Shown: one piece after another, positions 1 through 64,000 of the stretch
How the letters are laid out: each line of letters starts with the position of its first letter
Position numbering within the stretch: the stretch's first letter is position 1
From: Petrosia ficiformis
Lineage: Eukaryota; Porifera; Demospongiae; Haplosclerida; Petrosiidae
Direction of reading: 5' to 3'
DNA: 64,000 nucleotides
NCBI GenBank assembly: GCA_947044365.1
Contig: OX345644.1
Span: 1,241,501 to 1,305,500 of the forward strand
The notes under the pieces: model-generated
What the model saw: only the letters and a program-made list of their open reading frames with translations
What the model was told of the DNA's origin: nothing
Databases searched by the model: none
Translations under genes and position numbers: made by a program

Positions 1-1010
1 TATTACTTGATTCTAATTGTTCTTATAATAATTTTACTTCACAATTTATCAACTAGTCATTCACAAGAAGAACAGGAACAAATATTTGTAAAATGTGGGG
101 ATATCAAAAACGAAAAAGTATGCTAACAAGATTGGAACAGTATCATAGCAACAAAACTAAACTACCCACTTCCATATAACTCTATAGTACACACATGTAG
201 TTATACTTATGTATAGGGTTATATGGATGTGGTTAGTTTAATTTTGTTGCTAAGATACCATCCCAATCTTGTTGCGTATGTTTATGTCCCTACATCTTCT
301 TTCCTTTTTTAATAAATATTTTTATTTTATTATATCAGAGACTATGACTATGTCGGATTGGTCCAGAAAAAAAATGGCCGCCTATACATTTCAATTGCAA
401 GTGATGAGCTGATATCTCTGCTAATATATAGAGATAAGTCGGAATACTTTATTGACAACACCACTAGATGGCCAGAGATCATCATTAAAGCAGAGAACTG
501 GCGAGTGGCAAAACTGGCAAAATCTTTATCTTCATAATATTATTTTTCAGACAAATCCTTGTTGAACTATCATAATGATTCTAGCACCATTCCAATTGCA
601 TTCACAATGAAATTCAAAGTTACAAATATCAACAAGATACTTTAAACCACTGCAGGAATTTCATCTCAAATTGAATGTCATTTTCATAAGTGGGTTCTGT
701 GTTGCCGCTGACTCAAACACTCGCATTGCTGCTTTCCTGCCGCTAACGAACCATGATTTGGGTATTTACATGTATGGCTTTCTTAGAAGGTCTTCTGTCT
801 GACTAAGGAATTGTAAATCTGTGCTCGGGCTGTTAATAAGTGGAAGTTATATACATGTAGGTGAGTAAAATATGGGCATTGCTCCACAAACTACAGACAC
901 TTGACATGTTCTACAATGTACATACATAGTTAAGTATTTTTATACAAAATAATAAAATTAATGATGTATTATATCAAAATAACTGATAAACAAGGCCAGA
1001 ATGGTATCTT
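1..1010 (+). repeat. 3' flank of a TRIM cassette (paralogous to 18340-19345)
   Basis: The sequence follows, with small differences, the DNA after TRIM B: the end of an ATT run, a conserved block, a foldback at about 94-295, then a stretch containing 'gattctagcaccattcca' that recurs near 18898. No coding frame is convincing. It implies that another TRIM gene lies just left of the window. Confidence 0.7.
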
Positions 1011-1269
1011 AGCAACAAAATTAATTATATATAATTATTAATTATAACTATATATTATATATATTATACATATGTACACATTGATAATATACCAGGGATA
1101 GACACTATTTATATCATGATAATTATTTGTAATCTGTACAAGTATCTATAACAAATAATATCCACAACTATCTATTAAACATGAAAAAAAAACAATGGAA
1201 ACAAGAATAGTAAAAAATATTTTTAAATGATAGAAGATGTAGGAATGACAAAACCCAAAAAGTATCAAA

Positions 1270-2330
1270 CACTAAAATAGAGATAGTCAGGAGTGGATGG
1301 ATCCAGGTGGGGGGTTGATGGGGTTACAACCCCTACTTATAATTGATATATGTTAACTTTCTTAATTAAATGAAACTGCTAACTTTAACTGTTAATCAAA
1401 CTCACTTACTACTAGCTTATCTGCTACCTTGCTTGAAGCCATGTTCATACTAATTAACTTACAACTGGGTGTGGTTCAACTTAGTGAACTTTAGTGATGG
1501 GTAATTACAAAAGTTCTGACTTTGATTCGATACCAAGTAGTCTGAGAATAACAATCGATGGAATTGAGTACAATATCAAGTACTTAGTAACAGCTGAATG
1601 GGTTGAATTTGACAGCTGGTATAATAATTAAATCGTGCTATTATTAAATTTTTTAAATTTGTTATTTTGTAATGGGGTGTGTCATGAGTGTGACTACTTG
1701 GAATAATTCCAGAACTAGTACTGGATACCTGTAATTTCATGATAGGAATTGAAGAATTGAAGAATTGAATACTTTGAAATCAGAATAGCCCATCACTAGT
1801 GAACTTCATGCTGGTAAAGATGGCTGACAAAAGACTAGTGTCTTGAAAAGGCATTATAAATAATATAGCACTATTTTCATGTTAGTAATGTAGAACAACT
1901 TTTAATACTAACACAACTAATGAGATTTAGGACTACCAGACTGACTATACTATCTTTTAATAAACACATAATTCTGCTGGAGGGAGTTATGTACCAGAGA
2001 CTGACTTGATATATACTTATACTGTTTTTATGATGTAATGCTTGCTTCGGAGGGGATGTAAAGCTGTCGGTCCAAGGGAACTGGTTAATATTAGCAACTT
2101 GTGCAGCTTCCTCATTAGCCACATTTGGTAAAACAAATACATAAAGAAATAATATCATAACTTTTAGTCTGAAACACTGCCAGATTCGATCTCAGAGCAC
2201 CTTATTTGAAACATTTTTCTGGAGGAGCATGCTCCCACACCCTCCTAAAGGCAAAGTTGCTTACATAAAAATTAGTAGGCAAAAACTGTTGGATCTGGCA
2301 CTGATAGTACTAGTACAGAGAGGGTCATAG
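1270..2330. other. non-coding stretch with SINE tail fragment
   Basis: I see no supported gene here. At about 2035-2140 there is a + strand fragment resembling the tail of the tRNA-derived SINE found inverted at 10842, 28520-28755 and 49150-49385 (shared words 'ggaggggatgtaaagc' and 'ctggttaatattagcaactt'). The rest is unique AT-rich DNA. Confidence 0.4.
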
Positions 2331-2713
2331 TATACAAAATTAACCACTTCCATATAACCCTACACATGTACACCTTTTTGTCTTTTGCTTTAGGGCTGTG
2401 TATGTCCATGTACTTATGTAGGGTTATAATATACAAGTGGTTTGTTTAATTTTGGGTCCACGTTAACCTCCTGTGTTAGTACTATCCTGACCTTGTTTAC
2501 ATACTTTTGGGGTTTTGACATCCCTACATACATCTTCTTTCATTTTTATTGAAAAGGTGTTGTTATCCTAAAGAAAACACTTCCATATATATCATCCCAC
2601 TATTCTACAAACTGTTCATAACCACAAATATTATCAGTTATTATAATAGATACTATTAATATATTTCTACCATATTAGGAATTAACCAGTCTATTTTTAG
2701 AGAGGACAAAGAG

Positions 2714-5004
2714 ATGGCTCAACAATCTTCTTCAACTGCTCTTAAGGAACTTGATGAACAACTAACGTGTAATGTATGTTTGGATCAGTATACTAACCCC
2801 AAAACCCTTCCATGCTTACATAGCTTCTGTTTAAAATGTATTGAGAAACTACCACAAGAACCACAGGTATAAACACACGCACACAATCTGCTTTTGTTAA
2901 CACTCCATTGTTTATACATTATCTTATTTACTAACAGGGAGACAAGTATTTCATAAGCTGTCCTTCATGTCGTAAACCCACACAACTACCCGACATAGGA
3001 CCCACTCAATTCCCTACTGCTTTCCTCATTAATAGCCTCTTCCAAATACAAACTACTCTACAGAAAATGCTCAAAGGTCCAAACGTCTCTTGTGATAATT
3101 GTCACAACAATTCTGCTACTGGTTATTGTAAACAGTGTACTCGATTCTTATGTCCAGAATGTCTTGATAAACATAATGGATGGCAGCCCTTCTCTACTCA
3201 TCAGGTTATCAATTTACAAGATGTAGCAGTACTCAATACTTCTAAACTACTTCCATTCAATGAGGATAGAAATACGAAGTGCAATGATCATAACAAGTCA
3301 TTTAAAGTCTATTGTGAAACCTGTCAACAGCTTATTTGTCGAGATTGTACAGTTAGTAAACGACACCGAAACCATGATTACAACCTCGTTACAGAGTCCT
3401 ACCCTAAACATCATCAACAGATAGAGGTTGACCTCACAATAGTGAAAAGGAAAGTAGCCGATGTTAATGCAGCAGTGACTAACCTCTTCACTCGAGAGAG
3501 GGAGGTCACAGAACAGGGAGAAGATGTCAAGAAACAGATCAACACACACTCTCAACTAATCATTAACTTAGTTCAACAGTCACAGAGACAGTTAGTTCAA
3601 CAGGTAGACACTGTAGTACAACAGAAGATCCAATTACTAACCAAACAGAGAGAAGAGGCAGAGACGGTCCTCAAACAGCTCAAAGGTTGTGAGGAGTTTG
3701 TAGAACAGAGTCTGAAGGTAGGGACTCAACAACAGATATTGAGGGAGAAACAGAATATGGTACAAGTAATGACAACAGTCAATCAAGATGTCAACCCTGT
3801 TGTATTTCAACCAATAGAGGAGGCCAATATCACATTCACTAGTAATCACACATTGGTTGATAAATATCAGGGTATTGGTGAGTTAAAATCTAAACCGTTC
3901 GGCAAATCGAGTCTTATCATGAATGCTTGTTACGTCGGTAAGAAATCGAACATCACTCTCAACCTCCAGACTCAAAATGGATCTCCCCTCTCAGTTCCCC
4001 TTTCCCTCATCTCTTGTGAACTCTCTTCTGCTCATGATAGTCATCTCATATCATGTGATATCAATGAGACCCAATCAGGAAATTACGATATAAGCATTAC
4101 TCCACGTACCAGAGGAAAACATCAATTGACAATACGATTAGGAGGTGTGAATATCCCTGGTAGTCCCTTTACTCTCTCCCCTGAGATGAGAGGTAAACCA
4201 GTGAATATTATATCAGGACTCGATAGCCCATATGGTGTAGTAATCACTAAGAACGAAGAGATTGTAGTAGCTGAGAGGGGTGCCCATTGTATCACAATAC
4301 TAAACAAGGAGGGAAAGAAAGTCAAGTCATTTGGAGCATATGGAACAAAAGAGTGTCAATTTACCGAGCCTCGTGGAGTTGCCATATCTCAAGATGGACA
4401 CATTCTGGTAACTGATAATTATCGACTACAGAAACTAACATTCGAAGGTGATTGTGTGAAATCAGTTGGGAGTAGTGAGACAGGCAATGGTCCTCTTCAG
4501 TTTAATGTTCCTAGAGGTATTACAGTTCATCCTACCACAGGACAAATATTCATTGCTGATATGAATAATCATCGTATTCAAGTTCTCAATAGTGATCTCA
4601 CCTACTCTCATAGTTTCGGTAAGAAAGGTTCATCACCAAAACAATTCAATTATCCATGGGATGTGACATTTGACAATGAAGGATATTTGTATGTTGTATG
4701 TAATCAATGTATCAAGAAGTTCACATCAACAGGACAATACATATCAACATTTAGTTCATATGGGTCTAATCCTGGTCAAATTAATATCCCTGCCTCCATC
4801 ATCATAGATAATAATCTATTATATGTTAGTGAGTGGGGTAATCATCGTATCTCAATATTTGATACTAATGGATGTTTTATACATTGCTTTGGTAAGAGAG
4901 GTAGTGGAGAGGGAGAGTTTAATAAACCATTTGGTATAACAGTAGATTCATTAGGTAACTTGTATGTTAGTGACTTTGGTAATAACAGACTAGTTGTTTT
5001 GTAG
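2714..5004 (+). CDS. TRIM-NHL protein A (RING, two B-boxes, coiled coil, filamin, NHL)
   Basis: Two exons, 2714-2866 and 2938-5004, separated by a 71-bp GT-AG intron, give about 739 residues. The RING is C3HC4 (C19, C22, C34, H36, C39, C42, C59, C62) and the intron splits it after residue 51. B-box 1 spans about 103-139 and B-box 2 about 166-197, both with their Cys/His ligands. A Gln/Glu-rich coiled coil follows to about 330, then a filamin/ABP280 repeat (about 375-470) and six NHL blades to the C terminus. This is the TRIM2/TRIM3/TRIM71 layout: RING E3 ubiquitin ligases whose propeller binds RNA or protein partners. The partner here is unknown. A polypyrimidine/AG tract ('ctatttttag') lies just before the ATG, so a 5'UTR intron is possible. 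The gene appears to sit antisense within the big URB2 intron. Confidence 0.9.
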
Positions 5005-5048
5005 ATCTATTTTAAACATGACATGTTTACCTTAGAGTATAATAATGT

Positions 5049-5050
5049 AG

Positions 5051-5099
<49 letters not shown>
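5049..5099. repeat. (ATT)n microsatellite after TRIM A
   Basis: About 17 uninterrupted ATT units begin about 45 bp after the TRIM A stop. Equivalent ATT runs follow TRIM B, C, D and E (18275-18342, 35823-35877, 38129-38160, and a poly-T/ATT tract at 55798-55877), so the run belongs to the duplicated cassette. Confidence 0.9.
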
Positions 5100-5100
<1 letters not shown>

Positions 5101-5160
5101 TTGATTCACAATTTATCAACTAGTCATTCACAAGAAGAACAGGAACAAGTATTTTTAAAA

Positions 5161-5375
5161 TGTGGGGATATCAAATTGAAAAAGTATGCTAACAAGATTG
5201 GAACAGTAGCATAGCAACAAAACTAAACTAACCACTTCCATATAACTCTATAGTACACACATGTAGTTATACTTATGTATAGGGTTACATGTATATGGAA
5301 GTGGTTAGTTTAATTTTGTTGCTAAGATACCATCCCAATCTTCTTTGTGTACTTTTTCGATTTTGATATCCCTAC
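5161..5375. repeat. foldback (inverted repeat) downstream of TRIM A
   Basis: The left arm contains 'aacaagattggaacagta', 'agcaacaaaactaaacta' and 'ccacttccatataac'; the right arm carries their near-complements in reverse order, ending in 'gatatccctacatg'. Arms are roughly 90-110 nt. The same structure lies at 94-295, 18431-18640, 35966-36178, 38238-38430 and 55966-56179, usually 140-220 nt after a TRIM stop codon. It could be an old MITE or a 3'UTR hairpin. Confidence 0.8.
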
Positions 5376-5457
5376 ATGTTCTTTCAAATAAACATTAATT
5401 ATATATATATATATTCTGTCCCTCTCCAGACATTAAAACATAATTAAAAATTCTAAC

Positions 5458-5860
5458 CTTTTCTCAACAGAGTGAAATAGGGCTGGAGCTAATCGAGGGA
5501 ACAACCCCCTCTCATAGAGTCCTCTGATTGATTTCAATAGTTGTGTCACCAACTCAGGTAACTGTGATAAAGTATAATATATGAGTTTACATATACAAGT
5601 GTACTTACACTGTACATACTGTATTAGACACAAGTATAGTATACATGTATCAGTTAACATATACAAGTGTACTTACACTGTACTGTCTGAATTAGAAATA
5701 CAATTGTATAAGGCTCATGCAAGGTATATTATCATATGCAGGCATGAGAGAATTAGTACTCATGTACATGTACATACATGTATGTAAGCTTGTGTACATG
5801 TATATATATAGTACACATTAACACATACATACATGATGTTATCGGAGATGTAGAAAGAAA

Positions 5861-5894
<34 letters not shown>

Positions 5895-8800
5895 CATGTA
5901 CATGTATTACCTGATGCAGTTTTGTGTATAATGATACAAGATTCTCATAAAACTGGTTTGTATAATGTAATAACTATATCAAATAGATACACATAAATAG
6001 ATAGATATATTGATAGATAGATAGGTAAATGAATGGATGAAAGAATGGATAGATAGATAGATAGATAGATACAACACAAGTACACAAACATACCTCGCTA
6101 TAGTGAGAAGGGATACATATGGATAGAGACCACAGAGAGGACAAGACTGGAGAAATGATTTTATGATTTAGTCTGGACATCACAGATATACAACGGAACC
6201 ATCTGTCCAGCACACTATGAAGAGAGGGATAGTATCATTAGACCAAATAGAAGTCAAAATAAATCGTATGTAAGTGTTAATTTAGACCCATTGAAATATT
6301 CAACAGACATGTCTGTGTTCCCATGGGAAACTATAAACACTGGTGGCTGGAATGAGCTACTGGTAGACTTTATTGTGTGTAGTGTATAGTACTATATATT
6401 TACTTACTGAAGATGTTTCAAAGATACTTGTTTGAGTATGAAATTGAACAGATGATAAAAGAAATGAAGCTGTTGACTACCTGATGACATATCCTCAGTA
6501 ACCTGTATATATGTGGGTGCATGTGTATGTCATGTGATCAATAATGGACTATAAACATCAAATCATGACAATACAATACCATACAATACAGTATAGTATA
6601 GTACAGTGCAGTACAGTATACATGTAGTGTAGTATAGTACAATACAGTATAGTACAATACAATACAGTATAGTACAGTGCAGTACAGTATACATGTAGTG
6701 TAGTATAGTACAATACAGTATAGTACAATACAATACAGTATAGTACAGTGCAGTACAGTATACATGTAGTGTAGTATAGTACAATACAATACAGTAAAGT
6801 ACAATACAGTACAGTATAGTAAAATACAATATAGTATAGTACAATACAGTACAGTACTATACAATATAGTACAGTATAGTACAATACGATATAGTATAGT
6901 ACAATACAATACAGTAAAGTACAATACAATACAGTAAAGTACAATACAGTTTAGTATAGTACTAACACTATACCATGACTATACTCATAAACATGTAATA
7001 TACAGTACAATACAGTTTAGTATAGTACTATATAACACTTTACCATGACTATACTACATAACTCATAAACATGTAATAGTACAGTTCTTATACATGTCTC
7101 TGATATATAGTACAGTACAATACAGTTTAGTATAGTACTAACACTTTACCATGACTGTACTACATAACTCATAAACATGTAATAGTACAGTTCTTATACA
7201 TGTCTCTGATATATAGTACAGTACACTACAGTTTAGTATAGTACTAACACTATACCATGACTGTACTACATAACTCATAAACATGTAATAGTACAGTTCT
7301 TATACATGTCTTTGATATATAGTACAGTACAATACAGTTTAGTATAGTACTAACACTATACCATGACTGTACTACATACATGTAACTCATAAACATACAG
7401 TTCTCATGTATACCTGATAAATATTATTCTGTTCAATAATTATTAAACACTCGTAAACCATATCCAACAAATTATAATCATCAACTTCGCACTTCTGCCC
7501 CTCCTCTTCCTCCTCTTCCTCCTCTTCCTTCTTCTCTCCCACCTCATTATACTGACATAAATATTCTATCAGTTTATTTAAACTGATTATAACTTCACTT
7601 GAGAGATGATCATCAATATCAACCACTTTATCTCCTTCATCCACACACTTCTCTTTCCCTTCTTCAATCTCTATCTTTTGTTTCAATTCCTCATCTTCAT
7701 TAGTGACATTCTCTCTTAATTTATTTAAATGAGGTAAAGACTTCAAACCAAACAGTTGAAGAAGAGACACAAAGAAATAAAATTCCTTTTGTGTAGACAA
7801 TTTCTTTTCCAACCTGAAAGATAAAATTGATATACTGGATATATGAACATGCTCATTACAACACATGGACAAACAAACAGGCTGATGATAAACAAACAGA
7901 CAGACAAACAAATAGACAGACAGACAGATAGACAGATAGACAGACAGACAAACAGACAGACGGACAGACAGACAGACAGATGGTCAGACAGACAAACAGA
8001 CAAACCTATTTTGTTCAATCATACAATTGAAGATCATTGATATACTCTTCTCTACACATCTCCTCTCTCTCTTATCAAATGAAGAGCTTAACATGTTAGC
8101 CAGTACATCAAACAGGTTCTGTGTATAGTTCATTATCCCTTTTATAGGATGACTAGTCATGACAAGAATTGATGAGTATTCATTCAAATGATCGCTGAAA
8201 GAGAAATAGTATATTATTAGTAATCTACCGATATGGATATTCTGATAAACTGATAATGTATAATGATTGTTACTAATAATAGAATCCATTTGTTTATGTT
8301 ACTAATAATAGAATTATAAGTATTGTTACTAATAATAGAATTGTTACTAATAATAGAACCACTTTTTATGTTACTAATAATAGAATGATAAGTATTGTTA
8401 CTAATAATAGAATTGTTACAATAACAGAATCCATTGTTTGTTACTAAAAAAAGAATTATATTATTAATAGAACATTACCATAGTGATTGTTTACTAATAA
8501 TAGAATTATAATAATTTGATATTACATGTACATTCTAGTATTGGTACCTTGAGAATAGGTTGTTGATCAGATTTTCTAAGACTTTATGAAGTCTAGTAAT
8601 ACTCACAGAGTCTCTCGTTAGCAAAGAATATTGTAAAATTAATATTGATTTTAATAGTTGTTGACATGTATTTATAAATACCTGAAAATAATTATATATA
8701 TAGTAAATTATTATTATACTATACATGTATATCTATATACAAACATATATCAGTGTTTCCCCCAAAGGGTGGTATCATGGAGCTACCCCTCTCTTTATTC

Positions 8801-9721
8801 TTGCTCCCCTACCCTTCAATTTTAAAGTTAATACTATAAACCACTGTTTAGTACACTGTAGACTAAACATTGGGTACCACTGATACACTCCTCCACCCTT
8901 AATATTATCTTGTGGGAAATACTGTATATATAATAAGTAATATATTATTACATAACACAGGAACATAAATATACATATATACAATTATACATACGTACAT
9001 GCATACATACATGTACATATAAACCTACAGACGTATTTAAGTACATACATTGTATATACATACACAAGGGCGCGAAATAAGCCTACAACATCTGGATAGC
9101 AATATTGTCACCAGTGCTCACCATAGCATGACAAAATCTGGTGGTCCTTAAGCACTGTTATTTCCCACTCTGACATACACATGTAGTTACATGTACTTCA
9201 ACACATAATATACACACATATGTATACATACTTTTTTTGGATTTCCATACACTCTTTGTAAATAAACCAGGTGTTCAAGGAAATAGCTCAGTTCAGTGAT
9301 ACAATCATCAATGTGTTGTGAATGGTTTATACAACACACAGCTTCAACACTACTAACAGCAAGAGGAAGCTGAATATAACAATAGAAGAAATTCTATTAT
9401 TTAATGAATCGGGAGCTTATGATAACACCTAACCAGTGTTTTTGATAAGCTCATATGGCGCACCATTGGCCCAAAGAGCTTCTTATTTGGCACTGCACAG
9501 TTCTCTCTTTGGGCCAGTGGCACAGTTAATTATGATTATATTATCACTAACAGCATTAACTCTTTGTTAATTGGCTCAGGATGTATTCTCAATAGCGCAC
9601 ACACTAACCATTTTTGAGCCAATTTGGCCCAATCTTCGAAACTTGTCAAAAACTCTGCACCTAACTATAACTCTTCCATAGCTACCACAAAGTATTTAAT
9701 ATAGAAAATATTTTAATAGTG

Positions 9722-9759
<38 letters not shown>

Positions 9760-10501
9760 ATTCACTGATATTCTCAACTACATGTACTTTTCCACTTAAA
9801 TATGTAATTTAGTTTGTTTCCCATTTCGGGCGAATAGTGAAATTTAAACGTATTCATCAATATTATAATTATTAATCGAGTGACTGCATCTCATCCATAA
9901 TCACATAATTATGATTAAAATCGTCCTTTTGTGTGACCACACCCCCTCTAATTAAATTTCATAAAGTTCTTATGGCAGATGTATGTATGTTAATTGTTAT
10001 TACCATTAGTTCATGTCTATAAAAGACAGCTGGTTTAGGTTTGATAGACAATATGAGAAACAAACATTTAAGAATATGTACAGCTGTTGAAAGATTGTCT
10101 TTCATGGCTCCGGTCATAGTCTGAAATTAAATATATGAGTTAAGAATTAAAGTCTGTTCATATTCATGATGTCCTCAAAATTATGATGTGATGATGTAAT
10201 ATAATGTATAGTTTAATGTCATAAGGTTAATACATGATTATACTGTAACTCAATAATGAAGTAATGGATAGAAATTTGATATACTGTTACACAAAAAAGA
10301 ATTGAGAACGATGAATATATGAAAATGGTGAAGTTATGGACATATTTCTGAGGTCATTGTAAACATGAATAATCTTTAGTTATCTCAATACTTACTTTAA
10401 TAAGTGGTGTAGAGATTATTAAATGTTTAGTATCACTAGTATCAGTAAGTATTACACTCAATACTTTAGTCAAGAACTCCCAATAATATATACCACATTC
10501 C
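5458..10501 (-). CDS. URB2: URB2-like gene, N-terminal half (left copy, partial)
   Basis: Ten exons on the - strand join in phase: 10501-10396, 10120-10004, 9369-9232, 8681-8548, 8194-8006, 7813-7414, 6502-6408, 6214-6094, 5973-5911, 5561-5458. They match the N-terminal half of animal URB2: 'NNIYQ' is followed two exons later by 'WFRCISVMSRLNHKII', as in vertebrate URB2 ('NNIY...WFRC...LNH'). URB2/Npa2 is a nucleolar helical-repeat protein needed for 60S subunit assembly. Exon 1 (seen at 61359-61525 in the right copy) is absent. Instead the DNA joins an orphan exon block at about 10842. The next exons would lie beyond TRIM A, left of the window. The family call rests on remembered URB2 sequence; expression of this copy is doubtful. 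Confidence 0.65.
6556..7390. repeat. TACAG-rich minisatellite in URB2 intron (left copy)
   Basis: Irregular 'acaatacagtatagtacagt' arrays (6560-6960) are followed by about four copies of a unit of about 106 bp ('aacatgtaatagtacagt... ctataccatgactgtact'). The same intron carries about 8-9 such units at 40742-41655 in the middle copy and about half a unit at 57590-57650 in the right copy. Confidence 0.85.
7893..8003. repeat. (GACA)n-rich microsatellite
   Basis: Repeated 'gacagacaga' tracts with interruptions lie in the intron between URB2 exons at 7813 and 8006. The right copy has the equivalent at about 58133-58232. The middle copy kept only a stub because the adjacent exon was deleted. Confidence 0.8.
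8751..8924. mobile_element. small hAT-type MITE (CAGTGTTTCCC ends)
   Basis: It begins 'cagtgtttcccccaaagggtgg' and ends with the approximate reverse complement ('ccacccttaatatta...tgtgggaaatactg'). Orthologous insertions occur at 42634-42806 and 59089-59262 in the same URB2 intron, so it entered before the cassette duplicated. Confidence 0.7.
9066..9172. mobile_element. hAT-type MITE with 8-bp target duplication
   Basis: The left end 'aagggcgcgaaataa' and right end 'ttatttcccactctg' are inverted. The element is flanked by the direct repeat ACATACAC (9058-9065 and 9173-9180). A related element lies at 23555-23710. The middle and right URB2 copies lack it at the equivalent site, so this insertion is specific to the left copy. 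Confidence 0.75.
9724..9757. repeat. (ATT)n microsatellite
   Basis: A short uninterrupted run sits in a URB2 intron. The same run is present at about 43600-43636 and 59941-59968 in the other copies. Confidence 0.9.
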
Positions 10502-10841
10502 CTAAATATGAGAACACAATTTATCAGTAAATATCAAATTCAGTATTTTAGTCAATAACTCTCAATAATATATACAGTATTCCCTACATATGAGAGTACG
10601 TATTACACTCAGTACTTCAGTCAAGAACTCCTGAGTCACGTCAAATATCTGACTCTACTGGCACAAGTAATGAAGGTGTGGCCACAATCACATGCATGTA
10701 ATTGTATATTTATTAAAGAAAACTTCTTTAAACTTATTGCATTTGCTATTCTAGGGGGCTCTTGCAACATATAACACTCTAGGGGGATCTTGCAACATGT
10801 GACCACTCTAGGGACTCTAGCAACATATAACACTCTCCGGG

Positions 10842-11020
10842 GCCGACGGCTTTACATCCCCTCCAAAGTATGGAGTGATGAACATCTCCCCATTTTGAGG
10901 TTAGAGCCAAATGATACTCATGGGCGAAAAAAGCCTGCACCTAGTGGGGCTCGAACCTGCAACCTTCTGATTGCAGGCCAACACTTTAACCAATAGGCCA
11001 CTACTACACCCCATTTTATA
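10842..11020 (-). mobile_element. tRNA-derived SINE fragment
   Basis: Read on the - strand, it has an A-box-like 'tggcctattggttaaag' and a B-box-like 'ggttcgagccc' spaced as in a tRNA, followed by a unique tail. Stems pair poorly, so it is not a functional tRNA. Longer copies lie at about 28520-28755 and 49150-49385. This copy is cut off at about 10842, which is also the breakpoint where the URB2 central block is joined to an N-terminal half. Confidence 0.65.
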
Positions 11021-11904
11021 TATTAAAGGTTAGCATTTCATTATCATTATCACTTCACAAGAGACTGATCTTATAATCACATTTATCATTTCATATTATC
11101 CTATCCCACCATCTCCTGTCCTATCTCTGCTCTTTCATTTCTAAATTTCTAATCTAAGATGATACTTACTAATGTTACAAACTCTCGAGGCCACATTACC
11201 AGTAACATGTTCCATTCCAGTACCCTCTCCATAGCAACCAACACAGAACTCTACAAGAGAACACAAGTATTGACTATGTGTTGATTCTGCGTGAATCATT
11301 ACTTGAACTTCAGTTGTAGCTGATACACCACAGTCCAGTAACCATGGTAACAGAAATCTCAAATCTAATAATTGTTTCCCTTTTGCTTTCTTTTTGTGTC
11401 CTTTCTTCTTTGTTCTCCATGAGTGAGACATCTGATAAAATAACTGAGCAAGTATCAGCAGACCTTGACAAAACACTTCATTGATATTAGTAGGGAACTC
11501 ATCTAAAGACACTCCAACCTGTATGTATATATGCAGGTACATGTACATGTACAGACATAATGTATTATACACGTACAGCAATGTACTGATCATCTGTACA
11601 TGTACAGTAATTTACTAAGCATGTGTACATGTACAGTACTGTACTGATCAACTGTACATGTACATGTAAAATGATGTACAGGTACATGTACAGTAATGTA
11701 CTAAACATGTGTACATGTACAGTTCATCTCACCTGTGCAGCAATACACAGACTTGTTACTCCACATACAACTTTGGTCACTTGAATGTCATGTGATCTTG
11801 TAACAGGAATCGAACTTATAACCTACATTTAAAGTATTGTTAAGATTACATGTACAGTACATGTACTAATATTATAATTACAATAATTACATGTACAGTA
11901 CATG

Positions 11905-12278
11905 CAAGGGCGTAGCCAGGAAGAATGAATAGGGTAGGCTAGAAGTAAATGGCGCGCGCAGTGCGCCGAAAATTTTAGCCAATTAATTATTCATGACAGG
12001 TGTGGTCAATTAATAATATTCGTAACAATAGACTAACCCAGCCTATTCGTTTAATATGGCGCTATAGAAGTGATCTAAGCTGTATTTACTGAAAAGAATC
12101 AAAAGTTGTCTGGAAAACAATTATATTTCCACCATAATTATCATTATTTTTTATCCTGTAAGTATATAATTTATTTTAATTTTATTATATACAATATTTT
12201 GAGAAGTAATTAAGAAATAAGTTCAAAATCTCAGGGTAGGCTAAAGCCTATCCTAGCCTACTGCTAGCTATGCCCTTG
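11905..12278. mobile_element. hAT-type MITE, 374 bp, with 8-bp target duplication
   Basis: The ends 'caagggcgtagccag' and 'ctagctatgcccttg' are inverted. The direct repeat AGTACATG flanks it (11897-11904, 12279-12286). The orthologous copy at 29644-30004 has lost a GC-rich stretch of about 13 bp. The right URB2 copy has an empty site near 50620. Confidence 0.8.
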
Positions 12279-12686
12279 AGTACATGTACTAATATTATAA
12301 TTACAAGTACATGTACATGTACTAATATTATGATTGAATGATTAAAGTACATGTACATGTACAAATACTAAGATTACGTGTACACGTAAATATTAAGTAT
12401 TATGTACATGTACATGTACTAACATTTTATAATAAGGTTATTGGTTTTACTTACTTCAAGACAGATTGGTAGGTACTGTAAACATTTATTAATTTTTTTC
12501 CTTTCTTTTTCAGATGGAGTTTTTCTACTTCCCTCTTCTCTTGACAATGAAACTGTCTTAATTATCTGTTCCAGCTCGTGAATAATTAATGAGACCTTCC
12601 CTTCTTCAGATGAGCAGCTGTTTAGATATTCCTTTATCTCAATAATATATCTACAACAAAAATAGATACATGTATGTACATATGTA

Positions 12687-12692
12687 CACACA

Positions 12693-12732
<40 letters not shown>
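12687..12732. repeat. (CA)n microsatellite
   Basis: A CA run lies in the intron between the central URB2 exons at 12742 and 12650. It is conserved in position at about 30412-30460 and 50941-50989. Confidence 0.9.
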
Positions 12733-12741
<9 letters not shown>

Positions 12742-14103
12742 TTCTTTGGCCATAAAGCTCCTGCATGTGACAGACAGACACGACTCAAAGCAACATGGAG
12801 TTCTCTCATTTCTTGATAGGAGAAAGATAAGAGCAGCGAATCAACAACACTCTTCAAACCACAATAGTCAGTCTCAGAAAGACAAACAGACAAGATAGAC
12901 GATGCTACTGCTTTCCACAATGGAGAGGAGGAGGAGGAAGAGGAAGAAGAGGAGGAAGAGACGTAGGTGTATATAAATGGTAGTTGAGATATGAATAGAC
13001 TCCAAGATGCTGTATGCTGATTCTCTTGAGAAATATTCAATATCTATATGTATGTATGTGTATACAAGAAAACAAGTCAGACTAGTTTTACAAGTACTAA
13101 TAACAAGTATTACTTGTCCATTCCAGATGCTACTAAAACATGAAGATGGAGAAGGAGTCAGAAATTCTATGAACAGAGGTACATCCTTTTTCTCTTGTGA
13201 TGAAAATCTCAAATAGAGAATTGTCAACCATCTCTGTGGAATTAATGGATGTTATTAATTTACATAATATATTGTTTCTTACTAGTAAGAAGACAGTACG
13301 AGGTGAGAGAGATGACTCACTCGCTACACCTTCCTTCCAGCACATAGGAAGAGGAAGTTCCAAGTCTGAATCCCATACCATACTTAGACTGATTCCCATA
13401 TAATCTACTGGTAACAGCTGATGATAAACAGCTGATAATGAATAGTAGAACTGAGAGAGAATGAGCAATAAATGAAGAACTGGATCATGGAGTAATGGCT
13501 ACAAATATAAAAGAAAAGAACAGAGATCAATGAGATCAATGAACATGCAAGACAGAGACCAATGATCTGGATAGAGACCTAGACGTCACCAAAAGACGGT
13601 GGGTGTGGCGGCAATGGTTTAATTTGACACAGATTAAAACCGAGACCTTAGGATTGAGGGGTGTGTCCTATGAATTTTAATGAGGAGGTAAATATCCCAT
13701 ATCTAGTTAATAGTGTAGTAATAGCTCAATACATCTAACCTTCTCTTTTGCTATATCCATATATGGCAAGCAGACGTCCTTCATAAGCATACAAACCACA
13801 CCCATAATTTCTTCACAATGACGTACTTTACCAAATACATCAAGAGGAAGTGGAAGGAGTACTGTTTCCATGACATTGATCACATGACTAACAGAAGATA
13901 TCAAAGAGTCTGTTTTCTGAGATAGATAGAGTGAGTTCCTTCTCTTCTTCTTTTGAGGAGAAGGAGTGGTAATCGTGAGCTCATCAAGAAGAGGAAGGTA
14001 GTATTCTTTTAGTTCAGTAGTGAGTAATTTTATCAGAGACAGACACTGACCAGCTGGTAGAATCTTCAGTGAACTAATGAAACTGAGAAAATACATTTAT
14101 CAG

Positions 14104-14349
<246 letters not shown>

Positions 14350-14649
14350 TACAATCAGATAAAATACATATATATTGTATATCTGAGAGTGCTGTAGTAC
14401 TCTCTATGTAACTAGGGATGGCCTGGAAAAGTATAAATATTCAACAAGTGTCATACTGATTAGATATATATAATTACAATACCTCATGTGAAATGATAAT
14501 AACAGTAGTTTATGAGTGATAAAGTCATGAAGGAGTGTACAACTGTATAGACACAGGATGATTAGTTTATTATATATATTTCATATGGAATGATAATAAC
14601 AGTAGTTTATGAGTGATAAAGTCATGAAGAAGTGTATAACTGTATAGAC

Positions 14650-15667
14650 TAGTGTTGTTCTAGTTCTATTTATTTTAAAAATTCCAGTTCCAGTTCTGGA
14701 ACTTTTTTGTTGTCGTTTACAGTTCCAGAACCTTTGTTTTGATAATTTTAGTTCCAATTATAGTTCCAGAACCTTTATTTTGATAATTTTAGTTCCAATT
14801 ATAGTTCTGTCTTATTGTCCTAACACTAGTTCTATGGTGCCAGTTGCTGGTACTCATCAGCTTTGCATGATATCATAATCAAAACAAGTTGTAAAATGCT
14901 AAAATTAGTATCCTTCCACACTGTAAAAATGAACCGGTTATTTTAACCCTTATTCGGTACAGGAGTTTCAATGCTATATTGATAATAAATAATAAATATT
15001 ATAGTTGTGAGCTATGAATTATCTGTGGAGAACAATGTTATTTGTTGACAAATTCCACAACTTTGTGCTTAATAACAAATAACAGACAACAGATAACATT
15101 TGCGTATATAGATTATTATATATATGTATATATATACACACAAATGTTTTAAAAAATCTATTTGTTATTTGTTATTATAAGTACAGAGTTGTGGAATTTG
15201 TCAACAAATAACTTTGTTCTCCACAGATAATCGAATAAGAATTTACAATAATGTATACCCACAAGCATATTTATTATCAATATAGCATTGAAACTCCTGA
15301 TAAGGGTTAAAATAACCGGTTCATTTTTACAGTGCAACTTCAAAGAAAATGTAAAATGGCCCAAGTTACCGGCATTCCTGACATTTGCAATTATTCATAG
15401 TGGTTTTAGTTACTGTACTAATTAAAGTTTAATCGCAAAGACTTAGTTCTATACCAATTCAAGTTCTTAACAAAATATTTTTTTAGTTCTAATACCAATT
15501 CAAGTTCTTAACAAAATATTTTTTTAGTTCTAATACCAATTCAAGTTCTTAACAAAATATTTTTTTTAGTTCTAGTACCAATTCTAGTTCTCGGTACTAG
15601 AACTAAAATAAAAAGGCCAGAACTAAAATTATATTAGTTCTAGTACCCAAGAACTATAACAACACTA
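14650..15667. mobile_element. non-autonomous hAT-type element, 1018 bp
   Basis: The ends 'tagtgttgttctagttct' and 'agaactataacaacacta' are inverted, and the direct repeat GTATAGAC flanks the element (14642-14649, 15668-15675). The interior has many 'agttcc/aggaac'-type repeats and a nested foldback. A copy of identical length lies at 32193-33210, and the right URB2 copy has an empty site near 52904. No transposase frame is present. Confidence 0.85.
14919..15334. mobile_element. foldback MITE nested in the hAT-type element
   Basis: It begins 'cactgtaaaaatgaaccggt' and ends with its exact complement. Complementarity continues inward ('aggagtttcaatgctatatt', 'gacaaattccacaact') for nearly 200 nt on each side, so the whole element can fold into one long hairpin. 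The second copy is at about 32462-32877. Confidence 0.8.
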
Positions 15668-15954
15668 GTATAGACACAGGATGATTAGTTCTACTTACCA
15701 TATTAGGAAGTTTAATGTATAAATTCTATACAGTATACATATATTATATATATACTATATACATTTAGACTATGGAAGTATTATACAATACTAATAAGCT
15801 CTTGTTAATAATACCATACATGGTAAAAATAATGATCCAACTTTTCTACAAACTGTTCATAACCACAAATATTATCAGTTATTATAATAGATACTATTAA
15901 TACATTTCTACCATATTAGGAATTAACCAGTCTATTTTTAGAAAGCAGAAAGAG

Positions 15955-18272
15955 ATGGCTCAACAATCTTCTTCTACTGCTCTTAAGGAACTTGATCAAC
16001 AACTAACATGTAATGTATGTTTGGATCAGTATACTAACCCCAAAACTCTTCCATGCTTACATAGCTTCTGTTTAGAATGTATTGAGAAACTACCACAAGA
16101 ACCACAGGTACAAACACACACACACAATCTGCTTTTGTTAACACTTCATTGTTTATAAATTATCTTATTTACTAACAGGGAGACAAGTATTTCATAAGGT
16201 GTCCTTCATGTCGTAAACCCACACAACTACCTGACATAGGACCCACTCAATTCCCTACTGCTTTCCTCATTAATAGCCTCTTTCAACTACAAACTACTCT
16301 ACAGAAAACGCTCAAAGGTCCAAACGTCTTTTGTGATAATTGTCACAAGAACTCTGCTACTGGTTATTGTAAAAAGTGTACTCAATTCTTGTGTCCAAAA
16401 TGTCTTGATGCACATAACACATGGCAGCCCTTCTCTACTCATGAGGTTATCAATGTACAAGATGTAGCAGTACTCAATACTTCTAAACTACTTCCATTCA
16501 ATGAGGATAGAAATATGAAGTGTAACGATCATAACAAGTCGTTCAAAGTCTACTGTGAAACCTGTCAACAGCTTATTTGTCGAGATTGTACGATTAGTCA
16601 ACGACATCAAAATCACAAGTACAAGCTCGTTACTGAATGTTATCCTGATCATCATCAAGAGATAGAGGCTGACCTCACGACAGTAAAAAGGAAAGTAGCC
16701 GACGTTAATACAGCAGTGACTAACCTCATCACTCGAGAGAGGGATGTCACAAAACAGGGAGAAGATGTCAAGAAACAGATCCACACACACTCTCAAATAG
16801 TCATTGACTTAGTTCAACGGTCAGAGAGACAGTTACTTCAACAGGTAGACACTGTAGTACAACAGAAAATCCGATTACTAACCAAACAGAGGGAAGAGGC
16901 GGAGACAGTCCTCAAACAGCTCAAAGGTTGTGAGGAGTTTGTAGAACAGAGTTTAAAGGTGGGGACTCAACAACAGATATTGAGGGAGAAACAGGATATG
17001 GTACAAGTAATGACAACAGTCAATCAAGATGTCAACCCTGTTGTATTTCAACCAATAGAGGAGGCCAACATCACATTCACTAGTAATCACACATTGGTTG
17101 ATAAATATGAGGGTATTGGTCAGTTAAAGTCTAAAACGTTTGGCAAATTGATTCTCGTAAAGAATGCTTGTTACATGTACATTGGTAAAAAATCGACCAT
17201 CACATTCAATCTCCACACTCAAGATGGATATCCCTTCTCAGTTCCTCTCTCCCTCATCTCTTGTGAACTCTTTTCTGCTGAGGATAGTCAACTCATATCA
17301 TGTGATATCAATGAGACCCAGTCAGGAAACTACGATATAAGCTTTACACCACGTACCAGAGGAAAACATCAATTGACAATACGATTAGGAGGTGTGAATA
17401 TCCCTGGTAGTCCCTTTACTCTTCATATCATTCCTTCCCCTGAGATGAGAGGTAAACCAGTGAATATTATATCAGGACTCAATAAACCATTTTGTGTAGC
17501 AATCACTAAGAATGAAGAGATTGTAGTAGCTGAGAAAGATTCCCATTGTATCACAATACTAAACAAGGAGGGAAAGAAAGTCAAGTCAATTGGAACATAC
17601 GGAACAAAGGAGGGTCAACTCACTAATCCTCGTGGAGTTGCCATCTCTCATGATGAACACATTTTAGTAACTGATAATCATCGACTACAGAAACTAACAT
17701 TTGAAGGTCATTGTGTCAAATCAGTTGGGAGTAGTGAGAAAGGCAATGGTCCTCTTCAGTTTAATACTCCTATAGGTATTACAGTTCATCCTACCACAGG
17801 ACAAATATTCATTGCTGATAATAATAATCATCGTATTCAAGTTCTCAATAAAGATCTCACCTACTCTTATATTTTCGGTAAGAAAGGTTCATCACCAGAA
17901 CAATTCAATCAGCCATGGGATGTGACATTTGACAATGAAGGACATTTGTATGTTGCAGATCAGTGTAATCACTGTATCAAGAAGTTCACATCAACAGGAC
18001 AATACGTCTCAACATTTAGTTTGCATGGGTCTAATCCTGGTCAAATTAAAGATCCTTCCTCCATCATCATACATAATAATCTATTATATGTTAGTGAGTT
18101 GGGTAATAATCACCGTATCTCAATATTTGATACTAATGGATGTTTTATACATTGCTTTGGTAAGAGAGGTAGTGGAAAGGAAGAGTTTAGTGGTCCATTT
18201 GGTATAACAGTAGATTCATTAGGTAACTTGTATGTTAGTGACTATTTTAACAGCAGACTAGTTGTTTTGTAG
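15955..18272 (+). CDS. TRIM-NHL protein B
   Basis: Exons 15955-16107 and 16179-18272 give about 748 residues. The domain order matches TRIM A: split C3HC4 RING, B-box 1 with Cys/His ligands, B-box 2, coiled coil, filamin repeat and six NHL blades. Start choice: this ATG is followed by 'AQQSSSTALKEL', as in TRIM A, C and E; a later in-frame start would lose the RING. The filamin part carries a two-residue insertion ('CYMYIGKK') shared with TRIM D but not TRIM C, whereas the NHL half is identical in protein sequence to TRIM C. This mosaic pattern suggests gene conversion. It is likely a cytoplasmic RING E3 ligase with an NHL ligand-binding propeller; the target is unknown. Confidence 0.9.

Positions 18273-18274
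<2 letters not shown>

Positions 18275-18342
<68 letters not shown>
18275..18342. repeat. (ATT)n microsatellite after TRIM B
   Basis: A perfect trinucleotide run begins almost directly at the stop codon. Confidence 0.9.
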
Positions 18343-18343
<1 letters not shown>

Positions 18344-18430
18344 TTGATTCTAATTGATCTTATAATAATTTTACTTCACAATTTATCAACTAGTCATTCA
18401 CAAGAAGAACAGGAACAAGTATTTTTAAAA

Positions 18431-18640
18431 CGTGGGGATATCAATTGAAAAAGTACGCTAACAAGATTGGAACAGTACCATAGCAACAAAACTAAACTAA
18501 CCACTTCCATATAACTCTATAGTACACACATGTAGTTATACTTATGTATAGGGTTATATGGATGTGGTTAGTTTAATTTTGTTGCTAAGATACCATCCTA
18601 ATTTTGTTTGTGTATGTTTTTGGTTTTGATATCTCTACAT
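18431..18640. repeat. foldback downstream of TRIM B
   Basis: Same inverted-repeat structure as at 5161-5375, about 160 nt after the TRIM B stop. Confidence 0.8.
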
Positions 18641-18649
18641 GTTCTTTCA

Positions 18650-19515
18650 TTTTTTAATAAATATTTTAATTATCAGAGACTATGGATCAGTCCAGAAAAA
18701 ATAGCCACCCATACATTTCAATTCCAAGTGATGAGCTGAATACACAAATAATATTTGTAGTGTTTTTATGACTAACAACACCTCTAGATGGCCAGAGATC
18801 GTATTTAAAGCACAGAACCAGCGAGCGGTAAAACTGGTCATCTTCATAATATAATTTTTCAGACAAATCATTCTTTTGTTTGTTGACCTATCATAATGAT
18901 TCTAGCACCATTCCAATCACATTCACAATGAAATTCAAGTTACAAATATCAAGAAGATACTTTCAACCACTGCAGGAATTTCATCTCGAATTGAATGCCA
19001 TTTTGATATGTGGGTTCTGTGTTGCCACTGACTCAAACACTCGCCTTGCTGCTTTCCTCAGTGTAGCATGATTTGGGTATGTACATGTATGGCTTTCTTA
19101 GAAGGTCTTCTGTCTAACTAAGGAATTGTAAGTATGTACTCAGGCTGTTAATAAGTGGAAGTTATATACATTGCAGGTGAGTAAATGTGGGCATTGCTCC
19201 ACAAACTACAGACACTTGACATATTCTACAATCTACATACATAGTTAAGTATTTTTATACTAAATAATAAAATTAATAATAATTATATTATATCAAAATA
19301 ACTGATAAACAAGACCAGAATGGTATCTTAGCAACAAAATTAATTTGGGATCCTACATTAACCTTCTGTGTTAGTACTATCCTGACCTTGTTTGCATACC
19401 TTTGGGGTTTTGACATCCCTACCTACATCTTCTTTCATTTTTACACCATATATATATGGTACAAATAATCATCCCACTTTTCTACAAACTGTTCATAACC
19501 ACAAATATTATCAGT
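18650..19515. repeat. paralogous flank ending in a TRIM 5' flank fragment
   Basis: The part 18650-19345 is paralogous to about 330-1010. From about 19440 the sequence matches the DNA upstream of TRIM genes ('ctacaaactgttcataacca', 'caaatattatcag') and stops at about 19515, where a transposon begins. A TRIM gene was probably interrupted or lost here. No coding frame is supported. Confidence 0.6.
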
Positions 19516-19575
19516 TTTTATGGCCCGTAGGGCCATCCCTATAATTGCTTTCCACGGGGTTTAATGTATATATAT
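19516..19575. repeat. short dispersed repeat with palindrome (ATGGCCC...GGGCCAT)
   Basis: A block of about 55 bp, 'ttatggcccgtagggccat' followed by 'ccctataattgctttcca', recurs at about 38454-38510. Both copies mark the left edge of an insertion, so it is probably a transposon terminus. Confidence 0.55.
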
Positions 19576-19595
19576 AATTATTATATAATTATAAG

Positions 19596-20474
19596 TATAG
19601 GTTATACACCGAGGTAAAGGTTTCTACTGGATTTATCAAACCGAGGGCCGAAGGCACGAGGTTTGATAAATCAGTAGAAACCGTACCGAGGTGTATAACC
19701 GTCTTCTACCATGAAACGCGCGCGAAGTATAGTAACTAAGCAAATCTTTGCGCGTGGCAACAGTAATTACAGTATACAGAATTTCACTAACCCAGTATGG
19801 ATTTCTGTGACTCCTTAGACAAGTAACTGATCAACACTTTCAACGCAAATAATAGAAAGAGCTCTCACTATCATACATGTGGCAGACTTCCGGCTCTGCG
19901 GCTCCTCCTCCATTCTAGTATAAGGTGTGGCTCTTCAGGGAGCGCGCGCTCGCGCTCACCCAACTCTCATACGAGATCGAGAGACTATCGAGGAATGTGA
20001 ATGCTAAAGGCCTCGATCACAAGCATACAAACAGGTGTCAGATGATCAGAAAGAACAAGTGTCAATACTCACTCTGGTGTCCACCCATTAGCTGTCTATC
20101 CACCAGTAGCAATATTACTGTCAATTGTAACAGCAATCACTGAACAGTACAACTACTTAGAGCATTAACACAAATAATGCTATAACATAATTCATAATAA
20201 TTGTTGTATATATATTATAATAAAATATCATGGAAAAATAATAAGAAGAAATAACAGAAAACAATATTTCCTATCTCCCAGCAATGAGTGGGAAATTCAG
20301 TAAAAGTGACTAATCAAATTGATTAAAATAAGAGGTTGATAACTAGTTATCGAACCTCCCGGGAACACTTATCAAACCTCCCGGGAACACTTATCAACCT
20401 CTCAGTAGGTTTCAGTGTAATTTAGCAACCTCATTTACTGCAATCTGATTGGTCAGTTTACTATAGGCATGGTA
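19596..20474 (+). mobile_element. non-autonomous Crypton-like element, unit 1
   Basis: It starts with the hairpin 19600-19700: 'ggttatacacc' and 'ggtttctactg' pair with 'cagtagaaacc' and 'ggtgtataacc' around a GC-rich loop. It ends before the next unit with 'tctgattggtcagttt' and 'catggtagaag'. A short frame (19925-20143) ends in residues resembling the C terminus of the recombinase in unit 2 ('SNITVNC' versus 'CTDITINYS') and resembles a frame in unit 3. It looks like an internally deleted derivative. Confidence 0.6.
19600..19700. repeat. Crypton-unit hairpin 1 (101 bp imperfect palindrome)
   Basis: The arms 19600-19642 and about 19660-19700 pair with few mismatches. The flanking 'gtcttctaccatg' extends the symmetry in units where 'catggtagaag' precedes the hairpin. 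The same hairpin recurs at 20483-20583 and 22320-22420. Confidence 0.85.
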
Positions 20475-20595
20475 GAAGTATAGGTTATACACCGAGGTAA
20501 AGGTTTCTACTGGATTTATCAAACCGAGGGCCGAAGGCACGAGGTTTGATAAATCAGTAGAAACCGTACCGAGGTGTATAACAGACTTCTACCAT
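20468..20595. repeat. extended palindrome at the unit 1/unit 2 junction (about 128 bp)
   Basis: The left part 'catggtagaag' belongs to the end of unit 1, and 'cttctaccat' lies just after the hairpin of unit 2, so the palindrome spans the junction. It lies about 85 bp upstream of the recombinase ATG and could act as promoter or recombination site; this role is inference. Confidence 0.7.
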
Positions 20596-20680
20596 TGGCG
20601 CGCGTTTTGTATCGTTACCATGCTAACTTGTGCGTGTAAATAAGTTCACTAACCTGGCTTTTGGGTTTATAGTAACAGTA

Positions 20681-22045
20681 ATGGATTTCGCAAGTGCTAT
20701 AGAAGACTGTCTTCTGCAAGCAGATAAAGAATTCGACGAACTCTGTTCACAATTAACAGAGCAACAACTTGCAGAATTATGTGACTCCACCCACAATAAT
20801 TTGCAGCAGCCACACCTAGCTTTTTCGACACAGCTCCACCCGACTTCCAGATTTGCAAAACCTAAAACAGAACAAGATGTTCTCTTGGCTCAGGCTAATG
20901 CTGTTCCACAAAACACTAGTAAAACAACCAACTGGTGTATAAATTTATGGGAACAATGGAGGAAAAACAGAAAAGATTTGTGTGGTAATTATCCACCACC
21001 AATTTATTTGTGCACTATTGAAAGTCTCAATTCTTGGCTTTGTAAATTTATATTAGAAATTAGAAGAAAAGATGGAAAGGAATACCCCCCAAGAACAATT
21101 TATGCCATTTCTTGTGGTTTACTGAGACATGTAAGAGAACGTTGCCCTGGCATTAATTTTTTCAAGGATAGTGAATTTGATAGTTTTAGGAAGACACTTG
21201 ATGGTGAGATGAGAAGGTTACGTGCACAAGGTCTGGGTGTCCAAAGGAAGCAAGCAGAGCCTTTTTCAATTGAAGAGGAGAATAAGCTGTGGAGTGATGG
21301 ATTACTTGGTGCTGACTCACCTCAAATATTGTTAGACACTATGGTGTTTATGTGTGGCCTGTACTTTGCTCTTCGGAGTGGTCAAGAGCATCGAGACCTC
21401 CAGTATTCTCAGATCAGACTTGTGGAACCCCCAACAGCATCCACTCCTCACTTAATTTATACAGAAAATATTAGTAAAAATAACTCTGGAGGAATTGCTA
21501 AAAGGAAACAGGAGCCAAAAGTAGTTACACATCATGCAAATTTAGATAATCCATCCCGTTGTTTTGTTCAACTCTATAAACAATATATTCAGCATTGTCC
21601 CGATCCTTTAAAACGAAAATGTAACGCATTTTATTTAACGCCATTAAAAAAGCCGAAAGACAATATATGGTTTAGTGTAACACCTATCGGCCACAACACT
21701 TTGTCTAAAACTGTCGGTCGTCTTTGCAGTGCAGCAGGCATCACTGGTTTTAAAACGAACCATTCCCTTCGGGTCACTACAGCAACAAGACTCTTTCAGT
21801 CTGGAATAGACGAACAGTTAATCATGAGTAGGACTGGTCATTGTAGTTTAGAAGGAATTAGGACCTATAAGAGAGTTTCGGAAAATCAGCAAGAAGAAGT
21901 GTCTGCTGTTTTAAATGGGGCAACTAATGAGCCTGAACTCAAAAGTCCCAAGCAGAAGAAGAGTAAAACAGCTATACTTACCCAACAACATCCTTATACT
22001 CTGAACCTGTCTAATTGTACAGACATTACTATTAATTACAGCTAA
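20681..22045 (+). CDS. Crypton-type tyrosine recombinase (DUF3504-like)
   Basis: A single open frame of 454 residues, taking the first ATG (MDFASAIEDC). A GTG 17 codons upstream is in frame but is not a likely eukaryotic start. The core matches the DUF3504/Crypton family related to the C-terminal regions of ZMYM2 and QRICH1. 'ALRSGQEHRDL' supplies the first catalytic Arg, 'NHSLRVTTATRL' the H-x-x-R box, 'RTGHCSLEG' the second His and 'RTYKR' the nucleophile Tyr. An N-terminal helical region with 'WCINLWEQWR' fits the SAM-like DNA-binding fold. The frame is uninterrupted and all catalytic positions are present, so it may be active or recently active. It could instead be a domesticated gene, but the repeated terminal hairpins favour a transposon. 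Confidence 0.85.
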   Translation: MDFASAIEDCLLQADKEFDELCSQLTEQQLAELCDSTHNNLQQPHLAFSTQLHPTSRFAKPKTEQDVLLAQANAVPQNTSKTTNWCINLWEQWRKNRKDLCGNYPPPIYLCTIESLNSWLCKFILEIRRKDGKEYPPRTIYAISCGLLRHVRERCPGINFFKDSEFDSFRKTLDGEMRRLRAQGLGVQRKQAEPFSIEEENKLWSDGLLGADSPQILLDTMVFMCGLYFALRSGQEHRDLQYSQIRLVEPPTASTPHLIYTENISKNNSGGIAKRKQEPKVVTHHANLDNPSRCFVQLYKQYIQHCPDPLKRKCNAFYLTPLKKPKDNIWFSVTPIGHNTLSKTVGRLCSAAGITGFKTNHSLRVTTATRLFQSGIDEQLIMSRTGHCSLEGIRTYKRVSENQQEEVSAVLNGATNEPELKSPKQKKSKTAILTQQHPYTLNLSNCTDITINYS

Positions 22046-22174
22046 TATAACTATATAGTTATCATGACTGTTATTTAATATCATAATTATTATAATTATT
22101 ATTTATGAATTATTATAAAGGAACTGACAACTATGTAACTTGAATTTCATTTCAATATATGACGGGAAAATTTT

Positions 22175-22234
22175 ACCGGGAGGTTTAATAACATGTTATC
22201 AAACCTCCCGGTAAAGACCGGGAGGTTTGATAAC
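22175..22234. repeat. 38-bp palindrome plus third half-site
   Basis: Position 22175-22212 reads 'accgggaggtttaataac' followed by 'atgttatcaaacctcccggt', a palindrome with one mismatched pair. A further direct copy of the half-site begins at 22217. The same arrangement is at 22960-23019, and a variant with 'aacctcccggg' lies at 20330-20403. This may be the recombinase binding site. Confidence 0.75.
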
Positions 22235-22315
22235 ACATTTAGAAACCTCATTATAAGCAATCTGATTGGTCAATTCAATCTAGTCATGGTAGAATTAATT
22301 TCATAATTAATTTAG

Positions 22316-23087
22316 TATAGGTTATACACCGAGGTAAAGGTTTCTACTGGATTTATCAAACCGAGGGCCGAAGGCACGAGGTTTGATAAATCAGTAGAAA
22401 CCGTACCGAGGTGTATAACCGTCTTCTACCATGAAACGCGCGCGAAATACAGTAACTAAGCAAATCTTTGCGCGTGGCAACAGTATACATAATTTCACTA
22501 ACCTATGGATATAGTGTGGGTTTCTGTGACTCTTTAGACAAGTAACTAATCAACAGTTGAATCGCAAATGACAAAAAGAGCTCTACATGTGGCAGACTTC
22601 CGGCTCCTCCTCTACTCCAGTATAAGGTGTGGTCTTCCAGCGATATCGATCGATCGCTATCAAGAAGCTAGCGCTGCAAGAACAGCCCCACCCAACTCTT
22701 TTGGAATCTCATACAAGAAGAAGCAATAGAGGTCTGAAAGACCTCAATCACAAGCATACAAATTGGTGTCAGATTTTCAAAAAGAACATGCATCACTATG
22801 AATTACAGCTAATAATTATAGCTACAGTTGTATATATATAGTCATCATGATTGTTGTTTTATGTCAATTATTATATATAATTATTATTTATGAAGTATTA
22901 TAAAGGAATTGACAACTATGTAACTTAAATTTCATTTCAATCAATGACGGGAAAATTTTACTGGGAGGTTTAATAACATGTTATCAAACCTCCCGGTAAA
23001 GACCGGGAGGTTTGATAACACATTTAGAAACCTCATTATAAGCAATCTGATTGGTCAATTCAATCTAGTCATGGTAGAATTGTAGTT
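22316..23087 (+). mobile_element. non-autonomous Crypton-like element, unit 3
   Basis: It begins with hairpin 22320-22420 and has the same 'gaaacgcgcgcgaa...tgcgcgtggcaacagt' leader as unit 1. It contains a short frame (22629-22841) sharing 'HKHTN.CQ' with unit 1, and ends with the same palindrome-containing 3' end as unit 2. It is an internal-deletion derivative. Confidence 0.6.
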
Positions 23088-23129
23088 ATATAATAATAAA
23101 TAATTGGTGAAGTCTTATTTCTTATTATA

Positions 23130-23290
23130 ATTTTATACTTCTTTAATTCAGAAGGATAAATACAACAATTAAAGTTAATAATGATACATTGAACTATTGG
23201 ATCGGCTATCGGTATCGGCCAATATTTGTCTTCAAAAAATCGGTTAATTAATATGGAATATCGGCAAATCATTATTGGTGCAAAACTAGT
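23130..23290. repeat. degenerate 'atcggtatcggcc' repeat
   Basis: A short stretch with 'ctatcggtatcggccaat' and 'atatcggcaaatcatta' resembles one end of a MITE. No matching second end was found. Confidence 0.3.
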
Positions 23291-23569
23291 CAACACTCAC
23301 TTAATACCTCACCTCCTCCCTCTCCCAACACATCCCCTCTCTTTCCCAAAGAAACACAACAAATTAATTTAGTATCGTATCCAAAACGACCTCAATCTAT
23401 TGTTTCAGAATCAGACATATTTGCTACACCTACTGGTTCTGTAACTTCATTGAATATTCAAGATGATGACCCCCCAAGTCTAAACAATCTGTCCATTCTA
23501 ATGCATTTGTTGAAACTCCAGTGTAGATATGTATGTATGTATGTACATATGTATCAGGGCGGGAAATAA
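23291..23569 (+). other. orphan open frame, possible exon remnant
   Basis: Starting after a possible acceptor ('caaaactag'), one frame stays open for over 90 codons. It has protein-like composition (Pro/Ser-rich, then 'SESDIFATPTGSVTSLN' and 'DDDPPSLNNLS') before running into a TATG microsatellite. There is no start codon and no recognised domain. It may be an exon of a transposon or of a lost gene. Confidence 0.3.
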
Positions 23570-23710
23570 ACCTACAACATCTGGTGAGCAATTCTGTCAC
23601 CATTGCTCACCATAGTTCAACTAGCATGCATTGTCATGACAAAATCTGGTGCTCCTTAAGCTAATTTTGGTGCTCAAATGAGCACTGGAGCACTGTTATT
23701 TCCTACTCTG
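23555..23710. mobile_element. hAT-type MITE
   Basis: The ends 'cagggcgggaaataa' and 'ttatttcctactctg' are inverted. The flanks 'atatgtat/gtatgtat' are a near-perfect 8-bp duplication in TATG repeat DNA. It belongs to the same family as 9066-9172. Confidence 0.7.
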
Positions 23711-23827
23711 GTATGTATGTATGTATGTGTATACATATGAATATAATTATGTATAAATGCATGTATGTATGTATATATATGAGTATATGTATGTATGTAT
23801 GTATGTATGTATATACATGTATATGAG

Positions 23828-23859
<32 letters not shown>

Positions 23860-23903
23860 TATATATGAGTATATATATGTATATATGTATGTATGTATGT
23901 ATA
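23711..23903. repeat. (TATG)n microsatellite
   Basis: Imperfect tetranucleotide repeats. The frames across it are artefacts. Confidence 0.9.
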
Positions 23904-24379
23904 GTAAAGTCCCCTAATTTCAGACTATTTTTTCAATAGCTAAAACTCAACTATATTGTAGCCTTATAATTATTGAAATAGTTGGACTATATAAAGACAA
24001 AATTTTTGTACCTACTTTTTCAGTAGGTCTTGCTGTATAAAACTATGAGTATAATTCATATGGGAGATGCAAGACAGGAGAGAAATACTCAAGAAATGAG
24101 AATCTCCGTTTGTCCTGTAATTCCAGACATGTATACTTTTGTATATTAAATTCCGAGCAGCTGCAAAATATATGTTTAGATTACTTGTATTTAGTAGGTT
24201 TTTAACTGTTCATAAGTCTTACAGCTTTTATAATTATAATTGGATAGTATGCCCATGAGATGGTATATGCTTTTTGCTTTCTTGTCATATGTAGAAAGTT
24301 TCCCAATTCTTTTCTTCTGTCAGTCAACTGTCAGTTTAAACTTGTCTATTAAAAGTGTCTGGAATTAGGGGTAGTCTGG
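23904..24379. mobile_element. pogo/Tigger-like non-autonomous element
   Basis: The left end 'gtaaagtcccctaatttcag' and right end 'ctggaattaggggtagtctgg' are inverted and flanked by TA dinucleotides, as expected for the Tc1/mariner-pogo superfamily. No transposase frame remains. Confidence 0.5.
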
Positions 24380-24642
24380 TATTATATACTATATACGAGA
24401 TATACATTTTTATTGCAACATAATATAAATATATTATATTGATTCAATTTCCTGCTATTTTAAAATTAATAACAAAATGTGTGAACATACATAACATATC
24501 TTTGCCTAAATGTTATGACACATGTAAACACTGCATGACATCATATAGTATCATAATGACATGTTATGACACACAATGTGTAACACTACATGACATCATA
24601 TAGTATCAAATTGAAAAATTTTACTAAACAGTATGTTATGTC
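24380..24642. other. intergenic, nothing recognised
   Basis: AT-rich DNA with short imperfect 'catgacatcatatagtatca' duplications. It includes the presumed 3'UTR and poly(A) region of the middle URB2 copy. Confidence 0.4.
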
Positions 24643-25871
24643 TCAGATGATACCTCTGAAACGATAAAATTTGTTATACTCGTCAAACAGGTTTTGTAAG
24701 CTTTCTCTAGCCTGTTCATCTAATGAAGATTTGATATAATTCTTATCTTCGTCACTCAACAACTTGAACAGCTGTATCACACCAGACGAGATGGATTTCT
24801 AAAAGAAGAGGAGAAATGAGTTGAATAAGTTAACAATAATCAATTCACTCACTTTCATTTTTCCATTTAATGGTGCTTTCTCTGTTGTAACCATGTACTC
24901 TCCAATACAGTATACAGCAAACTGAAGACATGATAATCACATGATTGATCACATGACATGACATGTAATTTATTACCTGACGAAACCATGTCTGTCGACT
25001 GAGTGCTTCCAATAATCTGTATTACATATTATGAATGTATTACACAATATGATGTATGATGACACAATGTGACATTTTATGACAGTTATTACACAGTATT
25101 GTGTATGATGCATGTGACATTTATGACAGTTATTACACATTATGATGACACAATGTGACATTTTATGACAGTTATTACACAATATGACACTTTATGTATG
25201 ATGCAGCATGACATTTTATGACAGTGTATAACACAGTACTGATATAATACTACATATCAGTACATCTACATGTACATGTAGAGGTCAGTACATGTAGATG
25301 TACATGTACATGTACATGTCAATGCATGTACATGTAGATATCAGTACATGTACACACATACCTACCTAATTAGAAGTGCTATGGTTTCTCTATAATTTAT
25401 TGGACAAGGTTGTATATATAATCTCTGAGCTGCTGTGATGTTTACTCTCAAACACTGTACTCATAATTGTTAAGACAAACTACAACACAATATCAAACAG
25501 GATAATAATTACATAACTCTTATACTGTACCAAATTATTATATAGTTCCCTCCTGCATACCATGGACCCTTCATACATACACATAGCCTCAATGTATCAT
25601 TCTAATTTTAAACATTTCGGGCCCTCTATAGTGAGGGGTGTGGTTTAGTAACTAGTTATTAAAAGGATATTATTAAGTGATGATAGGATTACAGCTGGAC
25701 ATTTTGACAACACTGAGGAATAATTATGAACAAGAGATAATAGCAGCTGTTGATATTCTAATAGAACCTCACATCTGAATAATGAATATACATGTATGTG
25801 TGTGTGAACGTATGTGTGTATGTATGTATATATGTATGCATGTGTGTATGTATGTATGTACATGTATGTAC

Positions 25872-25903
<32 letters not shown>

Positions 25904-26441
25904 ATATGTATGTACATACATTTGTATATCAATATATATATATAATGTCCTGTATGTCCATTTTATGTACATTTTATGTCTAATAAATATCACCTCCCTA
26001 ACCTTGTACTGAGTATTTCCTCTTGAATAATTGAGAAGATATGTAACAGAAAATTAACTGTTCTAGAATATAGTCCAACCTGAGGAGCAATAATATTACA
26101 CACACAGACAAACAAACACAGATGGATAGAAGGATGGATGGATGGACACACACACACACACACACACACGTGTATATATATATACCTGTTTAGGTAATGT
26201 TGTTAACAGCTGCAGTAGTTGTAATGATGATATGATTATTATTTTTGTTTTGTCAAACTCTTCATCTTCCGATATTACACATGATACAAACTCAATACAC
26301 TGAATTACCACCTGGAATATTAGACAATGTGTGTACATTGTATGTTTGTATGTATGTTTGTACATATGTATGTATGTATGTACATATGTATGTATGTATG
26401 TATGTACATGTATGTATGTACATATGTATGTATGTATGTAC

Positions 26442-26472
<31 letters not shown>

Positions 26473-26648
26473 TGTATGTATGTATGTATGTATGTATGTA
26501 TGTATGTATGTATGTATGTATGTATGTATGTATGTATGTATGTATGTATGTATGTATGTATGTATGTATGTATGTATGTATGTATGTATGTATGTATGTG
26601 TGTGTGTGTTTGTATGTATGTACGTATGTACGTATGTATGTATGTATG

Positions 26649-26679
<31 letters not shown>

Positions 26680-26990
26680 TACTACATGTCATGTACATGT
26701 ATTATGAATGTACATGTACCTTGGTATTCCATTTTCTCAGTTCCATTCTACCCTCTTGGGTCAAGCTTGAGTCCAATATTGACAACCAACACAAAATCCA
26801 ACACAACTTGGATTCAGAATGAGTCTCTTTCTGCATTAAAAAAATACACATGTATGATTGTATGTACACATGTACATATGTACATATATAGTTATATACA
26901 TGTACATACATACATACATACATACATACATACATACATGTACATACATACATATACGCACATACATACATACATACATACATACATACA

Positions 26991-27022
<32 letters not shown>

Positions 27023-30000
27023 CACACATACGTACATACATACATTGTACATATACACACATACATACATGTACATACATACACGCATACACATGTACAT
27101 ATGTATGTACATACATACATACCTGTACCAGTGTGAACGTATGTTCAAAAATGGCTGCCACATCAGATCTGTCATTCAGTTTTCTCAATAATGTTTTAAT
27201 TCCATATAAATATTTTGAAACAGCTGCACATAATGGTAACATCCCTTTCTCTTCATTACTTATTACATATTTCCTTATATGGTCATACTCATGCACACTA
27301 GGTACAGGGTAGCAATTTAAAATGATTTGTTTATGGAAGATGTTTTTGATTTTCTGCTGTTGACACATGTGAAGAAGTCTATCTTGAAGAACCTGCCATA
27401 TTAGGAGAGGCTTAAATGAGACGTCAATTGGTAGAAATGAAAAGGGCACAGTTAGAATCTGTGACACATGAGATAACTGGGAGGGAGGGAGGGAGGGAGG
27501 GAGGGAGGAGAAAGAGGAACAGAGGGAAGGAGGAGAAAGAGGAACAGAGGGGGAGGGAGAGAGGAGAGAGTTCAATATGTATATTAATTTTATGCTCATT
27601 ACACACTCAAAATGTATACTAACTTGTGCGACATCTTGAATGGAAGAAAGTTGACTCGATTCAGTTAATTTATGTAATCTACCAGGACATGTATAAAATA
27701 GAGATATACACTACCTGACTTTATTAACTAAAACAAAAGATTGTTATACCAAAACAACACTAGACTACATTCTAACTACAGTGTACTTCACTCACAAAGT
27801 ACACTGTAGTCAATGGAAGTACAGTGATAGTGTGTAAACTTAATAATGTCAGGTACTATATATATGAATTCACATCCATGAAATAGATGCATACAATAGA
27901 TACATATACACACAATATCTTATAAATATATATGTACGTACCTCCATTCTTGTTTCTGTAATCCAGTCCTTACTATATCAGAATAGACCATCATATCATC
28001 ATTAACCTGATTCCTGGTTTTATCAACAAAAAACTGGAGAAAGAATGGGAATAGGAATGGGAATGAGGAAAACAGGAATGGGAATGAAAACAGATATAAA
28101 ATGGGAACATGAATGCAAACGAGAACAGGAATATATAAGATAAGTTAATTAGGAAGAAACCCTCCTAACGGTGTTACACGGAATCCCAGCCACTCCTCCA
28201 ATCCCCTCAGCCCTATGTCATAGACTTCTCTCCTTACCTGATTAGAAACATGAGCTAGTAATAATAAACATCTACAATGAAATACTTCATTAGAAGAGAG
28301 CATGGAGGAGGAAGAACAGGTTGGGGTTTCCTCTTCATCAACTCTATTCAACAACTAAATAAAACAATAATACATATAATAATATAAATATTATAATAAT
28401 ATTTATATTATTATATCTTATTATGAGAAAATTAGTCACTTGGGAATTTTGATGGAACAATTACCTTTAATCAAAATTCAGCTTGCTGTATATGGCCAAA
28501 TACAGTGTATTTCTTTTTCTAGAACTGTTTTACCAGAATGTGGCTAACAAGAAAGTTGCTAATATTAACCAGCTCTCCGGGGCCGACGGCTTTACATCCC
28601 CTCCAAAGTATGGAGTGATGAACATCTCCCCATTTTGAGGTTAGAGCCGAGTGATACTCATGGGCGAAAAAAGCCTGCACCTAGTGGGGCTCGAACCTGC
28701 AACCTTCTCATTGCAGGCCAACACTTTAACCAATAGGCCACTACTACACCCCATTTTATATATTAAAGGTTAGCATTTCATTATCATTATCACTTCACAA
28801 GAGACTGATCTTATAATCACATTTATCATTCCATATTATCCCATCCCACCATCTCCTGTCCTATCTCTGCTCTTTCATTTCTAAATTTCTAATCTAAGAT
28901 GATACTTACTAATGTTACAAACTCTCGAGGCCACATTCCCAGTAACATATTCCATTCCAGTACCCTCTCCATAGCAACCAACACAGAACTCTACAAGAGA
29001 ACACAAGTATTGACTATGTGTTGATTCTGCGTGAATCATTACTTGAACTTCAGTTGTAGCTGATACACCACAGTCCAGTAACCATGGTAACAGAAATCTC
29101 AAATCTAATAATTGTTTCCCTTTTGCTTTCTTTTTGTGTCCTTTCTTCTTTGTTCTCCATGAGTGAGACATCTGATAAAATAACTGAGCAAGTGTCAGCA
29201 GACCTTGACAAAACACTTCATTGATATTAGTAGGGAACTCATCTAAAGACACTCCAACCTGTATGTATATATGCAGGTACATGTACAGTAATGTACTAAA
29301 TATGTGTACACGTACAGCAATGTACTGATCATCTGTACATGTACAGTAATTTACTAAGCATGTGTACATGTACAGTACTGTACTGATCAACTGTACATGT
29401 ACATGTAAAATGATGTACAGGTACATGTTCAGTAATGTACTAAACATGTGTACATGTACAGTTCATCTCACCTGTGCAGCAATACACAGACTTGTTACTC
29501 CACATACAACTTTGGTCACTCGAATGTCATGTGATCTTGTAACAGGAATCGAACTTATAACCTACATTTAAAGTATTGTTAAGATTACATGTACAGTACA
29601 TGTACTAATATTATAATTACAATAATTACATGTACAGTACATGCAAGGGCGTAGCCAGGAAGAATGAATAGGGTAGGCTAGAAGTAAATGGCCGAAAATT
29701 TTAGCCAATTAATTATTCATGACAGGTGTGGTCAATTAATAATATTCGTAACAATAGACTAACCCAGCCTATTCGTTTAATATGGCGCTATAGAAGTGAT
29801 CTAAGCTGTATTTACTGAAAAGAATCAAAAGTTGTCTGGAAAACAATTATATTTCCACCATAATTATCATTATTTTTTATCCTGTAAGTATATAATTTAT
29901 TTTAATTTTATTATATACAATATTTTGAGAAGTAATTAAGAAATAAGTTCAAAATCTCAGGGTAGGCTATAGCCTACCCCAGCCTACTGCTAGCTACGCC

Positions 30001-30418
30001 CTTGAGTACATGTACTAATATTATAATTACAAGTACATGTACATGTACTAATATTATGATTGAATGATTAAAGTACATGTACATGTACAAATACTAAGAT
30101 TACGTGTACACGTAAATATTAAGTATTATGTACATGTACATGTACTAACATTTTATAATAAGGTTATTGGTTTTACTTACTTCAAGACAGATTGGTAGGT
30201 ACTGTAAACATTTATTAATTTTTTTCCTTTCTTTTTCAGATGGAGTTTTTCTACTTCCCTCTTCTCTTGACAATGAAACTGTCTTAATTATCTGTTCCAG
30301 CTCGTGAATAATTAATGAGACCTTCCCTTCTTCAGATGAGCAGCTGTAAAGATATTCCTTTATCTCAATAATATATCTACAACAAAAATAGATACATGTA
30401 TGTACATATGTACACACA

Positions 30419-30464
<46 letters not shown>

Positions 30465-31833
30465 AACACTTCTTTGGCCATAAAGCTCCTGCATGTGACA
30501 GACAGACATGACTCAAAGCAACATGGAGTTCTCTCATTTCTTGATAGGAGAAAGATAAGAGCAGCGAATCAACAACTCTCTTCAAGCCACAATAGTCAGT
30601 CTCAGAAAGACAAACAGACAAGATAGACGATGCTACTGCTTTCCACAATGGAGAGGAGGAGGAGGAAGAGGAAGAAGAGGAGGAAGAGACGTAGGTGTAT
30701 ATAAATGGTAGTTGAGATATGAATAGACTCCAAGATGCTGTGTGCTGATTCTCTTGAGAAATATTCAATATCTGTATGTATGTATGTGTATAAAGAAAAC
30801 AAGTCAGACTAGTTTTACAAGTACTAATAACAAGTATTACTTGTCCATTCCAGATGCTACTAAAACATGAAGATGGAGAAGGAGTCAGAAATTCTATGAA
30901 CAGAGGTACATCCTTTTTCTCTTGTGATGAAAATCTCAAATAGAGAATTGTCAACCATCTCTGTGGAATTAATGGATGTTATTAATTTACATAATATATT
31001 GTTTCTTACTAGTAAGAAGACAGTACGAGGTGAGAGAGATGACTCACTCGCTACACCTTCCTTCCAGCACATAGGAAGAGGAAGTTCCAAGTCTGAATCC
31101 CATACCATACTTAGACTGATTCCCATATAATCTACTGGTAACAGCTGATGATAAACAGCTGATAATGAATAGTAGAACTGAGAGACAATGAGCAATAAAT
31201 GAAGAACTGGATCGTGAAGTAATGGCTACAAATATAAAAGAAAAGAACAGAGATCAATGAGATCAATGAACATGCAAGACAGAGACCAATGATCTGGATA
31301 GAGACCTAGACGTCACCAAAAGACGGTGGGTGTGGCGGCAATGGTTTAATTTGACACAGATTAAAACCGAGACCTTAGGATTGAGGGGTGTGTCCTATGA
31401 ATTTTAATGAGGAGGTAAATATCCCATATCTAGTTAATAGTGTAGTAATAGCTCAATACATCTAACCTTCTCTTTTGCTATATCCATATATGGCAAGCAG
31501 ACGTCCTTCATAAGCATACAAACCACACCCACAATTTCTTCACAATGACGTACTTTACCAAATACATCCAGAGGAAGTGGAAGGAGTACTGTTTCCATGA
31601 CATTGATCACATGACTAACAGAAGATATCAAAGAGTCTGCTTTCTGAGATATATAGAGGGAGTTCCTTCTTTTCTTCTTTTGTGGAGAAGGAGTGGTAAT
31701 TGTCAGCTCATCAAGAAGAGGAAGGTAGTATTCTTTTAGTTCAGTAGTGAGTAATTCTATCAGAGACAGACACTGACCAGCTGGTAGAATCTTCAGTGAA
31801 CTATTGAAACTGAGAAAATACATTTATCAGAGA

Positions 31834-31892
<59 letters not shown>

Positions 31893-34800
31893 TACAATCA
31901 GATAAAATACATATATATTGTATATCTGAGAGTGCTGTAGTACTCTCTATGTAACTAGGGATGGCCTGGAAAAGTATAAATATTCAACAAGTGTCATACT
32001 GATTAGATATATATAATTACAATACCTCATGTGAAATGATAATAACAGTAGTTTATGAGTGATAAAGTCATGAAGGAGTGTACAACTGTATAGACACAGG
32101 ATGATTAGTTTATTATATATATTTCATATGGAATGATAATAACAGTAGTTTATGAGTGATAAAGTCATGAAGAAGTGTATAACTGTATAGACTAGTGTTG
32201 TTCTAGTTCTATTTATTTTAAAAATTCCAGTTCCAGTTCTGGAACTTTTTTGTTGTCGTTTACAGTTCCAGAACCTTTGTTTTGATAATTTTAGTTCCAA
32301 TTATAGTTCCAGAACCTTTATTTTGATAATTTTAGTTCCAATTATAGTTCTGTTTTATTGTCCTAATGCTAGTTCTATGGTGCCAGTTGCTGGTACTCAT
32401 CAGCTTTGCATGATATCATAATCAAAACAAGTTGTAAAATGCTAAAATTAGTATCCTTCCACACTGTAAAAATGAACCGGTTATTTTAACCCTTATTCGG
32501 TACAGGAGTTTCAATGCTATATTGATAATAAATAATAAATATTATAGTTGTGAGCTATGAATTATCTGTGGAGAACAATGTTATTTGTTGACAAATTCCA
32601 CAACTTTGTGCTTAATAACAAATAACAGACAACAGATAACATTTGCGTATATAGATTATTATATATATGTATATATATACACACAAATGTTTTAAAAAAT
32701 CTATTTGTTATTTGTTATTATAAGTACAGAGTTGTGGAATTTGTCAACAAATAACTTTGTTCTCCACAGATAATCGAATAAGAATTTACAATAATGTATA
32801 CCCACAAGCATATTTATTATCAATATAGCATTGAAACTCCTGATAAGGGTTAAAATAACCGGTTCATTTTTACAGTGCAACTTCAAAGAAAATGTAAAAT
32901 GGCCCAAGTTACCGGCATTCCTGACATTTGCAATTATTCATAGTGGTTTTAGTTACTGTACTAATTAAAGTTTAATCGCAAAGACTTAGTTCTATACCAA
33001 TTCAAGTTCTTAACAAAATATTTTTTTAGTTCTAATACCAATTCAAGTTCTTAACAAAATATTTTTTTAGTTCTAATACCAATTCAAGTTCTTAACAAAA
33101 TATTTTTTTTAGTTCTAGTACCAATTCTAGTTCTCGGTACTAGAACTAAAATAAAAAGGCCAGAACTAAAGTTATATTAGTTCTAGTACCCAAGAACTAT
33201 AACAACACTAGTATAGACACAGGATGATTAGTTCTACTTACCATATTAGGAAGTTTAATGTATAAATTCTATACAGTATACATATATTATATATATACTA
33301 TATACATTTAGACTATGGAAGTATTATACAATACTAATAAGCTCTTGTTAATAATAATACTTAATATTACCATACATGGTAAAAATAATGATCCAACTTT
33401 TCTACAAACTGTTCATAACCACAAATATTATCAGTTATTATAATAGATACTATTAATACATTTCTACCATATTAGGAATTAACCAGTCTATTTTTAGAAA
33501 GCAGAAAGAGATGGCTCAACAATCTTCTTCTACTGCTCTTAAGGAACTTCATGAACAACTAACATGTAATGTATGTTTGGATCAGTATACTAACCCCAAA
33601 ACTCTTCCATGCTTACATAGCTTCTGTTTAGAATGTATTGAGAAACTACCACAAGAACCACAGGTACAAACACACACACACAATCTGCTTTTGTTAACAC
33701 TTCATTGTTTATACATTATCTTATTTACTAACAGGGAGACAAGTATTTCATAAGGTGTCCTTCATGTCGTAAACCCACACAACTACCCGACATAGGACCC
33801 ACTCAATTCCCTACTGCTTTCCTCATTAATAGCCTCTTTCAACTACAAACTACTCTACAGAAAACGCTCAAAGGTCCAGACGTCTTTTGTGATAATTGTC
33901 ACAAGAACTCTGCTACTGGTTATTGTAAAAAGTGTACTCAATTCTTGTGTCCAAAATGTCTTGATGCACATAACACATGGCAGCCCTTCTCTACTCATCA
34001 GGTTATCAATGTACAAGATGTAGCACTACTCAATACTTCTAAACTACTTCCATTCAATGAGGATAGAAATATGAAGTGTAACGATCATAACAAGTCGTTC
34101 AAAGTCTACTGTGAAACCTGTCAACAGCTTATTTGTCGAGATTGTACGATTAGTCAACGACATCAAAATCACAAGTACAAGCTCGTTACTGAATGTTATC
34201 CTGATCATCATCAAGAGATAGAGGCTGACCTCACGACAGTAAAAAGGAAAGTAGCCGATGTTAATACAGCAGTGACTAACCTCATTACTCGAGAGAGGGA
34301 TGTCACAAAACAGGGAGAAGATGTCAAGAAACAGATCCACACAAACTCTCAAATAATCATTGACTTAGTTCAACGGTCAGAGAGACAGTTACTTCAACAG
34401 GTAGACATTGTAGTACAACAGAAAATCCGATTACTAACCAAACAGAGAGAAGAGGCGGAGACAGTCCTCAAACAGCTCAAAGGTTGTGAGGAGTTTGTAG
34501 AACAGAGTTTAAAGGTGGGGACTCAACAACAGATATTGAGGGAGAAACAGGATATGGTACAAGTAATGACAACAGTCAATCAAGATGTCAACCCTGTTGT
34601 ATTTCAACCAATAGAGGAGGCCAACATCACATTCACTAGTAATCAGGCATTGGTTGATATATTTGAGGGTATTGGTCAGTTAAAATTTAAAACGTTTGGC
34701 AAATCGATTCTCGTAAAGAATGCTTCTTACATTGGTAAGAAATCGACCATCACACTCAACCTCCACACTCAAGATGGATATCCCTTCTCAGTTCCTCTCT

Positions 34801-35822
34801 CCCTCATCTCTTGTGAACTCTTTTCTGCTGATGATAGTCAACTCATATCATGTGATATCAATGAGACCCAGTCAGGAAACTACGATATAAGCTTTACACC
34901 ACGTACCAGAGGAAAACATCAATTGACAATACGATTAGGAGGTGTGAATATCCCTGGTAGTCCCTTTACTCTTCATATCATCCCTTCCCCTGAGATGAGA
35001 GGTAAACCAGTGAATATTATATCAGGACTCAATAAACCGTTTTGTGTAGCAATCACTAAGAATGAAGAGATTGTAGTAGCTGAGAAAGATTCCCATTGTA
35101 TCACAATACTAAACAAGGAGGGAAAGAAAGTCAAGTCAATTGGAACATACGGAACAAAGGAGGGTCAACTCACTAATCCTCGTGGAGTTGCCATCTCTCA
35201 TGATGAACACATTTTAGTAACTGATAATCATCGACTACAGAAACTAACATTTGAAGGTCATTGTGTCAAATCAGTTGGGAGTAGTGAGAAAGGCAATGGT
35301 CCTCTTCAGTTTAATACTCCTATAGGTATTACAGTTCATCCTACCACAGGACAAATATTCATTGCTGATAATAATAATCATCGTATTCAAGTTCTCAATA
35401 AAGATCTCACCTACTCTTATATTTTCGGTAAGAAAGGTTCATCACCAGAACAATTCAATCAGCCATGGGATGTGACATTTGACAATGAAGGACATTTGTA
35501 TGTTGCAGATCAGTGTAATCACTGTATCAAGAAGTTCACATCAACAGGACAATACGTCTCAACATTTAGTTTGCATGGGTCTAATCCTGGTCAAATTAAA
35601 GATCCTTCCTCCATCATCATACATAATAATCTATTATATGTTAGTGAGTTGGGTAATAATCACCGTATCTCAATATTTGATACTAATGGATGTTTTATAC
35701 ATTGCTTTGGTAAGAGAGGTAGTGGAAAGGAAGAGTTTAGTGGTCCATTTGGTATAACAGTAGATTCATTAGGTAACTTGTATGTTAGTGACTATTTTAA
35801 TAGCAGACTAGTTGTTTTGTAG

Positions 35823-35878
<56 letters not shown>

Positions 35879-38127
35879 TTGATTCTAATTGTTCTTATAA
35901 TAATTTTACTTCACAATTTATCAACTAGTCATTCACAAGAAGAACAGGAACAAGTATTTTTAAAATGTGGGGATATCAATTGAAAAAGTACGCTAACAAG
36001 ATTGGAACAGTACCATAGCAACAAAACTAAACTAACCACTTCCATATAACTCTATAGTACACACATGTAGTTATATATACTTATGTATAGGGTTATATGG
36101 AAGTGGTTAGTTTAATTTTGTTGCTAAGATACCATCCTAATTTTGTTTGTGTATGTTTTTGGCTTTGATATCCCTACATGTTCTTTCATTTTTTAATAAA
36201 TATATTAATTATCAGAGACTTGATAAACATAATGGATGGCAGCCCTTCTCTACTCATCAGGTTATCAATGTACAAGATATAGCAGTACTCAATACTTCTA
36301 AACTACTTCCATTCAATGAGGATAGAAATATGAAGTGTAACGATCATAACAAGTCATTCAAAGTCTACTGTGAAACCTGTCAACAGCTTATTTGTCGAGA
36401 TTGTACGATTAGTCAACGCCATCAAAATCACAAGTACAAGCTTGTGACAGAGTCCTACCCTAAACATCATCAAGAGATAGAGGCCGACCTCACGAAAGTG
36501 AAAACAAAAGTAGCTGATGTTAATACAGCAGTGACTAACCTCATCACTCGAGAGAGGGAGGTGACAAAACAGGGAGATGTCAAGAAACAGATCCACACAC
36601 ACTCTCAACTAATCATTAACTTAGCTCAACAGTCACAGAGACAGTTACTTCAACAGGTAGACACTGTAGTACAACAGAAGATTCAATTACTAACCAAACA
36701 GAGAGAAAAGGCGGAGACAGTCTTCAAACAGCTCAAAGGTTGTGAGGAGTTTGTAGAACAGAGTATGAAGGTAGGGACTCAACAACAGATATTGAGAGAG
36801 AAACAGAATATGATACAAGTAATGACAACAGTCAATCAAGATGTCAACCCTGTTGTATTTCAACCAATAGAGGAGGCCAACATCACATTCACTAGTAATC
36901 ACACATTGCTTGATAAATATGAGGGTATTGGTCAGTTAAAATCTAAAACGTTTGGCAAATTGATTCTCGTAAAGAATGCTTGTTACATGTACATTGGTAA
37001 AAAATCGACCATCACATTCAATCTCCACACTCAAGATGGATATCCCTTCTCAGTTCCTCTCTCCCTCATCTCTTGTGAACTCTCTTCTGCTGATGATAGT
37101 CAACTCATATCATGTGATATCAATGAGACCCAGTCAGGAAACTATGATATAAGCTTTACAACACGTACCAGAGGAAAACATCAATTGACAATACGATTAG
37201 GAGGTGTGAATATCCCTGGTAGTCCCTTTACTTTTCATACCATTCCTTCCCCTGAGATGAGAGGTAAACCAGTGAATATTATATCAGGACTCAATGGACC
37301 ACATGGTGTAGTTATCACTAAGAATGAAGAGATTGTAGTAGCTGAGAGAGGTTCCCATTGTATTCCAATACTAAACAAGGAGGGAAAGAAAGTCAAGTCA
37401 TTTGGAACACAGGGAACAAAAGAGGGTCAATTCACTAATCCTCGTGGAGTTGCCATATCTCACGATGGACACATTTTAGTAACTGATAATCATTGACTAC
37501 AGAAACTAACATTTGAAGGTCATTGTGTGAAATCAGTTGGGAGTAGTGAGACAGGCAATGGTCCTCTTCAGTTTAATATTCCTATAGGTATTACAGTTCA
37601 TCCTACCACAGGACAAATATTCATTGCTGATAGTAGTAATCATCATATTCAAGTTCTCAATAAAGATCTCACCTACTCTCATAGTTTCGGTAAGAGAGGT
37701 TCATCACCAGAACAATTCAATTATCCATATGATGTGACATTTGACAATGAAGGATATTTGTATGTTGCAGATAGTAATAATCACTGTATCAAGAAGTTCA
37801 CATCAACAGGACAACACATCTCAACATTTAGTTCAGAAGGGTCTAATCCTGGTCAAATTAGTTATCCTTCCTCCATCATCATAGATAATAATCTATTATA
37901 TGTTAGTGAGTTTGGTAATCATCGTATCTCAATATTTGATACTAATGGATGTTTTATACCTTGCTTTGGTAAGAGAGGTAGTGGAGAGGGAGAGTTTAAT
38001 AAGCCGTTTGGTATAACAGTAGATTCATTAGGTAACTTGTATGTTAGTGACACAAATAATAACAGACTAGTTGTTTTGTAGATCTATTTTAAATATGACA
38101 TGTTTATCTTAGAGTGCAATAATGTAG

Positions 38128-38162
<35 letters not shown>

Positions 38163-38502
38163 TTGATTCTAATTGTTCTTATAATAATTTTAATTCACAA
38201 TAGTCATTCACAAGAACAGCAACAAATATTTTTAAAATGTGGGGATATCAAAAACAAAAAAGTACACTAACAAGATTGGAACAGTATCATAGCTAAACTA
38301 ACCACTTCCATGTAACTCTATAGTACACACACATAGTTATACTTTTGTATAGGGTTATATGGAAGTGATTTTGTTGCTAAGTACCATCCCAATCTTGTTT
38401 ATGTATGTTTTTAGTTTTGATATCCCTACATGTTCTTTCAAATATATATTATATTTTTATGGCCCATAGGGCCATCCCTATAATTGCTTTCCACGGGGTT
38501 TA

Positions 38503-38562
<60 letters not shown>

Positions 38563-41500
38563 TTGTGTCATTTGCGCGACTATGCGTTGTATATGTAGTT
38601 AAGGAAGTTGTGTCATTCCCCGGGGCTCGGTCAATTAATGGGCATGGCGCATAAAAGAACGCGCGTTTGAGCTACAGACCAGCCAGGAAGATTCAGAAAG
38701 GATGTAAAACTGCTAATAACTGTTGTATATAGCAGAGAAACAGTATAGATATTATGCAAGAATCTTTAACAAGTATGATAAGTTGTTGAGTTTCAGACAC
38801 GAGGAAGTCATCATTTAGAACCTTGAAGGAGTACCTCAGTCAGTTCATCAGACATCTGTGTATTTAGACTGCAATTAGGCTTACACTTACGTCTTCAGGC
38901 CCCAGGAGTACACAGAAAGGTAGAGACACTAGTGCCATCAGCAATGCTTAATACATAGTCATCACAAAGCAAATATAGGGATGTTTTTTTCTCTATATAC
39001 ACTTGTTATATATTGATATTCTGTCCCTCTCCAGACATTAAAACATAATTAAAAATTCTAACCTTTTCTCAACAGAGTGAAATAGGGCTGGAGCTAATTC
39101 AGGAGGAAACAGCCCCTTCTCATAGAGTCCTCTGATTGACTTCAATAGTTGTGTAACCAACTCAGGTAACTGTGATAACGTATAGTATATGAGTTAATAT
39201 ATACAAGTGTACTTACACTGTACATACTGTATTAGACACAAGTATAGTATACATGTATCAGTTAACATATACAAGTGTACTTACACTGTACATACTGTAT
39301 TAGACACAAGTATAGTATACATGTATCAGTTAACATATACAAGTGTACTTACACTGTACATACTGTATTAGACACAAGTATAGTATACATGTATCAGTTA
39401 ACGTGTACATGATTCGGACCCTGCCAGCTGAGCTGCCTTGGTAGCTCAGTTGGTAGAGCATCTGTCCGAAGTACAGAGTGTCATGGGTTCGAATCCCACC
39501 TGAGGCAACTCTCATTTTCATTTTTCCATTGCCTCAGGTGTCTTTCTTTCTTTCTACATCTCCGATACCATCATGTGTACTTACATGTGTACATGTACAA
39601 GAATGTAATACACGTACATGTACACTAAATAGTACATGTATATGTATGTAATACACATGTAGTACACGTACATGTACATGTACGTAAGCTCGTGTATATG
39701 TATATATATATATGTAGTACACACTAACACATACGTACATACATGTACATGTATTACCTGATGCAGTTTTGTGTATAATGATACAAGATTCTCATAAAAC
39801 TGGTTTGTATGATGTAATAATATTGATAGATAGATAGGTAGATGGATGGATGTATGAATGGATAGATAGATAGATAGATACTAAATAGATAGATAGATAC
39901 AACACAAGTACACAAACATACCTCTCTATAATGAGAAGGGATACATAGAGATAGAGACCACAGAGAGGACAAGACTGGAGAAATGATTTTATGATTTAGT
40001 CTGGACATAACAGATATACAACGAAATCATTTGTCTAACACACTATGAAGAGAGGGATAGTATCATTAGACCAAATAGAAGTCACAATAAAGCACATGTA
40101 AGTGTTAATTTAGAGCCATCGAAATATTTGACAGACATGGGAAACTATAAACACTGGTGGCTGGAATGAGCTACTGGTAGACTTTATTGTGTGTAGTGTA
40201 TAGTACTATATATTTACTTACTGAAGATGTTTCAAAGATACTTGTTTGAGTATGAAATTAAACAGATGATAAAAGAAATGAAGCTGTTGACTACCTGATG
40301 ACATATCCTCAGTAACCTGTATATATGTGGGTGCATGTGTATGTCATGTGATCAATAATGGACATCAAATCAATACAATACAATACAATACAATACAGTA
40401 TAGTACAATACAATACAGTATAGTACAGTGCAGTACAGTATACATGTAGTGTAGTATAGTACAATACAATACAGTATAGTACAGTACAGTACAGTATACA
40501 TGTAGTGTAGTATAGTACAATACAATACAGTATAGTACAGTGCAATACAGTATACATGTAGTGTAGTATAGTACAATACAATACAGTATAGTACAGTGCA
40601 GTACAGTATACATGTAGTGTAGTATAGTACAATACAATACAGTAAAGTACAATACAGTATAGTACAATACAGTATAGTACAGTGCAGTACAGTATACATG
40701 TAGTACAGTATAGTACAATACAGTATAATACAGTATAGCATACATAGAACACTATACCATGACTGTACTACATAACTCATAAACATGTAATAGTACAGTT
40801 CTTATACATGTCTCTGATATATAGTACAGTACAATACAGTTTAGTATAGTACTAACACTATACCATGACTGTACTACATAACTCATAAACATGTAATAGT
40901 ACAGTTCTTATACATGTCTCTGATATATAGTACAGTACAATACAGTTTAGTATAGTACTAACACTTTACCATGACTGTACTACATAACTCATAAACATGT
41001 AATAGTACAGTTCTTATACATGTCTCTGATATATAGTACAGTACAATACAGTTTAGTATAGTACTAACACTATACCATGACTATACTACATAACTCATAA
41101 ACATGTAATAGTACAGTTCTCATACATGTCTCTGATATATAGTACAGTACAATACAGTTTAGTATAGTACTAACACTATACCATGACTGTACTACATAAC
41201 TCATAAACATGTAATAGCACAGTTCTTATACATGTCTCTGATATATAGTACAGTACAATACAGTTTAGTATAGTACTAATACTATACCATGACTGTACTA
41301 CATAACTCATAAACATGTAATAGTACAGTTCTTATACATGTCTCCGATATACAGTACAGTACAATACAGTTTAGTATAGTACTAACACTATACCATGACT
41401 ATACTACATAACTCATAAACATGTAATAGTACAGTTCTTATGCATGTCTCTGATATATAGTACAGTACAATACAGTTTAGTATAGTACTAATACTATACC

Positions 41501-43597
41501 ATGACTGTACTACATAACTCATAAACATGTAATAGTACAGTTCTTATACATGTCTCCGATATACAGTACAGTACAATACAGTTTAGTATAGTACTAACAC
41601 TATACCATGACTGTACTACATAACTCATAAACATGTAATAGTACAGTTCTCATACATACCTGATATATATTATTCTGTTCAATAATTATTAAACACTCGT
41701 AAACCATATCCAACAAATTATAATCATCAACTTCGCACTTCTGCCCCTCCTCCTCCTCCTTCTCTTCCTCTTCCTCCTTCTCCACCTCATTATACTGACA
41801 TAAATATTCTATCAGTTCGTTTAAACTGATTATAACATCACTTGAGAGATGATCATTAATATCATCCATTTTATCTCCTTCATCCACACACTTCTCTTTC
41901 CCTTCTTCAATCTCTATCTCTTGTTTCAATTCTTTATCTTCCCTAGTGACATTCACTTTTAATTTTTTTGAATGAGGTACAGACTTCAAACCAAAGAGTT
42001 GAAGAAGAGACACAAAGAAATAAAATTCCTTTTGAGTAGACAATTTCTTTTCCAACCTGGTATTTAATTAAGATAAAATTGAAATACTGGATATACTAAC
42101 AAACTCATTACAACACATGGACATACAAACAGGCTGATGACAAACAGACACACAGACAGACAGGTAGACATGTACATTCTAGTATTAGTACCGTGAGAAT
42201 AGGTTCTTGATTAGGTTTTCTAAGACTTTATGAAGTCTATCAGTAACCATAGAGTCTCTCGTTATTAAAGAATATCGTAAAATTATTATTGATTTTAATA
42301 GTTGTTGACATGTATTTATAAATACCTGAAAATAATTATAAATATTATTATACTATATATATAATTATACATACATACATACATACATACATACATACAT
42401 ACATACATACATACAGACATATATACATACATACATATATACCTACATATATACATACATACATACATACATACATACATACATACATACATGTACATAC
42501 ATACATACATACATACATACATCTGTACATGCATACATACATACATACATACATGTACATATTACATACATACATACATACATACATATACATGTATACA
42601 TGTACATACATACACACATATATAAATATATATCAGTGTTTCCCTCAAAGGGTGGTATCATGGAGCTACCCCTCTCTTTATTCTTGCTCCCCTACCCTTT
42701 AATATTAAAGTTAATACTCAAAACCACTGTTATGTACACTGTAGACTAAACATTGGGTACCACTGATACACACCTCCACACTTAATATTATCTTGTGAGA
42801 AACACTATATATATATAATAAGTAATATGTGATTATAACATACATAACACATGAACATAAATATACATATATATGTATACAATTATACACACATACAGAG
42901 TGTCGTGGGTTCGAATCCCACCTGAGGCAACTCTCATTTTCATTTTTCCATTGCCTCAGGTGTCTTTCTTTCTTTCATTCTTTCTATATCTCCGATAACA
43001 TCATGTATATGCATGCATAAAAACCTACATACATATTTAAGTACATGTATACATACACATGTGGTTACATGTACATCAACACAAAATATACACACATATG
43101 TATATAATACATACATACTTTTTTGGGATTTCCATACACTCTTTGTAAATAAACCAGGTGTTCAAGGAAATGGCTCAGTTCAGTGATACAATCATCAATG
43201 TGTTGTGAATGGTTTATACAACACACAGCTTCAACACTACTAACAGCAAGAGGAAGCTGAATATAACAATAGAAGAAATTCTATTATTTAATGAATCATG
43301 AGCTTATGATAACACCTAACCAGTGTTTTTGATAAGCTCATATGGCGCACCATTGGCCCGAAGAGCTTCTTATTTGGCACTGCACGGTTCTCTCTTTGGG
43401 TCAGTGGTGCAGTTAATTATGATTATGTTGTCACTAACAGCATTAACTCTTAGTTAATCGGCTCAGGATGTATTCTCAATAGCGCATACACTAACCAATT
43501 TTGAGCCAATTTGGCCCAAGCTTCAAAACTCTGCACCTAACTATAAATCTTCCATAGCTACCACAAAGCATTTAATATAGAAAATATCTGAAGAGTG

Positions 43598-43638
<41 letters not shown>

Positions 43639-44102
43639 ATTCACTGATATTCTCAATACATGTACTTTTCCACTTAAACATGTAATTTAGTTTGTTTCCC
43701 ATTAATGGGCGAATAGTGCAATTTAAATGTGTTCATTAATATTATAATTATTAATTGAGTGACTGCATCTCATCCATAATCACATTATTATGATTAACAA
43801 AACTTCACAAAATCGCCTTTGTGTGACCACACCCCCACTAATTAAATTTCATAAAGTGTCTATCGCAGATGTATGTAGGTTAATTGTTATTACCATTAGT
43901 TCATGTCTATAAAAGACAGCTGGTTTAGGTTTGATAGACAACATGAGAAACAAACATTTAAGAATATGTACAGCTGTTGAAAGATCGTCTTTCATGGCTC
44001 CAGTCATAGTCTGAAATTAAATATAATAATAGAGTGAAGAATTGAACGGTTCATCACTATTATCAGTAAGTATTACACTCAGTACTTTAGTCAAGAACTC
44101 CC
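24643..44102 (-). CDS. URB2: URB2-like gene, middle copy (C-terminal half intact, 5' damaged)
   Basis: The N-terminal part has exons 44010-43894, 43256-43119, 42325-42192, 42056-41660, 40316-40222, 40042-39922, 39820-39758 and 39169-39063. After the intron holding TRIM C and D come the microexon 33268-33242, 32085-32026, 31809-31467, 31225-31010, 30960-30841, 30771-30470, 30376-30181, 29561-29472 and 29258-28910. Twelve C-terminal exons follow, all in phase: 28354-28238, 28033-27942, 27678-27624, 27458-27123, 26830-26720, 26311-26186, 26079-26003, 25774-25693, 25454-25366, 25016-24977, 24921-24853 and 24798-24643 (TGA at 24645-24643). The last exon ('ISSGVIQLFKLLS...LQNLFDEYNKFYRFRG') has the Urb2/Npa2 C-terminal signature. 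Damage: exon 2 (44102 downward) has lost its 3' end and donor, exon 6 is absent (in frame) and exon 10 lacks an AG acceptor. The phase of the 28910 to 28354 junction is unresolved. Confidence 0.65.
25786..25930. repeat. (TATG)n microsatellite
   Basis: Intronic tetranucleotide array, with a counterpart at 45893-46030 in the right copy. Confidence 0.9.
26336..26680. repeat. (TATG)n microsatellite, about 345 bp
   Basis: Nearly pure TATG array in the intron between URB2 exons 26830-26720 and 26311-26186. The right copy has only about 80 bp at 46438-46518. Confidence 0.95.
26850..27122. repeat. (CATA)n microsatellite
   Basis: Array complementary to the previous one, abutting the donor of the exon 27458-27123. 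The right copy equivalents are 46700-46925 and 47550-47690. Confidence 0.95.
27479..27570. repeat. (GGGA)n purine-rich tract
   Basis: 'gggagggagggagg' repeats in the 165-bp intron upstream of the exon starting at 27458. It provides a long polypyrimidine tract on the transcribed strand. The counterpart is 48042-48138. Confidence 0.85.
28520..28755 (-). mobile_element. tRNA-derived SINE, longer copy
   Basis: A- and B-box-like sequences ('tggcctattggttaaag', 'ggttcgagccc' on the - strand) are followed by a tail running through 'ggaggggatgtaaagccgtc' and 'ctggttaatattagcaactt'. It sits in the URB2 intron between exons 28910 and 28354. The same insertion is at 49150-49385. Confidence 0.65.
29644..30004. 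mobile_element. hAT-type MITE (paralogue of 11905-12278)
   Basis: Same ends and same AGTACATG target duplication as at 11905-12278, with an internal deletion of about 13 bp. Confidence 0.8.
32193..33210. mobile_element. non-autonomous hAT-type element, 1018 bp
   Basis: Same length, ends and GTATAGAC duplication (32185-32192, 33211-33218) as 14650-15667, with only scattered substitutions. It contains the nested foldback at about 32462-32877. Confidence 0.85.
33511..35822 (+). CDS. TRIM-NHL protein C
   Basis: Exons 33511-33663 and 33735-35822 give about 746 residues: split C3HC4 RING ('CNVCLDQYTNPKTLPCLHSF'), B-box 1, B-box 2, coiled coil, filamin repeat and six NHL blades. From 'PEMRGKPVNIISGLNKPFCV' to the end it is identical in protein sequence to TRIM B, although the coiled-coil and filamin parts differ at several positions (for example 'QALVDIFEGIGQLKFK' versus 'HTLVDKYEGIGQLKSK'). 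It lies antisense in the large intron of the middle URB2 copy, tandem with the broken TRIM D. A 5'UTR intron acceptor ('ctatttttag') precedes the ATG. Confidence 0.9.
35966..36178. repeat. foldback between TRIM C and TRIM D
   Basis: Same inverted repeat as at 5161-5375. The preceding ATT run is 35823-35877. TRIM D begins only about 37 bp after the right arm. Confidence 0.8.
36215..38081 (+). pseudogene. TRIM-NHL D, 5'-truncated with a nonsense codon
   Basis: Homology starts abruptly at 'cttgataaacataatggatg', the end of B-box 1, directly after the 3' flank of TRIM C ('attatcagaga'). The RING and most of B-box 1 are therefore missing. The frame continues through B-box 2, coiled coil and filamin into NHL blade 2. 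There CGA has become TGA (37494-37496; compare 'NHRLQKL' in TRIM B). After the stop the same frame is open to 38081 with the remaining blades ('FNIPIGITVHP' and on). A codon is also missing in the coiled coil ('KQGDVKK' versus 'KQGEDVKK'). A shortened protein from an upstream start, or from 37527 onward, is possible, but a pseudogene is simplest. Confidence 0.8.
38238..38430. repeat. foldback downstream of TRIM D
   Basis: Same inverted repeat as after the other TRIM genes, slightly shortened, preceded by the ATT run 38129-38160. Confidence 0.75.
38454..39015. mobile_element. insertion of about 560 bp with (TA)n tract
   Basis: This segment is absent at the equivalent point near 5400 and 56220. 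It opens with the 'ttatggcccatagggccat' block also seen at 19516, contains a TA run (38503-38560), and has a short inverted pair 'catccctata' (about 38472) and 'tatagggatg' (about 38976) near its ends. No coding frame is present, so it is a non-autonomous transposon of unknown class. Confidence 0.5.
39435..39507 (+). tRNA. tRNA-Phe(GAA)-like sequence, probably the head of a SINE
   Basis: 73 nt fold as a cloverleaf. The acceptor stem GCCTTGG/CTGAGGC has two wobble pairs, the D arm 'tagctcagttggtagagc' is canonical, the anticodon stem TCTGT/ACAGA is perfect with loop CCGAAGT (anticodon GAA), and the T arm is TGGG-TTCGAAT-CCCA. Position 33 is C instead of the near-invariant U and pair 49-65 is A-C, so it is probably not functional. 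A truncated copy with the same tail at 42895-43000 indicates a mobile SINE. Confidence 0.5.
39435..39575 (+). mobile_element. tRNA-derived SINE with self-complementary tail
   Basis: The tRNA-like head is followed by a tail ending in 'tttctttctttctacatctc'. The 12-mer at 39497-39508 (cacctgaggcaa) is exactly complementary to 39529-39540, leaving a 20-nt loop. The truncated copy at 42895-43000 preserves this hairpin (42919-42930 with 42951-42962). A short inverted fragment of the tail lies at about 5840-5895. Confidence 0.6.
40370..41655. repeat. expanded minisatellite in middle URB2 copy
   Basis: TACAG-type arrays (40370-40740) are followed by about 8-9 head-to-tail units of about 106 bp; unit starts at 40781, 40887 and 40993 show the period. 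Units are almost identical to each other. Confidence 0.9.
42365..42612. repeat. (CATA)n microsatellite
   Basis: Imperfect tetranucleotide array in a URB2 intron, with a counterpart at 58919-59085. Confidence 0.9.
42634..42806. mobile_element. hAT-type MITE (paralogue of 8751-8924)
   Basis: Same terminal sequences in the same intron position as 8751-8924; the last bases are degraded. Confidence 0.65.
42895..43000 (+). mobile_element. 5'-truncated tRNA-derived SINE
   Basis: It starts in the anticodon-stem region ('acagagtgtcgtgggttc') of the element at 39435 and keeps the B-box, hairpin tail and 'tttctttctttcattctttc' end. It is specific to the middle copy. Confidence 0.6.
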
Positions 44103-44253
44103 AATAATATATACCACATTCCCTAAATATGAGAGTACAATTTATCAGTAAATATTAAACTCAGTATTTTAGTCAATAACTCTCAATAACATATACAGTA
44201 TTCTCTACATATGAGAGTACGTATTACACTCAGTACTTCAGTCAAGAACTCCC

Positions 44254-44399
44254 GTATATATATATAATATATATATATATATATAATATATATAATATAT
44301 TATATATAATATATAATATATATAATTATATATATTATATATATTACGTATAATACATATTATATATATATATTTATATATATATATATATCTATATAT

Positions 44400-44441
<42 letters not shown>

Positions 44442-44536
44442 TTATATATATATATATATATATATAATTATATATATATATAATTATATATATATATATA
44501 TTATAATTATATATATTATATATTATATATATTATA
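44254..44536. repeat. AT-dinucleotide low-complexity tract
   Basis: Almost pure A/T sequence leading into the assembly gap; probably the cause of the break. Confidence 0.9.
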
Positions 44537-44736
44537 NNNNNNNNNNNNNNNNNNNNNNNNNNNNNNNNNNNNNNNNNNNNNNNNNNNNNNNNNNNNNNNN
44601 NNNNNNNNNNNNNNNNNNNNNNNNNNNNNNNNNNNNNNNNNNNNNNNNNNNNNNNNNNNNNNNNNNNNNNNNNNNNNNNNNNNNNNNNNNNNNNNNNNNN
44701 NNNNNNNNNNNNNNNNNNNNNNNNNNNNNNNNNNNN
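44537..44736. other. assembly gap (200 N)
   Basis: Exactly 200 N, so the true size is unknown. By comparison with the other copies it should hide the last three exons of the right URB2 copy (equivalents of 24643-25016) and exon 1 of the middle copy (equivalent of 61359-61525). Confidence 0.95.
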
Positions 44737-44997
44737 TGACTTATTATAACATACACAATATGACTACCTAGATGATAGATATACTACATGCATGTACATG
44801 TAGATATCAGTACATGTACATGTACATGTCAGTACATGTACATGTAGATATCAGTACATGTACATGTAGATGTCAGTAGGTGTACATGTAGATGTCAGTA
44901 GGTGTACATGTACATGTCAGTAGGTGTACATGTACATGTCAGTACATGTACATGTACATGTACATGTAGATATCAGTGCATGTACACACACACATAC

Positions 44998-47624
44998 CTA
45001 ATTAGAAGTGCTATGGTTTCTCTATAATTTAATGGACAAGGTTGTATATATAATCTCTGAGCTGTTGTGATGTTTACTCTCAAACATTGTACTCATAATT
45101 GTTAAGACAAACTACAACACAATATCAAACAGGATAATAATTACATCACTCTTATACTGTACCAAATTATTATTAGGGGTGGGCGATACGATACCAAACT
45201 ACTCAAATAGTCGATACTACACGAGCGATACTGGGTATCGATACCAAATCCAGGTATCGAGTATTGAAACCACACCTCCAAATGACGTCATATTTGACAG
45301 TCACGCCCCTTTTAATATTTAATAAGTATTAATTAATCGAAATTAGTAACCAATTATTAACATTATTCAGCTGCTGCATACACTTGACCACTTTATTCAG
45401 CTGCATCAAGACCAAGGAGGCCCTGCTGGGACCATTTCAAGATGGAAGATAATCAAGATATTGATAATTATTAATTTTTATTAACTTTATAGTCGATTAA
45501 CGTTGCTACGCATGCGCACTTGGACAGTACTCGTTAAAGTACTCGATACCGTCGATACCAATCCAAAAACTACTCGGTATCGGTATCGAAATGAAATATC
45601 TGGTATCGCCCACCTCTAATTATTATATAGTTCCCTCCTGCACACCATGGACCCTCCCCTCCATACATACACTTAGCATCAATATATAATTCTAATTTTT
45701 AAAGTTTCAGGCCCTCTATGGTGAGGGGTGTGGTTTAGTAACTAGTTATTAAAAGGATATTATTAAGTGATGATAGGATTACAGCTGGACATTTTGACAA
45801 CACTGAGGAATAATTATGAACAAGAGATAATAGCAGCTGTTGATATTCTAATAGAACCTCACATCTGAACAATGAATATATGTAAGTATGTATATATGTA
45901 CGTATGTATGTATGTATGTATGTATGTATGTGTGTATGTATGTATGTATGTATGTATGTATGTATGTATGTATGTATGTATGTATACATGTATGTATGTA
46001 TGTATGTATATATGTATAATATGTATGTACATACATTTGTATATCAATATATATATATAATGTCCTGTATGTCCATTTTATGTACATTTTATGTCTAATA
46101 AATATCACCTCCCTAACCTTGTACTGAGTATTTCCTCTTGAATAATTGAGAAGATATGTAACAGAAAATTAACTGTTCTAGAATATAGTCCAACCTGAGG
46201 AGCAATAGTATTACACACACACAGATGGATGGAAGGATGGATGGACAGACACACACACACACACACACACACACACGTATATACCTGTTTAGGTAATGTT
46301 GTTAACAGCTGCAGTAGTTGTAATGATGATATGATTATTATTTTTGTTTTGTCAAACTCTTCATCTTCCGATATTACACATGATACAAACTCAATACACT
46401 GAATTACCACCTGGAATATTAGACAACGTGTGTACATTGTATGTATGTATGTATGTATGTACATATGTATGTATGTATGTAAGTATGTTTGTATGAATGT
46501 ATGTATGTATGTATGTAATACTACATGTCATGTACATGTATTATGAATGTACATGTACCTTGGTATTCCATTTTCTCAATTCCATTCTACCCTCTTGGGT
46601 CAAGTTTGAGTCCAATATTGACAACCAACACAAAATCCAACACAACTTGGATTCAGAACGAGTCTCTTTCTGCAAAAAAAAATACACATGTATGATTGTA
46701 TGTACATATGTACATACATAGTTATATACATGTACATACATACATACATACATACATACATACATACATACATACATACATACATACATACATACATACA
46801 TACTTACATACATACATACATACATACATACATGTACATACACACATACATAACACACACTTACATACATGCATACATGCACACACATACACACATACAT
46901 ACATACATGCATACATACATACAAAAAATATATATATATAATTATAATTATAATAATAATAAATAAAATAAAATAATTAAATTAAATTAAATTAAATTTC
47001 GAAAAATAACAAAATTAAATTAAACACAATGTGAGGAAATGCGCATGCGCACTGAATTTATAATTAGTTATCTCCACATGTTGGAAACAGGTTAGTTATG
47101 TGATGTGTTTTTTATACCAAAGCCTGAGTGTAACAAAGAACCTAGACTAAATTAACAATTATGATATTTTAACAATGGGAGACTGTCAGAGTGGTGAGAG
47201 TTGGCGCCATAAAAACGTTTTAAACCCCATTCCTGCTTCTCAAGAACAGGCTGCCAGTCTCCCAAACCATAAATTGATAGCAAAGTATATATGTACATAT
47301 GTATGTTTAAGCTACCACTTATGTTTTGTAAAGTTTTTCTCATCTTAGGCTAAACAGGGAAATGAGTGTTCAACAATTCTGATTTCGGAAAACCTAAAAA
47401 TATGCAATACAAATAGAATAGGATTGTGCAGCCTTAGGGGTTGACTCAAAGGGTAACAGTTTGAAACAGCCGATGCACCCCTTTCACCTTGCCTACGGGA
47501 TAGGGTTGAAAGGATCTGTTGCGAGAGTTCGTAACAAAAACCCCCAAACATACATACATACATATACATACATACATATACATACATACATACATACATA
47601 CATACATACATACATGTACATACA

Positions 47625-47656
<32 letters not shown>

Positions 47657-50600
47657 CACACATACATACATGTACATACATACATGTACCAGTGTGAATG
47701 TATGTTCAAAAATGGCTGCCACATCAGATCTGTCACTCAGTTTTCTCAATAGTGTTTTCATTCCATATAAATATTTTGAAACAGCTGCACATAATGGTAA
47801 CATCCCTTTCTCTTCATTATTTATTACATATTTCCTTATATGGTCGTACTCATGCACACTAGGTACAGGGTAGCAATTTAAAATGATTTGTTTATGGAAG
47901 ATGTTTTTGATTTCCTGCTGTTGACACATGTGAAGAAGTCTATCTTGAAGAACCTGCCATGTTAGGAGAGGCTCGAATGATACGTCAATTGGTAGAAATG
48001 AAAAGGGCACAGTTAGAATCTGTGACACATGAGATAACTGGGAGGGAGGGAGGAGAAAAAGGAACAGAGGGGGAGGGAAGGAGAGAGGAGAAAGAGGAAC
48101 AGCAGGGGAGGGAGAGTGGGAGGGAGGAAGAAGGAGAGAGTTCAATATGTATATTAATTTAATGCTCATTACACACTCAAAATGTATACTAACTTGTGCG
48201 ACATCTTGAGTGGAAGAAAGTTCACTCGATTCAGTTAATTTATGTAATCTACCAGAACATGTATAAAATAGATAGATATATGGTACCTGGCTTTATTAAG
48301 TTTACATACTATGATAGAGCTACACTTTAATAAGGTATAGTCAACTGTACTTCTAAGTAGTACTACTGTGTACTGTAATCATAGTACTAAGGTGTAATAC
48401 TGTGTAGTACATTCAAAGTACAGTGTACTTCACTCACAAAGTACACTGTAGTCAATGGAAGTACAGTGATAGTATGTAAACTTAATAATGTCAGGTACTG
48501 TATATATGAACTCGCATACAATAGATACATATACACACAATATCTTATAAATATACATGTACGTACCTCCATTCTTGTTTCTGTAATCCAGTCCTTACTA
48601 TATCAGAATAGACCATCATATCATCATTAACCTGATTTCTAGCTTTATCAACAAAAAACTGAAAAAAGAATGGGAATAGGAATGGGAATGAGGATAACAG
48701 GAATGGGAATGAAAACAGATATAAAATGGGAACATGAATGCAAACGAGAACAGGAATATATAAGATAAGTTAATTAGGAAGAAACCCTCCTAACGGTGTT
48801 ACACGGAATCCCAGCCACTCCCCCAATGCAGGATCCCAGCCACTCCTCCAATCCCCTCAGCCCTATGTCATAGACTTTCTCTCCTTACATACCTGATTAG
48901 AAACATGAGCTAGTAATAATAAACATCTAGAATGAAATACTTCATTAGAAGAGAGCATGGAGGAGGAAGAACAGGTTGGGGTTTCCTCTTCATCAACTCT
49001 ATTCAACAACTAAATAATATAAATATAATAATAATTATTATTATTATCTTATATGAGAAAATTAGCCACTTGTGAAACATTAATTTTGATACCTTTAATT
49101 CAAATTTAGTCAGCTTGCTATACGGTGTATTTAAACCTTTTCTTTTTCTAGAACTGTTTTACCAGAATGTGGCTAACAAGAAAGTTGCTAATATTAACCA
49201 GCTCTCCGGGGCCGACGGCTTTACATCCCCTCCAAAGTATGGAGTGATGAACATCTCCCCATTTTGAGGTTAGAGCCGAATGATACTCATGGGCGAAAAA
49301 AGCCTGCACCTAGTGGGGCTCGAACCTGCAACCTTCTGATTGCAGGCCAACACTTTAACCAATAGGCCACTACTACACCCCATTTTATATATTAAAGGTT
49401 AGCATTTCATTATCATTATCACTTCACAAGAGACTGATCTTATAATCTCATTTATCATTCCATATTATCCCATCCCACCATCTCCTGTCCTATCTCTGCT
49501 CTTTCATTTCTAAATTTCTAATCTAAGATGATACTTACTAATGTTACAAACTCTCGAGGCCACATTCCCAGTAACATGTTCCATTCCAGTACCCTCTCCA
49601 TAGCAACCAACACAGAACTCTACAAGAGAACACAAGTATTGACTATGTGTTGATTCTGCGTGAATCATTACTTGAACTTCAGTTGTAGCTGATACACCAC
49701 AGTCCAGTAACCATGGTAACGGAAATCTCAAATCTAATAAATGTTTCCCTTTTGCTTTCTTTTTGTGTCCTTTCTTCTCTGTTCTCCATGAGTGAGACAT
49801 TTGATAAAATAACTGAGCAAGTGTCAGCAGACCATGACATAACACTTCATTGATATTAGTAGGGAACTCATCTAAAGACACTACAACCTGTATGTATATA
49901 TGCAGGTACATGTACATACATAATGTATTATACATGTACAGTGATGTACTAAGTGTGTGTACATGTACAGTAATTTACTAAACATGTATACATGTACAGT
50001 ACTGTACTAAGTGTGTGTACATATACAGTAATGTACTAAGTGTGTGTACATGTACAGCAATGTACTAAGTGTGTGTACATATACAGTAATGTACTAAGTG
50101 TGTGTACATGTACAGTAATGACCTGATTAACTCCACATGTAAAGTAATTTATTAAGCATGTGTACATGTACAGTAATGTACTAAGCATGTGTACATGTAC
50201 AGTAATGTACTGATCAACTGCACATGTACAGTAATGTACTAAGCATGTGTACATGTACAGTAATGTACTGATCAACTGCACATGTACAGTAATGTACTAA
50301 GCATGTGTACATGTACAGTAATGTACTGATCAACTGCACATGTACAGTAATGTACTAAGCATGTGTAGATGTACAGCAACGTACTAAGTGTGTGTACATG
50401 TACAGTAAAAGCATGTGTACATGTAAATGATGTACAGGTACATGTACAGTAATGTACTAAACGTGTGTACATGTACATGTACATTGATCTCACCTGTGCA
50501 GCAATACACAGACTTGTTACTCCACATAAAACTTTGGTCACTTCAATGTCATGTGATCTTGTAACAGGAATCGAACTTATAACCTACATTTAAAGTATCA

Positions 50601-50947
50601 TTAAGATTACATGTACTAACATTATAATTACATGTACATGTACATGTAAATATTAAGATAATATGTACACGTACTAACATTTTATAATAAGGTTATTGGT
50701 TTTACTTACTTCAAGACAGATTGGTAGGTACTGTAAAAACTTATTAATTTTTTTCCTTTCTTTTTCAGATGGAGTTTTTCTACTTCCCTCTTCTCTTGAC
50801 AATGAAACTGTCTTAATTATCTGTTCCAGCTCGTGAATAATTAATGAGACCTTCCCTTCTTCAGATGAGCAGCTGTAAAGATATTCCTTTATCTCAATAA
50901 TATATCTACAACAAAAATAGATACATGTATGTACATATGTACACACA

Positions 50948-50993
<46 letters not shown>

Positions 50994-52494
50994 AACACTT
51001 CTTTGGCCATAAAGCTCCTGCATGTGACAGACAGACATGACTCAAAGCAACATGGAGTTCTCTCATTTCTTGATAGGAGAAAGATAAGAGCAGCGAATCA
51101 ACAACTCTCTTCAAGCCACAATAGTCAGTCTCAGAAAGACAAACAGACAAGATAGACGATGCTACTGCTTTCCACAATGGAGAGGAGGAGGAGGAAGAGG
51201 AAGAAGAGGAGGAAGAGACGTAGGTGTATATAAATGGTAGTTGAGATATGAATAGACTCCAAGATGCTGTGTGCTGATTCTCTTGAGAAATATTCAATAT
51301 CTGTATGTATGTATGTGTATAAAGAAAACAAGTCAGACTAGTTTTACAAGTACTAATAACAAGTATTACTTGTCCATTCCAGATGCTACTAAAACATGAA
51401 GATGGAGAAGGAGTCAGAAATTCTATGAACAGAGGTACATCCTTTTTCTCTTGTGATGAAAATCTCAAATAGAGAATTGTCAACCATCTCTGTGGAATTA
51501 ATGGATGTTATTAATTTACATAATATACTGTTTCTTACTAGTAAGAAGACAGTACGAGGTGAGAGAGATGACTCACTCGCTACACCTTCCTTCCAGCACA
51601 TAGGAAGAGGAAGTTCCAAGTCTGAATCCCATACCATACTTAGACTGATTCCCATATAATCTACTGGTAACAGCTGATGATAAACAGCTGATAATGAATA
51701 GTAGAACTGAGAGACAATGAGCAATAAATGAAGAACTGGATCGTGAAGTAATGGCTACAAATATAAAAGAAAAGAACAGTGATCAATCAACATGCAAGAC
51801 AGAGACCAATGATCTGGACAGAGACCAATGATCAGGACAGAGACCAATGATCTGGACAGAGATCAATGATCTGGACAGAGACCAATGATCTGGACAGAGA
51901 TCAATGATTTGGACAGAGATCAATGATCAGGAGAGATCAATGATCTGGATAGAGACCTAGACGTCACCAAAAGTGGGCGTGGCAATGGTTTAATCAGATT
52001 AAAACTCTAATGACAAGAGACCCTAGGATTGAGGGGTGTGTCCTATGATTTTTAATGAGGTGGTGAATATCCTAGTTGATCCATATCTGTTAATAGTTTA
52101 GTAATGGCATTTCATTTCATTACATCTAACCTTTTCTTTGGCTATGTCCATATATGGCAAGCAGATGTCCTTCATAAGCATACAAACCACACCCACAATT
52201 TCTTCACAATGACGTCCTTTACTAAATACATCCAGAGGAAGTGGAAGGAGTACTGTTTCCATAACATTGATCACATGACTAACAGAAGATATCAAAGAGT
52301 CTGTTTTCTGAGATAGATAGAGTGAGTTCCTTCTCTTCTTCTTTTGAGGAGAAGGAGTGGTAATCATGAGCTCATCAAGAAGAGGAAGGTAGTATTCTTT
52401 TAGTTCAGTAGTGAGTAATTCTATCAGAGACAGACACTGACCAGCTGGTAGAATCTTCAGTGAACTAATGAAACTGAGAAAATACATTTATCAG

Positions 52495-52580
<86 letters not shown>

Positions 52581-55500
52581 TACAATCAGATAAAATACAT
52601 ATATATTGTATATCTGAGAGTGCTGTAGTACTCTCTATGTAACTAGGGATGGCCTGGAAAAGTATAAATATTCAACAAGTGTCATGTCATACTGATTAGT
52701 ATATTATATATATAATTATAATACTTCACGTGGAATGATAATAACAGTAGTTTATGAGTGTAAAGTCATGAAGGAGTGTATAACTGTATAGACACAGGAT
52801 GATTAGTTTATTATATATATAATTATAATTCTACATGTGGAATGATAATAACAGTAGTTCATGTGTGCTAAAGTCATGAAGAAGTGTATAACTGTATAGA
52901 CACAGGATGATTAGTTTTCTTCACAAACCTTACCATATTAGGAAGTTTACATGTGTACAGTGGATCTATTATATATGTACTATATAGTAAAACAATCAGA
53001 CAGTCTGGTAACTATGGAAGTATTACAGTTGGATGTTTCTTCATCACTCATAAGCTCTTGTTAATAAGTACAAATGAATGCACTCAGGTGCAGAACCCTC
53101 GCTAAAAAGATGCTACTATGAATGTATGCTTCTCAGCATAAACAATCAACAATGAAACAGGGTGTCATGGGCGTACCTCATCTGCCTACGTTCGGATTAA
53201 TAACGTTACATAGGCGTGACTGAGTAACAATGGCGACGGGTGAAAAAAGCCTATTTTTCGACTTTGCACGACTGTATCTAATCCATCGAAGAGTTTTCTT
53301 GCAAATCACTTGAATCTCGCAGTAGACCTAGTGTGCTCTTTCCTTCGCAGTGACCAAGAATCTTCAAAAGTAGGCCGTTGCAAAGATTAGTGGGAACACA
53401 CACACACCGATTATTATAACCCTCCGCCTACGCGCTTGGGTTATCAATAGTGTATTACCATATATGGTAAAAATAACTATGTACTATTTAATTATGGTAA
53501 AAATAATGATCCCACTTTTCTACAAACTGTTCATAACCACAAATATTATCAGTTATTATAATAGATACTATTAATATATTTCTACATACCATATTAGGAA
53601 TTAACCAGTCTATTTTTAGAAAGGACAAAGAGATGGCTCAACAATCTTCTTCTACTGCTCTTAAGGAACTTGATCAACAACTAACATGTAATGTATGTTT
53701 GGATCAGTATACTAACCCCAAAACTCTTTCATGCTTACATAGCTTCTGTTTAAAATGTATTGAGAAACTACCACAAGAACCACAGGTACAAAAACACACA
53801 CAATCTGGTTTTGTTAACACTTCATTGTTTATACATTATCTTATTTACTAACAGGGAGACAAGTATTTCATAAGCTGTCCTTCATGTCGTAAACCCACAC
53901 AACTACCCGACATAGGGCCCACTGAATTCCCTACTGCTTTCCTCATTAATAGCCTCATAGCTGTACTCAATACTTCTAAACTACTTCCATTCAATGAGGA
54001 TAGAAATATGAAGTGTAACGATCATAACAAGTCATTCAAAGTCTACTGTGAAACCTGTCAACAGCTTATTTGTCGAGATTGTACAGTTAGTAAACGACAT
54101 CAAAACCATGATTACAACCTTGTTACAGAGTCCTACCCTAAACATCATCGAGAGATAGAGGCTGACCTCACAACAGTGAAAAGAAAAGTAGCTGATGTTA
54201 ATACAGCAGTGACTAACCTCGTCAGTCGAGAGAGGGATGTCACAAAACAAGGAGAAGATGTCAAGAAACAGATCCACACACACTCTCAACTAATCATAAA
54301 TTTAGTTCTACAGTCACAGAGACAGTTAGTTCAACAGGTAGACACTGTAGTACAACAGAAGATTCAATTACTAACCAAACAGAGAGAAGAGGCGAAGACA
54401 GTCCTCAAACAGCTCAAAGGTTGTGAGGAGTTTGTAGAACAGAGTCTGAAGGTAGGGACTCAACAACAGATATTGAGGGAGAAACAGAATATGATACAAG
54501 TAATGACAACAGTCAATCATGATGTCAACCCTGTTGTATTTCAACCAATAGAGGAGCCCAACATCACATTCACTAGTAATCACACATTGGTTGATACATA
54601 CATGTATGAGGGTATTGGTCAGTTAAAGTCTAAAACGTTCGGCAAATCGATTCTCGTCAAAAATGCTTGCTACGTTGGTAAGAAATCGACCATCACTCTC
54701 AACCTCCAGACTCAAGATGGATCTCCCTTCTCAGTTCCTCCCTCCCTCATCTCTTGTGAACTCTCTTCTGCTGATGATACTCAACTCATATCATGTGATA
54801 TCAATGAGACCGAGTCAGGAAACTACGATATAAGCTTTACACCATGTACCAAAGGAAAACATCAATTGACAATACGATTAGGAGGTGTGAATATCCCTGG
54901 TAGTCCCTTTACTATCTCCCCTGAGATGAGAGGTAAACCAGTGAATATTATATCAGGACTCAATAGACCATGGGGTGTAGTAATCACTAAGAATGAAGAG
55001 ATTGTAGTAGCTGAGAATGGTGCCAATCGCATCAAAATACTAAACAAGGAGGGAAAGAAAGTCAAGTCATTTGGAACAAAGGGAACAAAGGAGGGTCAAT
55101 TTACTTGTCCTCATGGAGTTGCCATATCTCAAGACGGATACATTCTGGTAACTGATTCTCATCGACTACAGAAACTAACATTTGAAGGTGATTGTGTGAA
55201 ATCCGTTGGGAGTACTAAGAACGGCAATGGTCCTCTTCAGTTTTATTATCCTACAGGTATTACAGTTCATCCTACCACAGGACAAATATTCATTGCTGAT
55301 AGATACAATCATCGTATTCAAGTTCTCAATAATGATCTCACCTACTCTCATAGTTTCGGTAAGGAAGGTTCATCACCAGTACAATTCAATTTTCCATGTG
55401 ATGTGACATTTGACAATGAAGGATATTTGTATGTTGCAGATACTAATCCCTGTATCAAGAAGTTCACATCAACTGGACAATACATATCGACATTTAGTTC

Positions 55501-58163
55501 AGAAGGGTCTAATCCTGGTCAAACTACTAACCCTACCTCCATCATCATAGATAATAATCTATTATATGTTAGTGAGTATGGTAATAATCGTATCTCAATA
55601 TTTGATACTAAAGGATGTTTTATACATTGCTTTGGTAAGAGAGGTAGTGGAGAGGGAGAATTTAATACTCAATTTGGTATAACAGTAGATTCACTAGGTA
55701 ACTTGTATGTTAGTGACTCGGGTAATAACAGACTAGTTGTTTTGTAGATCTATTTTAAACATGACATGTTTATCTTAGAGTATAATAATGTAGATTATTA
55801 TTTTTTTTTTTTTTTTTTTTTTTTTTTTATTTTTTTTTTTTTTATTATTTTTTTTTTTTTTTTTTTTATTATTATTACTTGATTCTAATTGTTCTTATAA
55901 TAATTTTACTTCACAATTTATTAACTAGTCATTCACAAGAAGAACAGGAACAAGTATTGGTAAAATGTGGGTATATCAAAAACGAAAAAGTATGCTAACA
56001 AGATTGGAACAGTACCATAGCAACAAAACTAAACTACCAACTTCCATATAACTCTATAGTACACACATGTAGTTATATATACTTATGTATAGGGTTATAT
56101 GGAAGTGGTTAGTTTAATTTTGTTGCTAAGATACCATCCCAATCTTGTGGTGTACTTTTTCGATTTTGATATCCCTACATGTTCTTTCAAATAAACATAT
56201 ATAATTATGTAATTATATATATATATATATACTGTCCCTCTCCAGACATTAAAACATAATTAAAAATTCTAACCTTTTCTCAACAGAGTGAAATAGGGCT
56301 GGAGCTAATCGAGGGAACAACCCCTCCTCATAGAGTCCTCTGATTGACTTCAATAGTTGTGTCACCAACTCAGGTAACTGTGATAAAGTATAATATGTGA
56401 GTTTACATATACAAGTGTACTTACACTGTACATACTGTATTAGACACAAGTATAGTATACATGTATCAGTTAACATATACAAGTGTACTTACACTGTACA
56501 TACTGTATTAGACACAAGTATAGTATACATGTATCAGTTAACATATACAAGTGTACTTACACTGTACATACCGTATTAAACACAAGTATAGTATACATGT
56601 ATCAGTTAACATATACAAGTGTACTTACACTGTACATACCGTATTAGACACAAGTACATGTATATAGTAAACACTAACACATACATGTACATGTACATGT
56701 ATTACATGTATTACCTGATGCAGTTTTGTGTATAATGATACAAGATTCTCATAAAACTGGTTTGTATGATGTAATAACTATATCAAATAGAGACATACAA
56801 ATATTAAATAGATAGATATAACTATTGATAGATAGATAGATAGATGGATGGATGAATAAATGGATAGATAGATAGATAGATAGATACTAAATAGATAGAT
56901 AGATACAACACAAGTACACAAACATACCTCTCTATAATGAGAAGGGATACATAGAGATAGAGACCACAGAGAGGACAAGACTAGAGAAATGATTTTATGA
57001 TTTAGTCTGGACATAACAGATATACAACGAAACCATTTGTCCAGCACACTATGAAAGAGGGATAGTATCATTAGACCAAATAAAAGTCAAAATAAATCAT
57101 ATGTAAGTATTAATTTAGAGCCATTGACAAACATGTCTGTGTTCACATGGGAAACTATAAACATTGGTGGATGGAATGAGCTACTGGTAGACTATATTGT
57201 GTGTAGTGTATAGTACTATATATTTACTTACTGAAGATGTTTCAAAGATACTTGTTTGAGTATGAAATTAAACAGATAATAAAAGAAATGAAGCTGTTGA
57301 CTACCTGATGATCCATCCTCAGTAACCTGTATATATGTGGGTGCATGTGTATGTCATGTGATCAATAATGGACTATAAACAACAATACAATATAATACAG
57401 TGCAGTACAGTATACATGCAGTGTAGTATAGTACAATACAATACAGTATAGTACAATACAATACAGTAAAGTACAATACAGTACAGTATAGTACAATACA
57501 GTACAGTATACATGTAGTGTAGTAAATACAATACAGTATAGTACAATACAATATACAGTATAGTACAATACAGTATAATGCAGTATAGCACAGTTTAGTA
57601 TAGTACTAACACTATACCATGATTAACTCATAAACATACAGTTCTCATGTATACCTGATATATATTATTCTGTTCAATAATTATTAAACACTCGTAAACC
57701 ATATCCAACAAATTATAATCATCAACTTCGCACTTCTGCCCCTCCTCCTCCTCCTTCTCCTCCTCTTCCTCCTTCTCCACCTCATTATACTGACATAAAT
57801 ATTCTATCAGTTCGTTTAAACTGATTATAACATCACTTGAGAGATGATCATTAATATCAACCACTTTATCTCCTTCATCCACACACTTCTCTTTCCCTTC
57901 TTCAATCTCTATCTCTTGTTTCAACTCCTCATCTTCATTAGTGACATTCTCTCTTAATTTTTTTGAATGAGGTAAAGACTTCAAACCAAACAGTTGAAGA
58001 AGAGACACAAAGAAATAAAATTCCTTTTGCGTAGACAATTTCTTTTCCCACCTGAAAGATAAAATTGATATACTGGATATATGAACATGCTCATTACAAC
58101 ACATGGACAAACAAACAGGCTGATGATAAACAAACAGACAGACAAACAAATAGACAGACAGAT

Positions 58164-58195
<32 letters not shown>

Positions 58196-61100
58196 GGACA
58201 GACAGACAGACAGATGGTCAGTGAGACAAACAGACAAACCTATTTTGTTCAATCATACAATTGAAGATCATTGATATACTCTTCTCTACACATTTCCTCT
58301 CCCTCTTATCGGATGAAGAGCTTAACATGTTACCTAGTACATCAAACAGGTTCTGTGTATAGTTCATTATCCCTTCTATAGGATGACTAGTCATGACAAG
58401 AACTGATGAATATTCATTTAAATGATCACTGAAAGAGAAATAGTATATTATTAGTAATCTACCGATATGGATTTTCTGATAAACCGATAATGTATAATGA
58501 TTGTTACTAATAATAGAATCCATTTGTTTATGTTACTAATAATAGATTTATAAGTATTGTTACTAATAATAGAATCCATTTGTTTATGTTACTAATAATA
58601 GATTTATAAGTATTGTTACTAATAATAGAACATTACCATAGTGATTGTTACTAATAATACCATAGTGAATAATAGAATTATAATTAATAATACCAATCCA
58701 ATATTACATGTACATGTACATTCTAGTATTAGTACCTTGAGAATAGGTTCTTGATCAGGTTTTCTAAGACTTTATGAAGTCTATCAGTAACCATAGAGTC
58801 TCTCGTTATTAAAGAATATCGTAAAATTATTATTGATTTTAATAGTTGTTGACATGTATTTATAAATACCTGAAAATAATTATAAATTATAAATATTATT
58901 ATACTATATATATAATTATACATACATACATAGATACATACATACATACATGCATACATACATACATACATACATACATGTACATATTACATACATACAT
59001 ACATACATATACATGTATACATGTACATACATACATACATACATACATGTACATACATATACATGTACATACACACATACATACATTTCAGTGTTTCCCC
59101 CAAAGGGTGGTACCATGGAGCTACCCCTCTCTTTATTCTTGCTCTCCCACCCTTTAATATTAAAGTTAATACTCAAAACCAATGTTTAGTACACTGTTGA
59201 CTAAACATTGGGTACCCCTGATGCATACCTCCACCCTTAATATTATCTTGTGGGAAATACTGTATATATAATAAGTAATACGTTATTATAATATACATAA
59301 CACAGGAACATAAATATACATATATACAATTATACATACGTACATGCATACATAAAAATCTACATACGTATTTAAGTACATATATACATACACATGTAGT
59401 TAAGTGTACATCAACACATAATATATACACATACGCATATAATACATACATGTACATACTTTTTTTGGATTTCCATACACTCTTTGTAAATAAACCAGGT
59501 GTTCAAGGAAATGGCTCAGTTCAGTGATACAATCATCAATGTGTTGTGAATGGTTTATACAACACACAGCTTCAACACTACTAACACCAAGAGGAAGCTG
59601 AATGTAACAATAGAAGAATGATTATTATTTAATGAATCATGAGCTTATGATAACACCTAACCAGTGTTTTTGATAAGCTCATATGGCGCACCATTGGCCC
59701 AAAGAGCTTCTTATTTGGCACTGCACAGTTCTCTCTTTGGGCCAGTAGCACAGTTAATTATGATTATATTGTCACTAGCAGCATTAACTCTCAGTTAAAT
59801 GGCTCAAGATGTATTCTCAATGGCGCACACACTAACCATTGTTGAGCCAATTTGGCCCAAGCTTCAAAACTCTGCACCTAACTATAAATCTTCCATAGCT
59901 ACCACAAAGCATTTAATATAGAAAATATCTCAATAGTGAGTATTATTATTATTATTATTATTATTATTCAATTCACTAATATTCTCAACTACATGTACTT
60001 TTCCACTTAAACATGTAATTTAGTTTGTTTCCCATTAATGAGTGAACAGTGAGATTTAAATGTGTTCATCAATATTATAATTATTAATTGAGTGACTGCA
60101 TCTCATCCATAATCACATTATTATGATTAACAAAACTTCACAAAATCGCCTTTGTGTGACCACACCCCTCTAATTAAATTTCATAAAGTGCCTACAACAG
60201 ATGTATGTATGTTAATTGTTATTACCATTAGTTCATGTCTATAAAAGACAGCTGGTTTAGGTTTGATAGACAACATGAGAAACAAACATTTAAGAATATG
60301 TACAGCTGTTGAAAGATCGTCTTTCATGGCTCCAGTCATAGTCTGAAATTAAATATAATTATAGAGTGAATAATTGAAGTCTGTTCATATACGTGATGAC
60401 CTCAAAACTATGATGTGATGACTTTATATGTAATAGTGTATAGTTTAATGTCATAAGGTTAATACACGATTATACTGTAACTCAATAATGAAGTAATGGA
60501 TAGAAATTTGATATACACATAGGCGGCGGAAACAGGGGGGCATTGAAGCTTGTTTTCATTAATAATTAGTTCAGGTTTGCATTAACAATTAGTTGTGGCC
60601 CCACCCCTTTCCTAATGAACTTCCTCCACTTATGATACACAAAAAAGAATTGAGAATGATGAATATATAAAAATGGTGAAGTTATGAACATATTTCTGAG
60701 GTCATTGTAAACATCTTAAGTTAACTTAATACTTACCTTAATAAGTGGTGTAGAGATTATTAAATGTTTAGTATCACTAGTATCGGTAAGTATTACACTC
60801 AGTACTTTAGTCAAGAACTCCCAATAATATATACCACATTCCCTAAATATGAGAATACAATTTATCAGTGAATATCAAACTCAGTAATAATTATCAATAA
60901 TATATAAAGTATTCTCTACATATGAGAATTTGTATTACTTCAGTCAAGAACTCCCAGGTCACATCAGATATCTGACTCCACTGGCACAAGTAATGGAGGT
61001 GTGGCCACAATCACATGCACGTAATTGTATATTTATTAAAGAAAACTTATTTAAACTTATTGCACTTAACCACTCTAGGGCTCTAGCAATGTATAACACT

Positions 61101-61525
61101 TGCAACTAGGAACTCTTGCAACGTATAACACTCTAGGGCTCTTGCAACATATGACCTAGGCCACTCTTTCACTATCACACTTCTATAACAAGACCATGAG
61201 TGGTAATATTTTGTGATTTGTAGCCACACCCCCATTATTCCTGCAATGGAGTCAGATATATAACATAATCTGAACTCCCAATAATATATACCACATTCCG
61301 TACATATGAGAATACACATATAATTGAATCATTGACTGGTACATACATGTATGTGTACCTTTCTGTGCTTTTTTTATAAATAGTGACTAAAGATTCACTT
61401 GTCCACTGGTACAAGTATCCTGCCTTTCCCTGGTCACGTGACTGATTCATCCCTCTCCATATGTAGCAGGCCACCTTCAATCTGTCTTCCCAAAGCAAAG
61501 AGTGATCATGTAATCTCTTCCACAT
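44998..61525 (-). CDS. URB2: URB2-like gene, right copy (starts at exon 1; 3' end in gap)
   Basis: Exon 1 (61525-61359) begins MWKRLHDHSLLWEDRLKVA and matches the vertebrate URB2 N terminus ('SWEDKLKLA...SLVAFYKK' versus 'LWEDRLKVA...SLVTIYKK'). Exons 60842-60737, 60342-60226, 59597-59460, 58869-58736, 58428-58240, 58051-57655, 57326-57232, 57048-56928, 56777-56715 and 56377-56274 follow in phase. The next intron holds TRIM E antisense. Then come 52473-52131, 51754-51539, 51489-51370, 51300-50999, 50905-50710, 50583-50494, 49887-49539, 49009-48893, 48658-48567, 48248-48194, 48019-47684, 46669-46559, 46410-46285, 46194-46118, 45864-45783 and 45086-44998. Problems: the 27-nt microexon is not recognisable, the following exon (about 52725-52785) has a 1-nt deletion, and the acceptor before 45086 reads AA instead of AG. 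Role: nucleolar 60S assembly factor. Confidence 0.65.
45174..45618. mobile_element. hAT-type MITE, 445 bp, with 8-bp target duplication
   Basis: The ends 'taggggtgggcgata' and 'tatcgcccacctcta' are inverted with one mismatch. The direct repeat ATTATTAT flanks it (45166-45173, 45619-45626). The middle copy has the empty site 'accaaattattatatag' near 25530, so the insertion is younger than the duplication. Confidence 0.9.
46925..47545. other. unclassified insertion in right URB2 copy intron
   Basis: Sequence absent from the equivalent intron at 26840-27120. It begins with an A/T-rich stretch ('aattaaattaaattaaatt') and contains 'atgcgcatgcgca' and GC-richer DNA to about 47545, where CATA repeats resume. 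No protein or RNA family was recognised. Confidence 0.45.
49150..49385 (-). mobile_element. tRNA-derived SINE (paralogue of 28520-28755)
   Basis: Same position in the URB2 intron and same A/B-box-like head and tail as the copy at 28520-28755. Confidence 0.65.
49935..50480. repeat. 'gtgtacatgtacagtaatgtactaa' tandem array
   Basis: Units of about 30-60 bp built from 'catgtgtacatgtacagtaatgtactgatcaactg'-type words repeat many times. The left and middle copies have only a few units (11570-11720, 29300-29460), so this array expanded in the right copy. Confidence 0.8.
51790..51960. repeat. 'gatctggacagagaccaat' tandem array
   Basis: About eight imperfect units of roughly 20 bp in a URB2 intron. 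The other copies have a single unit (13554-13575, 31280-31302). Confidence 0.8.
52499..52576. repeat. (GT)n microsatellite
   Basis: Counterpart of the 238-bp GT run at 14108-14345. Confidence 0.95.
53065..53460. other. insertion upstream of TRIM E, class unknown
   Basis: About 390 bp, GC-richer than its surroundings, lies between the URB2 exon region and the conserved TRIM 5' flank. It is absent upstream of TRIM B and C. Words such as 'ataaccctccgcctacgcgc' and 'gtgcagaaccctcgc' suggest transposon ends, but no clear TIR or coding frame was found. Confidence 0.35.
53633..55747 (+). CDS. TRIM-NHL protein E, B-box 1 deleted in frame
   Basis: Exons 53633-53785 and 53855-55747 give about 681 residues. 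The RING is complete. After 'TAFLINSL' the protein jumps to 'IAVLNTSKLLPFNEDRN', missing about 61 residues that include all of B-box 1. The frame is kept, and B-box 2 ('CNDHNKSFKVYCETC'), coiled coil, filamin and six NHL blades follow. The NHL loops differ from the other paralogues ('GLNRPWGV', 'YYPTGI', 'ADRYNHR', 'FNFPCDV'). The RING second loop has 'TLSCLHSFC' where the others have 'TLPCLHSFC'. The gene lies antisense in the large intron of the right URB2 copy. It may be functional as a RING/B-box 2 protein. Confidence 0.85.
55798..55877. repeat. poly-T with interspersed ATT
   Basis: The site that carries a pure ATT run after the other TRIM genes is mostly T here. It may be a replication or assembly artefact, or a homogenised tract. 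Confidence 0.9.
55966..56179. repeat. foldback downstream of TRIM E
   Basis: Same inverted repeat as at 5161-5375, 219 nt after the stop because the T tract is longer. Confidence 0.8.
56400..56650. repeat. 'acatatacaagtgtacttac' tandem repeat (about 58-bp unit)
   Basis: Four head-to-tail units lie between URB2 exons 56715 and 56377. The equivalents are at 39190-39400 (three to four units) and 5580-5690 (about two). Confidence 0.85.
59089..59262. mobile_element. hAT-type MITE (paralogue of 8751-8924)
   Basis: Same ends and intron position as 8751-8924. Confidence 0.65.
60517..60631. mobile_element. small MITE, about 115 bp
   Basis: This insert is absent from the left copy (about 10282). The ends 'ataggcggcggaa' and 'cttcctccacttat' are imperfectly inverted, and 'atacac' appears on both sides. 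Confidence 0.5.
60880..61320. repeat. duplicated 5' fragments of URB2 exon 2
   Basis: Degenerate copies of the exon 2 start ('gaactcccaataatatatac' then 'cacattccgtacatatga') recur at about 60890-60950 and 61265-61310. The left copy has one at about 10540-10630. They are tandem partial duplications, not extra exons: their frames close quickly. Confidence 0.55.
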
Positions 61526-61529
61526 TACT

Positions 61530-62560
61530 ATATACAACACGTGGGTCAACTTACACGTGGTGGAGATATTAATTAATTAATTTCATAATTAAATTTTTGT
61601 AGTTTTGCAAAATATGTTCATTAATTAAAAATCTCTCATGGAGATTTCATAACTGAAAACTCATTATTTTATACACTGACTGGTTTGTACACCATACATT
61701 GCCCAGGTCATAACATACGTACATACATGTACATATGGTGTAGCTAGAGTAAAACCAAAACACAAAGAAATTATACTTATGTCAGTGTTATTATGTGAAA
61801 ATTGTGTTGCCAAGGTACCATCCCAATCTTGTTTCTGTGCTTATGTTATCCCTACATACTCTTTCATCATTTTTTAAAATGTATTTTATTATTTTTATAA
61901 CTATACGTATATTTTTTAAATGATGATACTAATTGTCTATACGTAATTGCGTTATTTATAAGTCATTCACATTCACCATGACCTCAGAAAAATGTTCATA
62001 ACTTTGGAATGACTAACAATCTTTTCGCCTGCGTCATTTTCATATGATACGTAATTCTTTCCGTTCTTTTTTGTGTACGTATGTCAGATTTCAATCCATT
62101 GCTTCATTATTGAGGTACAATATAATCATGTATTAGCCTTATGACATTTAGCTATACACTACATTGCATATAAAGTCATCACATCATAATTTTGTGAATA
62201 GACTATAACTAAGATTTCATGTTGCAGACTGTTTGTCCAGCATCTATTGAAATCTATGGTATTACTTCCTTGATTAATGACCTATCAAGTGCATGTACTT
62301 CACATTTATAGTATCACTTCCTTAGCTCTAGACACCACATTACACATATGCTAATATTGAGTTTTGCAGTTACATATAATTATAAGCATATAAGCCTTGT
62401 TGTGGATTAGAGAGCGAGTTATTGTTTGAGTGAGATTGTTGATCCAAACTATCGAGTTACATACTACAAACTCTTCATATATTTATATTACTATCAGTTT
62501 TTATAATAGATATATTTCTACTATATTAGGAAATAACCAGTCTATTTTTAGAAAGGATAA
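61530..62560. other. intergenic between URB2 exon 1 and TRIM F
   Basis: AT-rich. It holds one arm of the foldback family ('aggtaccatcccaatcttgt' near 61811) and, at 61970-62200, a stretch resembling an inverted URB2 intron piece ('acctcagaaaaatgttcata', compare about 60690). It presumably includes the URB2 promoter. No gene was recognised. Confidence 0.45.
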
Positions 62561-62564
62561 AGAA

Positions 62565-63683
62565 ATGGGTCAAAAATCTTCTTCTACTGCTCATAATAAT
62601 TTAAAGTCAGATCTCATCAAGAATGCTTGTTACGTTGGTAAGAAATCGACCATCACTCTCAACCTCCAGAATCGAGATGGATCTCCCTTCTCAGTTCCTC
62701 TCTCCCTCGTCTCTTGTGAACTCTCTTGTGCTGATGATAGTCAACTCATATCATGTGATATCATCAATGAGACCCAGTCAGGAAACTATGATATAAGCTT
62801 TACACCACAAACCAGAGGAAAACATCAATTGACAATACAACTAGAAGGTGTGAATATCCCTAATAGTCCCTTTACTCTTCATATCACTAAGATGAGAGGT
62901 AAACCAGTGAATATTATATCAGGACTTTGTTCACCATATGGTGTAGTATTCACTAAGAATAAAGAGATTATAGTAGCTGACGGGCGAGACTGTTGTGTCA
63001 CAATACTAGACAAGGAAGGAAAGAAAGTGAAGTCATTTGGAACATATGGAACAAAGGAGGGTCAATTCAATCTTCCTTATGCAGTTGCCATATCTCATGA
63101 TGGACACATTTTAGTAAGTGACCGTACCCAACTACAGAAGCTAACATTTGAAGGTGAATGTGTGAAGTCGGTTCGGGTTCATGATCCTAGAGGGATTGCT
63201 GTTCATCCTACTACAGGACAAATATATGTTACTGATACAGAAAATCTTTATATTCAGGTTTTCAATGAAGATCTCACGCACTACTATAATTTCGGTGGTT
63301 ATGATTGCTATGGTATATTCAATCACCCATGGGATCTGGTATTCGACAATGAAGGATATTTGTATTTTACAGATCGTAGTAACCACTGTGTCAAGAAGTT
63401 CACATCAAAAGGAGACTTCGTCTCAGCAATTGGTTCAGAAGGGTCTGAACCAGGTCAACTTAAAGATCCTTCCTTCATCGTCATAGATAAAGATCTATTA
63501 TATGTTAGTGAGTATGGTAAAAATCGAATCTCAGTATTTGATACTAATGGATGTTTTATACATTGCTTTGCTAAGGAATGCAGTGGAGAGGAAAAGTGGG
63601 ATGATACATCTGGTATGGCTGTAGATTCATTAGGTAATCTGTACATTACTGAAAATTGGAAAAAAAGACTAATTGTTTTGTAG
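62565..63683 (+). CDS. short filamin-NHL protein F (RING, B-boxes and coiled coil missing)
   Basis: A single open frame of 372 residues from ATG 62565. The first residues, MGQKSSSTA, match the start of the TRIM paralogues (MAQQSSSTA). After about 15 residues the sequence jumps to the filamin repeat ('LIKNACYVGKKSTITLNL', about 19-105), then about six NHL blades. All ubiquitin-ligase parts are missing in one clean deletion that keeps the frame and the conserved 5' flank ('aaccagtctatttttag'). The NHL part is the most divergent of the set ('FNLPYAVAISHDG', 'FNHPWDLVFDNEG'). It could encode a ligand-binding or decoy protein, or be a long-lived remnant; the open frame favours the former. No foldback follows it. 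Confidence 0.8.
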   Translation: MGQKSSSTAHNNLKSDLIKNACYVGKKSTITLNLQNRDGSPFSVPLSLVSCELSCADDSQLISCDIINETQSGNYDISFTPQTRGKHQLTIQLEGVNIPNSPFTLHITKMRGKPVNIISGLCSPYGVVFTKNKEIIVADGRDCCVTILDKEGKKVKSFGTYGTKEGQFNLPYAVAISHDGHILVSDRTQLQKLTFEGECVKSVRVHDPRGIAVHPTTGQIYVTDTENLYIQVFNEDLTHYYNFGGYDCYGIFNHPWDLVFDNEGYLYFTDRSNHCVKKFTSKGDFVSAIGSEGSEPGQLKDPSFIVIDKDLLYVSEYGKNRISVFDTNGCFIHCFAKECSGEEKWDDTSGMAVDSLGNLYITENWKKRLIVL

Positions 63684-64000
63684 ATCTATTTTAAGTGACA
63701 TGTTTATCTAAGATAGATCTAGAGTACAATGAATTAGAAGATGATTACGTGCTTTTATTTTTATTTTTTTATGTTGTTACTCTTCACAGAATGTGTTTAG
63801 AACTACATATTATTACATCATGTTTTATCTTATTATTATACATAAAATATTTTACTCCATTCAACAGGAATAAGCACAGGGGGCCCCCACTGGCCCCAAG
63901 ACCCAACTCTGGTTATAGTGGGGCCCAAGTTTTACATTGCTATATGCCCTGGGCCCACTAAAATGCATTATGGTGGCACCATGTGCATAGGGATATTGAA
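63684..64000. other. 3' flank of TRIM F; possible repeat at edge
   Basis: The first 30 nt follow the TRIM 3' flank ('gatctattttaagtgacatg'). After 63860 there is GC-rich DNA with internal repeats ('cagggggcccccactgg', 'tatagtggggcccaag', 'cctgggcccacta'), probably a transposon end cut by the window. Confidence 0.35.

Follow-up and report, generated by a model that had tools for sequence, protein, structure and literature searches.

In the demosponge Petrosia ficiformis, a URB2 gene carries a complete TRIM-NHL gene (TRIM E) wholly inside one modelled intron, on the opposite strand, at a locus where host and guest have been copied together. We describe this locus through gene models, reading phases, copy numbers, a common host/TRIM junction, decay and substitution patterns. 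The window, meaning the whole stretch of 64,000 nucleotides that was analysed, covers positions 1241501-1305500 of contig C9; negative coordinates lie to its left on the same contig, and searches covered the genome of 191 Mb in 29 contigs. In the account that we favour, and consider probable, a TRIM gene was copied into a URB2 intron and the unit was then duplicated by turnover of the TRIM array, with one URB2 likely working and the others decaying.

A URB2 gene model that spans an antisense TRIM gene

The host gene is best represented by URB2 copy A, at the right of the window, with the following features.

56274..61525, minus strand: N-terminal block of URB2 copy A, 11 exons with AG/GT internal boundaries, consistent phases and a single open frame from the ATG at 61525
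61525-61359, 60842-60737, 60342-60226, 59597-59460, 58869-58736 and 58428-58240, minus strand: exons 1-6 of copy A
58051-57655, 57326-57232, 57048-56928, 56777-56715 and 56377-56274, minus strand: exons 7-11 of copy A
52474..56273, minus strand: intron 11 of copy A, 3.8 kb, with TRIM E; its host-derived ends are ~52474-52692 and the last 42-65 bases before exon 11 (~56209/56232-56273)
53633..55747, plus strand: TRIM E, with a RING exon at 53633-53785 and a main exon reaching 55747; one B-box, filamin and NHL repeats (Pfam, open frame)
44998..52473, minus strand: C-terminal block of URB2 copy A, 16 exons, from 52473-52131 to 45086-44998; the last three exons are absent before the gap
44537..44736: assembly gap of 200 N that separates copies A and B, with simple repeats on both flanks

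The initial model of copy A had 26 exons with AG/GT boundaries, continuous phase and an open frame of 1,429 aa. In the refined model exon 26 ends earlier and four exons are added, giving 30 exons and 1,531 aa, with 27 exons taken from copy A and the last three from copy B. Copy A is thus open over 27 of the 30 exons, and all its modelled boundaries are AG/GT and phase-consistent except the acceptor of exon 27 (e22), which is AA. The junction of exons 26 and 27 is uncertain: the donors score low in every copy, and the acceptor with the best score in B, which D also has, no longer has its AG in A and is outscored by another in D. The last three exons of copy A probably lie in the 200-N gap, and copy A is likely to be expressed.

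Exon 11 (56377-56274) ends with ...VEK plus two nucleotides and exon 12 (52473-52131) starts by needing one, so that the join reads ...VEK-S-FISSLKIL; this direct join had the top score of the choices listed. An earlier note on this DNA, whose limits are the end of the stop exon of URB2 copy B (24643) and the start codon of copy A (61525), had exon 11 ending at 'VEKR' in phase 2 on one side of a TRIM gene, with a microexon and the following exons resuming in a compatible phase on the other; exon 12 does so, at 52473. The note had also placed TRIM E in the right-hand copy, and the gene indeed sits between exons 11 and 12 of copy A; its RING/main intron was placed by analogy to TRIM A.

The 27-nt microexon proposed for this junction does not survive: the direct join is already in phase, and no such exon was found in the host part of the intron. 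We scanned intron 11 of copies A, B and D for stop-free, in-phase AG-27 nt-GT segments, with the donor at 56274, and obtained 9, 21 and 53, respectively; none of the nine in copy A falls within the host-derived intron ends. Segments common to A, B and D (at most three mismatches) were rejected as candidates, one (56051) lying in a palindromic repeat and the others in TRIM coding sequence.

Identity of the two URB2 blocks

The C-terminal block is URB2, as had been proposed. The Pfam Urb2 profile (PF10441) matches the composite model of copies A and B with E 5.8e-9 and 36.6 bits against a cut-off of 27.1, a scoring that read exon 26 to a stop and so included 15 surplus residues; the refined C-terminal 212 aa of the composite give E 3.9e-11 and 43.7 bits against the same cut-off. 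When the whole genome was scanned with this profile, only copies B and D matched, copy A being absent because it is without the last exons.

The N-terminal block has given no such match. Against a protein library, searched with words from the first 500 residues, none of the 7972 scored candidates reached E 0.001, and among PDB sequences none reached E 1. As a homologue was not found, the identity of this block rests on order, phase and length, which suggest that it belongs to URB2. That the two blocks are instead different neighbouring genes with TRIMs between them is very unlikely in our estimate, even though no Pfam domain or homologue marks the N-terminal block as URB2. The N-terminal block ends in a good phase-2 donor and the C-terminal block begins with a good phase-2 acceptor; their order and strand are retained in copies A, B and D, and a truncated exon 12 comes after the N-terminal block of copy C. 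The joint model of 1,531 aa also fits the length of URB2, which in human is ~1,520 aa.

Unequal and mostly broken copies

Whole-genome DNA searches with single exons, which could miss strongly diverged copies, gave four sites for exon 11, five for exon 12, and two each for exon 1 and the last exon, all at C9:1.20-1.30 Mb. The URB2/TRIM array extends 38.6 kb further left of the window, within which the remaining units are as follows.

39063..44122, minus strand: N-terminal block of URB2 copy B; exon 6 missing, exon 2 truncated, a stop in exon 9 (e08), acceptor TA at exon 10 (e09)
36198..38081, plus strand: TRIM D, in the copy B intron, 5' truncated and carrying a stop
33511..35822, plus strand: TRIM C, in the copy B intron, open
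24643..31809, minus strand: C-terminal block of URB2 copy B, all 19 exons (e12-e25) open, ending in the Pfam Urb2 domain and a stop codon
15955..18272, plus strand: TRIM B, adjoining the e12-e17 fragment, in a 98% identical block
11183..14082, minus strand: C-terminal URB2 fragment (e12-e17) without an N-terminal block, within a block 98% identical to copy B
5458..10501, minus strand: N-terminal exons 2-11 of URB2 copy C, without exon 1
2714..5004, plus strand: TRIM A, adjoining copy C exon 11, in a host intron that leaves the window on the left, includes TRIM I and reaches a truncated exon 12 at -3261

Following the minus strand, one meets N block A, TRIM E, C block A, the gap, N block B, TRIM D and C, C block B, a transposon-like gene, TRIM B, the C-terminal fragment (e12-e17), N block C, TRIM A, TRIM I, the truncated exon 12, N block D, TRIM F, a TRIM fragment, TRIM G and H, and C block D. 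Every exon-11 and exon-12 site has a plus-strand TRIM adjoining it on the intron side, and the number of TRIM genes per URB2 intron varies among copies from one to three. TRIM C and D are nested as the earlier note had them, between the corresponding exons 11 and 12 of copy B. Its placing of TRIM A in a left-hand copy is confirmed as well: the gene adjoins exon 11 of copy C, and the partner exon 12, which is truncated, lies outside the window, at -3261.

The copies differ greatly in their state. Exon 1 of copy B was not found and could lie in the 200-N gap. 'Copy C' is in fact two partial copies, the fragment without an N-terminal block and the N-terminal block without exon 1. Copy D is interrupted by a stop in e14a and by frameshifts in e12 and e19; its e02 donor is AT, and e16 and e17 are absent. 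No complete and intact URB2 frame, from start to stop on one stretch, is present in the assembly, copy A being short of three of its 30 exons and B, C and D damaged or partial. That a housekeeping gene was multiplied in working order is thus not supported. The claim that the unit was duplicated at least three times does have support, from exon models, phases, whole-genome exon counts and the common host/TRIM junction, although the copies are unequal, A alone being close to complete. For the most part the amplification is one of decay.

One duplication is young, with 98% identity between 10825-18681 and 28562-36220. Within a URB2 intron, a tRNA-derived SINE-like stretch, recognised by eye (49190-49400 and 10825), marks the breakpoint between the C-terminal fragment and N block C.

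Other sequences are interspersed at the locus. Between TRIM B and URB2 copy B is an open tyrosine-recombinase-like frame of 472 codons (20627-22045, plus strand) that matches Pfam DUF3504, QRICH1 and Phage_integrase. Three further genomic sites match the entire query at 99-100%, so that the frame has the appearance of a DNA transposon with recent activity, presumably Crypton-like. A transposase-like frame (-28165 to -27512, minus strand), which we take to be of the Tigger/pogo type, adjoins TRIM H within the copy D intron, and frame pieces that by eye resemble an ion-channel gene (-54500 to -39500, plus strand) lie just past the end of URB2 copy D. At the Rfam gathering threshold, the single match in the window was a tRNA (39435-39507), and no snoRNA was found there.

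Divergence of the copies and the possibility of haplotypes

Exons have changed less than the surrounding sequence. Between copies A and B, the N-terminal block has 33 differences in 1239 exon positions versus 244 in 2476 non-exon positions, and the C-terminal block has 51 in 2700 versus 220 in 3015. The dN/dS of URB2 copies, calculated like all our dN/dS values with gapped codons and stop codons excluded, lies at 0.29-0.49 in 11 of 12 comparisons, the remaining one giving 0.79, which indicates constraint for much of their history even though three copies are now damaged or partial. The three C-block exon/non-exon comparisons with copy D were not used, since the lack of two exons in D misaligned them; the C-block dN/dS values with copy D, computed exon by exon, were kept.

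These divergences bear on a different reading of copies A and B, namely that they are two haplotypes of one URB2 placed side by side at the 200-N gap, so that there are fewer real tandem copies. We regard this as unlikely. The overlap of A and B is bounded by the gap on both sides, with A stopping after exon 27 and B starting in exon 2, as in false haplotype duplication, and A and B jointly would supply both ends of one URB2. However, outside exons the N-terminal blocks of A and B differ by 0.099, no less than pairs on gap-free stretches (B-C 0.078, B-D 0.097 and C-D 0.084); with all other pairs at 0.078-0.102, A and B are no closer to each other here than to other copies. In the C-terminal block, too, non-exon divergence is 0.073 for A-B, 0.062 for A-C and 0.026 for B-C. 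Haplotypes would furthermore make copy B a null allele, and copies C and D stay duplicates even so.

The nested genes as members of a diversifying TRIM array

B-box matches place the window in a wider setting: among the best 150 of 506 candidates, 75 are on C9, spanning 0.44-2.1 Mb. The window thus lies inside a megabase-scale TRIM array. The TRIM-NHL genes here, which we take to be TRIM2/3/71-like, resemble TRIM-NHL ubiquitin ligases in their order of RING, B-box, filamin and NHL, found by Pfam in both exons of TRIM E (where no coiled-coil is assigned) and in the main exons of TRIM A and B, and by tblastn in the RING exons of the latter two; a ligase role is putative. They differ from such ligases in forming a large tandem family, in the frequent absence of one B-box segment (TRIM A gene positions ~326-511; absent from 17 of 34 genes, present in 16 and truncated in TRIM D), and in an NHL dN/dS of about 1. 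About 1 kb from the start of URB2 copy A, and divergent from it, is an open filamin-NHL frame of 417 codons (62430-63683, plus strand) with no RING or B-box matches.

The earlier description of this family as rapidly evolving holds for its NHL part. There dN/dS is 1.16 among nested genes (15 pairs) and 1.01 among genes outside (253 pairs), versus 0.34-0.42 in the B-box/coiled-coil and filamin segments; these values are descriptive, as segment borders were set by hand and pairs are not independent. An open main exon of 600 aa or more was required, which left 29 of 34 genes in the sample (6 of 9 nested and 23 of 25 outside), one outside gene that was left out (L038) coming from a short stretch and possibly being cut. 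In midpoint-rooted trees without support values, built for three segments from 34 genes (33 in one) and excluding five duplicate loci (L003-L007) and matches below 1.8 kb, the nested genes are not united in a single clade, so that gene conversion within the array and repeated insertion are both possible.

Origin of the nested arrangement

The ends of intron 11 preserve the border between host and guest. On the side of exon 12, the sequence upstream of TRIM E matches the surroundings of other C9 TRIM genes only as far as 52693, ~220 bases from the exon, among the best 40 of 411 candidates, and this host/TRIM junction is continuous in all five exon-12 sites. On the side of exon 11, among the best 40 of 1481 candidates, the first 42 bases are covered only by the four exon-11 sites; a dispersed repeat can align beginning with base 43, and for TRIM units B, C, D and I the match sets in at base 56-66. 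These borders fit a TRIM segment having entered an intron of less than about 300 bases ahead of the duplications.

TRIM A to F and I have on their 3' side a palindromic repeat (55962-56189), which is MITE-like and matches both strands at many places. One locus, at C1:25.41 Mb, has the repeat together with the TRIM 3' flank; a copy may therefore have moved away, or the repeat predates the nesting.

We propose that a TRIM-NHL gene of the large tandem array was copied at the DNA level, in antisense orientation, into a small intron 11 of URB2. Unequal exchange during array turnover would then have multiplied the URB2-TRIM unit in tandem, with at least three duplications, and TRIM genes would have been further duplicated inside intron 11; exchange between TRIM repeats probably drove this copying. 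Copy A most likely still yields URB2, splicing over TRIM E, which would be transcribed from its own promoter on the opposite strand, with interference with URB2 possible. The other URB2 copies would be decaying passengers, by-products of TRIM array turnover, while the nested TRIMs may go on diversifying their NHL parts like the remaining array.

A conserved core beside exon 12

The host-derived end of intron 11 next to exon 12 contains one short element.

52596..52685, minus strand: 90-bp core towards the 3' end of intron 11, with one sequence in four copies and a single-base difference in the fifth

The core is near-invariant, versus a difference of 7-10% between A and B in non-exon sequence. 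Its five occurrences include pairs of recent duplicates (the fragment at 14082 with copy B, and the truncated exon 12 at -3261 with copy A), and the telling comparisons are thus A with B and either with D. It has a good acceptor (first base 52653) that scores on par with real ones, and no good in-frame donor; read on from exon 11 by eye, it meets a stop after six codons. As a normal exon the core was rejected, with in-frame donors all at or below 2.9 against 4.0 for the lowest modelled donor.

Such an element invites the thought that the antisense TRIMs are kept since their transcription regulates URB2, by interference or poison splicing, with ribosome production answering to TRIM activation. 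Opposite-strand nested genes are able to alter host expression (PMC12274878; PMC3192792), and five almost unchanged cores, with an acceptor of this quality and an early stop, would suit a regulatory part. Still, we judge such regulation highly improbable. The core is equally preserved in broken copies, the number of TRIMs per intron is not constant, and the decay of the other URB2 copies is better explained by passengers than by regulation. We give the least credence of all to a definite switch, in which the intronic TRIMs and the core would lower full-length URB2 either through TRIM transcription or through the core as a poison or terminal exon; were it true, ribosome production would be tied to an immune-like, diversifying TRIM array. 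Passenger copies amid array turnover remain our preferred account of the locus.

A housekeeping gene carried along by its neighbours

Nested genes are common in animal genomes. One study gives 567 opposite-strand nested pairs for C. elegans (PMC12274878), and another gives 2,432 nested genes, on either strand, in the annotation of the sponge Aphrocallistes vastus and 3,358 in that of the sponge Amphimedon (PMC10282587); interference by nested genes has been reported in a third (PMC3192792). The URB2/TRIM arrangement is therefore unusual and not new in kind. The earlier note knew of no description of it. A URB2/TRIM-NHL pair of host and guest was not found among the papers listed by searches of open-licence literature, which is weak evidence of absence. 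For opposite-strand nesting as a kind, the note's statement goes too far, since such genes are common (PMC12274878; PMC10282587). Like other such nested genes, this guest is, by gene models, a complete gene in a host intron on the other strand; unlike them, the URB2/TRIM host and guest were co-copied several times, and the guest comes from a large diversifying array. The host, for its part, resembles URB2/Npa2 in its C-terminal Pfam Urb2 domain and as a long multi-exon gene, and differs in having one near-complete copy amid several broken ones. It is for co-amplification and decay that the case is notable.

Annotation and phasing can err at loci of this kind, and our results serve as a warning in this respect. 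They also offer a clear case in which a fast-turning array carries a housekeeping gene along, the host persisting as a single near-complete copy among wrecks. How often arrays break or rescue their neighbours, and whether an antisense guest is a burden on a ribosome-assembly gene, are questions that this locus opens.
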